Made by a program: the position numbers and the translations under genes. Positions 1 to 64,000 of a stretch of DNA of 64,000 nucleotides are shown piece by piece. The notes under the pieces were generated by a model that did not search any database, was not told the origin of the DNA, and saw only the letters and a program-made list of their open reading frames with translations. The stretch is from Diplonema papillatum (taxonomy: Eukaryota > Euglenozoa > Diplonemea > Diplonemida > Diplonemidae), in the NCBI GenBank assembly GCA_030068145.1, contig JAPJBO010000269.1, positions 1 to 64,000 of the forward strand, given 5' to 3'. Position 1 is the stretch's first letter. Every line of letters starts with the position of its first letter.

Positions 1-1523
1 GGCGGCAGCTCCTTCTTCACCCAAGCAAAAGACTCCTTACCCAGAGGGTTACGGAGCTCGCGCTGACACCTTGCGATTTCCAGGTACCTCGAATTTAACG
101 TAGTCTGGGCCAGGCTCTGGCACACGTCCGAGATAGTGTGTGATAGGCCCCGCGCGGCCTTCGCCGATGGCGGTATCAGTGGCAAAGCACACTTCCCGTC
201 CGTACGCTGGAGGATGAAGCTTTGAAACGACCGTATTTTGTCCCACTGCCCTTTGAGCAGGAGCGACAACGGGCACGGGGCGCTGGACATATCCTCCCAT
301 TTGGCTCGTGCGGCCGAGTATTCCCGCATGCGTCCGAGAAGACACCTGGCTCTCTTCAGAGGTGCGGTGTCGGCCCCCGCACCCTCCGGGGACGGCCTCG
401 CGGACACGCGCTGGGTGCTCAGCCTCCGCCGCTCTCCTCGCCCGCGGTAGGCCGCCAGGTTACCCTCAATCTTGGACTTCTGGAGCAGATAATCCTCCGC
501 CGCCCGCGAGATACGCAGCCAGAGAAAATCCACCCTCTGGCTGTCTTCTAGTCCGCGGGGGCACGGGTCGGCGAGTCGGTATTTCGCGACTACAGCTTTG
601 AGAGCTGCGGTGTCGGTACGGTCAGTCAGACCGGATCCAGGGATGGCACGGGGGAAGCGGAACACCGCGTTAAGTTGCTGGAAAGCGGTGAGGTGAAGCT
701 CAGCTCGAATCGCCTTATGTGTCGGGAACCCGGCCTCGAAGGTTTCTACGTTTCCAAGAGCGGAAGAGGCGATTTCGTTGGTAAGCACAAGGTCAATGCG
801 TGACGGCTCCCCGTGGTAGCAGGTGTGCTCCGGAGGCCTGTTCAGGGACTTCGCGTGAAGCTCGGCACAGTCAGTCCACCCGTTTCGCAGTGCGAAGCGT
901 AGGGCAGGAGAGTTCAGAGGGTCTGTGTTCAGGTCACCTGCAACTACAATCGGTACCGCGCCCAGGCGCCGGCGCATGCCCCAGAGAACCCCCTCGACCA
1001 ACTTCTCACGTTCAATCCGAGCCGAGTGGCCGCAATGTCCGTACAACGAAACCACGTGAAGCGCACCCTTCCCGCTTCCGGTCGCGACACGTACGTGGAG
1101 GAAGCGAGCTGCCTCGTAGGCCCGCTCTTCAACGACATCGAACGGGCTAACCACGCATGCCGGCAGGCCTTTCCTCACAAGGATTGCTACACCGGCGCTC
1201 CCCCCGGTTATTTGGGATGGAACGTCGTTGCCACATTTACGCCCTTCGCAGCAGGAACCGAAGAAAGGCTGCCAGACGTCGAGAGCAGCACACTCCTTCA
1301 GGGCCATCCGGATTTTCTTCTGCCCGGTGCTCGTCAGCTTCGTCTCCTGCAAGCAGATGACGTCCGCCACAATGCCGCAGAGGAGGAGCACGTTCTTTAA
1401 CAACGAGGTTACGTTGATCGTTACTACACGTAAGGGTGGTAGGCGAGGGCCGGACCCAGAGGATGTAGTGAGGGTAAGGTTGTGTGACGCGTATGACGCG
1501 TGGTATAATTGAGGGCTCACCAT
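1..1523 (-). CDS. LINE ORF2, APE-type endonuclease part (runs off left edge)
   Basis: This is the second ORF of a non-LTR retrotransposon. The frame is open from the ATG at 1523-1521 to the window edge, about 507 codons, with no in-frame stop. Reading the minus strand, the apurinic-endonuclease motifs appear in order: VICLQETKL (metal-binding Glu), SLYGHCG, VVAGDLNTDP (Asp/Asn), SRIDLVLTN (catalytic Asp) and GFPTHKAI (terminal His). A roughly 200-residue linker follows. The reverse transcriptase would lie outside the window. APE endonucleases of LINEs nick target DNA to prime reverse transcription. The start codon overlaps the ORF1 stop. All endonuclease motifs look intact, so the element may be young, but activity cannot be judged without the RT. 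Confidence 0.9.
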   Translation of the reverse strand, partial: MVSPQLYHASYASHNLTLTTSSGSGPRLPPLRVVTINVTSLLKNVLLLCGIVADVICLQETKLTSTGQKKIRMALKECAALDVWQPFFGSCCEGRKCGNDVPSQITGGSAGVAILVRKGLPACVVSPFDVVEERAYEAARFLHVRVATGSGKGALHVVSLYGHCGHSARIEREKLVEGVLWGMRRRLGAVPIVVAGDLNTDPLNSPALRFALRNGWTDCAELHAKSLNRPPEHTCYHGEPSRIDLVLTNEIASSALGNVETFEAGFPTHKAIRAELHLTAFQQLNAVFRFPRAIPGSGLTDRTDTAALKAVVAKYRLADPCPRGLEDSQRVDFLWLRISRAAEDYLLQKSKIEGNLAAYRGRGERRRLSTQRVSARPSPEGAGADTAPLKRARCLLGRMREYSAARAKWEDMSSAPCPLSLLLKGQWDKIRSFQSFILQRTDGKCALPLIPPSAKAARGLSHTISDVCQSLAQTTLNSRYLEIARCQRELRNPLGKESFAWVKKELP

Positions 1524-2926
1524 TTTGAGTCCGCGGGGTCGACGGCGGGCGCCTGCGCAGGCGAGGGCGGTGTTGGGGGGGCGTCTTGCAGTTTAGCCCA
1601 GCACGCATGGCAAACCACCGCCTCACAGGGGCCGTGTGCACATTGACGCCTCGCCTGTCCTACTTGCATACTCTTGCAGCAGACTTCGCATAGGAACGCT
1701 TTATCGTTTTCGTATGCCTCCTGCCAGTTGGCGTGCCGGCAGTCGGTAGCCATATTGTCAGCGGTGTCGACCCGCGCCACCTTGTCCTGGGTCGTCGTCT
1801 CATCGCTGGCGCGGCTCCGCTTCTGTCCAGGAACGGGTTCTGGGCGTTCATGGAGGCTCGCGAGGAACTCGCGAGGGAGATTAATCTTCACCCGCTGGCA
1901 CTGTGTGGTGAACCCCTTCTTTTGCCTCGCGTCGATGGATCGGTCGTATTTCCTGATCGAGATTGACGCCCGATCAAGGCGGTAGAGCACTGGTGCCGGA
2001 GGTCCCTGGTCGGCAATGACCACGCACACAGTATCCCCTCGCCGTTTGAACGAACCGACCGGCTCCACATTCCATTCGGCTGCTGCGCAGGCGGCGAGGA
2101 GGTCGGACGGGTGCTCCGCCGGACACGCCGTGGTGACGATGTACTTGTCACCCCGACGCTGGCGCTTCGACAGCTTCTTCCCGACCGCCGATTCCGTGGC
2201 GGCGACGTGCTCCGGGGTCGTTCGTATGCCGAAGACGCCGGTTTTCGCACCGCCGATCACACCGAAAGTGTTCGGTGTCCGGGAAGCTATCTGGCGCGCT
2301 TCCTCGAGGGCGCAGTCGCTCACCCACACCGCCGGCAGCGTGTCCGTTCCGTTGACGAACGACATGGCCTTCCAGAAAGTGCCGGCCTTCCCGGAGCTCC
2401 GAAGCAACTTCGGCACGTCTTCGACGGGAACGCGGACGCTCACCTCACACACGCCCTGACGTCGGTGCACCTTCGTAAACACCGACGACCAGTCCATGCG
2501 CAGACCTTCGGCTTCCGCCGCCTTCTTCGCCATGATCCTGACCGACTGGCCAGCCTTCATCGCCGTCTCCCACGTCGTGGCGTGGACATAAGCCGCACGC
2601 ACCTGGAATAGGCACACCTGTGTCGTCGGCTGCCCGGGGGCGACCGTTTTGCACGATACCGTCGGCGGGGTGACGTTGTAGTACTTCGCCCACACGTCCT
2701 GGTGGTTCCCGTCAGAAAGCACCACCAGGTGCCTCGCCGACTCTGCCCACGGTACGGTGCACACGACGGCTACTTTTGCGCCCGGACAGACCCCGATGAG
2801 GTCCAAGGCAGCCCCCCATGCGTACTCCGCATCCTCGGTGTTCGCGGCAACAAGGACGCCGCCTTTCTTGCTCCCCATCTCGACACCGGACTCGACCTTT
2901 GGCACTCCCCAGCCATCGAGTACCAT
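1517..2926 (-). CDS. LINE ORF1 protein, C-terminal Cys/His finger
   Basis: A 469-residue ORF directly upstream of the endonuclease ORF on the same strand, so by position it is the ORF1 (RNA-binding/chaperone) protein of the LINE. I see no clear RRM or CCHC knuckle. The middle is basic (for example KKLSKRQRRGDKY), and residues about 410-450 form a Cys/His cluster (CEVCCKSMQ, then CAHGPCEAVVCHACW) resembling a PHD/RING-type zinc finger. The stop TGA at 1519-1517 overlaps the ORF2 ATG as ATGGTGA, which suggests termination-reinitiation coupling. Assignment rests on position and zinc-finger content rather than on a recognised ORF1 family. Confidence 0.75.
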   Translation of the reverse strand: MVLDGWGVPKVESGVEMGSKKGGVLVAANTEDAEYAWGAALDLIGVCPGAKVAVVCTVPWAESARHLVVLSDGNHQDVWAKYYNVTPPTVSCKTVAPGQPTTQVCLFQVRAAYVHATTWETAMKAGQSVRIMAKKAAEAEGLRMDWSSVFTKVHRRQGVCEVSVRVPVEDVPKLLRSSGKAGTFWKAMSFVNGTDTLPAVWVSDCALEEARQIASRTPNTFGVIGGAKTGVFGIRTTPEHVAATESAVGKKLSKRQRRGDKYIVTTACPAEHPSDLLAACAAAEWNVEPVGSFKRRGDTVCVVIADQGPPAPVLYRLDRASISIRKYDRSIDARQKKGFTTQCQRVKINLPREFLASLHERPEPVPGQKRSRASDETTTQDKVARVDTADNMATDCRHANWQEAYENDKAFLCEVCCKSMQVGQARRQCAHGPCEAVVCHACWAKLQDAPPTPPSPAQAPAVDPADSKW

Positions 2927-2987
2927 GACGGCCTTCGGCCGTGTGCGTCGGGTCTTTTCGGCCCACGTGCTCCCATTTTTTTTTTCT

Positions 2988-3134
2988 GACCACCCACCGT
3001 GGTGACCACCTTAGAGAGTGACAGGTAGCGTCCCCCCTCCACAGTGAAAATAGCCTGTATATAGGGGGGGGGGGGGGGGGGGGTCAGGTCAGATTCTGCC
3101 AACGACTCCGCAATCTGGCCGCTTAGGGCCACCC
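2988..3134 (+). repeat. Interspersed repeat R7 with poly-G tract
   Basis: About 75 bp starting CTGACCACCCACCGTGGTGA recurs at 53016-53100 with a few changes. Both copies end in a long G run (here 3064-3082). The segment contains the short dyad CACCGTGGTG. The copies look non-coding. The stretch from here to the fold-back element holds no gene. Confidence 0.7.
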
Positions 3135-4510
3135 CTGGGGGGGGGTTCACTTCTGGTCGGGGTTTTTGATTTCCGTTGATGTTCACGCAGCTCAGACACA
3201 AGGAATCGTCCCAGAAAGTTGTTTTAGGAGGTATTCTGACCATAAACTTGGAGAAGCCATCAACTAAACATGAAAACAGCCCCCAAAATGGTGAATTCAC
3301 CCTATTTTCAATCATTTTGGGGCACCTGTGGTGTGACTGCTGTGTGCAATGCCTTTTTGTTGCCGCTCCACCCCGAACGCCTTGAAAACCCCCAAAACAC
3401 TCTGGAAGAACCCCAGAACACCTTGGAATACCCCCAAACCACCTTGGAAGACCCCAAACTACCTTGAAAGACCCCCAGAACACCTTGGCAGAACACCTTC
3501 AAGGCCCCCAGAGGACATTGGAAAACCCCTGGCGCACGTTGGCAGACCCTCAAAACACCTTGACAGACCTCTTGAACACCTTGGAACCCCCCAGAAATCC
3601 TTGGAAACCCCCCAGAACTCCTCGGAAACCCCTCAGAACACCTTGGAAAGCTCCCAGGATACCCTGAAAGACCACCAGAGCACCTTGGTCGACCCCACCC
3701 AACCTTGGAAGACCTGTAGCACACCTTAGAAGTACCCAGAACACCTTGGCAGAACTCCTTGCTAAGCCCCCAGACACCTTGGAAACCCCGAGAACACCTT
3801 GAAACCCTTAGAACTCCCCCAGAACACCTTGAAAACCCTCCAGAACACCTTGGAAACTCCTCAGAACACCTTGGAAGACCCCCTTACAACCTTGGAAACA
3901 CCCAGAGCACCTTGGAAAACCCCCCTGGACACTTTGGAAGACCCTGGACACTTCGGAAGACCCCCTGGACACTTTGGAAGACCATCGGCACACCTTGGAC
4001 GACCTTCAGAACACTTCGGAAGGTGTCCTGGGGGTCTTCCAATGTGTTGTGGGGGGTTTTTCAAGGTGCTCCAGGGGTTCCAAGGTGTTCAAGAGGTCTC
4101 GTAAGGTGGTTTGAGCGTCTGCCAACGTGCGCCAGGGGTTTTCCGGGGGGCTTGAAGGTGTTCTGCCAAGGTGTTCTGGGGGTCTTCCAAGGTGGTTTGG
4201 GGGTCTTCCAAGGTGTTCTGGGGTTCTTCCAGAGTGCTCTGGGGGGTTTTCAAGGCATTCTGGGGTTCTTCCAGTGGAGCAGCGACAAAAAGGCATTGCA
4301 CAGCAACCACACCACAGTTGCCCCAGAATGATTGAAAATAGGGTGAATTCACCATTTTGGGGCTGTTTTCATGTTGTGTTGATGGCTTCTCCAAGTTTAT
4401 GGTCAGAAAACCTCCTAAAACAACTTTCTGGGATGATTCCTTGTGTCTGAGCTGTGTGAACATCAACGGAAAGCAAGAAACCCGACCAGAAGTGAACCCC
4501 CCCCCCCCCT
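3135..4510. mobile_element. Fold-back element FB1 with long inverted arms
   Basis: The left arm (about 3135-3375) and right arm (about 4265-4510) are near-perfect reverse complements over roughly 230 bp. Both carry, in opposite orientation, the block starting GTTCACTTCTGGTCGGG and the block around AACAGCCCCAAAATGGTGAA. Between them lie dozens of degenerate ~20-30-bp repeats of the type CCCAGAACACCTTGGAA. These run in one orientation from 3380 to about 4020 and flip to the complement from about 4020 to 4265. That layout is typical of fold-back or MITE-like transposons. No transposase is present. The element ends in G/C runs, so a target duplication could not be read. The many overlapping ORFs here are repeat artefacts. 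Confidence 0.8.
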
Positions 4511-4514
4511 TTTT

Positions 4515-4706
4515 AAAATCGACCTATTATAACGTTATTATAACGTTATATAACGTTATATAACGTTATAACGGGTCAAATAACGTTATTTTTTGACCAA
4601 AAATGCAAATAACGGTTTTATAACGGTCAATAACGGTTTTTCTGGATTTAGGGGGGGGGTAACAAATAACTCCGGGAATAACGTTATATAACGTTATATA
4701 ACGGCA
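4515..4706. repeat. Palindromic TAACGTTATA repeat tract
   Basis: AT-rich block of repeated TAACGTTATA/ATAACGTTAT units, each itself nearly palindromic, with variants such as AATAACGGTTTT. It abuts the fold-back element and the 46-bp tandem array. No coding signal. Confidence 0.8.
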
Positions 4707-5040
4707 TCTATGACTCTTAAGTCTCAAAGTTATCCCAATTTGTGGGATGATATGGCGCACTTTTAAGTCTCGAAGTTATCCGAATTTGTGGGATGATATG
4801 GCGCACTTTTAAGTCTCGAAGTTATCCGAATTTGTGGGATGATATGGCGCACTCTTAAGTCTCAAAGTTATCCCAATTTGTGGGATGATATGGCGCACTT
4901 TTAAGTCTCAAAGTTATCCCAATTTGTGGGATGATGGATGATATGGCGCACTTTTAAGTCTCGAAGTTATCCGAATTTGTGGGATGATATGGCGCACTCT
5001 TGAGTCTTGATGATACCCGAATTTGTAGAACGACGTGGAG
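4707..5040. repeat. 46-bp tandem array, about 6.5 units
   Basis: Units begin GGCGCACTTTTAAGTCTCGA and recur at 4754, 4800, 4846, 4892, 4946 and 4989. The period is 46 bp, with one unit lengthened by an extra GATGGATGAT-type insertion. Two unit types alternate, TCTCGAAGTTATCCGAA and TCTCAAAGTTATCCCAA. The last unit is degenerate. No coding signal. Confidence 0.85.
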
Positions 5041-5562
5041 CACTCTCGGGCCTAGATGTTGTCTGGTATAAGCCTGTCCGACCCCCTTCTGATAGACCAA
5101 TGAATCCAGCTGCAGGCAATTTTATGCGGCTCCAGGGAACAGGGATGGACCTCCGTGGTGCATCGCAGTTCACTGCGACTCTCAGCGGCAGACAATTCGA
5201 TGCAGTTCCAGGAGGGTGATGTGAAGTACTCTTTTTTTTAAGTCAACGCCCCAAAAAGCGGGTGTGCTACAACCAAAACGCTTAGTTCCGTTGGAGGGTG
5301 GTTGCTGCGTCAAAGTCATTGTACAGGCGTTACCCTACCTGGGGCCTCAAAATCCAGAAAAACAGCGTTTTGTGCTCAAAAAAAGGCTCGCCGAGAGCAT
5401 ACGAGCTCGAAATCGGACTCGCAAACATAAATTTGGGGGGGGGTGTAGGTCCTATACCCCACTTGCCCAGTATCTTACTATGCCAGAAAACATCTGCCCA
5501 AACCCCCCCCCCCCCCCCTTTTGGCATCGTCTCATATGGTATGGTTCCACCGGGGGGGGAAT
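5041..5562. other. Intergenic/intronic stretch without a recognised gene
   Basis: No convincing exon on either strand. A C run at 5503-5518 and a T run at 5230 are present. The phrase TATGGTTCCACCGGGGGG occurs at about 5540 and again at about 5794, and a related one at 19318. Confidence 0.5.
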
Positions 5563-5774
5563 TGCAAGAACGTGCTTGGAATGGGTATGTGCTCAACACC
5601 GCACTGTTCCCGTCTGCGCCGTGTTTCGGTCCTTTAAGCCACGGACACATAAGGCGGACCATCATCAGCGTGGAACCTGAGTGTCTGCAGACAGGACTGC
5701 GGTGTGAGTCTGGTTTGTCAGGCGGTTGTTCGTAGCTCGTCACAGCCAGGACCACCCGTGCTACTAGAGCACAG
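5563..5774 (+). repeat. Interspersed repeat R8, copy 1 (about 212 bp)
   Basis: Begins TTGCAAGAACGTGCTTGG and ends CAGGACCACCCGTGCTAC. It is over 90% identical by eye to 15306-15520 and 51900-52105, in the same orientation. There are no long ORFs, no tRNA A/B boxes and no obvious terminal repeats. It may be a SINE or another short non-autonomous element. It lies just downstream of the last visible exon of gene 1. Confidence 0.8.
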
Positions 5775-5824
5775 TCCGTCACGGGGAGAAGGCATATGGT
5801 TCCACCGGGGGGGGGGGAGCATAC

Positions 5825-6378
5825 TCCTGGCGATGCTGACGGCGAGGGGCTGCGTGACTTCGAGGGACCGCTGGAGGAACTCTTGGCGCTTCCACAGGCT
5901 CTCGCTGCAGGTGACGAGGTTCGACAGCAGGAGCGTCTTGCGAGGATCGCTGTCGTGCTTGACGATCAGGAGGTTGAAGTAGTGGATCATGCCGGTCAGC
6001 TGCGGGAGCATGGTGACGTTGGCACCGACATTCATGCCCGAGCCCAGCGGGTCAAGCATGCTCAACTGCGCACCGGCATCCATGTCCCTCCTGGGGAGGA
6101 AGATCGGAGAAGGATCAGCCTGCGGCCTCGGGGGAGACAGCGACGGCGCGATGGTGTGCGCCTTGAAGTCGAAGGTCGCGTAGAACGAGAAAAAGAGCCG
6201 CAGCACGTCGCTCGCGTCCTCCGGCACCTCGGCGGGGGAGCGGTCGTCGATGACGGAGATGAGGAGGAGGAGCAGCAGGTACCCGTTCACCACGCCCGGG
6301 CGGTCGCCCATTTGCGCGGTGCGGAAGATGGACTTGATCGCGAACGCCGCCCGCTTCAGGGCGGGCGCTCTCGTGAAC
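5825..6378 (-). CDS. Gene 1 exon 3: PAP-associated domain
   Basis: The acceptor is ACAG/G at 6379 and the donor is A/GTATGC at 5824. The exon enters in phase 2 and leaves in phase 1. It encodes the central helices (LKRAAFAIKSIFRTAQ, NGYLLLLLLISVIDD) and the PAP/25A-associated signature LDPLGSGMNVGANV, near which family members carry the nucleotide-specificity loop. Translation beyond 5824 runs into repeat R8 and stops at 5718, so splicing there is more likely than read-through. The next exon was not found. Confidence 0.7.
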
Positions 6379-9300
6379 CTGTTTTGTGTTTCCGGCGATT
6401 ATCGCGCAGCCAGTTGCCTGTGACGGCGTTCTTTTTGATTGCTGTGAAATAGTCAAAAGGGTTGCTTAGGTTCGCTGCTGATCTGCTGCTTGGCTCTGCA
6501 TGTAGAGTGCAGTGATGACGGAGCTGGCGGTTGATAAAGTGGCCCTGGTAAGGTGTCGTGGGGATCGGGAGGTTTGGCACCGGCACCTCGGCAGGGGAGC
6601 GGTCGTCGATGACGGAGATGAGGAGGAGGAGCAGCAGGTACCCGTTCACCACGCCCGGACGGTCGCCCATTTGCGCGGTGCGGAAGATGGACTTGATCGC
6701 GAATGCCGCCCGTTTCAGGGCGGGCGCTCTCGTGAACCTGTTTTTTTTGTGTTTCCGACGATCCCGTGGGACGTACAGATTGGTGTCTTTCGACCTTTTG
6801 TTTGTTTGTGAGGTTCAGCTTGGTGCGTGTGGTCGGTGGGCGGGTGGGGGGTGGTTGGTTAGGAAGCTCTACTGTATCGGGCTAGACTTTAATTCATGCT
6901 TGAGCCAGGATGCCCACTCCGCAGCCTTTCCGCTGGTTTTGCGTTTTTTTTTTTTTTTTTTTTTTTTCGGTCGACGACAGGGACTTATATGGGTCGGAGA
7001 GATTTGGCGGGAAAGTTGGGAGTGCAGTGGGTGAAACTTGGGCAGTTGGAATGTTGCCTTTTGGCAGAAGTTTCCGATGCTTCTCGTCTCACGTTGGACA
7101 CTGCTGTGTCATGCTCGCCCGGCAAGGTGCCAACTTGGCAGTCAGAACGCGCTGCGGCAAGAAGATCGGGTAAGGGCGTTGGGGCAACAGGGTCTGTTTG
7201 TGTTCCAACTGAGAACGTTAGCCCCGAACTATTTTCCTGGCGCCAGCACCTGCTCCGGTCAATACAAGACACCACGGAGACAGAGGTCTACGTAATCTAG
7301 ACTTCTCTGCGTTCCCGCACATAGTTCCTGCATGCGTCGATTGGTATGCGAATCCTCTGGGAGCGAGTTGTTGTTTCATGAAGTCGGCTAGAGTGGCAGT
7401 CGTAGGTGCGATAACCCGAATATTGGCTGATGTTGCGCTTTCGACTTGAGCTGCTGACACTTCTCCTCCTTCCTGGGCGCGCTCGAGCATGCCCAGCAGG
7501 TTCTGCATTTGGAGCTAACCCCAGCGAGTGTGCCATCGAATCTCGCCCGCTTCTTCGGTGGCGTGGTGCCCTGACTGACCCTGGCCAACACCCAAAAAAA
7601 GAACTGCCTGTTCAGAAGATTATCATTTTTATTTTCCCGCCTGCCCAAGTTTTTTTTGCGGGTAAACAGTAAACTTGGGAGACGGCCCAAGTTTGCTATT
7701 CATATTATATAAGCCCCTGGTCGACGATATACGTCGTTCTGATGTCTGACGACTTTGTTTCTTTGCTTGCTTTGTTTTCCTTGTGGACCTTTTATTTCCC
7801 CCTTTCAAACAAAAAAACTTCTTCCTCTGGGAGAATCCTTTTTGTGCGGTCGTTTTTTTTTTTTTTTTGCCAATCGGTCGCCTTGTGGCTATGACTTTGT
7901 GGAGTTTTTTTTCTTTTTTTAGAGTTAAAAGTTCGCTTGAAATTCCGGGGCTTTAGGGTCTCCGTGTGACCGTTGATAAACGGTTTCTCTCTCAGAGCAA
8001 GACCAGGTACCAGGGAAAGCCTGCTACACGGGAGCCAAGCTTCACTTGTTCGGCGGACCTGCAGAGCCACGGGCCTACGGGTCTAGTGGCTACCAATTTC
8101 CAAAACTAAAGCATCAAGGCTTGGCGCACCTTGGGGCTTGGCACTCGCGCTGAACACAAGCTCGTCGAGACGGTCAGCCGCAGGGCAGAGCGGACGGGGT
8201 TGTGGCACTGTGCTGCCTCCGACTCAAGCTTTGCAAGCTGTGGTTGACCGTCACGTTCCTGGACCAGGAGTTATGTATTTTCTCTTTTCTTAGAGCAAGA
8301 AAGGGCTATATGGTTACGGGTTGTATATTTGGTGCACACGTTCGTTATGGGTTATGGCTAGCCATGTCCAGGACGGTTTGTGACCGTTTTCTTTTTTGTG
8401 TTACCGTCGATTCCGAAGGACGATCAGTTTCGTGTCGTTGTTTGTTTGGCAAGGAGTTTTGGTGACGCGCTTCAGTTAGAGAAATACTCGAGGGACTGCC
8501 TTGTGCTCATTTCGAAGAAGCCTAGAGGGGGAGAAAACAATACAACTACAAAGTGGTCTTTTTGAACGCTTACGCAACTAAACCCAGATTTACCTGTGCT
8601 TCGTGTGGGCTACAGCACATTTACCTCCTTTGATCTATCGCAACTGGCAGTCTCCTCAAGCATTTCCTACAAAGCAGGTGCTCATACAAAAAAAGAAAAT
8701 AAGAAATAAGATGTCAAAATTCAGTTTGCTTGCTCTCTCACCGGGTGCTCAATTCACTTCTCAGCCAGTTTTTTTGTGTTGCCGTCGATCCCGAAGGACG
8801 ATCAGTTTGTGTCTTGCGACCTTTGTTTGTTGGGCAAGGAGTTTTTTTTTTTTGATATTTTGCAACTTACCTACAAAAAGCAGGTGCTTATACAAAAAGA
8901 AATGCGTAGTTTCGTTTTGTTCTTTTACTTGTAGTTGTCGACAACTTCTTTTGTATTGAGGTGTCATTCAGATGGAAATCCAAAGCCGCCCACGTATAGG
9001 ATGAAAGGAGAAAATGTTTCGAAGAAAAGACTGCGTTCTCTTGTTTTTTCTTTTTTTTTCCTCACAAAATTGCTCGCAAACCTCGTGGTCAGCCTCGGCG
9101 CGACGACCCGCGGCTGCGGCAGCCCTCCTGTTTCGACGGTGTCCTTGAAGATGTGCACGACGTACTCAGGCTCGTCTTTTTCCTTCAGTCTCGCGTTGCC
9201 CGCGGCCTGCTGGATCCAACTCGACTTCCACAGCGCACCGGACTTCATCCGGACGGCGGGGAATCCGTAGACGTAGGACAGCGTCGATTCGACTTCGAAC

Positions 9301-12300
9301 TTCTGGAGGCTCCGCACGATGACTTCGAGGACGGTGTCACTCGGGACGGAAGGGTCACTGTTCTCGATCACGAGGTCGAGGGCTGAATCGAACGCTGCGA
9401 CGCAGTAGGCGGAGCCGCCGATGTGCTTGAGCATCGACTCCGTGCTCACGCTGCCTTGGATGAACTTTTGGAGCGAGAGGCGCACGGCGGTGCGGCCGTC
9501 GACCTCGCTCGGCAGCGCCTGCACGTACGCCGAAAACGCGATGATTTCGTCGTTCGCGGTGGTCGGCGCGTTGCAGGGCAGCCCGGAGTGCGTGAGCCAC
9601 GGCGTCCGGTTCGGCGACGCCGCCACCGACTTCTTGCGCCCCGACGCGCCGACGACGCCGGGCGGGTCCTTCGTCGGCACGCTCCCGGGCAGCACCAGCG
9701 GCGTCTTCGGGTCGCCCGTCACATTGCGATCGTCCGCGCTGTACTGGCTTAGCGGTGAGTCCGCTCGGTCGCCTGCAGATGGTAGTTACTAAGTTAGGGT
9801 ATCGGTGGTGATCAAAACGCATTTCTTTGCGTTTATTGTGGTTTAGAGGTTTTTAGAGCGTAAGTTCACGTTTTTGTTCAAGAAAGGTCGAGACGCAGCT
9901 GTTGGCAAAAGAGACTATCGGTGTCGCAAAACGCAAATTTTGTTGTTTTGTTAAGAAAGGTCTTGAGCATCGACTCCGTGCACACGCTGCCTTGGATGAA
10001 CTTTTGGAGCGAGAGGCGCACGGCGGTGGCAGCGCCTGCACGTACGCCGAAAACGCGATGATTTCGTCGTTCGCGGTGGTCGGCGCGTTGCAGGGCAGCC
10101 CGGAGTGCGTGAGCCACGGCGTCCGGTTCGGCGACGCCGCCACCGACTTCTTGCGCCCCGACGCGCCGACGACGCCGGGCGGGTCTTTCGTCGGCACGCT
10201 CCCGGGCAGCACCAGCGGCGTCTTCGGGTCGCCCGTCACATTGCGATCGTCCGCGCTGTACTGGCTTAGCGGTGAGTCCGCTCGGTCACCTGCAGATGGT
10301 AGTTACTGAGTTAGGGTAACCCCCGGTGGTGATCAAAACGCATTTCTTTTTGCGTTTATTGTGGTTTAGAGGTTTTTAGAGCGTGAGTTCACGGTTTTAG
10401 AGTTAAAGTTCGCTTGAAATTTCGGGGGTTTAGGGTCGCGCCGTGTGACCGTTGATAAATGTTTGTTCAAAAAGAAAGTCGAGAAGCAGCTGTTGGCAAA
10501 AGAGACTATCGGTGTTGAACAACACGCAACGTTTGTTCGAGAAAAGCTGAGACGCAGCTCTTGGCAAAAGAGACTATCGGTGTCGCAAAACGCAAATTTT
10601 GTTGTTTTGTTAAGAAAGGTCTTGAGCATCGGGCTACCGACCGGTTGATTTCAAAGGTCTGGATTTGCTCGCTTGTGGGGAGGTGGCGCAACTCACGTAC
10701 CAAGACCCGCTGGGCGGTGCGAATCCTTGGTTGCTGCCTCAATCTGTTGCAGTCAGGCCTCAATCACACGAATGCAACAAGGGGGGAAGTCCCAGCCTTC
10801 TTGTTAAGGATCAGCCACTTTGGCCGGATGGCCGGATAAACGAGACCCCTCCCCACCGTACAGCGCAGTTGCCTTGGAGGCTGGGTGGTCAAATTCTCTA
10901 AGGTGAAATGGTCAAAATTCCCTGCAAAAAGTGGGCCCAAACCGGGTGGATGGATGGATGGTTCTTGATTCCGCGCAAACGAGCAAAAGTTCATCCAAGG
11001 TAGCGTGTGCATGGAGTCGCCCAAGTGCTAAATGACTACAAGCTCAACGCCGAGATAACCCGTGACAGGTCGGCCGCCACCACCCTGTTAGGCCAACACG
11101 GTGAAATCCAAGAGCACGACTGATGATGCCTGGTATTGGATTAGTCTCGTGTACCGGGCGAAACTAAAGCGGCGGGTCTGTCACTAGGGCAACAACCAGG
11201 AAAACACTTGGTAGCACGCAGTAGCAGTACATACCACATACCATATACCTACTACGGTATGGATAGCACAGCACGTAGATGCATAGCACCACACAGCACG
11301 TAGATGCACAGCATACCACGGTGTATGAGTACATACGTATACTGCTACCACCACGTAGCAGCAGTACACCACCACGTAGCAGCAGCACGTAGTATGAGTA
11401 GAGGTATACGTAGTACCAGCGACACCTCCCGAAAGTGAGCCAAGGGCGAAGGACGTATCTGCGGCTGCTACGGCAGTTGCCCGGTGGTAACCCCACACGC
11501 AGAAAGCGGGGAAGGGGGACGTGTTTTCCCAACTACTTTGAAGCCCATTGCCGACCGTAGCATCCGACGAAGGTGTATGCATGGAGGGTGCTACGGTAGC
11601 CTTGGGCGCGTGCCGCGTGCAGGGCGGGTGCTTTGTGATCCGCCGCGAAGTTCTCTCCTGGTGCAGTCCGGAGAGACCGGCGTCGAGTTTCGGCTCACAG
11701 CCGGTTCCCTCGGCCGGCAACTCTAAGGGAGAGACACAATCCATCTTAAAAAGGACCACACACTAATGCACAAAACTTACGATAGGGACTGCCGGGTTCG
11801 TACTTGAATGCAACCTCGGTCAGCTGACCGAGATTCACTATCATCTGCCGTTTTCCCAGGGTGACCAAATACCGTGAGATACTGAGACACTCCGCAAAAA
11901 CGCAAATTTCGGGCATATTCGACCCCGAAACCCCACAAACCTCGAAAACAATCTTTGACCGGAAAAGTGTCGTGGGCAGGGTTCGAACCCGGGCCTACCG
12001 GCCTGAAGGCCGACGCCCGCTCACTCTGCCACTCCTATGCATTTTTTTTTTTTTTTTTTTGAGTAAGCAACCAGGGCATTAGCTTGGTCTCCAGCCCATT
12101 ATCCAAATTTGGACCGCTAACGGCTTTTTGCGTTTTCACTGTTTTTCAGCAGTTTCTGCACTTAGGGGGCTCACCTGCCAGTGTTGCACGGGTCTCTGCC
12201 ACCTCTCCGGCCTCAGCCTCTATGTCACGGTAGCAACAGCCAGGATTTGTCGACTGGAACTCCCGGTACCACAACATCTTGTCTCTGAGTACAGTAGAAG

Positions 12301-13346
12301 AGTGGAGTTACACACTACGCACTCTAACTAATGGTCGTAACATGTGTGGCCCTCTAATGTAGTGGATTGGTCATCTTCACTCAGTGTTCCTCAAATACTA
12401 ATAATCAATTTTTCGGCTCACGTAGCGAGCAGGAAAAAACGGTATGGTACACCCCAGGTTTCCAGGCCCGAAGAAACGGTATTGCCCATCATGCACAGAC
12501 ATCCAAGCTAGCTTGCTCCCCTCCTCCACCACCCTGTCGCAAGGGCAGCGCGAGCAGAAGTTGCCTCACACCCGCCGACCCATTCGATACATTGTATTCG
12601 CCGAATTCTTCGAAAGACCTGCAGCCCAGGAGATAGGCTCAATGCAGCGCGACGCGACGTATCTTCACGACAAGGCTGGGCCCTGAGAGGGCCTCGGATT
12701 GCACAGTGGCCACTCTGCCGGGGCTTGGTGGTGGTGTAGTCCCATTTTTTATTTATTTATTTCTCGACGGCCTTTCTAAATTTGGACTGACGGTCCAAAT
12801 GTGGATATAGAAGTTAATCCCCTGAAGCAACTACGGAAGACATGCAGGGGGCGAGAACTGCATTTGCTTGTACGGACAAGTCGTTCTCTTGTTCCTTTTT
12901 GTCTGACAACAGGAGCGAAGAAGGACATGGTCTTCCTGTGCAAGGAGCTCGAGAGCTCCAACTGTGGCTCTTGCCACATACAAGACGGTCCAGGAATCGT
13001 CAAGACATTTTGGCAGAATGAATGAATGAAAAAAAAGGCAGTTTGTTTGTTCTGTTACGGCGGAGCCTGCGCATCCTTCACGATTGGTGGCTTGGCTCGA
13101 ATAGAGGCTATTCACATTCTCGAAAGATACCATACCGGAGTTGGCTTGGCTGCACGTGTCTAAAGGAGGAAGAGCAAGCATCGCGTTGTCATCAGCCCAG
13201 CCCGCGACGGCGGCGTAGAGCTCCTGCCGCTCCGTCACGTGCAGGAGCCCGTTCAGAACCAGATTCACGGCGTTTCGAACTCCTTGGGCGGCCACTACCT
13301 CCTGCATTATGGTCGAAATCGTCTCCGTGGTGGGATCCATAGCCAT
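5825..13346 (-). CDS. Gene 1: Trf4/TUTase-like nucleotidyltransferase-fold protein, 3 exons
   Basis: Proposed joining on the minus strand: 13346-13136, 9772-9082, 6378-5825. Phases agree at both junctions (1/1 and 2/2), giving about 485 codons, open at the 3' end. Exon 1 starts MAMDPTTETIS. Exon 2 holds the N-terminal nucleotidyltransferase domain (NDEIIAFSAYVQ, HIGGSAYCVAAFDSALDLVI). Exon 3 holds the helical core and PAP-associated domain (FAIKSIFRTAQMGDRPG, VVNGYLLLLLLISVI, LRLFFSFYATFDF, LDPLGSGMNVGANV). Family members add A or U tails to RNA 3' ends. Here the usual GS...SDID box reads SALD, and the third Asp position appears to be His (VVHIF), so catalysis is doubtful. Introns are 3.4 and 2.7 kb and packed with repeats. 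Confidence 0.75.
6581..6737 (-). pseudogene. Exon echo: truncated copy of gene 1 exon 3
   Basis: This near-identical copy of the first 157 bp of exon 3 includes the ACAG/G acceptor and reads to DRSPAEVP. It then diverges abruptly into intronic sequence starting GTGCCAAAC. Using that GT as a donor would leave phase 0, which does not match the phase-2 acceptor of the intact exon, so inclusion as a coding exon is unlikely. It lies upstream of the intact exon in gene orientation. Confidence 0.8.
6738..6830 (+). repeat. Interspersed repeat R2 abutting a 3' splice site
   Basis: R2 reads GTGTTTCCGACGATCCCGTG, then ACGTACAGATTGGTGTC, then TTTCGACCTTTTGTTTG. On the minus (gene) strand its end supplies the ACAG acceptor of the exon echo at 6737. 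Other copies or parts: 8385-8450, 8768-8850, 13555-13605, 15903-15935, 16603-16690, 16916-16975, 17358-17425, 24840-24905. Shorter variants carry CCGATTATCGCG instead of CCGACGATCCCG. Confidence 0.75.
6831..8480. other. Gene 1 intron 2, left part: repeats and one doubtful exon
   Basis: Contains T runs at 6945-6967 and 7856-7868 and repeat R1 at 7915-8000 (TTAAAAGTTCGCTTGAAATT, then TCTCCGTGTGACCGTTGAT). A linked repeat at 8268-8400 is read in reverse at 18110-18215. On the minus strand, 7508-7311 stays open (MQNLLGMLERAQ, SANIRVIAPTTATLADFMKQQ) and looks protein-like. Its phase does not fit between exons 2 and 3, so I do not include it in the gene. Confidence 0.5.
8482..8695 (+). repeat. Interspersed repeat R3 (about 215 bp)
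   Basis: Starts AAATACTCGAGGGACTGCC and ends CAGGTGCTCATACAAAAA. Other copies: 20330-20402 (minus, truncated), 24034-24122 (partial), 24128-24345, 26262-26480, 31697-31912 and 39270-39320 (truncated). There is no ORF conservation between copies. The A-rich 3' end suggests a retroposed element, though no A/B boxes are visible. An R2 copy follows at 8768-8850. Confidence 0.8.
9082..9772 (-). CDS. Gene 1 exon 2: nucleotidyltransferase domain
   Basis: The acceptor is CTGCAG/G (9773) and the donor is ACGAG/GTTTGC (9081). It enters in phase 1, making Gly with the last base of exon 1, and leaves in phase 2. About 50 Ser/Pro-rich residues precede the domain. ANDEIIAFSAYVQALPSE matches the start of Trf4-type domains. 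GGSAYCVAAFDSALDLVIE matches the GS-x-SDID strand-turn, with the first Asp replaced by Ala. LSYVYGFPAVRMKS matches the following strand. The ORF continues past the donor to a stop at 8964 through repeat-like sequence. Confidence 0.8.
9964..10316 (-). pseudogene. Exon echo: truncated copy of gene 1 exon 2
   Basis: This is a tandem, almost identical copy of about 9425-9800 with the CTGCAG acceptor kept. It carries a roughly 20-bp internal deletion (after GCGCACGGCGGT) that breaks the frame, and it lacks the rest of the exon. It is bordered by a ~100-bp intronic repeat containing GGCAAAAGAGACTATCGGTG, present at 9900, 10495 and 10563. It lies upstream of the intact exon in gene orientation. Confidence 0.85.
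10317..11849. other. Gene 1 intron 1, repeat mosaic
   Basis: Holds repeat R1 (10395-10460), copies of the GGCAAAAGAGACTATCGGTG repeat and repeat R6 at about 10790-10955 (GGATCAGCCACTTTGGCCGG, then GGTCAAATTCTCTAAGGTGA), which recurs at 52811-52950. At 10985-11020 there is a short inverted fragment of exon 2 (AGTTCATCCAAGGTAGCG). A low-complexity ACGTAGCAGCAGTAC-type stretch runs from 11210 to 11420. No convincing exon. Confidence 0.55.
11850..12040 (-). mobile_element. tRNA-derived SINE, copy 1 (minus, truncated)
   Basis: Read on the minus strand, a tRNA-like head at about 12037-11967 has an A-box-like TGGCAGAGTGAGCGGG and a B box GGTTCGAACC. The shared SINE body follows (TTTTCGAGGTTTGTGGGG, GTCGAATATGCCCGAAA, GGTATTTGGTCA). 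A T run at 12041-12060 marks its head side on the plus strand. Compare the copies at 23077, 44284 and 45533. Confidence 0.8.
12041..13130. other. Gene 1 intron 1, right part
   Basis: No recognised gene. The segment next to the exon 1 donor (13089-13120) contains the reverse complement of the SINE 5' block AATGTGAATAGCCTCTATTC, so a SINE fragment begins about 15 bp inside the intron. The rest shows no repeat I could place in the window. Confidence 0.5.
13136..13346 (-). CDS. Gene 1 exon 1 (start codon)
   Basis: The frame opens after an in-frame TGA with no AG in between, so the first ATG (13346; a second lies at 13340) is the likely translation start. It encodes about 70 residues predicted to be helical (STIMQEVVAAQGVRNAVNLV, TERQELYAAVAGWADDN) and ends at donor TCCG/GTATGG (13135) in phase 1, matching exon 2. 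The region has no known domain. Confidence 0.65.
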
Positions 13347-13752
13347 GATGGGCAGCACCAGACGCAATGATCAAGGCCGAAAAGCCCAGCTCCTGCTTCG
13401 CGTCGACGGACACGCGGGCGGCGGGAGAAGGGGGGCGGGAGGGCGAACACGGCGTTGTATCTTTTTTGCCCTTTTTTTTTCGGAGCAGGAGGCAGTAACA
13501 ACCAGATGGGCGGCCCAACTGCACGCTGTGTGCGGGCACGTGTGTGTGTGTGTTCTGATTCCGACGATCTCGTCTGGGAGCACAGATCGGTGTTTTCTTT
13601 TGATGTTCCGAGGGTTGAAGGAAGTTTAGGTGACAGTGTAGTAGTAGTATGTGTCGTCTGCCGAAGCAGCCTGATACAGCAGGCGCAGGGGGGCAGGTCT
13701 TGCTTTACTTTTCTCTTCTTTAAGGAGACCCACCTCCGGGTTTGCGGGCCCA
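13347..13752. other. Upstream region of gene 1
   Basis: 5' flank of gene 1 in its orientation. It contains an A-rich (minus strand) tract at 13461-13482 and a partial R2 copy at 13555-13605, about 210 bp from the start codon. No TATA-like element or other promoter motif could be assigned with confidence. Confidence 0.4.
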
Positions 13753-14195
13753 TGCGTTGTAGGACATTCTCGACGTTTGATCAGGGTTTCCTGCTTCGTG
13801 GCCCATGTGTTGTAGGCCATTTGATCAGGGGTTATGCGTTGCAGGCGTTTGATCCGGGTTTCCTGCTTCGTGGCCCATGTGTTGTAGGCCATTTGATCAG
13901 GGGTTATGCGTTGCAGGCGTTTGATCCGGGTTTCCTGCTTCGTGGCCCATGTGTTGTAGGCCATTTGATCAGGGGTTATGCGTTGCAGGCGTTTGATCCG
14001 GGTTTCCTGCTTCGTGGCCCATGTGTTGTAGGCCATTTGATCAGGGGTTATGCGTTGCAGGCGTTTGATCCGGGTTTCCTGCTTCGTGGCCCATGCGTTG
14101 TACGCCATTTGATCAGGGTTTGTGCGTTGTAGGCCCTTTTCGACGTTTGATCCGGGTTTCCTGCTTCGTGGCCCATGTGTTGTAGGTCATTTTCG
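13753..14195. repeat. 72-bp tandem array, about 5.5 units
   Basis: Unit contains TCCTGCTTCGTGGCCCATGT and ATTTGATCAGGGGTTATGCG; starts are spaced exactly 72 bp (13789, 13861, 13933, 14005, 14077). Because 72 is a multiple of 3, several frames stay open (a 24-residue repeat on each strand), but nothing else supports coding. Flanking units are degenerate. Confidence 0.85.
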
Positions 14196-15305
14196 AGGTA
14201 GTGCGACTCGTGGCGCGTAGCTATCGTTCGCAGGTGTGGCCTTGTAATTCGCGTCTGGCGCGGTCTCCATCGTTCCCCAGAGGACAAGACATCCGCCGCT
14301 AAGTGCCACATCAGGCTTTTCCGGGCAAACTGGCGCTCGCGAAACGAAACCAAAGAAAGAATGCCGTTGTCGCTTTTTCTCACGAATGGGGGGGAGTACC
14401 TTCTTGGGCACGAAAAAGCGCGTGGGGAGACGTTGATGTTGGTGCTGGTTTTGAGGGATAAGGAAAAGGTAAGAAATCTTTTGCGGTGGTCTCCGCAAGT
14501 CCGGGTAGTGTGTGCTACCGCCAACTTCTTTACACTCGTTCTCTTCTCTACTCACTGATGTGCGTACTCTTTCACTCTTTTTCTCACTTGTTTTTCGGCC
14601 TGTTCTTCAGGCAGGTCTGATCGCCTTTGTTACCACACCGGTAACAATTGACCCCTCGGCGTGCACGGTGTCGCATGAGGGATAGAACACACAAGTTGTT
14701 ATTTCATCAGCTTTCGTCTCCTCCGCGCGATGAACGGCAGGCGTTTTCACTTACGTCCCTTTTTAGCGTTATTTGTGGATTAGAAGGTCGGTATTTTAAA
14801 GTCTCCGGTTGACCGTAGAGGCTTGGGTATGGCGGGGGGTTGAGTCTTTTTGTTTGTGCGCACTTCCTTCAAACTAACGGGAGCGAGGATAGTACGCTGC
14901 CATCGATCTGTTTTTGTTCTTGACAAATTGCATTTGTTGGAAACAAAAAGACTCCTGCGACCGACACCACGAACACATTCGCAAATGAATGTGGCCCTGG
15001 GCACGAAGAGCGCTAAGCGCCCATGCGGGGCTTCAAGCTCATTATAGACAAACGACGCATACCACACGAACGCATCAGGTTACCACACAACGTAAGCACA
15101 CTCTCTCCGGTAGCTCCGGGCTTGACCTCCGCCGGGTTAAACAAGTCCCCTTCCTTTCCTGAAGAGCACAGGCTTCCAGAAAACCCTGAGGGGAAAAGAC
15201 TGCGGGTTTATCCCACTCAAGAAACAAGGTGGGGCAGAAGGGTGTGGGAGTTCGTTCGTTGGCAAGGAAACACCGCGGGGCGGGAGGAAGGGGAGATGGA
15301 GGGGG
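14196..15305. other. Intergenic stretch, no gene recognised
   Basis: Unique-looking sequence with open but unconvincing frames. The phrase TTAGCGTTATTTGTGGATTAG occurs at 14764 and again at about 15982. No splice-bounded exon or known domain was seen. Confidence 0.4.
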
Positions 15306-15520
15306 ATTGCAAGAACGTGCTTGGGATGGGTATGTGCTCAACACCGCGCTGGTCCCGTCTGCGCCGTGTTTCGGTCCTTTAAGCCACGGACACATACGGC
15401 GGGCCATCATCAGCGCGGAACCTGAGTGTCTGCAGACAGGACAGCAGTGTGAGTCTGGTTTGTCAGGCGGATGTTCGTAGCTCGTCACAGCCAGGACCAC
15501 CCGTGCTACTAGAGCACAGG
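15306..15520 (+). repeat. Interspersed repeat R8, copy 2
   Basis: Same element as 5563-5774, with few differences. The flanking phrase GGGAGATGGAGGGG just before it recurs at about 15735, suggesting a small local duplication. Confidence 0.8.
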
Positions 15521-16386
15521 CGAATCCGTCACGGGGAGGAGTCCCCCCTACAACCGTGTCTGAGCAATCAGTTAAAAAACCTCAGGGCCCCGCCCTGGTT
15601 GTGTCTCGCTAGGCAGCACTGACTCGTCTTCTTTTTGCGGGGGCAATCTGCAAAGTAAACTCCGCAGAGCGCAGTGGACATGGGGTTGCCGTGTGCAGCA
15701 CAATGGTTGAAGTACCAAAAGGCGGGGAGGAAGGGGGAGATGGAGGGGAGGGAAATGACGCCGATGCATCGTATCTCCGTGGTAGACGTGATCGCATGCA
15801 TTAGCCAAGAGGCCCACTCTGCTGCCCTTGCACTGGGCTCCTGGTAGCGCACTCGTGCGCGCACAGATTTCATGAGCAAAGAGTGTGGCAGTCGTGGTTC
15901 TCTGTTTGTGTTTCCGATTATCGCGTACAGATTGTTTTTCTTTTGTTTTGTTTTTCCGACAGTGCTCCCGCTAACCTCACTTTTAGCGTTATTTGTGGAT
16001 TAGTGATTACTTTTAGTGAGGAAACCCAAAAACCTGCGTCAGGATTTTTTATTCTCCCCCGCTACTACAGTGGTTTTCCGCTTAGCCAACAAAATGAAAT
16101 TGGTTGGCTAAAAGTTTCCACGGCTCACAAAAAGAGGTCAAGATGTTTTCTCTCGACCGATCTTTTGCATGGTGTTAGGAGGGTCGGCAGGTTGTGGCTT
16201 CCGGCTTGGTGTAGAACTGGGTTTGGGTTTGTGAGCTTAATGTAGAACTGTGTGTAGATGGAATTCCTGGAGGCGAAAAAAATATTTTTTAGCCACAGGA
16301 AAAACAATGCCCGCTGTTGGTGCAGGCAATTAGCTTCGGTTGCAGGGGGCACCCGAGTCTTCCAAAGGCCCCCCGGCGAACGGGAA
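15521..16386. other. No gene recognised
   Basis: A minus-strand frame at 15879-15568 is open for about 100 codons but shows no family motif or clear splice sites. A short R2 variant lies at 15903-15935. No other feature was seen. Confidence 0.4.
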
Positions 16387-16906
16387 CAAGTCCACACTCC
16401 GGACTTCAGCAGCCATATACTAAGTCAAGGCGGTAATGAAAACGTGCGGGAGTGGCCACTCCCGCTTTGCAGGAGTGCCACTCCCTTATTGAGGGAGTGA
16501 GGCCGACCGCACAAACGACCGCAAAACCACTCCCCGCAATCCGGAGTGGGAGTCCGGGGCTCAAAGATACGATAAACGAGCACCTCCCGGAAACCCTTTT
16601 TTTTGTTTCCGACGATCCCGTGGGACGTACAGATTGGTGTCTTTCGACCTTTTGTTTGTTTGTGAAGACCAGCTTAGTGCGCGTTTGTGGTGGTCGGTGG
16701 GTTTCCGGGAGGTGCTCGTTTATCGTATCTTTGAGCCCCGGACTCCCACTCCGGATTGCGGGAGTGGTTTTGCGGTCGTTTGTGCGGTCGGTCTCACTCC
16801 CTCAATGCGGGAGTGGCACTCCTGCAAAGCGGGAGTGGCACTCCCGCACGTTTTCACTCCCGCATTGACTTAGTATATGGCTGCTGAAGTCCGGAGTGTG
16901 GACTTG
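16387..16906. mobile_element. Fold-back element FB2
   Basis: Left arm 16387-16595 and right arm 16700-16906 are reverse complements over about 205 bp, starting CAAGTCCACACTCCGGACTT on each side. The 100-bp loop holds a copy of repeat R2. The arms contain many GGAGTG/CACTCC mini-palindromes. A third arm copy in right-arm orientation lies at 17003-17175, preceded by another R2 copy, so arm plus R2 appears to have been duplicated. No ORF of its own. Confidence 0.85.
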
Positions 16907-17175
16907 ATCTCTTTTTTGTTTCCGATGATCCCGTGATTGGTGTCTTTCGACCTTTTGTTTGTTTGTGAAGACCAGCTTAGTGCGTGTGTGTGGTGGTCGG
17001 TGAGGTGCTCGTTTATCGTATCTTTGAGCCCCGGACTCCCACTCCGGATTGCGGGGAGTGGTTTTGCGGTCATTTGTGCGGTCGGCCTCACTCCCTCAAT
17101 AAGGGAGTGGCACTCCTGCAAACCGGGAGTGGCCGCTCCCGCACGTTTTCCCTCCCGCATTGACTTAGTATATTC
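16907..17175 (+). repeat. Extra FB2 arm with R2
   Basis: An R2 copy at 16916-16975 is followed by an FB2 right-arm copy (GAGGTGCTCGTTTATCGTAT to TTGACTTAGTATAT). It repeats the loop-plus-right-arm order of FB2 directly next to it. Confidence 0.75.
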
Positions 17176-18297
17176 TTTTTGTTTTAGCCACATGCAATGT
17201 GTGAGGAAACTGAACCGCCCAAGTAGGACCTTCTGATCATGATCATTTGCCAAATTTGCCCCCTGAAACCACGTCCAGGATTTGGGCTCAGAGTAGTGCG
17301 GTCAACGAAAACTCTAGTTTCCCTTTCTACTTTCTCCTACTCTCGCGGTGTACGGTTTTCCGACGATCCCGTGGGACGTACAGATTGGTGTCTTTCGACC
17401 TTTTGTTTGTTTTGTGAGGTTGCAGCTTGGTGCATGCGGTCGGTCGGCTTTTTTTTGAAAGAAAAAGAGTGAAGTTTCTTCCCACGTTTTTTCCCCTTGA
17501 GCGGGAAGCACGAGTTTCTTCTTTCTTGACGTTTTCTGGCGGCCGAGCTGGCGGGTCGGGGTATGTCCCCTCTCCCGCGAAGCGGCATCGGCAGTCCTCG
17601 ACGACGGATTGCCACTCAAGCCCCCCAGGAGGGCTATCACGGCAAGTAAACCTATGTTTTATCCTTTCAACTCACCAGCATTTGGTAGGTTTCGTGAAGT
17701 TTAGGCACGCAGCGAACGAATTATTAGTGTCAACAACGCATTGTTTGCACAAAGATAGTACAAAAAGGAAACGCATGGGGTGATCCTCCGTCCGAAACTT
17801 TTGTTTGTTTTGTGAGGTTGCGGTTTGGTGCACGCGCGCGGCTCTTTTTAAAAAATTAGTATGGCACTTTCTTTTGTTTGTGCGCACTAGCGGAACTCAC
17901 CTGCTTTGGTAAGTTTTCATGTAGTACGCTGCCAACTACTTATTGTTAGTACCAGCAATGCATTGTTAACACAAAGAACACACTGCGAGAAAATACATAT
18001 AAACGCGGACAACAGACCGGTACGGGCTACAAGGCAACCCCTGCTCAACTTGTAGAACGTGGGGGGCCCAAGACTACACTCCACGAAGGAATGTACTTGG
18101 TGTCGGTCACAAACAGTCCTGGACATGGCTAGCCATAACCCATAACGACGCGTGCACTAAATATACAACCCGTAACCACATAGCCCTTTCTTGCTCTAAG
18201 AGAACCCATTCATGAACGGTCACACGGAGACCCTAAAACCCCGGAAGTTCAAGCGAACTTTAACTCTAAAAAAGAGTGAAGTTGTTTCCGACGTTTT
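17176..18297. other. Repeat mosaic, no gene
   Basis: R2 at 17358-17425. At 17485-17560 there is a partial copy of the 414-bp duplicated unit (GCACGAGTTTCTTCTTTC). At 18110-18275, reverse copies of the 8268-8400 repeat and of R1 are present. No exon was seen. Confidence 0.5.
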
Positions 18298-19112
18298 CCA
18301 CCTTAGCGGTGAGCACGAGTTTCTTCTTTCTTGACGTTTTCTGGCGGCCGAGCTTGCGATCGAGAAGCTAACTACCGTAAACGGAAATAAGTTGGACCGG
18401 ACAAAACGGTCCAACTCACCTATTTTTGGGCTCTGGCGGTCCTTGTTGTCCGGTCCAACTTTTTTCGGGGGAAAATCTTAGGTTCGTGTTCAGGCGCTAC
18501 TTGCCTCTCATGTGTTTGATGCTAGCATCAAGTCTTCTTCGCGGAATGCAGAGCCTTATTTTCTGTTCTTTTCTTTCTTTCGTTGTCGACAACTTCTTTT
18601 TTCTTCTACTTTCTTTACCATGGTTTTTTTGGACTTTCTGGTGCCGTAGACTGGTTCTTCTTTCTCTATGCCGCCCACGTCGATGTTCGTTTAGCATTGA
18701 GACGACGTTTTCCCCCTTAGCGGTGAGCACGAGTTTCTTCTTTCTTGACGTTTTCTGGCGGCCGAGCTTGCGATCGAGAAGCTAACTACCGTAAACGGAA
18801 ATAAGTTGGACCGGACAAAACGGTCCAACTCACCTATTTTTGGGCTCTGGCGGTCCTTGTTGTCCGGTCCAACTTTTTTCGGGGGAAAATCTTAGGTTCG
18901 TGTTCAGGCGCTACTTGCCTCTCATGTGTTTGATGCTAGCATCAAGTCTTCTTTGCGGAATGCAGAGCGTTATTTTCTGTTCTTTTCTTTCTTTCGTTGT
19001 CGACAACTTCTTTTTTCTTCTACTTTCTTTACCATGGTTTTTTTGGACTTTCTGGTGCCGTAGACTGGTTCTTCTTTCTCTATGCCGCCCACGTCGATGT
19101 TCGTTTAGCATT
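18298..19112. repeat. 414-bp direct duplication with hairpin
   Basis: Two adjacent copies (landmark CCTTAGCGGTGAGCACG at 18301 and 18715) are nearly identical over about 400 bp. Each includes the inverted pair GTTGGACCGGACAA and TTGTCCGGTCCAAC, about 40 bp apart, plus an internal ACGGTCCAAC. Both carry the same open frame of about 90 codons (IFCSFLSFVVDNFFFLLLSL), which looks like T-rich intron sequence rather than protein. Confidence 0.8.
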
Positions 19113-20329
19113 GAGTTCTTTTAAGTACATGAACCACATGGATTAGCATGCACTACGTCCTACACGTTGAGCAGGGATTGCCGTGCAGTCCGTGTCGGTC
19201 TACGTGTCAACCCTGTATTTAGCAGCGGCTGCCGAATCATGCCGTGGCACCGTCCCTTTGTGCGTAGAAGAAGTGTGGGAAAGGAGTCCAGGACTCTGTG
19301 GTTTGAAACCATGTGGTATGGTTCCACATCCTCCTTCCTTCGTCCGGGGGGGTCCTGTGTACTTACTGGGGGGGGTCGAATACAGGAGGTACCTTAAATA
19401 GAAGCGGTACCTTGAATACAAGAGGCATTTTGGAAATCTCGAAAAAGGTTGGGTTTTTTCTTGGTCCGCATAACAGACCTTTTATGACGGTTTTCTGATC
19501 GCGATGAGCTCCGATGAAGAGAACCGTGAAAAATAGACCCGGGGACCAAGAATTATGTGCGTGGTTCGTGGGTCTTTACCAGATGCGGGGCACCGGGCGT
19601 GGAACCCACAGGGTTTCAATGAAAAGGACGGGAGTCGACCCACTGGTTGGTGACATTTTTTTGCTGGGCCATGTAGCAGACCTTTTTCGGCGAATTTGTG
19701 CTCGCGTTCAGCTCCGATGAAGAGAACCGTGAAAAATAGACCCGGGGACCACAAGTTATGTGGGTCTGTACCAGATGCGGGGCACCGGGCATGGACTCTA
19801 GGTCCCGCGATCGCTTCGAAACCCGGCCGGTGCGGGGCCTCTGGTAGAACATTTCCCGCTCTCCTTACCAGCTGATCCTGTCACTACCTGTCAAACCGTG
19901 ACTCCCAGTCTGTCCTTCCTTCTCATCCTATTCCTTCCTCTTCGGGGCACGCATAGCACATGGCGCTCTGCGCAAGTTGGGGCCGTAATACTGCACCGTT
20001 GTAGCCCTTCCGCTCCATCTTCGCCAGGGCCGACTGCAGAAAGTGGCCGCCACAAAGGAATTACCCCCCGAAATTCACCGATTTTGGCCTGGACCAGGTG
20101 GCTTGTCTTCTGGGGTCTTTGATCTTGATACGCTCGAATAACCCGAAACTGTCCATATTTTGTGACGAAAAAGTGCAAAGTAGCTTAGGAACGCTCTCCA
20201 GGACCCAAGGCTGCATCTCTGAAGCCCTCAGCAAAAAAACAAGAAACGAAAGAAAAAAAAGACACCCCCCCCCCTCCCCATGTTGAACTACGGGGGAACT
20301 ACGGGGAACTGGCCCACCGACCACACCAT
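19113..20329. other. Intergenic stretch with a 204-bp direct duplication
   Basis: At 19505-19800, GCTCCGATGAAGAGAACCGT and the following ~90 bp occur twice (19507 and 19711), including CAGATGCGGGGCACCGGGC. TATGGTTCCACATCC at 19317 resembles the phrases at 5540 and 5794. A C run lies at 20266-20275. No gene recognised. Gene 2 ends just to the right. Confidence 0.5.
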
Positions 20330-20399
20330 TTGTAGTTGTATTGTTTTCTCCCCCTCTAGGCTCCTTCGAAATGAGCACAAGGCAGTCCCTCGAGTATTT
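20330..20399 (-). repeat. Truncated R3 copy directly after gene 2
   Basis: R3 in minus orientation begins immediately after the gene 2 stop codon (AAAATACTCGAGGGACTGCC read on the minus strand), so R3 may form the 3' UTR start or the beginning of an intron there. Confidence 0.7.
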
Positions 20400-21553
20400 T
20401 CAGACTAAGGTGCCCAGGCACCCTGTTCCGGAACAGTCGTCGTTGGGGTATGTGTCGGGCCACACGTAGGCGGGGGTCGTGACGGTGTAGTTCCCGTCGC
20501 CGGTGAACGACGGGTACGTGGCCTCGATGAAGAAGCCGGTCCAGCCGCCCTCCGGGCGCACCGGCACACCCGCCTTGTACGTGCCGACGCATTCTTCGGA
20601 CACCTGCCGGCCACTCCACGCGACCATCGCCACGCAGTTGGCGCCGGCGTACGCGGGCAGCGCCGGGATCGACACCTCCGGCGCCTCGCACGCCCCGGTG
20701 CCGCTGCCGGAGACGCGGAGCCAGCGGAAGTCCCGGTTGATGAGGGAGCTCGTGTTGCCGCGTTGGACGTGCACCGCCAGCGGCTGCGGATGCACGTGAG
20801 CAGTGAGTATCCCAGTGGACGGTTCGAAATGCGACTCGATCCGGACGGGACGCCGCTTCGTGAACACGCGGTACACAGTTTCGCCGACGGCCTTGACGAT
20901 CCCCGGGACGACGTCGAGGAGCAGGTGGCTCTCGTTCGGGAACACCGTCAGCACCTTCCGGCCGGGCACTCTGCCCCACCAAGCCGCGGCGCTGCCGACG
21001 AGCATGAACTCGTCGGCGGTCGCGAGCACTACGTGCGTCACCACGGACCTCAACCGGGCCAAGCGGTGGATAGGATCCGTCGCCTCCATCTGCTGCTTCG
21101 TGGTCGCTGCGTCCAGGCGGACGGTGGCACCCCACGCGTGATAGATCCCGAAAGCCCAGGACCACCCGCCGAGGCTGCGGTAGTGCTGGTGCAGCGATTC
21201 GACCAAGTTCGGCACAACCGGGACCAACGGCGCGATGCCGACCACCTGCGGGCACCACGGCGCGCGGCAGCGCACGGTTCCGGCCAGCCAGGTCGTCCAG
21301 CCGCGCTTCGACACGCCGGAGACGAACCAGCTGTCGATGCGGTCGCGGCGGGTGCGGCCGAAGCGGCCGGCCGCGCGCATCGCTTGGAACACCGCCTTCG
21401 TCATCGGGAACTGGGCGAGGCCGCGCGGCTCGGTCGGGTCGGCCGCGAACCGGGCCCACGTGTACGCCATGAAAGAGTCCTCGTCGAGCGACGCTGCCGA
21501 CGGTTCAGTGCCGCAGGTGATGCGACAATTCGGGATCTGGAAGAGCAGGGCTC
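20400..21553 (-). CDS. Gene 2 exon 2 (main domain and C-terminus)
   Basis: The acceptor CACACAG/G lies at 21554. The exon ends in TGA at 20402-20400 (…GCLGTLV). It holds the hydrolase-like core and a C-terminal beta-rich part with paired Cys (SEECVGTYK, DDCSGTGC). A possible donor inside the last codons could not be excluded, because repeat R3 starts at the stop. Confidence 0.85.
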
Positions 21554-24500
21554 CTGTGTGGGTGAGTGCAAGTGGTATGATGCATGAGTAGAATGATGTA
21601 GTAGATATGCGATGTGGTAGTGCATCGTACGTACGCATGTAGAAATATGGAGTAGTGTATGATGCATGTGGTAGATATGCATGTAGTTGTATGAAGTCGT
21701 GTATTAGCATGTGGTATGATGCATGTGGTAGCTATGCATGTGGTAGTATGAAGTCGTGTATTAGCATGTGGTATGATGCTTGTGGTAGATATGCATGTAG
21801 TAGTATGAAGTCGTTTATTAGCATGTGGTATGATGCATGTGGTAGATATGCATGTAGTAGTATGAAGTCGTGTATTAGCATGTGGTATGATTCATGTGGT
21901 AGCTATGGTGGTGTGATGCATGTGGTAGATATGCATGTAGTAGTATGAAGTAGTGTATTCGCATGTGGCATGATTCATGTGGTAGCTATGCATGCAGTAG
22001 TGTATTCGCATGTGGTGTGATGCATGTGGTAGATATGCATGTAGTGGTATGAAGTAGCGTATTTGCATGTGGTATGATGCCATGAACGAATCCTCGTCGA
22101 TGCGGTCGCGGCCATCGTGGTCGAGCTGTCGATGCGGTCGCGGCGGGTGCGGCCGAAGCGGTTGGCCGCGCGCATCGCTTGGAACACCGCCTTCGTCATC
22201 GGAAACTGGGCGAGGCCGCGCGGCTCGGTCGGGTCGGCGGCGAACCGGGCCCACGTGTACGCCATGAAAGAGTCCTCGTCGAGCGACGTTGCCGACGGTT
22301 CAGTTCCGCAGGTGATGCGACAGTTCGGGATCTGGAAGAGCAGGGCTCCTGTGTTGGTGAGTGGCATGACGCATGGTGGATACGCATGTAGCAGACATGC
22401 ACATGGTATGATGCATGAGCAGGATGATGTAGTAGATATGCGATGTGCTAGTATGGTAGATACGCATGTAGAAATATGAAGTAGTGTATGATGCATGTGG
22501 TAGATATGCATGTAGTGGTATGAAGTAGTGTATTTGCATGTGGTATTATGCCATGAACGAATCCTCGTCGATGCGGTCGCGGCCATCTGCTGCTTCGTGG
22601 TCGCGCTGTCGATGCGGTCGCGGCGGGTGCGGCCGAACCGGTCGGCCGCGCGCATCGCTTGGAACACCGCCTTCGTCATCTGGAATTGGGCGAGGCCGCG
22701 CGGCTCGGTCCGGTCGGCCGCGAACCGGGCCCACGTGTACGCCATGAAAAGAGTACTCGTCGAGCGACGTTGCAGACGGTTCACTGCCGCAGGTGATGAG
22801 GCAGTTCGGGATCTGGAAGAGCAGGGCTCCTGAGTGGGTAAGAGGTATTAGTAGTGCGCAAGTGTATGCTGCATGGTAGACACGCATGTAGTAGTATGAT
22901 TCGGTAGATATGTATGTGGTATGTGTTGCCTGGTCAATACGCGGTAGCTTCCTGGTTGCGTGTACTGACTCCTGGTGACGATCGTGTCAACCGCCGACTT
23001 TTTTACGTTCAATAGTTGCGTCGCGCGATGGTGAAGACGAGGCAGCAGACAAGCGAGGGGTGAAGCTACCATGTCTCGAGACTGGAGGTCCGATGAACGT
23101 GCAATGTGAATAGCCTCTATTCGAGCCAACCCGGCTTTTCTTCAGTGAAAAAGTGCATTGTTTTTGGACCAGATAATAGCGCGGAGCAAGCTTTTTATTC
23201 CCCCGCCAAAATGCATATGGGTGGCAGAGTGAGCGGGTGTCGGCCTTCAGGCCGGTCGGCCCGGGTTCGAACCCCGCCCATCACACTTTTCCGGTCGAGG
23301 ATTGTTTTTTTTTCGAGGTTTGTTGCGTTTCGGGGTCTAATGTGCCCGAAATTTGTCTATCTCGCGGTATTTGGGTCAGGCGGGGGGGTCCGGGGGGGGT
23401 CTTTCCTCCAGGTACTGGCATCGAGCTGGCCATCACAGGCCAAACCTGCTACACGCCGAACTCAGCATCACCAGAACCCGAACTTCGCTCCACCAGAACT
23501 TAGCTTCACCAGAACATAGCTTCGCCCGAACTCAGCTTGACCAGAACTTAGCTTCGCCCGAAAGAACTGAGCAGCGCGCTGAGCAGTGAGCTTCGTGCGA
23601 ACTCTGCTTCGTCCGAACTCAGCTGCGCCCGAACTTTGCTTCACCAGAACTCAGCTTCGCCCGAACTCTACTGTTTCCCGAACTTTAACTGCTGCCTCCA
23701 GTCTCGCCCCGCGCCGGCCTTTAGCCGAGCGCAGGTACTTTTCTGACGGGGGGAGCCCTTTTTGTTTTGAGCGCTTATTTTTTTAGAGTTAAAGTTCGCT
23801 TGAAATACCGGGGTTTTAGGGTCTCCGTGTGACCGTTCATGAATGGGTTCTCTTAGAGCAAGAAAGGGCTATGTGGTTACGGGTTGTATATTTTTATAAG
23901 TGTTGGTATTTGTCGTATGCAAGACAACGCTGTCGTATGCAAGACAACGCAACGTATACTCTCCTAGATCTGCGATCTGACAGCTGTACTTTTTTGTTGA
24001 ACGCTTACGCCCGCCACTGGACCCACCCAGATTGATCTGTGTTTCGTGTGGGCTACAGCACATTTACCTCCTTTGATCTTTCGCAACTGGCAGCCTCCTC
24101 AAGGATTTCCTACAAAGCACGTGCTCATAAAATACTCGAGGGGCTGCGTTGTGCTTACTTCGAAGGAGGCTAGAGGGGGAGAAACAATACAACTACAAAG
24201 TGGGTCTTTTTTGTTGAACGCTTACGCCCGCCACTGAACCCAGATTCGCCTATGTTTCGTGTGGGCTACAGCACATTTACCTCCTTTGATCTTTTGCAGG
24301 TGGCAGCCTCCTCAAGTATTTCCTACAAAGCAGGTGCTTATACAACAAAAAAAATGAAATCGTGTTCCACTCTGCTTTTCTCCTACTCTCGCGGTTTACA
24401 GTTTTCCTATGTTTCGGGGATGAGGTGCACACCGGTGCAGCCGACAGAGGCTGTGATGCCGTCGAGAATCTCCGCGTCTCTGGCGGACGCGATGATGGCA

Positions 24501-24829
24501 GGCATGTCGTCCGGAGTCAAGTCGTTGCACGGTCCCGACATCATCTGAAGCACAGCTTTGTTTTTCTTGGTATGCGCGGCAGGGACGAAGTAGAGCATCT
24601 GGTGCTTCCACAGGCCCCCTCCGATTCCGTCCGTCTGACACCCGTGGTGGTCCCAGCGCTGGCTGGTGACGTTAAGAAGATACGCAGTGCCACCCATGGG
24701 CGTCTCATAGGAGAGGCCTGTGTCCGCCCAATCAAACGCGCCGTCATTCCAATTGATGTACTCGTCCAGGGGATCGTCGGTGTGCATGCTGCCCGCCAAC
24801 GAGGCCGCCAGCACGATGCCTGGCAGCAT
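20400..24829 (-). CDS. Gene 2: PhoPQ-activated pathogenicity-related (AprA-like) protein, 2 exons
   Basis: Proposed joining on the minus strand: 24829-24433 and 21553-20400; 516 residues, similar to family length. Residues about 1-15 look like a signal peptide (MLPGIVLAASLAGS). DPLDEYINWNDGAFDW and AYLLNVTSQRW are hallmark N-terminal motifs of the PhoPQ-related family (alpha/beta-hydrolase fold; includes Dictyostelium AprA). The junction rebuilds TGALLFQIPN, another hallmark. WFVSGVSKRGWTTWLAG carries the nucleophile-elbow-like GxSKRG motif, followed by GGWSWAFGIYHAWGA, DEFMLVG and FPNESHLL. Secretion is likely. Biochemical activity in the family is not settled. The spliced, eukaryotic-type structure argues against recent bacterial transfer. 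Confidence 0.9.
21590..22075. repeat. 57-bp intronic minisatellite of gene 2
   Basis: Unit landmark ATGAAGTCGTGTATTAGCAT at 21691, 21748, 21805 and 21862 (period 57), with degenerate units around them and again at 22360-22555. It lies in the gene 2 intron directly before the acceptor of exon 2 and between its echoes. Confidence 0.85.
22080..22348 (-). pseudogene. Exon echo 1 of gene 2 exon 2
   Basis: Copy of the first ~190 bp of exon 2 with acceptor CAACACAG/G (22349) and the reading GALLFQIPNCRITCG to RRDRIDS. It then jumps into a scrambled piece ending in a second copy of the DEDSFMA codons before the minisatellite resumes. No GT donor at the break. Confidence 0.85.
22554..22829 (-). pseudogene. 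Exon echo 2 of gene 2 exon 2
   Basis: Same layout as echo 1, with acceptor CCACTCAG/G (22830) and a frameshift near DEYSF. After RRDRIDS it joins directly to ATTKQQM, which in the intact exon lies about 80 residues downstream, so an internal deletion is shared in part by the two echoes. It ends in a DEDSFMA fragment and minisatellite. Confidence 0.85.
22830..23076. other. Gene 2 intron, unique stretch
   Basis: Short stretch between an exon echo and a SINE. It has minisatellite remnants at 22860-22925 and otherwise no feature. Confidence 0.4.
23077..23760 (+). mobile_element. tRNA-derived SINE, copy 2
   Basis: 5' block: GAGACTGGAGGTCCGATGAA, then AATGTGAATAGCCTCTATTC (itself a GAATAG/CTATTC hairpin). 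The tRNA-like domain at 23218-23287 has TGGCAGAGTGAGCGGG (A box) and GGGTTCGAACCCC (B box). The body follows (TTGTTGCGTTTCGGGGTC, CGGTATTTGGGTCA). The tail is made of ~20-bp repeats of the type CCCGAACTTTGCTTCACC, ending near AGCCGAGCGCAGGTACTTT. Pol III transcription from the internal boxes is expected for such elements. Confidence 0.85.
23785..24033 (+). repeat. R1 and associated repeat
   Basis: R1 (TTAGAGTTAAAGTTCGCTTG) leads into the block GGTTCTCTTAGAGCAAGAAA and GGGCTATGTGGTTACGGG, which also occurs at 8280-8320 and reversed at 18180-18205 and 51700. A short direct repeat, GTCGTATGCAAGACAACGC, occurs twice at 23931-23968. Confidence 0.7.
24034..24345 (+). repeat. R3, one and a half copies in tandem
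   Basis: A partial R3 (24034-24122) is followed at once by a full copy (24128-24345). The pair ends about 85 bp from the gene 2 exon 1 donor. Confidence 0.75.
24433..24829 (-). CDS. Gene 2 exon 1 (signal peptide and N-terminal motif)
   Basis: ATG at 24829; donor ACCG/GTGTGC at 24432, phase 1. The frame is open further upstream through repeat R2, which abuts the ATG (GCAGAAAAAAAG on the minus strand), so an upstream exon spliced at GCAG is possible. The hydrophobic start after the ATG favours it as the real start. Confidence 0.8.
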
Positions 24830-24836
24830 CTTTTTT

Positions 24837-25084
24837 TCTGCGTCTTTTTGTGTTACCGTCGATCCCGAAGGACGGTCAATTTGGTGTCTTGCGACCTTTG
24901 TTTGCTTTTTCCCTCTTCTGTTCTCGGCTGTCTCGATGCCTTATCCTTTTCGGGTTCTTACCGCAACGCTGCTTTCTTCTTGTCCCTTTTCATCGTTGTT
25001 TGGTGGTGGATTAGAAGGTCGGTTTCTAAGAGTCTCCAGTTGACCGTGGATCTTTCAAGTGCGGCTGTCTCATGCTTGCTCCCT
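24837..25084. other. Upstream region of gene 2
   Basis: R2 copy at 24840-24905 touching exon 1, then T-rich unique sequence. No promoter motif could be assigned. Confidence 0.4.
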
Positions 25085-25620
25085 GTCATTGAGGATAGCC
25101 GAAAACCATTCCATCACTCACATTCACACACAGGATCACGAATACCGCAGAGCTGCGATGCTGAACGCTGAGGAATCAGCCGACAACGATTCCATTCACT
25201 GGATCGCAAATGAATGCCGCAGGGTTGCAATGCCTCGCGCTGAGGACAGCCGACCACAATTCTTCGACCCACGTTTCACAGGAACGCGAATGAGTACCGC
25301 AGGGCTGCAATGCCTAACGCTGAGGATAGCCGACGATGCCCCACCTACTTTCACCGGATCACGAGTGAATACCGCAGGGTTGCAATGCCTACCGCTGAGG
25401 ATCGCTGAGGATAGCTGCCGCAGGGCTGCAATGCCTAACGCTGCGGATAGCCGACGATTCCCCAACATACATTCACCGGATCACAAATGAATACCGCAAG
25501 GTTGCAATGCCTAACGCTGAGGACAGCCGACCACAATTCTTCGCCCTACATTTCGCAGGAACACGAATGAATACCGCTGAAGACAGCCGACAACGATTCT
25601 TCAACCTACACTGTTCTGCC
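25085..25620. repeat. Degenerate ~75-80-bp tandem array, about 7 units
   Basis: Units share GAATACCGCAGGGTTGCAAT, GCCTAACGCTGAGGATAGCC and a TTCACCGGATCAC-like part, with variable length. Frames across it are open in places, but repeats of this kind do not support a gene. Confidence 0.8.
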
Positions 25621-26261
25621 GGGCCAGAGGCTTTCTGGCCGGTTCCCTCGAGGCGGCGGCAGCGGGAATAGTTGAGCTGCAGCTACGACAAAGACTTTGT
25701 TTGTGCGCACTTGCGGGGCTCACCTGCTTCAGTAAGTTGCATGTAGTACGCTGCCAACTACTAATTTTTAGTACCAACAATGCATTGTTAACACAAAACC
25801 CCCGGAGTTTCAAGCAAACTTTCACTCTAAAAAAGAAGGTATTTTTATTCTTCGCTTCTCACAAACGGGGGGGTCGGTCCTGCTTTTGGCCTTGTAGGTT
25901 CTCCCGACGCTCTAAATCGTCGTTAGCACAAACTCAAGAGGTCTAGTCAACTATTCCCTGCAGTATTCGCATACTTTCAAGAAAAAGGGCGTTGGCGGAG
26001 AAACGTGTCGGGAGGCCCCTGCATGCTTTTTTTTCCGGAGGCCGTTCGAGCGAACACTTTATTTCTTCTCTTTTTTTGACTTTGATTATTCTTTCCTTTG
26101 GTTTCAGCTCGCCTGTAGCGTGTGCGTCGGATCTAAGGACTCTCATGGGGGATCTAGGGTATATACGGTGGTCTACTGGTCTATACTGAACGGACGAATC
26201 GAAGTGAAGGAAAATAAGAGCATTTCGTGGAGTTTTCCGCACACGCGGGCACCACTGCAAG
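25621..26261. other. No gene recognised
   Basis: Contains a reversed R1 fragment at about 25795-25835. Frames are short and without motifs. Confidence 0.4.
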
Positions 26262-26480
26262 CAAAATACTCGAGGGACTGCCTTTGTGCTTATTTCGACG
26301 GAGGCTAGAGGGGGACAAAACAACTACAAAGGGGGTCAAAGGGGGTTGTTGAACCCTTACGCCCGCCACTAAACCCAGATTTACCTATGAGTACCACACT
26401 ATTTACCTCCATTGAGATTTCGCAATGGCAGTCTCCTCAAGTACTTCCTACAAAGCAGGTGCTCATACAAAAAGAAAACA
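26262..26480 (+). repeat. Interspersed repeat R3 copy
   Basis: Full-length diverged R3, with a small duplication around GGGGGTCAAAGGGGG. Unique sequence to about 26700 follows. Confidence 0.75.
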
Positions 26481-26699
26481 CGCCTCCCGCGTCTTCAGAC
26501 ACGGCAAAAAAAAAAAAGACGGCGTTTCATTTTGCTCGTGCGTGCCGGTCGATGTCCCACCCTGTTTCTCTTCCAGGGTCAAAACTGCGATCAACGACCG
26601 AAAACACGCCGTGTGCCTGCATTCTCTTTTCGCCTCCACTGCACACGGTAGGACAGCCCGCAAGACGGTTCATATCTCTACAGAAATACACGACCCTCA

Positions 26700-28232
<1,533 letters not shown>

Positions 28233-31008
28233 TCACGGCATCATGACAGCCGTCGGCGGGAACCTCAGCTGCGACAACAGGAAGTTGTGATACGCGTTCG
28301 GGCTGCTTGCCCGCTTGGCGGTGCCCTGCTGCTGCTGCTGCTGCTGCTGCTGCGGCTTTGCACGCTGCGGGCTGGCCATGCTTTTGTCGGCGGAGCGCTG
28401 CCCGCCAAGGGCCAGCCCTTCGGGCGCCAGCAGCTGCGTCTGCGCGAGGAAAAAGCGGACGTCAATCAGCTGCGCCGCCACCGACGCGTGCAGCTGCAGC
28501 GAGGCGGCGGCCGCCTGGGCGGCCGCTTCGAACTTCGTCGCCTCCTGCGGCGGGTGCGCGAGGAGGGGCAGCCGGGCCACGTCCAGCGCCACCGACAGCA
28601 TGCTCCGCGGCGCGTCGTGGCCGTGCGACTTGAACACGCGGATCAGCGCCTTCGTGAAGTCGACGCTTTTCAGGTACCCGGGCGGCTGCTGCTTGGTGGG
28701 CTGGGAGGACGGCTGGCCCATCGTGCGCACCAGGGCGAACGTCACCTCCCGCGGCGCCGCGGCCTTGCCGAGAAGCTGCGTCAAAGCCGATCGGACTAGC
28801 TGCGCGTCTTTGCTCCGCTCGGCGGCCGTAGTCCGCAGGAACTTCGACCCGACCGACCTTGACGCCCGCCTGCGGACAAGCCCTGCGGGGGGGTGGGCGG
28901 CGCCGGGCCGTGACGCGGCGCCGAGGGGGGGTCCCCCGAGAGGTGCCCTCTCGCGTTGCGAAGCAAAGCTCGGCTCGCCGGGTTGCTTGCTGGGATCAAC
29001 GCGTCTTGCGATGGTGCTGTAGCTGCTGCTGCTGCTGCTGCTGCGGCTGTCGTCGTCTTCGCAGCTCAACCCGTTTCGTGCCGCCGCCACGTCCACCTCC
29101 CCCCACCCGCCGCTGTGCGGGCCCGGGAACCAGCTGTCACTCTCGGAGCGCGTTCCGTAGGCGCTGGCGGCGTCGTCTGCCTGCCGCCGCCCGCCCACCC
29201 CCGGCGCGCCCTGTTTCCGCGCCGCCGACGACCGGCCGCCGCGGCCATCCCCGGCAGGCTGCCCCAAGCTTTGTCCCCCCGGGAACCAGCTGTCACGCTC
29301 GCAACGCGTTTCCTGGGTGTTGGCGGCGTCGTCTGCCTGCCGCCGCCCGCCCACCCCCGGCGCGCCTTTTTTCCGCGCCGCCGGAGACCGGCCGCCGCGG
29401 CTATCCCCGGCGGGCTGCCCCAACGAGGCCAAGCTTTGGCTCCCCGGGAGCCAGCTGTCACTCTCGGAACGTGTTCCGTTCGTGGTGGCGGCGTCGTCTG
29501 CCTGCCGCCGCCCGCCCACCCCCGGCGCGCCCTGCTTCCGCGCCGCCGGAGACCGGCCGCCGCGGCCATCCCCGGCAGGCTGCCCCAACGAAGCCAGGCT
29601 TTCGGCGGCGCCGTTCCACCCGCCGCGCAGGGGGTCCGTGCCCCCCGGGAGCCAGCTGTCACTCCCGCAACGCGTTCCGTGGGCGTACGACGCGTCGCCT
29701 GCCAGCCGCCGGCCGCCCGCGCCCGGCGCTCCTTTTTTCCGCGTCCCCGGGGAACGGTTGCGGCGGCCGAGCGAAGCCAGGCTTTCGACGTCTCCGTTCC
29801 ACCCGCCGCTTCTCGGCTTCGACGACGCCCTCTCCTCCTCTTCTTCTTCTACTTCTTCTTCTTCTTCCAGCGGGGCCCGCAGCGTTCCACGGATGGACGA
29901 AGGCAGGGCGTTGAAGTCCCAGCCGTCGTCTTCTTCCGCTTCGCGGTGCGAGCGGCCGGTGGTTTTTGTGGGGAAGCGCGGGGTGTCGTGTTCTTCTTCG
30001 TCTTCTTCTTCTTCTTCGCCGCCCGCACCTTCTTCTGCTTGATTGTGCGTCGTGGGGTTGTAACTGCAGGCTGAGCTCGCCCTGTCGAGCTTAACACGGG
30101 GTACTTCACGTGTTGGGGTTGTCGGGTTGCGGTTGGCCGCGGCCTGGGTGGCGCGCTGCACCCGGGGATCCCCTTTGGACTGCTTCAAGTCGACGGTGAC
30201 GCAAGGTTCACCCTCCAGCCGGGCGCCCCGCCTGCCCCTGGCAGCTGCGCCGCCTTGGCTGGTTCTCCTGCCGCCTGTGTCGGGGCGCGGCTTGTGGTGG
30301 GGGCGGGGCTGGGGTGGCCCCGCGTGCCCCCGGCGCGCCTTCGGGGTCTTTTCGCCCGCGTGTTCCGGCTGCGGACCGGACGCGGTTTTCGCGCCCTTCG
30401 CGGCGCGGGGCCGCGTGCGCCCCAGTTTCCCGGTTACGCCGGAGGGTTCCCCACCGGCGGCGGCGGCCGCCGCCGCCTCCCAGGGGAGTTCCTCGCCGTC
30501 GGAGGCGTGGTGGGTCATGAGCGCGGAGACCAGGTCGATGTAGTCGAGGGTGGCGTCGCCTCCGGCGCCGCCGCCGGCCAGCGACCGGATGACCTCCCAA
30601 ACGGTCGCGCTTGGCAGCTCTGGGCAGCTGAGGTAGAGGACCTCAGCGAGCTTTGCCGCCGTGATGTACCCCCTCCGGTCCTTGTCCTGCTGGTTGCACA
30701 GCTGCAAGATGACCCCTGCCGACCGGACGAGCACGGCGGTCGTCCCAACCCGCTTCCCCTGGCCGCCACTCCGCCCCGCCCCCTCCGCGACCTTCGTCCC
30801 CACGCCGCGCGCCCCCCTCAACGCCGCCGCGGCCTCCCGGCCGAGAAGCCCGAGGAACCGGCGGAACTGTCCGAGGTTAAAGAACCCCGTGCTTGCGTCG
30901 TCTACTTCGTCGAAAAGCGACTCGTACTCCGCTTCTGAGAGGTCGCGGGCCCCGCGGCTCCGCAGCGCGGCCAGCAGCTGGTCGTACGTAAGAACCCCGT
31001 CGCCGTCA
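28233..31008 (-). CDS. Gene 3 exon d: EF-hands, disordered region, polyQ C-terminus
   Basis: Acceptor CTCACAG/T at 31009 (phase 2); TGA at 28235-28233. The first 60 residues complete one EF-hand (SDGDGVLTYDQLLAAL) and hold a second, weaker one (DEVDDASTGFFNLGQF). Two more degenerate hands follow (NQQDKDRRGYITAAKLAEV; DATLDYIDLVSALM). Then come about 500 disordered residues with four repeats around GAPGVGGRRQADDA and acidic runs. A helical part follows (SALTQLLGKAAAPREVTFAL, FTKALIRVFKSHGHDAPR), then nine Gln and ANY-type tail SSPNAYHNFLLSQLRFPP. Confidence 0.85.
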
Positions 31009-34000
31009 CTGTGAGGGGCACGGGTGCGTTGGCTTTGGGTATTTCTAGGCCTACAAGGCCGAGGTCACAGGGGGGGAAAGCTTCGTTTAAGAGAGAGAGA
31101 AAGAGAGAGAACACATCAAAACAAGTCAAAGGGTGTGGTTAGTCACGCCTTAGCAGTCCCAGGGCCTCTCCCCACCCACCTGTATGTGTTCTCGTGGTCA
31201 CCGCTACCGCGTTGACCTTTCCCGAGAGAGAGAGAGAGAGAGAGAGACGAGCTAGAGTGCAGGGACCATCTCTCCGAGGAGTATCCGGTCGCCCCACTAC
31301 TATCCCGTACTACTACGGCGGGCGCAAGTCGTTGCGCCGTGGGCGCGGAGCGAGCCGTGGCCCTGTCAAAGATGATTGTTGCACCGATGGTGGCGCAGCC
31401 GGGGGCGTTCTGACTAGTTTAATGTTTAGACAGAGCACTCTGCCTTTCATGCATGGCTGATGACGACTTGACGCTAGCATCTAGTCGTCTTCGACGGAAG
31501 ATGCTGTCTAGAAAACGGAAAAAGGGGAGTGTGTGGCTCCCAAACTGGGGTATGAAAGGGACTAGCCCCCTGTATTTTTTTTCACGGCGGTGTTGTGTGC
31601 ACCTCGTTCTCTGTCTGTCGCAGTCTATTTGGTATCATCGACCAAAACACGCTGTCTACGTAGTTTGCCTTCGCAATACATCGCATCGATAGTCGTGGAA
31701 ATACTCGAGGGGCTGCCTTGTGCTTACTTCGAAGGAGGCTAGAGGGGGAGAAACAATACAACTACAAAGTGGGTCTTTTTTGTTTGTCTCGCCGCTGAAC
31801 CCAGATTCACCTGTGTTTCGTGTGGGCTACAGCACATTTACCTCCTTTGATATTTTGCATCTTTGGCAGCCTCCTCAAGTATTTCCTACAAAGCAGGTGC
31901 TTATACAAAAGAAAAACGGGCATACGTGTCAAGAAGAGCGAAAAGGCCCCGCGGGCTCAGAAGCTGCTGCTGGGAGCCTGGCGAATCCGAGCGCTCCTCA
32001 CTGGTCCGCCCAGGGTGCATGGGAGGCCGAGGGCTCGGTTGGGCGTTTCGAGGGGGGGTCGGTGCGTCCTGATCCTGTTGCTCTCGCAGCGGATGCCGGT
32101 CGTTCACCGGCGAGGAGAAGCAGGGGGCGTCGACGTGTGACGCCAAGGCGTCGTGGGGTGACGGCACTCGTTTGCGGATGGGGATAATCGAAGGCGAATC
32201 GTCCAGTGTCGCCTGTTGTAGGTTTTGGGAGTGCTGACTCCAATATAATCATATTATAATGGGCCTCTTAAACATCGGGGAGGGGGGTTTGTTGTAGTTG
32301 GGTCTGGTTGCGGGGAAATTGGAGACGGCAAGAAACGGGGGGCGAAGGGTGGCAGTGTGTTGGGACGATTCCTTGGACCCCCCCACTCTACTCGGTCCCA
32401 TGTGCAGTACAGTTGACACAGGGGCTGACACTTGCCAACACAAACTGGATTTCTGTTGATCTTCCTGTTGCAGGAAGAGATGTGAGCACGGGTCTTTGCT
32501 AGAAGCTTTTCGTGTTATTCTGCAGATGCATTGAGCAATATTGTGTCTCGGTTTTCTTTCGTCTCGAGACACAGGTCACCAGGGTTCCGTCTTGGGGGCC
32601 ACACTTGATAACACAGGTCAAACTGGATTTTCTGTCGTGATCTTCCTTTTACAGGCTAAATCACGGTTCTGTCTTGAGGCAACACTTGCCAACACAGGTC
32701 AGGCTTACATCTTTGGAACACATTGCAATGTCTCGAAAAAAAAAATAAAAAAGTGCAAAAAACGACCTTCGATGAAAAAAGTCGTGGGGGTCCGGTGGAG
32801 GTGTGGGCTAGGCCGCTGGCGGTCAGGGGCTGGGCATCGCCGGGCATGGTGGCTGTCTGACAGAAGTTTGGGGCTGTCGCGGGGGCTGAGACGTGAGAGA
32901 GTCGAACTATCTCAGAGGTCAAAATCCCCTCGGAAATTTCTCGGGCAAGAATACTCTCCTCCTCGCCCGTCTCGCTGCTCCGTACTCGCTGCTCTCGTCC
33001 TTGCTGCGTGATGTCAGAATGATGGTGCGTAACAAACGTAGAAAGGTCATGCAGAGATTCTCGTGTGTATGCCAAGGGTGGGTGGGCAAGCGAGGGGTAA
33101 AATTACGGTGTTCTTCTCGGGAGCGACGGGGTAATAACCTTTGTACAAGTGTCAGTTCTCGTCGGAATAGTAATAATCTTCTAAGATCTTTGATCTTATA
33201 CGACAAAAAAAAATTAGAATGACGCGAGGCGGTACTTAGTCAAAAGCCTGCCCGCCCAGTAGGATTAACGGCATCGGTGTCGAAATATCCCAGTGCTTAC
33301 GGGCGCAATCGGGTTGTGCGAGACAGCCGCCCAGAGGCAGTTGACGATCAAAAGCCAGCGACCTCTAAATTCTGGTGCGAGGCGTTCTGCAGCCTCGTAT
33401 GACGGCGGCTTGGGTAGCCCGGGTCTCTTTTTACTTCAATGTTGTTTTTATTACGGTTTTGAAGTTCACTTCCACTTCAGGTTGCAAAGAGAAGAAGAGT
33501 AAAAAGGAAAAAAAAAAACGGTTTTCACCTCTGCACAGAACCTCGTCCCAATCGCGACTCCAATCCATGCAGTGCAAGCCCAGGGAGAACATTTCCGGAG
33601 TTGGGGCTTGCACTGATAAACGAAGCAACGGACGATCAGCATCAACTGACCAAAGGTAATGAAAATGATAAGACAAAAGTTTCTTGTTCTTCGCGTGTAC
33701 AGGGTATAAACCTCTCTGGGGGGGTTTTCCTGTATTAGCACTTTTTCGTTGGCTTCGTTTTCTCTTTCATGTGCAACCGTTGTTCCGGAAATGTTCCCGT
33801 CAGTACAGATGTACTATTAAGAACATTTCCGGAGTTGGGGCTTGCACTGATAAACGAAGCAACGGACGATCAGCATCAACTGACCAAAGGTAATGAAAAT
33901 GATAAGACGTTCTTCGCGTGTACAGGGTATAAACCTCTCGAGGGACCCCCTGGGCCCCATCAGAGACTCGAGAGCATCTCGAGTGCTCTGAGGGACGGAG

Positions 34001-37000
34001 AAAGGATGCGTCGAGGGCATCCCCCGGGTGTAAGGATCGGCACACTGCAGGTTCGTGGGAACCCAAAGAATTGTCAGTGCAATGTCAAAGCGGTCCAAAG
34101 TGGCGAACAACCTCGTCAGGAGGTGATCACCGAGGAAAGGCTTACAATGTCCTTTCAAGACCGCCAGAACAACGCCCATGTTGTCCACGTGCGCACGTAA
34201 GCGGCAGGAGCGACCCATCAATCTCGCTGTCTCCTCGACCAATACCAGCAGCGCGAATAGCTCCTTCAGGAAGATGGAACAGTCGCTCAACTCCCGAAAC
34301 GCGCCCGACTTGACAACACCACCGTCGACCTCGACCACAGTGGCCCAGGCGTGGTCAGAGGCGTCACTCCAGCCTAGCACCTCCCGTCCTACTGACGCGG
34401 CCGGAGAGAACCAAACGTTCCCGCAAAGCTCCTCCAGTTCTGCCTCTAAAGTCCTCCGTGATGACAACGGGAGGGAGATCTCCGAGTCCCAAAAGGATTT
34501 CCCCTCACCGAGCTTATGTGACCAATCCCGTATGAGGCTTAAAAGCTCATGCCTGAAACACAGCCTGCGCCGGAGTGCCAAACCAGCCGAAGAGGCGCCG
34601 CGGCGTAAGAGGAATACCGCACATCCAGGATTCGTACGTGGAACGCACCCACGAAGGATCCATTCGCACGGAGCGGTTGACGAGGTCAAACTGCATGCCG
34701 AGGGCAACCAGTTCGCGGACCGCCACCAGCGGCTCTTTGATCTCCAGATTAACGTAGGAGAGGATCGACTGGAAACGGGCGATCTTCTGCTGCAATTCGT
34801 CCTGATGATCCGCGCCGAAGAAGAAATTGTCCACCCAAGCGAAACCGCCAACCAAGTGCGCCAGGCATGTCGCAATCCTCTGAGCGATCGCCGGGGCCCA
34901 GCTGAACCCCATAGGCAGACGCTTAAGCCGGAAGGACTTGAACACCCCGCGAGCCGACGATAAATTAACTGTGAAGAAATTCCTCACGCCTGGATCCAGG
35001 GGGATCTGGTAGAAGAACGACTTGGCATCGCAGGCCGCCACAAACTTCCAACCGAGGAGCAGGTCCACTGCTGCCTCGAGGCGCGGCAGACCCATAGGGG
35101 GTGGAGGCAAACAAGCCTCATTCACCTTTCTGCCATCGACAATCACCCGCAATCCACCCGATCTCTTTTCCACCGTGAACATCGGTAGACTGAACTCGAC
35201 TGATGCTAGATCAACCGGCTCGATCAGGTCGTATCCCACGAGATCGGTTTCATGTCTCAACATTTGCCGCGAGGTAGAACGCTTCCTACCCGGCGCCCCC
35301 TCCCAGCCCGGCAACAGAATGGACTGGAAGACCTCACGGCTTTCTATCACGGCCAAAAGATGAGACAGCTCACCGGACTGATCAAGCGCCTTCACCGCAG
35401 CAAGGTCCATAACATTCGTCGAGATGTCAGCAATCTGCCCTGGAACAGACACTTGACTCGGCGGCCCCGATCCTACCTGGATCCCCGAGTATCCCTGAAA
35501 GAAATTGTCCTGCTCGTCTGGAAGGTCCACCAAGGTCACCGAGTCAAGGTCATCCGCATATGGATCATAGCCCCACGGCACCGGCAAGGAAGTCGTACGC
35601 CTCAGTCGCGCCCTGCCTACCCAGGCTCCCGGAAAGACAGGCCTCAGTACAGCCTCTGCGAGAGGGTCATGGCCTGGTCGACCCGCTCCAGCTCGCCCAT
35701 CGGGAGGTATCGCAGCAGGGCCTCGATCGACGAGTGATTCGAGACCAAACGTACCTGCTCGAGGCTGGACCCCGAGCGGAAGAGCGCTGTGCAAGCCCCC
35801 CTCCGTAGCGAGTGGCACGTGAGGACCGGGTTGACGCGCTTCAAGGACCTCGCCACTCTCGCCGTGGTGACCGGGAACAGCGTACCGTCCGGCCCGGCGT
35901 CGCGCTTCAACGTCTCCAAGGCAGCCCGGTCCCTCCGGGTCATTGCCACCGCGGACACAGCCCCCAGGTGGAACGGGTCGGATTTCGTCCACCACCACTT
36001 CACCTTCGCGCCCTCCTCCACAATCTCTACGTCTTTGCCTCTTAGACGAACTACATCGCCCACCCTCGCCGCAGCCCTCCAGGAAAACAGGATCGTCATC
36101 CGCAGCGCAGGGTCGCGGCAGGACCCCAGGGCCTGTCTCACCTCCGCGAAGGTCGCCGGCACTGCCTGACGTTCGGGTATATTCGCCCCCAAGCGCAGAA
36201 GTGCGCGGCGAGCATCCCGAATCACCTGAGACCCCTCGAGGTTCACCCCCCATCTCCTCTCCGCCGAGACAAGAGTGTTGACGTACGTTAGTGCAGACGG
36301 AATCGTGATGTCTCCCCGGCGCATGCACCGAACGACGAACAGAATGATTCCCGTCGCTACGTCCACTACCCCATCCAACTCTTCGTTCGCGAAAGAGAGG
36401 AACACGCGGAAGCGGCGGTGTACCGATGCAAGCCGTGCCCACGTCGAAGGAGCGAGGGCTGCCGACAACAGCCCCCTCACGTCCCTGTGGATCAGCCTCA
36501 TCTCGCCACCCGCCAGTGCAGGTTCCATCTTCAGCGGACGACCTCTGCCCCGTGGCTGGACTTCGCGGGGCGTCGGAGCCACGTAACCAACGCCCCTCAG
36601 TCCATTTCCCTGAAACAAAACGGGGTGGGGTTTCAAACGAGGAGCACACCCGCCTACTTCCTTGATTTCTTCGAACCGGCTTCGCCACCGTACAGATGTA
36701 CTATTAACTTAACGTTAATTTAAGAAAAAAAAAATACCAGCCACTCAAAACACTGCAAGGAGACACCGTGTCAATTCCCACATGCAACGTAGTCGACAAG
36801 TTCTGATGAAACACGTGCACACTACGCACACTGTATCTTCTCCACGCCAGTGAGGCACATCTGCTTGCACGTGTGTGCGGCAACCCAAGAGAAAGTCTGC
36901 GGTGCGAAAACGAGCAGCGCGAGTCTCGATCACCAGCCTCGCCCCGTATAGCGTCAGTCCTCGACGCCAGCCTGGGACCATACAAGCCTATCCCCTGTGG

Positions 37001-40000
37001 TCCTGCGTAGCAAACTCTCACTGAACGCACTGGCACCGCCTGGACCACTGGTGGGGCTCAGATGGACGCGTTGCAGATGCAGTGCTCGGATGAGGCAGAG
37101 GAAGCCGAGGCTGGCGAGCGTGCGGAAGAGAGAGAGAGAGAGACGAGTTAGAGTGCAGGGACCATCTCTCCGATGAGTATCCGGTCGCCCCACTACTGTC
37201 CCGTACAACTACGGCGGAGCCGCGGCCCTGTCATAGATGATGGTGCAGCCGGGGGCGTTCTAACTGACGGGCGAGACCGCCTGGCAGGCGTGTGTTGACA
37301 CGTTGTGTCGCGGGCTCGGGTGAGATGTGACAACGCAATCACCAGTCTACGAACGTGCGAGTTGAACCCCAGCCCTGCCTTAAAAAGGGGACAACTGCAT
37401 CATCCGGGGCCCAGCGCTTTTCCCCTATAGGTGATCCCGCACAGGCCATAGTTGGCAAGCAAAGACGACTTTGCTTAAATTTGCTTAGGAGATTTGCTTC
37501 AGATTACGAGCAAATAAAAGCAAAGAAACGCAAATTTAAGCAAATTTAAGCAAAGTAGGCATCATGCACTAGGGATTTTGACAACTGAGGAAGTATGTAA
37601 CGAAGGTAGGAAAAGGCGAACCTGTGGAAACGGAGCCGGGACTGCGTTGTGCGATAGCCGTGCAGGGCGACAAGAATGGTGCCGTTGAAGAAAAGTCTCG
37701 CAAGGCTCAACCATTCGTACCGTGTTCCCGGAACAGAAGGAGAAGGACGATCGAAACCCCCAACATGACACCAGAAACGCTGAAGAACGACTCGATGTGA
37801 TCAAGGTTCTGACTCTCGCAGACCTTGCGTCTATGAGGGCAGGGGGCGTTAGACATGAACAAGGGTACTCGTTCCTCTACTGTCCGGTGGTCATGTTCGA
37901 AGAACAGGGGGCAGTAGTTGCATGTCAACGAGGTGGGAACATGGCCGGTCTCAACAAGAGGCCATACCGAACCAGCAGACGTTCGAAGTCGATGTGCACC
38001 TACCAAGAGCAGACGGCAAGTAAGGCCGGTGTCAAGGTGCGATCCGTGCCGCAGCGGCAGGGCTTCGCAAAGCTGCGACACTGAGCGGCAAGTTTCATCC
38101 TACCCGTAAGCAAGGAGTCAGGCAAGAGAGAAGAATCGCAGAATGAGCGCAGACGCTGGGCAATGCTGTTGAAGAAAGAGTTCAACACCGACAGCCAAAC
38201 AGACCTTCAGGCAGGGAACAGCCTACGGCGGTGAAGTAACGAACATCCGAGTGTCGGGTGAAACCCCTTGCTACAACGACTGTAACACACATGCACAATG
38301 CCGGACGCTAGCGTCTGTCAAGAGCATGCGTGACACAGCCGTGTCTTGAAGGTGAGATGGGACCACAAAGAGACCAAGGAAAATCAAAATACCGATGTTC
38401 TAATCCCCGAATAGCGTTGGAAAGAGCAGAGCGAACAACCAGAGACTGCGGCGAACCGGGAGGTAAGGCAAACGGTTCGAAAAACGACGCTGGGGAAGAA
38501 CCAGCATGCCGCATTGGCGTTTGTTCGTGGTTTGCGCGACAACATGACTCTACTCAAGGGACTCAAGGTACAAAGGGGATGGGATTGTGGTCCACTATTT
38601 CGGCCACGCCCTGAACATTGGACGAAAGGGGTACTTACCTGCAGAATGTCCCATTCGCTATGAAGAACAGTGCCCGCATGCAACGCTGGTTTCACCGCCG
38701 AACTTTGCTTAAATTTGCTTCAATTGTGCTTGAGCAAATTAAGCAAATTTAAGCAAAATTAAGCGAATTTAAGCGAATTTAAGCGAATCTGAAGCAAATT
38801 TGAAGCAAATCTGAAGCAAATCGACTTTGCTTTTTTCGGGGGTCACCAACTTTGCTTAAATTTGCTTTGCTTGCCAACTATGACAGGCACTGCCCACAGC
38901 GCACGTCAGCAATTGGCAAGAATTTTGCGGGGATCCGTTGGATTGGTAGTGTGTGCCATCACAGTTTCACTGAGGGAGTTGATGCACTACGAAAGTCGAT
39001 TAGAGAACTTCACTCAGCCTTCAGGGTGTGGTTGGTTCAAAGAAAAATTGATGGATGGAAGGTGACCTCGCCCAAACTCGTTTCCCCGGGTTAAGGCAGT
39101 CACTCAACATTCCCTTGCGCTAGTGCTATCAGTTACAAAAACGTGTTCTTACTGTTCCCTTTCTTCTAGGCAGTTCTCGTCAGACAATACGAAGAGCAGA
39201 ACCTCAGGGCCTCTCCCCACCCACCTATATGTGTTCTCGCTGTCATCGCTACCGCGCTGACAATTCCGAGAAAAATACTCGAGGGACTGCCTTGTGCTCA
39301 TTTCGAAGGAGGCTAGAGCTCCTACTGCGTATACTGGCTCGGTCTGCTGCTTCGTCTTCACCGTCGCGGATGATGCGTAAATCGACGGTGTGTTTGTCAC
39401 AATCGTCGTGACGCCTCAGGACACGGCTTCAGAAAAAAGGGGGCAAGGGTGGGTGGGCAAAAAAATAAGACGCGTCACTGGCTAACCACGGTTGAAACCG
39501 GAAAACTTTCGTTGAACGCTTTGCCCTGGACGTTTGTTTCTTGGTACAGGGCGCAAGGAAACGCCGTGGAAGGCCTGTGACGCGTTCTTATTTCCTCCAA
39601 CATTGCATGTTTGGTAAAAAAAAAAAGCGAGGTGAGGGTACGATCTTTTCGGGATAGCGACGGGGTTATTTAACCTTGTACGAGTGTTCGGTATTCGGTA
39701 TTCGTCGGATATATCGTCGTGACGACTCAGGACACGGCTTCAGAAAAAAGGGGGCAAGGGTGGGTGGGCAAGCGAGGGGTGGAGTTACGATGTTTTCGGG
39801 ATAGCGACGGGGTTATTTAACCTTGTACGAGTGTTCGGTATTCGGTATTCGTCGGATATATCGTCGTGACGACTCAGGACACGGCTTCAGAAAAAAGGGG
39901 GCAAGGGTGGGTGGGCAAGCGAGGGGTGAGGGTACGATCTTTTCGGGATAGCGACGGGGTTATTTAACCTTGTACGAGTGTTCGGTATTCGGTATTCGTC

Positions 40001-43000
40001 GGATATATTCATCTTCTAAGATCTGCGATCTTATACGACTAAAACAAGTCAAAGGGTGTGGCACGTCACCGCGAAAGCGGAAAACGGCGCCGGGAACCGA
40101 GGCATACCGATTGGGGCGGGGCGCGCCGTCTGGCCCGCTGTTCGCGAACGATCGACGCAATTTCTTCCGAAGACAGCGACGAGGCCGAGCGCGCGCTCAG
40201 GAACGGCGGCGCCACGACCACCGGCGCGGGGTCGCTGCCCAGGAAGTGGTGCGCGGGGCGGCTCGCGGGCCCATGCTCTTGAAGCTGGCGGCTGTGGGCA
40301 GCCTCCGACGACTGAGCCCCGTCCATGTGCTCATTCTTGATCTTCTGGTCATTCTGATGCTGTCGAGGCTGGCGGCTGTGGGCAGCCCCCCCTTCTGCCC
40401 AGTCCGACGACTGAGCCCCGTCCATGTGCTCATTCTTGATCTTCTGGTCATTCTGATGCTGCCGAGGCTGGCGGCTGTGGGCAGCCTCCCCTTCTACCCA
40501 GTCCGACGCCTGAGCCCCGTCCATGTGCTCATTCTTGATCTTCTGCTCATTCTGATGCTGCCGAGGCTGGCGGCTGTAGGCAGCCTCCCCTTCTGCCCAA
40601 CTCGACGCCTGAGCCCCATCCATGTGCACACTCTTGATATTTTGCTCATTCTGATGCTGCCGTCTGTAGGCAGGCTCCCCCTCTGCCCAGCCCAGCGCGT
40701 GAGTCTCGCCTATGTGCTCGTTCTGGATCATCCGGCGGCCGTCGATATTGCCCTCCGCCCAGCTTGAAGAAGCCCTGTCGGCGCTGCGGCCCCGCGGATC
40801 CCGCTTGCGGCTGGACGCGGCGTCGCCTTCCGCCCAGCCCCGCAGCCGCGCCTGCTGGGCCGCGGCCAGCTCGTCCGCCTCGAACGTCGCGTTGCCGTCG
40901 GCTCCGGCTTCGCTGCTGCTGTCGCGGGTGGCTGCCGGCGCGGTGCCGGCCCGCCGCACGTCGAAGGGATCGCCGCCCGGCGAGAGACTGGTCCTTTCCG
41001 ACGGTTCGGCCGTCCTGCCGCTCCCTCCTCCAACGCGCCAGTCGCCGGCGGTGCCACGCATTCCCCTAGAAGTCGCAGCAGCAGCAGCAGCAGCCTTTTG
41101 CTCCTCCCGCGGGGAGAGACTGGTTGTTTCCCACGGTTCGGCCGTCGTGCTGCTCCCTCCTCCGACGCGCCAGTCGTCGGCGGTGCCACGCATTCCCCTA
41201 GAAGTCGCAGCAGCAGCAGCAGCAGCCTTTTGCTCCTCCCGCGGGGAGAGACTGGTTGTTTCCCACGGTTCGGCCGTCCTGCTGCTCCCTCCTCCGACGC
41301 GCCAGTCGTCGGCGGTGCCCCCCGTTCCCCTAGAAGTCGCAGCAGCAGCAGCAGCAGCCTTTTGCTCCTCCCGCGGGGAGGGACGGGTTGTTTCCCACGG
41401 TTCGGCCGTCCTGCTGCTCCCTCCTCCAACGCGGCAGTCGTCGGCGGCGGCGGGTGGCCCCCTATTTTGCTCTCGCGGGGACAGCCCGACTATTTCTCCT
41501 CCGGTGCGCCTGTCGTCGGCGGTGCCACCCGTGCCGCCACTACCAGCAGCGGCGGCGGCGGCCCTCCGCTCCCGCGGGGAGAAGCTGGCTCCGCGCCAGT
41601 CTCCGGCCGTCCCCCCGCTGGCTCCGGGCGGCGAAGGAGACGGCGGCGCGGGGCAGCTCTGCGGCGAAATGCTGCACGGCTCCTCGCTCGCCGGGCGGCT
41701 GCGGCCCGGGACCGTCGGCACGCTGAGCGGCGCCCACACAGACGGGACCCCCGAGGTCGGGTTCGACGGCGCCGGCGGGCCGCGGCCGCCGTCGTCGGTG
41801 CTATACTTCAAGAGCTCCTGCCGCAGCGCCTTCTGGTACACCAGCTCCTTCTGCAGGTCCACCGACCGAAAGCTCGCGGGCGACGCCCCTGGCGGCAGGC
41901 CTTCGCTGCGGCTCCCGCCGTGTCCTGTCTCCGGCACGGCTGCTTCGCGGGGCAAATTCCGACGCACGCCGCCGTTGCTTCTGCGGCCGCTGTTGCTGTT
42001 GCGGTTGGCATTCTCGGTGTTGCTGCTGTTGACGATGGCAGGGGGGTGGTTGTCGTCGCTGCCGTTGCCGGTGCCGTTCCTGTTGCTGCCGTTGCTGTTG
42101 CGGCTGATGCTCTCGTCGTTGCCGCAGTTGGCGATGGCAGGGTGGCTGTTGCTGTTGCTGTTGCTGCTGCTGCCGCCGGGGTTGTCGGCGCCGCCGTCGG
42201 CGTTGCCCTTCCTGCTGCCGCCCGAGAAGTTTGACTTGTGCGCGGGCGCGCCGCGGCTCGACGCTTGCTCGGCCGCACCGGGGTCCCGCCTGCGCACGTC
42301 GAACAACGCAGCGTCGACAGACTGAGGGTCACCCACGCCGCCGGCAGCCGGAATGGGGGCAGCCACACCGCCGCCACCGCCGCCGCCGCCGAAGTGCAGC
42401 TCCGACTGCGTCCGGACGCGTCCGGAGGCGCGCCGCCCGTTCCCCGGGTGCGACGGCGGTGGCGAGAAGTTGCACGATTCGGCTGCGCTGCTGCTGCCAC
42501 CCCCTCCCGAGCTCCGCCGGTCGTCGGCGGCGGTTCGAATGCCGCCGAGCCGACGCGGGTGGTCAGCCGCGGCGGCAGCTTTTCGGCCCTGCTCTTCCGT
42601 GTAGCCACTGGTTCTACCCCACGGATCAGCCGTGCCGGCGGCCGACCGGGGTGAGCCCCAGGGCGGGGCGACCGGTGCTGCGTGCGGCTGGCCAGGGACT
42701 GCCGGTGGCTCGGCGCCAGGTGCTGCGGGGTTGCCTCCGTCTGGCCCGTGCCTGACGGGCCGGATGTCGTACTGGGGAGCGGCGGCGCTGCTGCCGCTGC
42801 GAGCCGAGAAGAGGTCCCGGGACAGAGCCTCGCCGCCTGCCGCCGTCGGGTCGCGCGTGCCGCCGCCGCCGCTGCCGCTCCGGGTGCGGCCGCTGTTGTC
42901 GGCGTCTTTGCCGCCGTAGCCGCCGGTGCTGCTGCCGCGGCCAACGCCGCCATCGTTGACGCGGCGGTTGCCGCCGGCGTCGTCGGTGTTTCTGCAGCCG

Positions 43001-46000
43001 CTGCTGCGGTTGTAGTCGCTGTTGCTGTTGCGGTTGAAGTTCTCGTCGTTGCTGTCGTTGTTGGCAGGGCGGGAACTGCAGCTGCCGTACGTGTTGCTGC
43101 GGTTGTTGCTGGGGTTCTTGTGGATGTTGGCACCGCCGCTGTTGCTGCAGTAGGTGCCGCCGTGGCCGTCGTCGTTGCGGTCGTTGCCTCCGTTGTACCC
43201 GCCGCCGCCGCCGCCCCGCGGCGGCGGCGGCGCGCGGCGGAAGTCGGGCGAGACTTCCCCGCCGCCACCGGCCCCGGCGTGATCCGCCTCAGCTTCGGGC
43301 ACAGCCAGGTACGGGGGGGAGCCGACGGAAGAGCCCCTTAAGAGCCCTCCCTGCTGCTCCGGTCGGAACGCGTCGGAATTCGCGGACCCCGCGGCGGAAG
43401 GACTCCGGACCCCCGGGGACGCTGCGCGCGAGGAGGAAGGCGAAGGGAGGCTGTGTTCCCTGTAGTGCCGGATGGCTTGCAGTCGGAGGGTCGCTTCGCA
43501 GCTGTCGCGCGCCCGGCGCTGCTGGTCGAGGAGGGCCTGCAGGGTAGGGTTGGCAGTTATTCTTGAGCTGACCGTTTATCATACTTTGCATCTTCGCAGA
43601 GTCAGGCAGAGTCTGGCTGAGTCAGGCAGAGTCTGGCTGATTCAGGCAGAGTCTGGCTGAGTCAGGCAGAGTCTGGCTGAGTCAGGCAGAGTCTGGCTGA
43701 GTCAGGCAGAGTCTGGCTGATTCAGGCAGAGTCTGGCTGAGTCAGGCAGAGTCTGGCTGATTCAGGCAGAGTCTGGCAGAGTCAGGCAGAGTCTGGCAGA
43801 GTCAGGCAGAGTCTGGCAGAGTCAGGCAGAGTCTGGCTGATTCAGGCAGAGTCTGGCTGAGTCTCGCCAGAGTCCAGCCTGAGTCTGGGCGACTCAGGCA
43901 GACTCAGGCTGGACGCAGGCAAATCTCAGGCTGGGCAGTATAATCATTAGTGTTCGGGTCACTTCAGTGGGGCAGGGAGGGCCAAGAATCATAATCACAA
44001 TTGCAACCACGAGGATTAAACCCAGCCACCTGGAAGGGACTAGTGATCTGGTGCTTTGGGCACCACCTCAAGAACTACATCACAAAGCTGTTGAACACGA
44101 CACACACAAGTACAAGAGTCAACTTGTAAAGCTTACAGCGTTAGGTATAGGTAATTACCTATACTCAACGCTGAACCGCGAGTTGTCAGTAGGTGGGCAC
44201 TGGACCAGCTTTAGGGTCCCATTTTCAGCTGTTCAACTTTCGTTTGCAACACTCAAATTTTGTCTGGTTTGGAGAACTTTTGATTCGAGACTGGAGGTCC
44301 TATGAACATGCAATGTGAATAGCCTCTATTCGAGCCAACCCGCTAATGTGTGAAAAAGTGTATTGTTTTTGGACTGGATTATAGTGCAGAGCTAGCTTTT
44401 TCCCCCCCTTCCGATATGCGTACTGGTGGCAGAGTGGTTGGGCGAAGGCTTACGGGCATGTTGGTCCGGGTTCGGACCCCGCCCGTGACATTTTTCCGGT
44501 CGGGGATTGTTTTCGAGGTTTGTTGCGTTTCGGGGTCTAATGTGCCCGAAGTTTGCGTTTTTTGCGGAGTTTCTCAGTATTTCGCGGTATTTGGGTCACC
44601 CCGCCGGCCCCGGGAGAGGGCCGACGGGGGGGGACGGACGGGAAAAGGCTGCCCCAGGGGAGCGGCGGGGGGGCTCCGGGGGGGGGCGGCCCCCCCGGGT
44701 ACGAGCGCCAAACTTTACCCGTGCCCGGTGGGTCGGAGGGGGTGTTCCCCCCCCCGGGTATCAGCGCCAAACCTTTCCCGTACTCGGTGGGTCGGGGGTG
44801 TCAGGGTACGAGCACCGACCTTGGCTTCACCCGGACTTTACCACCCTGGCCGAACTTCGCTTCGTGCCTGAACTTTTTTTAGTACCAGCGCTTAGCACCA
44901 GAACTTAGCAACGCCCGAACTTAGCATCACTCGAACTTAGCTTCACCAGAACTTAGCATTGCCCGAACTTAGCTTCGCCCGAACTTTACTGTTCCCCGAA
45001 CTTTAACTGCTGCCTCCAGTCTCGCCACGCGCCGCCCTTAGCCGAGCGCACGTACTTTCAGTGTGTGGGGTCCCAATTTGTTTTCTGATACACGATGCAC
45101 ATCTGCAAGCTTGCTGCCAGAACCTCAGTGACCAACCACACGGGCGAGAATGCCAATCCATCTTAAACACGGGGTTGAGGTACCCCTGTGTAAGGCGACT
45201 ACACTGTAGTCTACAGTGCCCCCGGGTTTAAGATGGATACCCCCCTTGATTAAGATGGATACCGCCAAAACCCGCGTTTTTCATCCATCTTATGCACGGG
45301 GGAGGGTAGGTACCGTCCAGCCTCTAATATATAGGCCAATAATATGCGTGGTTTATAATTTATCGGCCGCTCTTTTATAAATCCTTAATTATTATTCTCG
45401 GCACCACTCTTTGGGGATCAATGAATTAATTTCTTTTTGGCGGCGCCGCTTTAGCGACGCCGCAGGCCCCGGTACGGTGCAGTGTGTGGTGCGCCTCTGT
45501 TTTACAGGCCTTTGTTTTATGTAATTCTTAATTCGAGACTGGAGGTCCTATGAACATGCAATGTGAATAGCCTCTATTCGAGCCAACCCGGCTTTTCTTC
45601 ATGAAAAAAGCGTATTGTTTTTGGAAAGAGCCGGGCAAGCTTCTTTTTTTCCTCGCAAAAGGTATGCGGGTGGCAGAGTGACCGGGCGTCGGCCTTCAGG
45701 CCGGTGGGTCCGGGTTCGAACCCCGCCCATGACATTTTTCCGGTCGAAGATTGTTTTCGAGGTTTTATTGCGTTTCCAGGTCCAATGTGCCCGAAAATTG
45801 CGTTTTTGCGGAGTTTCTCAGTATCTCGCGGCATTTGGGTCACCACGGGAAACGGAGTCGGGGGGGGGCCCGGGGGGGGCCGGGGTACTGGCGCCGAACT
45901 TGCCACCAGAACCCGAACTTTGCTTCGCCCGAACTTTGCTTCACCCGAACTTTGCTTCGCCCGAACTTTGCTTCACCAGAACTTTGCTTCACCCGAACTT

Positions 46001-46703
46001 AGCTTCACCCGAACTTTGTTTCGCCCGAACTTAGCTTCACCAGAACTTTGCTTTAGGTTCGCCGAACTTAGCTTCGCCCGAACTTTGTTTCGCCCGAACT
46101 TAGCTTCGCCCGAACTTTGCTTCACCAGAACTTTGCTTCATCCGAACTTTGCTTCACCAGAACTTTGCTTCACCCAGAACTTAGCTTCGCCCGGACTTTG
46201 TTTCGCCCGAACTTAGCTTCGCCCGAACTTTGCTTCACCAGAACTTTGCTTCACGAACTTAGCTTCGCCCGAACTTTGCTGTTCCCCGAACTTTAACTGC
46301 TGCCTCCAGTCTCGCCACGCGCCGGCCTTAGCCGAGCGCACGTACTTTATAAATCGTTAATTATTTCCTTTCAAATTTCCCGATCTTTATAAATTAAAAA
46401 CTACATAAATTAGGAGCCAGACGGTAAGACGACAATACAACAATCCTACCTGCAGGTGGTCGACGAAGGCGGCGTAGTCGACCATCCCGGGCCGCGCCGC
46501 GCTGTTGAACTGCGAGAGCAGCGTCTCCATCGCCGGCACTTCGCCGCTCGCCCGCCGGATGTGCCGCAGGAACACGTCCGCCTCCACCGCGCCGACCCCC
46601 TGCGCATCGAGCTCCCGGAACGTCTGCAGCATCCGACCCAGCTTCGGGTGCATCCTCTCCATCGACGGGGAGACCCACCGGCGGCGCAGGATGGTGGCAA
46701 CTC
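28233..46703 (-). CDS. Gene 3: giant EF-hand, low-complexity protein, at least 4 exons
   Basis: Proposed joining on the minus strand: 46703-46450, 43536-40108, about 32074-31926, 31008-28233. Phases agree at every junction (0/0, 0/0, 2/2). Over 2,200 residues are encoded; the start lies in an exon not found. EF-hand-like pairs occur in exon a and exons c/d. The c/d junction rebuilds LLDTDGDGVLTYDQL, a near-canonical calcium-binding loop. Between them lie Gly/Asn-rich and Ser/Ala/Arg-rich repeats, and the C-terminus carries nine glutamines. Architecture suggests a calcium-regulated scaffold; function is unknown. The 8-kb b/c intron hosts two transposons; the a/b intron hosts two SINEs. Confidence 0.8.
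31009..31925. other. Gene 3 intron c/d with repeats R5, R4, R3
   Basis: R5 (CAGGGCCTCTCCCCACCC) at about 31158-31215. A GA run at 31223-31240 leads into R4 (AGAGTGCAGGGACCATCTCT) to about 31410. R3 lies at 31697-31912, immediately before the exon c donor. No ORF of interest. Confidence 0.65.
31926..32074 (-). CDS. Gene 3 exon c (small exon entering the EF-hand loop)
   Basis: About 49 residues (QDAPTPPRNAQPSPRPPMHP, then LLSPRGLFALLDT). The donor GACAC/GTATGC at 31925 gives phase 2. Joined to exon d, the split codon becomes ACT and the EF loop reads D-T-D-G-D-G-V-L. Acceptor is CAACAG/G at 32075 or, six bases later, GATCAG/G at 32069; both fit the phase-0 end of exon b. The match of phase and motif is the evidence for this short exon. 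Confidence 0.75.
32075..33587. other. Gene 3 intron b/c, left part
   Basis: Repeats of an ACACTTGCCAACACAGGTCA type at 32420-32460, 32600-32640 and 32680-32705. At 33070-33215 there is a diverged copy of the 147-bp unit of 39.4-40.0 kb, ending in TCTAAGATCTTTGATCTTAT, a stem-loop-like motif also seen at 40014. No exon recognised. Confidence 0.5.
33817..34590 (-). CDS. RNase H domain of the YR retroelement
   Basis: The frame overlaps the RT ORF end; meaningful sequence starts near LCFRHELLSLIRDWSHKL. The RNase H acidic residues are in GWSDASDHAWATVV, KELFALLVLVEE, RAHVDNMGVVLAVLKG and NLQCADPYTRG. The latter half matches the RH fold of DIRS/Ty3-type pols. The stop is at 33817, inside the terminal repeat. 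The frame differs from the RT by one base, indicating an indel or a frameshift site near 34570. Confidence 0.8.
   Translation of the reverse strand, partial: SAGLALRRRLCFRHELLSLIRDWSHKLGEGKSFWDSEISLPLSSRRTLEAELEELCGNVWFSPAASVGREVLGWSDASDHAWATVVEVDGGVVKSGAFRELSDCSIFLKELFALLVLVEETARLMGRSCRLRAHVDNMGVVLAVLKGHCKPFLGDHLLTRLFATLDRFDIALTILWVPTNLQCADPYTRGMPSTHPFSVPQSTRDALESLMGPRGSLERFIPCTREERLIIFITFGQLMLIVRCFVYQCKPQLRKCS
34547..35640 (-). CDS. Reverse transcriptase of the YR retroelement
   Basis: Conserved RT boxes in order: FTVEKRSGGLRVIVDGRKVN, AACDAKSFFYQIPLD (catalytic Asp), LPMGFSWAPAIAQRI and FAWVDNFFFGAD. The last replaces the second Asp of the YxDD box with Asn. The frame is open back to 36688, but the part overlapping the recombinase looks like a shadow frame, so I set the start near the recombinase stop; a fusion by frameshifting is possible. 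The stop is at 34547. Confidence 0.85.
35644..36636 (-). CDS. Tyrosine recombinase of the YR retroelement
   Basis: A 330-residue ORF. The N-terminal core-binding-like part (TWARLASVHRRFRVFLSFAN) is followed by the catalytic domain with Arg in RAAARVGDVVRLRGKD, His-x-x-Arg in TCHSLRRGACTALFRSG, the second His in VSNHSS and the Tyr nucleophile in EALLRYLPMG. The R-H-R-H-Y set therefore looks complete. It lies upstream of the RT, unlike DIRS1 and Ngaro, where it is downstream. The start could also be slightly further upstream. Confidence 0.9.
   Translation of the reverse strand: MKPHPVLFQGNGLRGVGYVAPTPREVQPRGRGRPLKMEPALAGGEMRLIHRDVRGLLSAALAPSTWARLASVHRRFRVFLSFANEELDGVVDVATGIILFVVRCMRRGDITIPSALTYVNTLVSAERRWGVNLEGSQVIRDARRALLRLGANIPERQAVPATFAEVRQALGSCRDPALRMTILFSWRAAARVGDVVRLRGKDVEIVEEGAKVKWWWTKSDPFHLGAVSAVAMTRRDRAALETLKRDAGPDGTLFPVTTARVARSLKRVNPVLTCHSLRRGACTALFRSGSSLEQVRLVSNHSSIEALLRYLPMGELERVDQAMTLSQRLY
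36708..37440. other. Gene 3 intron b/c between two transposons
   Basis: A GA run at 37126-37141 with a second copy of R4 to about 37280 (compare 31222-31410). Otherwise unremarkable. Confidence 0.5.
37447..38882. mobile_element. 1.44-kb TIR element with 6-bp target duplication
   Basis: Terminal inverted repeats CATAGTTGGCAAGCAAAG (37447-37464) and its exact complement (38865-38882). They are flanked on both sides by ACAGGC (37441-37446 and 38883-38888), a probable target duplication. Subterminal zones are arrays of AAATTTAAGCAAA-type motifs in both orientations (to 37560 and from 38700). The interior has ORFs of 120 codons (37722-38084) and 94 codons (38330-38614), without recognisable transposase motifs. 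A segment at 38150-38370 resembles 50080-50340. Confidence 0.85.
37722..38084 (+). CDS. Hypothetical ORF inside the TIR element
   Basis: 120 codons starting MFPEQKEKDDRNPQHD, basic toward the C-terminus (KRPYRTSRRSKSMC). No known domain was recognised and there is no DDE-type signature. It could be a remnant of a transposon gene or a chance frame. Confidence 0.25.
   Translation: MFPEQKEKDDRNPQHDTRNAEERLDVIKVLTLADLASMRAGGVRHEQGYSFLYCPVVMFEEQGAVVACQRGGNMAGLNKRPYRTSRRSKSMCTYQEQTASKAGVKVRSVPQRQGFAKLRH
38883..39404. other. Gene 3 intron b/c after the TIR element
   Basis: R5 at 39205-39262 joins directly to a truncated R3 at 39270-39320. Unique sequence elsewhere. No exon recognised. Confidence 0.5.
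39405..40045. repeat. 147-bp tandem array, about 3 units
   Basis: Landmark GACGACTCAGGACACGGC at 39721 and 39868 (spacing 147) and a partial unit at 39410. Units contain GGGCAAGGGTGGGTGGGCAA, TATTTAACCTTGTACGAGTG and the doublet TTCGGTATTCGGTATTCGTC. The last unit ends in TCTAAGATCTGCGATCTTAT. A diverged copy lies at 33070-33215. Confidence 0.8.
40108..43536 (-). CDS. Gene 3 exon b: 1,143 codons of low-complexity repeats
   Basis: Acceptor CCTGCAG/G at 43537 and donor AATCG/GTATGC at 40107, both phase 0. It begins with a short coiled-coil-like stretch (ALLDQQRRARDSCEATLRLQ), then Gly- and Asn-rich parts and SPREEQKAAAAAAATSR plus WRVGGGSSRTAEPWETT repeats (four copies, about 41.0-41.45 kb). 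About six repeats around QNEQKIKNEHMDGAQ and WAEGEAAHSRQ follow (40.28-40.75 kb). Short EF-like helix SSEEIASIVREQRARR ends it. The frame is open for 3.4 kb with codon-like periodicity, which favours real coding despite low complexity. Confidence 0.8.
43590..43940. repeat. 20-bp tandem array, about 17 units
   Basis: Unit GTCTGGCTGAGTCAGGCAGA with a T/G variant (TGATTCAGG), ending in diverged units. It lies in the gene 3 a/b intron, about 55 bp before the exon b acceptor. Confidence 0.9.
43941..44283. other. Gene 3 intron a/b, unique stretch
   Basis: No repeat or exon recognised. A small inverted pair GTAGGTATAGGTAATTACCTATAC-like motif occurs around 44143-44165. Confidence 0.35.
44284..45060 (+). 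mobile_element. tRNA-derived SINE, copy 3
   Basis: Same 5' block as copy 2. The tRNA-like domain at 44424-44493 has TGGCAGAGTGGTTGGGCGA (A box closer to a true tRNA) and GGGTTCGGACCCC (B box). An insertion of G/C-rich ~55-bp repeats (CCCCCGGGTATCAGCGCC-like) separates body from tail. The tail is of the GAACTTAGCTTCACCAG type. Confidence 0.85.
45061..45532. other. Inter-SINE stretch with AT-rich island
   Basis: Repeated CCATCTTA-type motifs at 45160-45300 (ATCCATCTTAAACACGGGG, TAAGATGGATACCCCC). An AT-rich island at 45330-45430 (TTTATAAATCCTTAATTATT) recurs just right of the next SINE at 46346-46368. An organelle origin was considered but not shown. Confidence 0.4.
45533..46345 (+). mobile_element. 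tRNA-derived SINE, copy 4
   Basis: 5' block GAGACTGGAGGTCCTATGAA. tRNA-like domain 45667-45735 (TGGCAGAGTGACCGGG, GGGTTCGAACCCC). Long tail of about 18 repeats of the CCCGAACTTTGCTTCACC type. It is flanked by similar AT-rich sequence on both sides, which may be an extended target duplication. Confidence 0.85.
46450..46703 (-). CDS. Gene 3 exon a: EF-hand pair
   Basis: Acceptor GCAG/G at 46704 (phase 1) and donor CTGCAG/GTAGGA at 46449 (phase 0). It encodes HPKLGRMLQTFRELDAQGVG, EADVFLRHIRRASGEVPAME and MVDYAAFVDHLQ, two degenerate EF-hands whose calcium ligands are mostly lost. The acceptor is preceded by a T-rich tract on the minus strand. The upstream exon was not found. Confidence 0.75.
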
Positions 46704-47429
46704 CTGCTTGCAAAAAAGGCGTGTCCGCCGAAGAAATGTGAAAACGGGTTGAAAAATTAGCGACGCCTTTTTTATGCTGCCCAGCGGCTCTTGGGCTCGT
46801 CGAGAGAGGTGCAGATGGGTTGTTGCCGAAAAAGCTGGGTGGCGGATGTTGCTGCCGAGAAGCTAAATGCAGCACGGAGAAGCTGAATGCAGCTGTTGTT
46901 GCCGGAGATGCTGAATCCAGCTGTTGTTGCCGGAGATGCTGAATGCAGCTGTTGTTGCCGGAGATGCTGAATGCAGCTGTTGTTGCCGGATATGCTGAAT
47001 GCAGCTGTTGTTGTCGGATATGCTGAATGCAGCTGTTGTTGCCGGAGATGCTGAATGCAGCTGTTGTTCCCGGAGAAGCTGAATGCGGCGGTTGTCCCCG
47101 GAGACACAGATGCCGGGGCCTGAAGAGGCTGGGTCTTCGGTGCCTGCGCCGGCTCCTTTCTCAGCGCAGACGACGGTCTAAAACTGCCTTGCTTGGAAAC
47201 ATTGGCGATCGTCTAAAGACGACAGAAGGTGCGAGGGAGGCGGGGAGCAGGCCCTAAAGAATTCTTCGTAAGGTATTGTTAATGGGAACGCGAACACCAT
47301 CTGGACAAAAAGGGACGTTGCTCTTTAGTGCGCACAGCCGCTTGGACAACTGCAAGCTCCCTCCTTGCAAGGCCTGCTTGACGCAATTCAACACATCTAA
47401 ACGAGAGAAAAGGAAGTGCACTGAGAACG
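46704..47429. repeat. 28-bp tandem array and flanks
   Basis: From about 46860 to 47100, eight or more units of GCAGCTGTTGTTGCCGGAGA plus TGCTGAAT (period 28). The flanks 46704-46860 and 47100-47429 show no gene of their own. Confidence 0.75.
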
Positions 47430-48440
47430 GTGGGAGCCCCGCCGTGCCTCACGGGGTACGAGATGAGGCCAATCTTCCGTGGTGGTACGGAGACGATGGA
47501 AGTGCTCGAGACGCAGCTGACGACGGCTCGGCACGAATTCAACGGCGAGGCGTGGGGGATGGATCTTTTCCCGACGTACGGAGGTGGAAGGGCGGAGCGT
47601 GCGGCGAGATGGGCGGTGTTCAACGACGCTACGGAGAAGAAGAAAGGCAGGAAGTCGGCAGTCGTCGGAGGGGATCCGTGGTACGTGCCGGAAGGGGTTC
47701 CCCAACACGAAAAGTGGGGTGAGCGGGTGTGCCACGAGCACCAAAAGGTGAAGTGCGACGTCTGCAAGCGCCGGGGCAAGTCGGTGGCGTGGTGCTGTAA
47801 GGCCCACCACAAGGAAGACGACGGCCTTGCGGTGAAGTTCTGCGCGCAGCACCGCCTGACGCAATGCGCGACGTGCAAGACGATCGCAGAGTGCTGCCGC
47901 AACGGACACCACCGGTGCCTTGATCATGGCATGCCGACGTGTGCGCACTGCAGGCTCGCGGACTTGCGGAGTCGAAGGCCCAAACTGTGCTGTCGGAAGG
48001 GGCACCACCGGGCGACCGTGGCGAGTGGAGAAGAAGCAGCATCGAAGAAGAGGAAGGCGGAGCTGGAGGGCGCCGCGCCAGCGCCGAGACAGGCGAAGCG
48101 TGAGAACGTGGTGTTCATTCTGCAGGAAGCAGCAGAAGGCAAGCGAGAGCCCGCAACATCAACACCGACGTCAGCAGCGAAGGTCGGGAAGACGGCGCCA
48201 ACGCCAGCGAAGAAGCGGCGATCAGACTCCGCGGCGGAGCCGGTACCGAAAAGACGCAAAAGACGCGTCGATGCGCCACGACCATCGCCCAGGCGCCGAG
48301 AAAAAGCAGAAGTCGACGCGCAACCGATGAACCTCGACGAGCAATCGAAGAAGAAGCGAAGCACCAAACGCGCGCCTGAGCGCGACGATCAAGACGAGCT
48401 AAAGAGGCGAAAGCATGACACTTCACGTGCGAAGAGATAA
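47430..48440 (+). CDS. Cys/His-rich protein with basic tail, probably transposon-encoded
   Basis: 336 codons with no intron, on the plus strand opposite to all host exons. Residues about 100-200 hold a dense Cys/His array (CHEHQKVKCDVCKRRG, CCKAHH, CAQHRLTQCATC, CCRNGHH, CAHCR, CCRKGHH), suggesting several zinc-binding knuckles. Residues 205-336 are very basic with nuclear-localisation-like runs (KKRRSD, KRRKRRVD). The last ~40 codons plus 3' flank recur in reverse at 50790-50990, and the ORF is followed by TTACACTCGA-type repeats, so I take it as part of a mobile element. No transposase motif is visible. Confidence 0.6.
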   Translation: MGAPPCLTGYEMRPIFRGGTETMEVLETQLTTARHEFNGEAWGMDLFPTYGGGRAERAARWAVFNDATEKKKGRKSAVVGGDPWYVPEGVPQHEKWGERVCHEHQKVKCDVCKRRGKSVAWCCKAHHKEDDGLAVKFCAQHRLTQCATCKTIAECCRNGHHRCLDHGMPTCAHCRLADLRSRRPKLCCRKGHHRATVASGEEAASKKRKAELEGAAPAPRQAKRENVVFILQEAAEGKREPATSTPTSAAKVGKTAPTPAKKRRSDSAAEPVPKRRKRRVDAPRPSPRRREKAEVDAQPMNLDEQSKKKRSTKRAPERDDQDELKRRKHDTSRAKR

Positions 48441-48600
48441 CCGCGCAGTCGGAGATGCAGATTATCGCCACAGATTCTTTGCATTCTAATCCAAAACGAT
48501 TACACTCTATTACACTCGATTACACTATATTACACTCGATTACGCTCGATCAGGGGGTGGGTGAATTGGCTCATATAAACCCCCGGATCTCTAAGAGAAG
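48441..48600 (+). repeat. ATTACACTCG subterminal repeats and element end
   Basis: Five units of the type TTACACTCGA at 48495-48550, then CAGGGGGTGGGTGAATTGGC. That last part recurs in the same orientation at 51052-51075, and in imperfect reverse at 50766-50780. Confidence 0.7.
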
Positions 48601-49095
48601 TCACTCTTGCACCAGCTCATGAGTCTGCGACCCTACCGTCCCCAGTTTCCTTCCCGGCAGAGGCGGTTCGTCGCCGTTTCGCTCCAGCGCATCCCCGACG
48701 GTTTTCAAAAGCCTCGCGAGTACCCTCGCGCGCATGCTCAACGGTGTCCCGTCCGTCGTTGCTACGACACTGCCCGGCAGATCGAGCCCGGTGTACACTT
48801 CAAAGTCGATGGCTGTCGAAACGTCACCCGCTACCGACCAGCACATCCCATCCAGCCAATGTTGCAGCGCCCGGAACCACCTCTCTCCTCCGACCGCCGC
48901 GAAGGTCCCCGGTCCAGCGATCGCTTCGAAATTCAGTCGGCGCGGGGGGCAGTCGTCGGGGTGCAGTTGTCTCCAGGGGTGGCCGACCGCCCGGTCTCTT
49001 CCTTCCCTCTCCAGCCGTCGACTCTCGTGCATGACCTCCGCCATGAACGTGTGCAGCACTTCGATGCTGACTCGACTTCCCTTCGGCAAGTGTAA
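48601..49095 (-). CDS. Hypothetical ORF convergent with the Cys/His-rich protein
   Basis: About 165 codons of protein-like sequence (SRVSIEVLHTFMAEVMHESR, RWFRALQHWLDGMCWSVAGD, FEVYTGLDLPGSVVATTDGT, ARVLARLLKTVGDALERNGD) ending at TGA-side 48601. The frame is open upstream to 49287, but that part runs through TGTAGTAGAG repeats. It is flanked by the same TGTAATCGAG motifs as the neighbouring ORF, so the two may be genes of one mobile element. No family recognised. Confidence 0.45.
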   Translation of the reverse strand, partial: LHLPKGSRVSIEVLHTFMAEVMHESRRLEREGRDRAVGHPWRQLHPDDCPPRRLNFEAIAGPGTFAAVGGERWFRALQHWLDGMCWSVAGDVSTAIDFEVYTGLDLPGSVVATTDGTPLSMRARVLARLLKTVGDALERNGDEPPLPGRKLGTVGSQTHELVQE

Positions 49096-49755
49096 TCGAG
49101 TGTAGTAGAGTGTAGTAGAGTGTAGTAGAGCGTTGTAGAGTGTGATCGAAATTGACACTAGTATTTTGGGTTCGACCACTGGTGGACCCCTGGCTGGCCC
49201 ATGAGCGACCATGTTGACCACTGTCTGGCCCAAGAAGTGCCAAGCACAAGCATACGAGGGACGGAAACCGCAGGTGTGGGCCTTCACCGTGGTGGAGCCA
49301 GGCTAGATTCGGGGTGGCGCCCTGGGAGGGACAGGGACGGGGGTAGTCACGCCTTCGTCCCAGGGCCTCTCCCCACCCATCTGTATGTGTTCTCCTGGTC
49401 ATCGCTACCGCGCTGACCTTTCCCTCAAAGCCCGCTGCCCACTGCCCTACAAGAGACATGCTTTGCACTCTCTGAATGCCCATTGACTGTGCTCCGCTTC
49501 AGCCGACTGCTTTGGAAGAGGTACTGTGCTCCGTTTGGTGCCGACTGCCCTGCCAGAGACGTGCTTGCAGACAGAGGTCGGCCGCCGCTACTTTGGTTTT
49601 CTCTCGCGTCTTCCCAGCTCCGCCACCTTCCCAGAGGCTTGGGGAGAGCCACGTGCTCCGGCTGTAAGGGACGAGACCGAGGTGCGACGCTGGCCCCGGT
49701 CGCAATCTGTATGTGCCGGCCCGGCCCGATTAGGCCTTTGGAGTACCGCGTGAAT
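49096..49755. other. Repeats and unique sequence
   Basis: TGTAGTAGAG repeats at 49085-49140. R5 at 49361-49425. A duplicated phrase around CTGTGCTCCG and CTGCCC occurs at 49440-49560. No gene recognised. Confidence 0.45.
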
Positions 49756-50480
49756 GGCGCGATTGGGCCCACGCGCATGCAGCCTGTCTGCTCGCAGTCA
49801 CGCCGGCCGGCCCGCAACCGCAACCACATTCGCTTGTGCCCACACACCAGCTCTTCTTATCGAGCTAGCGATCCAGCTAAGGAGCACAACCGAGGATCCG
49901 AGGCGGAATCATGCCCCACAGTGGCCGCACGAGAGCAGACAGCGATGAAGGCCGCAGGGACAGGGTGTGTCAGCCACAATAACGGCAGGTTCCTCCCGCA
50001 GACGCACTACCCATCGGAATGTGACAGCTCGATGGAAGCACGAAGTGAAGCAGGATAGACGAGCTACGGAGACGAGACGAGTCGTGTACCAGGGGCAGGC
50101 CGGGACGATGAACCGCATGAAGCCGAAGAAAAAGTTCAAGAACGAAGCAACACCACAAGCCGCGTGCAGCCAAGCAGACCTCCCGGAACCTACGTGGGCA
50201 GTAACGAGGAGCCAACAGATGAGTGTCCACTGAACCCCCTTGTCAATACCCCCAACGACTATGGCACGAATTGCGCAATGCCAGACGGTAGCGTCTGACA
50301 ATGGCATGCGTGACATTGCAGTGCCTAAAGGTGAGATTAGCCTCCGTTTTCAACCGCCTTGTTGTCGCCAGGGAGATCGAACCCACAAACAGAAACTTGA
50401 CATCTTCGAGGACAGGGTGTCTGCCAAGCGCTTGCCCTATCGCCTGGAACTGCCCCGCAGGGAATGCCAAAAGGCTCGAG
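49756..50480 (+). repeat. Diverged relative of the TIR element interior, with conserved stem-loop
   Basis: 50080-50340 aligns by eye with 38150-38370: AAGAAAAAGTTCAAGAACGA, GCAGACCTCCCGGAACCTAC, then GAGTGTC...CCCCTTG and CAACGACT. A nested hairpin follows, ATGCC-AGACG-GTAG-CGTCT-GACAAT-GGCAT, against ATGC-C-GGACG-CTAG-CGTCT-GTCAAGA-GCAT at 38.3 kb, then GCGTGACA and AAGGTGAGAT in both. No terminal inverted repeats were found here. Confidence 0.6.
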
Positions 50481-50756
50481 TATTAGCTGCGCTAAATTGC
50501 AAAGGTTGCTAATACGGGAAAACGGGTACCCGAGCCCCTATGCACTCGACAACCTGCTTCCACAAGTCAGTCCGAACTTCCTCGTCCCCTGCTGCACTGC
50601 CTGGCTACATCCTTTTTTCAGACGAATATGCTTCTTTTTGTTCGATATTCGATGATCGTGCTATCAGCATCTTTAGCCCCAGAAGAAGGCTCGATAATAG
50701 ACACGTTGCATCGGCTAATCAGGATTGGCTGAGTGCTGTGTGTTTAATCAATTGTT
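50481..50756. other. No feature recognised
   Basis: Unique sequence between two repeat-derived segments; no exon or repeat was seen. Confidence 0.35.
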
Positions 50757-51090
50757 ACAGTACCCCCCCAATTCACCAAAAGCTGATCGATTGTAATCGA
50801 TCGTAATCGTTTTGGATTAGAATGCAAAGAATCTGTGGCGATAATCTGCATCGCCGACTGCGCGGTTATCTCTTCGCACGTGAAGTGTCATGCTTTCGCC
50901 TCTTTAGCTCGTCTTGATCGTCGCGCTCAGGCGCGCGTTTGGTGCTTCGCTTCTTCTTCGATTGCTCGTCGAGGTTCATCGGTTGCATCGTAATCGAGTG
51001 TAATCGAGTGTAATCGATGCGTAATCGAGTGTAATCGAGCTCAAGACGCTTTCAGGGGGGGTAGGTGAATTGGCTCATTATAGTCTGTGC
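50757..51090 (-). mobile_element. Short non-autonomous relative of the Cys/His-ORF element
   Basis: 50790-50990 is the reverse complement of 48320-48520 (the ORF's last codons and 3' flank). It is bordered by TGTAATCGAG repeats on both sides (50789-50805 and 50985-51045) and by AATTCACC-type ends in opposite orientation (50769 and 51069). This looks like a deletion derivative with inverted ends; the ends are imperfect and I could not fix a target duplication. Confidence 0.6.
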
Positions 51091-51694
51091 TTGTACGTCA
51101 ACTGAATGACTCTGTTTGACTGGAACATCTTTTGCCATCAGCAACTTTACCTCTGGTGGTTCGTGATATAATATGAGTATCCAGCATGTCTGTCTGGTTT
51201 GTGCTACTTGAAAAGGCTCCTCAGCTTCCGCTGCAATCCGCCGGGCTTCGTCTGGCCCCGCCGACTGAGAGATGGACAACCACGTTTGGTCCGTCTTCAG
51301 CCGACGGCGTAGTGCGGCGTCTTCTTCTTTTCGCCTTACTCTGCCCCGCGTCGTGCCTAGTCACACGCTGTGCATCTTGGGTGGGGGGTAGGCAGCAAAG
51401 CCCCCTCTTGCAGTAACAGAGTCGGCCCGACCATAGCTCCACGGAGCGAGCGGGCGGCCACGCACGGAGGCGGCGGCGTTATGTGGAGGCAGTTCACGGT
51501 CCTCTGTTTTCGCGCCCTGCTACCCTGTGTTGCCCAGCGGCGCGCTGCGCGGCTGCCGCTCTGCCCACCCATCTGCCAAAATGAATCCTGCATGCTTGCC
51601 AATAGCGTGGCTACTAAAGCGATCGACTCCAGCTTTCTAGCCTTCTGTATGAACTGGACTCCGACGTGCACTCTTAGCGGCAGCGACGTGTTTC
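51091..51694. other. No gene recognised
   Basis: Unique sequence with short frames only. Confidence 0.35.
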
Positions 51695-51785
51695 AGAAAT
51701 ATAGCTTTCTTGCTCCCAGAGAACCCATTCATGAACGGTACCCTAAAGCCCCGGAATTGCAAGCGAACTATAACTCTAGAAAAGG
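51695..51785 (-). repeat. R1 copy (reverse)
   Basis: Reads GAACCCATTCATGAACGGTA and CCGGAATTGCAAGCGAAC; the reverse complement of the 23785-23870 block. Confidence 0.7.
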
Positions 51786-51899
51786 AGAAGCGAAAACGGG
51801 GGAGAAGCGACCAATGATCTTCGTGCCACGGTTCCGTTATCGCCGTGGGTGGTGGCCCCGAGGGGGCACAACAAAAATAATGGGAATGCGGGCGTGGGG

Positions 51900-52105
51900 G
51901 ATTGCAAGAACGTGGTTGGGATGGGTATGTGCTCAACACCGCACTGGTCCCGTCTGCGCCGTGTTTCGGTCCTTTAAGCCACGGACACATAAGGCGGGCC
52001 ATCATCAGCGCGGAACCTGAGTGTCTGCAGACAGGACAGCGGTGTGAGTCTGGTTTGTCAGGCGGATGTTCGTAGCTCAACAGCCAGGACCACCCGTGCT
52101 ACCAG
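51900..52105 (+). repeat. Interspersed repeat R8, copy 3
   Basis: Third copy of the ~212-bp element, preceded by an R1 fragment and followed by a G run at 52117-52139. Confidence 0.8.
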
Positions 52106-54049
52106 AGAGGGCGTGGGGGGGGGGGGGGGGGGGGGGGGGCAGGGGTACCTGTAACTCGGGGCCCGGGCCCTGGAAAATTTTCCAGGGTTTTGGCCCTGAA
52201 CGATTACCAAAGGAAAAACTCTCTGGTGCGAGATGCAATTCGTTTACAATTCCATTCCAGGGCCCCAGACTGTCCTTGAGCTCAACGGATTCAAAAGCGT
52301 TCAAAAACGTCCTCGGAATGTATTTTTCGACACAGCCACGAAACCTGAAGGAGGTTTTCAGGTTCTGGCAGGTCTAGCTGGCTGTCTAAAGGGTACCACG
52401 GCTCAGTCACCCAAGGTCACAGGTGGCAAGGTGGGTGTTGAAAAAAAAAATTTTTTTTTTTGGGCCGGAATCCCTAAAAGCTCGCATTTCGGAAAGTTTT
52501 TGTCCCACATTTTTCCCAGGGCATTTTGACCATTTCACCTTAGAGCCTCCGCCCGCTCAGCCCCTATGGTAAATGCACGACTGTGAGCTTTTTTTATCAA
52601 ATTTTATCAAGTTTATTTCTTGATTTTTTCTCGTCTTGCTCTCCGCTTGTTGTGGAAGCTGCAATATTGACGATTCCATCCTTGGATGGCGTGATTACCG
52701 TGGGCCTGGACCCTATCTGGACCCTAGCGCTAACCCGGGGCCCGGGGCCCGGGGCCCGGGCCCCGGAGACCCTGGATTTACAGGTACCCTTGGGGGGGGG
52801 GGGGGGCAGCGCTCTTGTTAAGGATCAGCCACTTTGGCCGGATGGCCGGACAGACCCCCCCCCCCCCCCCTCTACAGTGCAGTTGCCTTGGAAGCTGGGT
52901 GGTCAAATTCTCTAAGGTGAAATGGTCAAAATTCCCTGCCAAAAGTGGGCCCACAAAAATTTTCCAAAGTGTGGTATTTGGGGTATTTGGGGCAAAAAAA
53001 AAAAAAAAAAATTCTGACCGCCCACCGTGGTGACCACCTTAGAGTGTGACAGGTAGCGTCTCCCCCCTCCACAGTGAAAATAGCCTGAGGGGGGGGGGGG
53101 TAGATACTCCCAAATGTTGACTTTATTTGGATTTTGATGCAAAGGCACGCCCTGCAGCTGAACATGGGCTCTTGGTGTCCGCAATCGGTCCTGGGACTCG
53201 TGTACCACCGTGCGAAAATGTGGTGCAGGAACAGTGCCAGACCCGCAAACACCTTGACACCATCCATACCCGCAAACCCGGGTTTGCAGGCTTGCCTGCC
53301 AAGAATGATCTGATAGATCTTCCCTGACAAAGTGGGGCAGGGAGAAAATACACCGCCCAGTTGCTGATTGAGAAACTCTGTTCCATACTCCAAGATGGAT
53401 ATGCGGAATACTTCGAGGCGGCAGCATGCATTGTTCGTTAGAGGTTTTCCGACCGTTAGGTGGCGATGGACAACCGCGCGTGCCAGCAAGTTTGTGCAGC
53501 GCTGTGCTAAAGAGCGAGAAGTCGTATCAAAGTTGCCGGCGGACATCTTAACTCTCTGTCGGTTGTGCCCTTCCCCGTGATGCGCATGCACGGCATGTCG
53601 TGCGCGTGCGCACGCCGTGCGGCCGGGCGCACTTTTCGCGGCGATAGGTAGTGGAAGGGGACCCGTGGCCAAGGCAGTCAAGGAGGGGACGTCGGCTGAT
53701 TTTTTGCAATAGGCTCACCCCGTTTCCCAATGAAGTCACTTCCCTTGTGGTCTGGGTTCCTTTTTCAACATGTCTGCCGGTCCCTTCGGTCGGCAAAAGC
53801 GACAGAATCCAAAAATGTGGAAATTCAGGAATAAAGTCAACGTTTGGGTTTGGCCTTTTTTATGGTATTTTGACCACTTTTCAAAGGTGTTCTGGCGTTA
53901 TTCCCGGTGAAACCCCCGTTTTTCTACCTCTCTGGTCAACGTGAGGCGCATGTAACACATGCTCACCCCATTTTCAACGCGGGGTCAAAGTGGGAAACAC
54001 GTCTCAAAGTACAGGCGAGACTCTATTTGTTGAACGCTTAGGCGAGAAG
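52106..54049. other. R6/R7 composite and G/C palindromes, no gene
   Basis: GGGGCCCGGGCCC-type palindromes at 52157-52172 and 52737-52765. C and G runs at 52790-52806, 52857-52870 and 53088-53100. R6 at 52811-52950 is followed by R7 at 53016-53100. A minus-strand frame at 53681-52926 is open for about 250 codons, but its end lies inside R7/R6 and it has no family motif. 53100-54049 otherwise has no recognised feature. Confidence 0.5.
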
Positions 54050-55130
54050 CGCACGGCGCCTGGAACGAGAGGTCCCGGGAACGTTGCACATCCCTAGAAA
54101 TCCGCACCTTTGGAACGTCTTTTGTCCCATCCATTATGCGGCGGGTGCCCTCGACCTTTTAGGCCGAGGCAAATACCCCAACGCTCTGCAAGTTTTCCCT
54201 CGCTCCCTCTTTCTTTCTCTTGCTCATTATTGTGATTCCCAAACATCTGACATGAAGCGCATTGTTCTTCATTGTTTCCCAACGGCTTTATCACGCCGGT
54301 GGCCCTGAGAGTATACCCCAGCTCCCCCGTCCCCCCCCTCAGGTGACAGCGTCGCTTTCTCCGCGGGCTCTCGTACGCCGCTGGTTCTTCGCTTTTGTAA
54401 CTGCCGGCACCGGCACCCTCTCCGCGCCCGAATTCCCACCAACCCACTCGCAGTGCAGTTAACGTAGCGGCTGTGCAGCGGCGTAAAGGGGAAACCTGTG
54501 GGACAAAAAACACGTTCCAAAAAGGCGCGGGGTTTTTAGTGCTAACAATCTTGCGGGTTGCCCTTCAATGTATTGCGCAGGCTAAAAAGACGCAGGCAGC
54601 GTGTTTTTGGTGGTTTGATCAGAATTCCTTACCTGAATATACTCAGGGCAAATACAAGTGGGAAAAAACGATCACCCGGCACGCACAAACAAAACGAAGC
54701 GCCTGTCTTTTTTAGGGATGTGCAGTGTTCCCGGGACTTCTCGTTCCAGGCGCGCCATGCGTCTTCTCGCGGACGTCAACGCCCGGGTCCCCCAGCCGGT
54801 CGGTTTATCGCGCTTCGCAGTTTCAGAGGCTTTTGGATCACCATTGGGCTTGACGCGCCGGCCGGTCCCGGATTCTTCGCTTGCCAGAAAGGAATCTTTC
54901 ATCGGCAGCTACGAGCAGGGATACAAAAGGGAACCAGCGGCTGCCGCCCCTCTCCCGTGACACCTTTTACGAGTAGTTGGAGTATGTGAGATAACTACTG
55001 TGTGGAAAGAGTAGTAGCCGCCGGTTCGTTTTCTGTTGTAGTAGAGAACCCGGGACCAGCCGTCGCGTCGAGTCCAAAACATGATCCAAAAAGCCCCTGA
55101 AACTGCGAAGCGCGGCTATTCAATCACGGT
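54050..55130. repeat. Nested inverted repeats next to gene 4
   Basis: Reverse-complement pairs: 54055-54100 with 54712-54757 (CGGGAC-T/C-TCTCGTTCCAGGCGC), 54091-54145 with 54478-54530, and 54795-54860 with 55080-55120 (GATCCAAAAGCCTCTGAAAC). In addition 54330-54460 is a reverse copy of 55165-55275, the 3' part of gene 4's last exon. The block looks like a chain of inverted duplications. Confidence 0.65.
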
Positions 55131-55838
55131 AGGTCGCATGGCGGGCGGAGTGATCTTCGGAGGAAGGTGGGGCTGGTGGGAGTTCGGGCGCGGGGCGGAA
55201 GCCGCCGGCAGCGACAGCAGCGAAGAAGAACCGGCGCCGTACGAGAGCCCGGAGAAGGCGACGCTGACGTTGATCGGCGCGTTGCCGGAGTTGCTGGCCA
55301 GGCTCGACCGCTCCAACAGCGGCACACCGATGTCAAGCAGCCCCCCGGGGAACGCCCTGTGAATGGCAGCCAGAGGGGGTGAGATGAAGCGGACATCCGG
55401 CGATCTCGGGTTCCATTTGACCTTCTTCTTGGCCTCCAGCGCAGCTGCCGCTGCCGCCGCTGCGGAGGGGGCGAGGCGCGGGGAAGTGAAAGCGAAGGAC
55501 TTCCCGTCTGCTCTGCGCTTCGACTGGTTCTTCAGGACGCCGGCGGGCGCGTGGCGGGGCGATCCGGGCGCCTTGCGCTTCCTCGCGCTGGGCTCGTTGA
55601 GGGTGACGCTTTCCCTCTGCAGCGCGGCGCTTCCGCTCGGGCCGCAGGCGGCCCCGCACGCGACGGCGATGGCCGCGGCCACACACACGCCTGCCGCCGT
55701 CCTGCCGGCGCGCGGCGACGATGGGTCGCGCCCAGCCCTCATACCGGCAGGCGTCGAAGGTATCCGGATTTTGTACTCTTGGATCGACTCGTCTTCGGAG
55801 CGGGACGCACTTCGCTGTGACGGGTGTGTTGACTGGCA
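55116..55838 (-). CDS. Gene 4 last exon (unrecognised protein)
   Basis: Acceptor CTCCAG/T at 55839 or, six bases on, GCCAG/T at 55833; both keep the frame. 240 codons to a stop at 55116. It reads STHPSQRSASRSEDESIQEY, a hydrophobic stretch GVCVAAAIAVACGAACG that could be membrane-embedded or just Ala-rich, a basic stretch SARKRKAPGSPRHAP, then ALEAKKKVKWNPRSPDVRFI and a Ser/Pro-rich tail. No known family. Joins in phase 0 to the exon at 58021-58102. Confidence 0.55.
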   Translation of the reverse strand, partial: CQSTHPSQRSASRSEDESIQEYKIRIPSTPAGMRAGRDPSSPRAGRTAAGVCVAAAIAVACGAACGPSGSAALQRESVTLNEPSARKRKAPGSPRHAPAGVLKNQSKRRADGKSFAFTSPRLAPSAAAAAAAALEAKKKVKWNPRSPDVRFISPPLAAIHRAFPGGLLDIGVPLLERSSLASNSGNAPINVSVAFSGLSYGAGSSSLLSLPAASAPRPNSHQPHLPPKITPPAMRPTVIE

Positions 55839-56148
55839 CTGGAGGGAAGTACAATGTGTAAGTTGTCGAGTGAAGGTTACGTGTAGTATGGTGTGTGTTG
55901 TGTGGTGTGGGTTGTGTGTATTGTGTATTGTGGGTGTGAGTGGTGTGTATTGTGTGTGTGAGGGTGGTTGTGAGTGTTGTGTATTGTGGGTGTGAGTGTT
56001 GTGAGATGCGGGTGTGAGTGTTGTGTATTGTTGAGTGTGAGTGCTGTGTATGGTGGTTGTGAGTGTTGTGTATTGTGAGTGAGTGTTGTGAATGATGGGT
56101 ATGAGTGCTGTGTATTGTCGGTGTGAATGTGGTGGAATCCTATCTCGT

Positions 56149-56443
56149 CGGGGGCGTGGCGGGGCGACCCGGGCGCCTTGCGCTTCCTCGCGCTGGGCTC
56201 GTTGAGGGTGACGCTTTCCCTCTGCAGCGCGGCGCTTCCGCTCGGGCCGCAGGCGGCCCCGCACGCGACGGCGATGGCCGCGGCCACACACACGCCCGCC
56301 GCCGTCCCGCCGGCGCGCGGCGACGATGGGTCGCGCCCAGCCCTCATACCGGCAGGCGTCGAAGGTATCCGGATTTTGTACTCTTGGATCGACTCGTCTT
56401 CGGAGCGGGACGCACTTCGCTGTGACGGGTGTGTTGACTGGCA
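56149..56443 (-). pseudogene. Exon echo 1 of gene 4 last exon
   Basis: Near-identical copy of the first 295 bp of the exon, including both CCAG acceptor options, ending at SPRHAP. It then joins GACGAGATAGGATTCCACC. The last part matches the upstream exon's donor region (GACGAACTTCTC/GTAGGATTCC) with the GT changed to AT, so the break used sequence from that donor. Confidence 0.85.
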
Positions 56444-57107
56444 CTGGAGGGAAGTACAATGTGTAAGTTGTCGAGTGAAGGTTACGTGCAGTATGGTGTG
56501 TGTTGTGTGGTGTGGGTTGTGTGTATTGTGTATTGTGGGTGTGAGTGGTGTGTATTGTGTGTGTGAGGGTGGTTGTGAGTGTTGTGTATTGTGGGTGTGA
56601 GTGTTGTGAGATGCGGGTGTGAGTGTTGTGAGATGCGGGTGTGAGTGTTGTGTATTGTTGAGTGTGAGTGCTGTGTATGGTGGTTGTGAGTGTTGTGTAT
56701 TGTGGGTGTGAGTGTTGTGAGATGCGGGTGTGAGTGTTGTGTATTGTTGAGTGTGAGTGCTGTGTATGGTGGTTGTGAGTGTTGTGTATTGTGGGTGTGA
56801 GTGTTGTGAGATGCGGGTGTGAGTGTTGTGTATTGTTGAGTGTGAGTGCTGTGTATGGTGGTTGTGAGTGTTGTGTATTGTGAGTGAGTGTTGTGAGATG
56901 CGGGTGTGAGTGTTGTGAGATGCGGGTGTGAGTGTTGTGTATTGTTGAGTGTGAGTGCTGTGTATGGTGGTTGTGAGTGTTGTGTATTGTTGAGTGTGAG
57001 TGCTGTGTATGGTGGTTGTGAGTGTTGTGTATTGTGAGTGAGTGTTGTGAATGATGGGTATGAGTGCTGTGTATTGTCGGTGTGAATGTGGTGGAATCCT
57101 ATCTCGT

Positions 57108-57402
57108 CGGGGGCGTGGCGGGGCGATCCGGGCGCCTTGCGCTTCCTCGCGCTGGGCTCGTTGAGGGTGACGCTTTCCCTCTGCAGCGCGGCGCTTCCGC
57201 TCGGGCCGCAGGCGGCCCCGCACGCGACGGCGATGGCCGCGGCCACACACACGCCCGCCGCCGTCCCGCCGGCGCGCGGCGACGATGGGTCGCGCCCAGC
57301 CCTCATACCGGCAGGCGTCGAAGGTATCCGGATTTTGTACTCTTGGATCGACTCGTCTTCGGAGCGGGACGCACTTCGCTGTGACGGGTGTGTTGACTGG
57401 CA
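57108..57402 (-). pseudogene. Exon echo 2 of gene 4 last exon
   Basis: Same structure, length and break point as echo 1, with only scattered differences. Acceptors are kept. Confidence 0.85.
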
Positions 57403-57710
57403 CTGGAGGGAAGTACAATGTGTAAGTTGTCGAGTGAAGGTTACGTGTAGTATGGTGTGTGTTGTGTGGTGTGGGTTGTGTGTATTGTGTATTGTGGGTG
57501 TGAGTGGTGTGTATTGTGTGTGTGAGGGTGGTTGTGAGTGTTGTGTATTGTGGGTGTGAGTGTTGTGAGATGCGGGTGTGAGTGTTGTGTATTGTTGAGT
57601 GTGAGTGCTGTGTATGGTGGTTGTGAGTGTTGTGTATTGTGAGTGAGTGTTGTGAATGATGGGTATGAGTGCTGTGTATTGTCGGTGTGAATGTGGTGGA
57701 ATCCTATCTC

Positions 57711-57930
57711 GTCGGGGGCGTGGCGGGGCGACCCGGGCGCCTTGCGCTTCCTCGCGCTGGGCTCGTTGAGGGTGACGCTTTCCCTCTGCAGCGCGGCGCT
57801 TCCGCTCGGGCCGCAGGCGGCCCCGCACGCGACGGCGATGGCCGCGGCCACACACACGCCTGCCGCCGTCGCGCCGGCGCGCGGCGACGATGGGTCGCGC
57901 CCAGCCCTCATACCGGCAGGCGTCGAAGGT
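57711..57930 (-). pseudogene. Exon echo 3 of gene 4 last exon, lacking the acceptor
   Basis: Shorter copy starting within the exon (ACCTTCGACGCCTGCCGG) directly against minisatellite, with the same 3' break as echoes 1 and 2. Confidence 0.8.
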
Positions 57931-58020
57931 ATTGTGAGTGTTGTGTATTGCGAGTGTGAGTGCTGTGTACGGTGGTTGTGAGTGTTGTGCATTGTGGGTG
58001 TGAATGTGGTGGAATCCTAC

Positions 58021-58102
58021 GAGAAGTTCGTCCGCTCGCGTGACGGCAACGGGGAGGCTGGTGTCGTGCTCATTTTCGAAGGGGGAGGGCAAACGGTGGG
58101 GC
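58021..58102 (-). CDS. Gene 4 internal exon
   Basis: 82-bp exon with acceptor ACGCAG/G (58103) and donor CTTCTC/GTAGGA (58020), phase 2 in and 0 out. Reads PSPFENEHDTSLPVAVTRAD. Supported by splice sites, by phase agreement with the last exon and by reuse of its donor region in the exon echoes. Confidence 0.55.
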
Positions 58103-58204
58103 CTGCGTTTGTCAGTTTTTGCTTACCCCTCCAACCTCGCTTTTGGCGAGTGGATATGAGGAGTTCGATCAGAAACGTAAGGATTCCAACTTGACGCGCC
58201 GAAG

Positions 58205-59652
58205 GCGCTCAAGCAAATTTGCTAAGTGTCGTGTGTGTTGTGTGCCGTTGTTTGGCTTGCTTAAGCACGGCGCTCAAGCAAGCTTGCTAAGTGTGTTGTG
58301 TGTTGTGTGCCGTTGCTGGCTTGCTTAAGCACGGCGCTCAAGCAAGCTTGCTAAGTGTGCTGCGTGTTGTGTGCCGTTGTTTGGCTTGCTTAAGCACGGC
58401 GCTCAAGCAAGCTTGCTAAGTGTGCTGCGTGTTGTGTGCCGTTGTTTGGCTTGCTTAAGCACGGCGCTCAAGCAAGCTTGCTAAGTGTGCTGTGCGTTGT
58501 GTGCCGTTGTTTGGCTTGCTTAAGCACGGCGCTCAAGCAAGTTTACTAAGTGTGTTGTGCGGTGTGTGCCGTTGTTTGGCTTGCTTAAGCACGGCGCTCA
58601 AGCAAGCTTGCTAAGTGTGCTGCGTGTTGTGTGCCGTTGTTTGGCTTGCTTAAGCACGGCGCTCAAGCAAGCTTGCTAAGTGTGCTGCGTGTTGTGTGCC
58701 GTTGTTTGGCTTGCTTAAGCACGGCGCTCAAGCAAGCTTGCTAAGTGTGCTGCGTGTTGTGTGCCGTTGTTTGGCTTGCTTAAGCACGGCGCTCAAGCAA
58801 GCTTGCTAAGTGTGCTGTGCGTTGTGTGCCGTTGTTTGGCTTGCTTAAGCACGGCGCTCAAGCAAGTTTACTAAGTGTGTTGTGCGGTGTGTGCCGTTGT
58901 TTGGCTTGCTTAAGCACGGCGCTCAAGCAAGCTTGCTAAGTGTGCTGCGTGTTGTGTGCCGTTGTTTGGCTTGCTTAAGCACGGCGCTCAAGCAAGCTTG
59001 CTAAGTGTGCTGCGTGTTGTGTGCCGTTGTTTGGCTTGCTTAAGCACGGCGCTCAAGCAAGCTTGCTAAGTGTGCTGCGTGTTGTGTGCCGTTGTTTGGC
59101 TTGCTTAAGCACGGCGCTCAAGCAAGCTTGCTAAGTGTGCTGTGCGTTGTGTGCCGTTGTTTGGCTTGCTTAAGCACGGCGCTCAAGCAAGTTTACTAAG
59201 TGTGTTGTGCGGTGTGTGCCGTTGTTTGGCTTGCTTAAGCACGGCGCTCAAGCAAGCTTGCTAAGTGTGCTGCGTGTTGTGTGCCGTTGTTTGGCTTGCT
59301 TAAGCACGGCGCTCAAGCAAGCTTGCTAAGTGTGCTGTGTGTTGTGTGCCGTTGTTTGGCTTGCTTAAGCACGGCGCTCAAGCAAGCTTGCTAAGTGTGC
59401 TGTGCGTTGTGTGCCGTTGTTTGGCTTGCTTAAGCACGGCGCTCAAGCAAGTTTACTAAGTGTGTTGTGCGGTGTGTGCCGTTGTTTGGCTTGCTTAAGC
59501 ACGGCGCTCAAGCAAGCTTGCTAAGTGTGCTGTGCGTTGTGTGCCGTTGTTTGGATTGCTTAAGCACGGCGCTCAAGCAAGCTTGCTAAGTGTGCTGTGT
59601 GTTGTGTGCCGTTGTTTGGCTTGCTTAAGCACGGCGCTCAAGTAAGCTTGCT
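58205..59652. repeat. 65-bp satellite, about 22 units, with five-unit higher-order period
   Basis: Unit starts TTGGCTTGCTTAAGCACGGC and contains the hairpin CTTGCTTAAGC-ACGGC-GCTCAAGCAAG. Variants GTTTACTAAG mark a special unit at 58541, 58866, 59191 and 59451, spaced 325, 325 and 260 bp, that is 5, 5 and 4 units. The first and last units are degenerate or truncated. Confidence 0.95.
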
Positions 59653-59722
59653 AGTATGGGCGGTGTGCTAGGGGTAAACCAGCAAAGCAGGCGCTTGCTC
59701 AAAGTAAGAAAAAGGGGCACAC

Positions 59723-60059
59723 CTCGGGGGAGCTCGAGACCAGGGCGAGGAACCGGGGGGGAGTGGTCGACATCGCGTTTCGCGCCGCCGGTTCGCCGTC
59801 TTGCTCGGCTTTTGGAACAGACGACATCCGCTGCTGCACAGCTTCGAGGGGCGGGGCCACGTCGCCTTCCGAGCCGTCGGGCCCGGCCGGTTCATTCTTC
59901 TTCCTCTTCTTCTTCTTTCCCTCCGCCGGGTTGCCGAAGGCCTGGTTCATCGTCCACGTGAACTTGCGCTTCGGATCCTCAATGTCGGGCAGATCCTCGT
60001 CAGACTCGGAAGCTGTTGTTCGGTTTTGTCGTCGGGCGGGTCTCCAGGCATCAGAGGTC
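59723..60059 (-). CDS. Exon of an unrecognised basic, probably nuclear protein
   Basis: Acceptor CCTCAG/G at 60060, or an ATG start at 60070; donor CGAG/GTGTGC at 59722 (phase 0). Reads ESDEDLPDIEDPKRKFTWTM, QAFGNPAEGKKKKRKKNEPA and APPLEAVQQRMSSVPK. The acidic patch followed by a lysine-rich run suggests a nuclear or chromatin-associated protein, but no family is recognised. The phase does not match the exon at 58021-58102 directly, so an intermediate exon is missing or these are different genes. Confidence 0.55.
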
Positions 60060-60639
60060 CTGAGGACCATATTGGTACCCTAGTACGCACTCGCTGTGGG
60101 ATGCGTACATACCACCACCACACACAGCATGATGCTGTATAGAGTGGTAGACGGTGGTAGGTGGTGTAAACGGGGTGTGCACATCTATCCTATTCCCTGC
60201 TGTATACCCAGGGCTTACGCAGCTCTTTTGTCTTGGAGCTAAGTACCTACTGAAAATCAGTACGTAGGGTCAGGCAAAAAAAAATATAAATAGAGCATAG
60301 GGGGGCTCGCCTGCCAGTGTTGCATGTCTTTGCCTCTGCCTCCTCTCCGGCCTCAACCCTCCAGTGTCGCCGGTGGTAAGCAACAGCAGGATCTGCCGTT
60401 TCCGCGGTTGATTCCCCAGATGAATCTGCAGAAAAGATAGTACGTGCTGATAACGAACTGTGTACAAAAAGAAACTAATATAATTAACGTGCTGGAATCA
60501 GTACGTTCAGCATGCTGAACGTAAGGCCTGTGTATACCGTCCCTGATATACCCCCATATCGGGGTATCTAGGTCCTGGCTCATCCTCGGGGTCAGGATCT
60601 GGGTCCTCGAGGTGGTGCCATCTTTCCAGCGATACCTGA
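60060..60639. other. No gene recognised
   Basis: Non-coding by appearance. Contains TACCACCACCACACACAGCA-like low complexity at 60110-60130 and AGTACGTTCAGCATGCTGAACG, a perfect palindrome core (CAGCATGCTG), at 60502-60520. Confidence 0.4.
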
Positions 60640-61165
60640 AGCAGTACTGTGCACCCACAACTTTCCCACAACGTGGTCGGAATAGCACCCCAACATTCAC
60701 CCCACAATACACTGTGGCTATTGCAGCTTGAGGAAGCGCCTGAAGCAGTACTGCGCACCCCGCAACGTTTCCCTCAATGTGGTCGGAATAGCCACAACTT
60801 TTTACAATGCATTGTGGCTACTGCGGCTAGGTTCTTTTTCCAGCCGGAACCCATAGCATGTGGAAAGCACCTGAAGCAGTACTGTGCACCCACAACTCTC
60901 CCACAACGTAATCGGAATAGCCGCAACATTCACCCACAATACATTGTGGCTATTGTGGCTAGAATATCTTTCCAGCCGGCTCCCATAGCATGTGGAAAGC
61001 GCCTGAAGCAGTACTGTGCACCCACAACTTTTCCCGCAATGTGGTCAGAATGGCCGCAACATTCACTCACAATACATAGTGGCTATTGTGGCTAGAATCT
61101 TTTTCCAGCCGGCTCCCATAGCATGTGGAAAGCGCCTGAAGCAGTACTGTGCACCCACACCTTTC
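60640..61165. repeat. ~100-136-bp tandem array, 4 to 5 units
   Basis: Landmark GAAGCAGTACTGTGCACCCA at about 60642, 60741 (variant), 60868, 61004 and 61138. Units also share CACAATACATTGTGGCTATT and CTCCCATAGCATGTGGAAAG. Confidence 0.8.
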
Positions 61166-61295
61166 CCACAGGCTTCCTCATAAGGAATTCTGAACCACCA
61201 AAACACGCTGCCTACGTCTTTCTAGCCTGCGCAATACGTTGAAAGGCACCCCGCAAAAATTGTTAGTACTAAAAAGAGAAGCGGTTTGTGCATAC

Positions 61296-61564
61296 GTAAG
61301 TAGTCGCTCACGAGCGCGACGTCGCTGTACAGCTTCCATGAAGCAAAGAGCGTTACAGCAGCGCCCTTGGCCAGCAGCTCGATGGCCTGGGTGGGGTCGC
61401 TCAGGGGCGGCTGGAACGCGAAGCCAACGGACGCAGCCGGCTTCAGCGCAGTCAATCTCGCCAAAGGGCGATAATCGCGGGCGCCAACCGGCCTCCACAG
61501 CAACGACGCTGCACTCTTCGCTGCGTGACTCTTCAGCGTTACGTAGGTAATCTGCAATCGGTAC
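61296..61564 (-). CDS. Exon of an unrecognised protein
   Basis: Acceptor CCGCAG/G at 61565 and donor TTAC/GTATGC at 61295. 89 codons read QITYVTLKSHAAKSAASLLW, LTALKPAASVGFAFQPPLSD and QAIELLAKGAAVTLFASWKL. Composition and splice sites look genuine. No domain recognised. Relationship to the exon at 59723-60059 is not established because phases differ (1 out, 2 in). Confidence 0.55.
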
Positions 61565-62886
61565 CTGCGGTACAGGGGGTCCAGTCAATGTAATGGTTGG
61601 TGTGATTGTGCCCGATATTATTACCCCTAGAGCATCTACATCATAAGTCGAACTTTGAGTGCGTGAGCCCCTCCGAAGAAAGGTCCATCACACTAGTTCC
61701 AGGCTACTTAGCCCGGGTCTCTGGGTCGCGTCCCCCTCCTTCTCTTGGTCGCCTGATCTTGCGTCTTGCTGGTCCGTCCGGGCTGGTCGCTTCGCGCTTC
61801 CCCTTCGTTTTGCATCACCTCGTCTCCACTCCCTCCCGCGCCTGCCTTTCTGCATGTAGCGACCATTGTGCCTTTTCGACGTGTCTTCGCCTTGGAGGCG
61901 CAGCGCCGGAACACCAGCTTCGGTCTGACGGTTTCGACATCAGTATCAGTACTCCGTGCACAAACGGCTCCAACTAGCACCAACGCTCCTTTCAAAGAAA
62001 TACTTGACGTAGCTGCTTTGACTCCGAATGGAAGGGAGGAAATATAGAGGTAGAGGGGCAAATCCAATAAACGCAATCTGAATTGTTCTTCGTTTACACC
62101 CACCGTGCGTTGTTTTCTCACTCTTTGTGTGTCTTGTCGTGTTGGGGTAGGCCCGCACGACCTCACGCCCGTTCAACACGGGGTTCGGTAGTCACAGCAC
62201 TTGGGATCCCTTCGGTTCTTTGTCTGGCAGCTTTTGTCGAGCACTTCCTTCCAAGCTGGCGCTTATGTAAAAAAATGATGCATTGTCTGCGGGGATCAGG
62301 GTTTCCGACTTAAACCTGTCAATGAACACAATTGGTGGCGGCCCGCAATCGTGAGCAGCACGTTAAAGAGGCGTCATCAAGAATTCCCAGTATTTGCGTC
62401 CGTTCAGCAGATATGGTATCGATGTACACATAGCCGCATCACCACAGGCTGCGTAAGGCACCGCAAAACGGTGCGAGGAACATACCCATTTGTCGCTTCT
62501 AGCCGACTCGGATTTCCGTTCTGCAAGGTAATATGGAACGGCTCCCACAGCCTAGCAGGGCCTTCCATGCCGATTCGACTGCCCCGCTCACGGTCTAGTT
62601 CGCCGTGCGAGCTACGCGGAGCAGAAAGCTGAGGGCGCGGCAGCTCCCTCCACACACAGGTACGTCGGATGATGCTGGTTCCTGAGCTCCGCAGCGCCAC
62701 CCCAACGACTCCCTTTATCGCAGCCTTGCTGACATTCGACCACAGAGGAGTGGTTTCTACTCGTGCGCTACTTTGTTTTGCGCTGATCTTTCTTTGTCCT
62801 GTGCAGTGTGTAAAATCGCAGACCCACCCAGGCAACTTCGACGCTGTGTAATGTACACAAGGACGGGCTGTGTTGGCAGTCCCACG
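61565..62886. other. Right-hand stretch with a doubtful plus-strand exon
   Basis: At 62559-62659 the plus strand shows an AG/GG acceptor, an open 33-codon frame and a strong donor CACACAG/GTACGTC. A pyrimidine-rich acceptor, CTTTGTCCTGTGCAG, follows at 62790-62808. The opposite strand is also open (NVSKAAIKGVVGVALRSSGT). I cannot decide between them, and neither matches a family. The rest shows nothing. Confidence 0.3.
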
Positions 62887-64000
62887 GACGGGCAAGACTG
62901 ACGTCCAAACAACTCATTCCTGTCCCCGTCGAGACGGGCAAGACTGACGTCCAAACAACTCATGCTTGTCCCCGTCGAGACGGGCAAGACTGACGTCCAA
63001 ACAACTCATTCTTGTCCCCGTCGAGACGGGCAAGACTGACGTCCAAACAACTCATTCCTGTCCCCGTCGAGACGGGCAAGACTGACGTCCAAACAACTCA
63101 TTCTTGTCCCCGTCGAGACGGGCAAGACTGACGTCCAAACAACTCATTCCTGTCCCCGTCGAGACGGGCAAGACTGACGTCCAAACAACTCATTCTTGTC
63201 CCCGTCGAGCGGGGCAAGACTGACGTCCAAACAACTCATTCTTGTCCCCGTCGAGCGGGGCAAGACTGACGTCCAAACAACTCATTCTTGTCCCCGTCGA
63301 GACGGGCAAGACTGACGTCCAAACAACTCATTCTTATCCCCGTCGAGACGGGCAAGACTGACGTCCAAACAACTCATTCCTGTCCCCGTCGAGACGGGCA
63401 AGACTGACGTCCAAACAACTCATTCCTGTCCCCGTCGAGACGGGCAAGACTGACGTCCAAACAACTCATTCTTGTCCCCGTCGAGACGGGCAAGACTGAC
63501 GTCCAAACAACTCATTCTTGTCCCCGTCGAGACGGGCAAGACTGACGTCCAAACAACTCATTCCTGTCCCCGTCGAGACGGGCAAGACTGACGTCCAAAC
63601 AACTCATTCTTGTCCCCGTCGAGACGGGCAAGACTGACGTCCAAACAACTCATTCTTGTCCCCGTCGAGCGGGGCAAGACTGACGTCCAAACAACTCATT
63701 CTTGTCCCCGTCGAGACGGGCAAGACTGACGTCCAAACAACTCATTCTTATCCCCGTCGAGACGGGCAAGACTGACGTCCAAACAACTCATTCCTGTCCC
63801 CGTCGAGACGGGCAAGACTGACGTCCAAACAACTCATTCCTGTCCCCGTCGAGACGGGCAAGACTGACGTCCAAACAACTCATTCTTGTCCCCGTCGAGA
63901 CGGGCAAGACTGACGTCCAAACAACTCATTCTTGTCCCCGTCGAGACGGGCAAGACTGACGTCCAAACAACTCATTCCTGTCCCCGTCGAGACGGGCAAG
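62887..64000. repeat. 46-bp satellite, about 24 units, runs off right edge
   Basis: Unit GACGGGCAAGACTGACGTCC, then AAACAACTCATTCNTGTCCC and CGTCGA. A rare variant with TTCTTATCCC occurs at 63331 and 63745, 414 bp or nine units apart, with matching unit order between, so a nine-unit higher-order repeat is present. Each unit holds a hairpin, CCCGTC-GA-GACGGG. No spacers, so not a CRISPR array. Confidence 0.95.

What the first reader, a model, noticed from the sequence alone, without database searches (positions are those of the whole stretch)
5825..58102. Exon echoes: truncated exon copies beside intact exons in four genes
Gene 1 exons 2 and 3, gene 2 exon 2 (two echoes), gene 3 exon d (five or six modules) and gene 4's last exon (three echoes) each have neighbouring partial copies. 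In genes 1, 2 and 4 the copies lie upstream in gene orientation, keep the 3' splice site in all but one case, and stop inside the exon. In gene 3 they lie downstream. The simplest model is tandem duplication with one breakpoint in the intron (usually a minisatellite) and one in the exon, tolerated because the intact exon survives. Several such cases in 64 kb is a high density. It could be a route for exon shuffling, decoy acceptors or regulated mis-splicing.
Basis: partly seen in the sequence, partly recalled or inferred. Interest (0 to 1): 0.75.

Follow-up and report, generated by a model that had tools for sequence, protein, structure and literature searches.

The report
Exon-edge duplications common throughout this genome
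Partial copies of exons sit beside the intact exons in this marine flagellate's genes; the copies are real, but they look like ordinary leftovers of a genome that often duplicates short stretches of DNA, and the pattern has already been described in this species.

Summary
The genome is almost certainly Diplonema (Paradiplonema) papillatum. Its genome paper already reports genes bounded by repeated pieces of their own 5' or 3' ends (PMC10161547, section 7).

I scored 24 further stretches (221 kb) of the same genome. They hold 25 local same-strand duplication events; 10 cross an exon edge, in 6 of 24 stretches. Exon-crossing events are at chance in the window (5 seen, 4.9 expected) and modestly above it in the other stretches (10 seen, 5.75 expected, P = 0.026). 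There is no polarity (8 five-prime edges, 7 three-prime). Events wholly inside exons are rarer than chance. Arrays inside called exons have periods divisible by three in 19 of 19 cases, against 40 of 94 outside.

Best reading: short duplications arise everywhere and selection removes those that break a frame. One of five junctions shows 11 bp of microhomology, a second suggests 10. One copy flanks a truncated, A-tailed dispersed element and may be a long target-site duplication. No evidence of function was found; no RNA was available.

The parts
6221..6378 (-). Gene 1 exon 3, first 158 bp of the intact exon (exon continues to about 5820)
   Evidence: self-match; acceptor CAG at 6379-6381 read; coding call 5817-6383
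6580..6737 (-). Echo of gene 1 exon 3 (158 bp), preceded by CAG at 6738-6740
6382..6576 (-). 5'-truncated, A-tailed dispersed element R lying between echo and intact exon 3
   Evidence: about 40 other places at 84-97% identity in a capped list; boundaries
6743..6845 (-). Dispersed repeat A whose A-rich tail abuts the echo's CAG
9066..9772 (-). Gene 1 exon 2, intact (boundaries read from sequence)
9962..10289 (-). Echo of gene 1 exon 2, with acceptor at 10290-10292 and a 19-bp internal deletion
9962..9972 (-). 11-bp microhomology CGATGCTCAAG at the tandem-duplication junction (intron-side parent at 10621-10631)
20400..21553 (-). Gene 2 exon 2, intact (PhoPQ_related family)
   Evidence: PF10142 E 4.8e-50
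22124..22348 (-). Gene 2 exon 2 echo 1 (acceptor kept)
22605..22829 (-). Gene 2 exon 2 echo 2 (acceptor kept; scrambled 3' end)
28233..28853 (-). 3' end of gene 3 coding sequence (intact; stop at 28233-28235)
26781..28199 (-). Four downstream modules repeating the gene 3 C-terminal codons, stop and start of 3'UTR; two of them carry long CAG runs (roughly 130 and 460 bp)
55116..55838 (-). Gene 4 last exon, intact
   Evidence: coding call 55233-55682
56146..56443 (-). Gene 4 echo 1 (acceptor kept)
57105..57402 (-). Gene 4 echo 2 (acceptor kept)
57710..57932 (-). Gene 4 echo 3 (starts inside the exon, no acceptor)

Best explanation
Short local duplications with units of roughly 0.2-1 kb, often head to tail, arise throughout this genome with little regard to exons. 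Probably they come from microhomology-mediated template switching or replication slippage (inferred). Those that cross an exon edge leave one intact exon and are tolerated at any length. Those inside an exon survive mainly if they keep the frame (arrays there are multiples of three, shown with the caveat below). The leftover copies lie in introns or UTRs, where they pick up deletions, repeat expansions and element insertions. They are neutral debris without a dedicated function (inferred). This is the 'repeat-bounded gene' pattern already reported for Diplonema papillatum.
For: 13 of 24 sampled stretches and the window hold local same-strand duplications of at least 60 bp and 80% identity within 3 kb, after masking arrays with units under 60 bp. 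Of 44 events over window and loci, 15 cross an exon edge, 1 is wholly inside an exon, 28 touch no called exon; circular-shift null means (window plus loci) are 10.65, 5.11 and 28.24, so events touching coding DNA (16) match the null (15.8). Arrays inside called exons have periods divisible by three in 19 of 19 cases, outside in 40 of 94, Fisher P = 9e-7; counting all 9 arrays within 50 bp of a called exon as inside still gives 24 of 28 against 35 of 85. Junction microhomology of 11 bp at gene 1 exon 2. Head-to-tail arrangement in 6 of 15 exon-edge events: gene 1 exon 2, gene 3, L033, L037, gene 4, L038 three-prime. Frame-shifting indels in 13 of 29 compared pairs. CAG runs of roughly 130 and 460 bp in two of gene 3's four downstream modules against about ten codons in the intact exon. 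Published precedent in this species.
Against: Exon-edge events exceed the null in the loci alone (10 against 5.75, P = 0.026). In six settings the pooled figures are 15/10.8, 14/7.5, 11/7.0, 14/8.2, 15/12.3 and 13/6.4, P from 0.002 to 0.215. A pair with one conserved member should stay recognisable longer, which may explain this, but I did not test it. The exon caller needs an open frame, so a frame-breaking repeat inside an exon would end the called segment; this biases both the multiple-of-three result and the scarcity of inside events (limits the first, not the second). In 9 of 15 exon-edge events the aligned copies are separated by 26 bp or more with no head-to-tail pair, so later insertion, deletion or another process is needed. 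Only one of five window junctions shows clear microhomology; gene 3's 10-bp string GCAAAGCCGC is shared by exon and junction but no unduplicated UTR parent survives; gene 2 is compound, gene 4 has about 11 bp of unexplained sequence, gene 1 exon 3 has an element in between. The few differences in gene 1 exon 3 (4 of 4) and gene 4 (5 of 5 over three related pairs) are all synonymous, which free decay of the echo does not predict.
Confidence: 0.7

Rival explanations
1. Echoes are long target-site duplications left by retroelement insertion. In gene 1 exon 3 a 5'-truncated A-tailed element R inserted in the A-rich tail of a resident element just before the exon and duplicated about 160 bp of target.
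For: In gene 1 exon 3 the dispersed element fills the gap between the copies: R ends at 6382 next to the CAG of the intact exon, and its other end lies 4 bp from the end of the repeated stretch.
Against: 0 of 11 other R copies examined show a long direct repeat around the element (5' ends beyond the 1.5-kb flanks would be missed). I saw no such element filling the gap in the other four window groups. L038's three-prime echo is part of a tandem array with units of 644 and 652 bp.
Confidence: 0.1
2. Echoes are functional decoy acceptors or regulated alternative exons that tune splicing.
For: 6 of 7 upstream copies in the window keep the acceptor; differences in the gene 1 exon 3 and gene 4 echoes are all synonymous; exon-edge events are above chance in some settings; gene 4's echo frame stays open into the minisatellite as far as 55877.
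Against: No polarity across 15 events; 13 of 29 pairs carry frame-shifting indels; in genes 1 and 2 the frames entered at the echo acceptor stop about 36 to 75 codons past the echo, at 9853, 6356 and (echo 1) 21975; the one array with published RNA coverage is absent from mature mRNA.
Confidence: 0.07
3. Pieces of exon and intron are scattered by ectopic recombination or conversion between dispersed copies, and the echoes are local results of that.
For: Locus L003 on another contig carries a 94% copy of the gene 1 exon 2 start with its intron end, and further partial copies. Nine of 15 exon-edge events have a gap between copies.
Against: A genome search with 6200-6850 listed no second copy of gene 1 exon 3, only element R and repeat A (capped, 40 of 2447 candidates scored). 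Six of 15 events are head to tail.
Confidence: 0.07
4. Assembly artefact: falsely repeated sequence, or two haplotypes laid end to end.
For: Repeats are hard to assemble; nothing specific was seen here.
Against: Copies differ by 1-20% and have distinct flanks. The genome paper reports a haploid genome with under 600 variable sites in its repeat-free part and PacBio support for one such array.
Confidence: 0.03

Closest known systems
Repeat-bounded gene structures of Diplonema papillatum (PMC10161547; section 7 read in full)
   Same: Same genome by the evidence here; [quoted passage not shown] copies in the paper's example 71-96% identical.
   Different: Genes 1, 2 and 4 here repeat the 5' edge of an internal or last exon with its acceptor, a case that section does not spell out. 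I saw no rate against chance and no junction analysis in what I read (sections 5 and 7 in full, passages of others); supplementary files were not readable here.
Intron gain by tandem genomic duplication (PMC4974935, PMC2891723; search listings and abstract starts only)
   Same: Tandem duplication that copies splice sites while the gene keeps its product.
   Different: There (recalled) a duplication creates a new intron inside a coding exon; here existing exon edges are copied into existing introns or UTRs, and no new intron is shown.
Target-site duplication of non-LTR retroelements (recalled)
   Same: Direct repeats flank a 5'-truncated A-tailed element in gene 1 exon 3.
   Different: About 160 bp is far longer than the usual length (recalled), and 11 other copies of R show no long repeat.

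Membership tests
Repeat-bounded genes of D. papillatum | Genome is D. papillatum | tested here: met
   Recalled diplonemid spliced-leader sequence: 616 matches with up to 3 mismatches, control 0; 5.8S rRNA copies 7,628-7,630 bp apart on four contigs against a ~7.6-kb rDNA unit in the paper (passage); 271 Mb against 280 Mb. Species level is inferred.
Repeat-bounded genes of D. papillatum | Terminal part of gene or first exon, with coding sequence, repeated next to the gene | tested here: met
   Gene 3 C-terminal end with stop and following sequence repeated downstream; in L038 the probable start of a coding sequence and sequence before it repeated upstream
Repeat-bounded genes of D. papillatum | Long reads support the copies | not testable with these tools
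   No reads held
Repeat-bounded genes of D. papillatum | Copies absent from mature mRNA | not testable with these tools
   No RNA held; published for one gene
Retroelement target-site duplication (gene 1 exon 3) | Direct repeats abut both ends of an inserted element | tested here: met
   177-bp alignment of the 3' flank to sequence ending 4 bp from R's 5' end
Retroelement target-site duplication (gene 1 exon 3) | Other copies of the element make similar duplications | tested here: not met
   0 of 11 copies, limited to 1.5-kb flanks
Intron gain by tandem genomic duplication | Duplication within an exon creates a new intron | tested here: inconclusive
   Copies include existing intron ends; no intron-lacking relative available

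The most novel reading that the evidence does not exclude
This genome makes exon-edge duplications faster than other DNA, giving thousands of genes a spare acceptor or donor, and a fraction of these are spliced in and feed intron sliding, new isoforms or intron gain; a diplonemid would then be a live model for how splice-site duplication reshapes genes.
Probability: 0.12. Interest if true: 0.6.

Novelty: new member of a known kind. Interest (0 to 1): 0.3.

Why it matters
In practice it warns, as the genome paper does, that automated gene models here can gain false exons and introns. It also makes diplonemids a useful place to test whether duplicated splice sites ever become used.

Tried and rejected
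Whole-set explanation by long target-site duplication: rejected after 0 of 11 other R copies showed one, and after one recent echo (L038 three-prime) proved to be part of a tandem array with units of 644 and 652 bp. In L038 five-prime, a 155-bp dispersed fragment begins within 10 bp of the echo's end but stops 133 bp before the second copy, so this is neither a clean target-site duplication nor a clean tandem copy.

Enrichment of retroelement tails at acceptors: only 9 tails found in 25 sources, too few to test.

Gene 1 as a terminal uridylyl or poly(A) polymerase: only a sub-threshold PAP_assoc match (E 0.071) and no convincing solved-structure relative (best E 0.31, an unrelated enzyme); left open.

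Codon-position test for function: 52, 39 and 91 differences at positions 1, 2 and 3; 86 synonymous, 96 not, over 29 non-independent pairs, 3 of them between gene 3 modules rather than echo and exon. Compatible with one constrained and one free copy, but it does not decide.

The window has more local duplications overall than the loci (19 in 64 kb against 25 in 221 kb, P = 2e-4); the loci are short and gene-centred, so this is not a clean comparison. The scan counted same-strand copies only.

Rows dropped or kept: called segments that were themselves echo copies of a better-scoring segment, or mostly simple repeat, were dropped before the counts. One gene 3 module (26988-27227) stayed in, so the window's 6 of 16 exons with an echo, and 14 of 63 overall, count it. 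Loci L027 and L030 overlap by 1,300 bp; no event lies in the overlap. The exon caller missed gene 1's putative first exon and gene 4's first exon in the window, and the PF00271 hit itself in 2 of its 20 training loci, L025 and L040.

Changed on checking: confidence lowered from 0.75 to 0.7, and the ectopic-recombination rival raised from 0.05 to 0.07, because gene 3's microhomology is only suggestive, 9 of 15 events are not head to tail, and the exon caller is biased against frame-breaking repeats.

Full report
What is there. In gene orientation (the four genes lie on the minus strand) genes 1, 2 and 4 have partial copies upstream of the intact exon, and gene 3 has four copies of its coding end downstream. 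I read the acceptors: 6 of 7 upstream copies keep AG. Gene 2 is a PhoPQ_related family protein (PF10142, E 4.8e-50). Gene 3 has EF-hand matches below the family cut-offs. Gene 1 has only a sub-threshold PAP_assoc match, and gene 4's two exons have no match over a cut-off.

Which genome. The window is part of a 271-Mb assembly of 2,910 contigs. A diplonemid spliced-leader sequence, recalled, has 616 matches at up to three mismatches and none for the reversed control. 5.8S rRNA copies lie 7,628-7,630 bp apart on four contigs. The Diplonema papillatum genome paper gives a ~7.6-kb rDNA unit (passage), a 280-Mb assembly with N50 190 kb, and haploidy with under 600 variable sites in the repeat-free part (section 5). 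I take it as that species; this is an inference.

Already in print. [quoted passage not shown] In many, part of the gene's 5' region with coding sequence is repeated in tandem; [quoted passage not shown] Supplementary files could not be read. My searches for other accounts (listings and abstract starts) turned up intron gain by tandem duplication in other organisms. A paper on the introns of six other diplonemids (PMC12621601, section 5 read) reports CA-rich intron motifs in several, an A-rich tract in one, and CAG at the intron end in four Diplonemidae, which fits the acceptors seen here.

Is the window special? I fetched 24 stretches of the same genome around helicase-domain hits (PF00271): 19 of 10 kb, one of 9,354 bp and 4 of 5.5 kb, 221,354 bp in all with a 1,300-bp overlap, from 129 listed places. 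Coding segments were called with a codon model trained on the first 20 hits. It finds gene 1 exons 2 and 3, both gene 2 exons, gene 3 and most of gene 4's last exon, but misses the putative first exons of genes 1 and 4, and 2 of its own 20 training hits. After masking arrays with units under 60 bp, same-strand duplications of at least 60 bp and 80% identity within 3 kb gave 25 events in the 24 stretches and 19 in the window. Ten of 25 and five of 19 have one copy in an exon and another outside it. The ten lie in 6 of 24 stretches and affect 8 of 47 exons. At that rate 2.9 are expected in 64 kb; five were seen, P = 0.17.

More than chance? Shifting exon positions at random within each stretch gives 4.9 edge events for the window (5 seen) and 5.75 for the loci (10 seen, P = 0.026). 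Events wholly inside an exon are 1 in the window (1.62 expected) and 0 in the loci (3.49 expected, P = 0.016). Over six settings of length, identity, distance and coding threshold the pooled edge excess ranges from 1.2- to 2.0-fold with P from 0.215 to 0.002, and inside events are below the null in all six. A copy pair in which the exon member is conserved should stay recognisable longer than a pair free to drift on both sides. That may explain the excess, but I did not test it.

Selection. Tandem arrays inside called coding segments have periods divisible by three in 19 of 19 cases, outside in 40 of 94 (P = 9e-7). The caller needs an open frame, so a frame-breaking array would end a segment; counting all nine arrays within 50 bp of a segment as inside still leaves 24 of 28 against 35 of 85. 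The same bias touches the scarcity of inside duplications and is not removed there. In gene 3 the CAG run is about ten codons in the intact exon but roughly 130 and 460 bp in two of the four downstream modules. Thirteen of 29 compared pairs carry frame-shifting indels. These fit duplications arising anywhere with only harmless ones staying. One result does not sit easily with free decay: in gene 1 exon 3 all 4 differences, and in gene 4 all 5 over three related pairs, are synonymous, while gene 2's echoes have 4 and 8 non-synonymous ones. The numbers are small.

Junctions. Gene 1 exon 2: intron and exon parents share CGATGCTCAAG (11 bp) at the junction, a tandem duplication later altered by a 19-bp deletion and a dispersed 65-bp insertion. 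Gene 3: exon and junction share GCAAAGCCGC (10 bp), but no unduplicated UTR parent survives, so this is only suggestive. Gene 2: both echoes end in nearly the same scrambled string of exon pieces, pointing to several jumps or deletions before the echo itself was copied. Gene 4: head-to-tail units with about 11 bp of unexplained sequence at the junction. Gene 1 exon 3: between echo and intact exon lies R, a truncated member of a dispersed family listed at about 40 other places, with an A-rich tail against the exon's CAG; the shared exon stretch is 158 bp. This could be a long target-site duplication, but 0 of 11 other R copies show one. Overall 6 of 15 exon-edge events are head to tail and 9 have a gap of 26 bp or more between the aligned copies.

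Would the echoes matter to the RNA? Entered at the echo acceptor in the exon's frame, the open frames end at 9853 (gene 1 exon 2), 6356 (gene 1 exon 3) and 21975 (gene 2 echo 1), about 36 to 75 codons past the echo; in gene 4 the frame stays open through minisatellite to 55877. Use without a new donor would therefore change or truncate the protein. Whether they are used cannot be told from DNA.

Verdict. Real, common in the part of this genome that I sampled, and already described there in general form. What is added here is a first rate with a null, the lack of polarity, the in-frame tendency inside exons, and junction detail for five cases.

Noticed in passing
window 27075-27818: Long CAG/CTG runs (roughly 130 and 460 bp, read; one search reports them as one array that spans a module) in gene 3's downstream modules, against about ten CAG codons in the intact exon: a natural contrast between a constrained and an unconstrained copy of the same repeat.
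   Followed up: partly
window 6743-6845, 8392-8460, 8770-8845, 24842-24904; L012: Two dispersed repeats end in GG(A/C/T)AACACAAAA tails; in gene 1 exon 3, its echo and L012 the tail runs into a CAG before apparent coding sequence, and at 24847 it lies just before gene 2's first exon. Element tails may supply A-rich 3' splice sites here. Too few cases to test.
   Followed up: partly
whole assembly: 616 matches to the spliced leader at up to three mismatches, against 110 SL RNA gene copies in the genome paper; some may be leaders carried by reinserted cDNAs.
   Followed up: no
window 34547-36700: Open frame of 717 aa with a reverse transcriptase match (PF00078), probably a retroelement.
   Followed up: no
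L003 (C25:500713-503855): A 94% copy of gene 1's exon 2 start with its intron end on another contig, plus further partial copies; the rest of the gene is not matched in the stretch held.
   Followed up: partly
window 48320-48520 and 50786-50986: 201-bp inverted repeat at 97.5% identity about 2.3 kb apart.
   Followed up: no
window 18289-19115: 414-bp tandem duplication at 99% identity outside any called exon, a recent example of the same process.
   Followed up: partly
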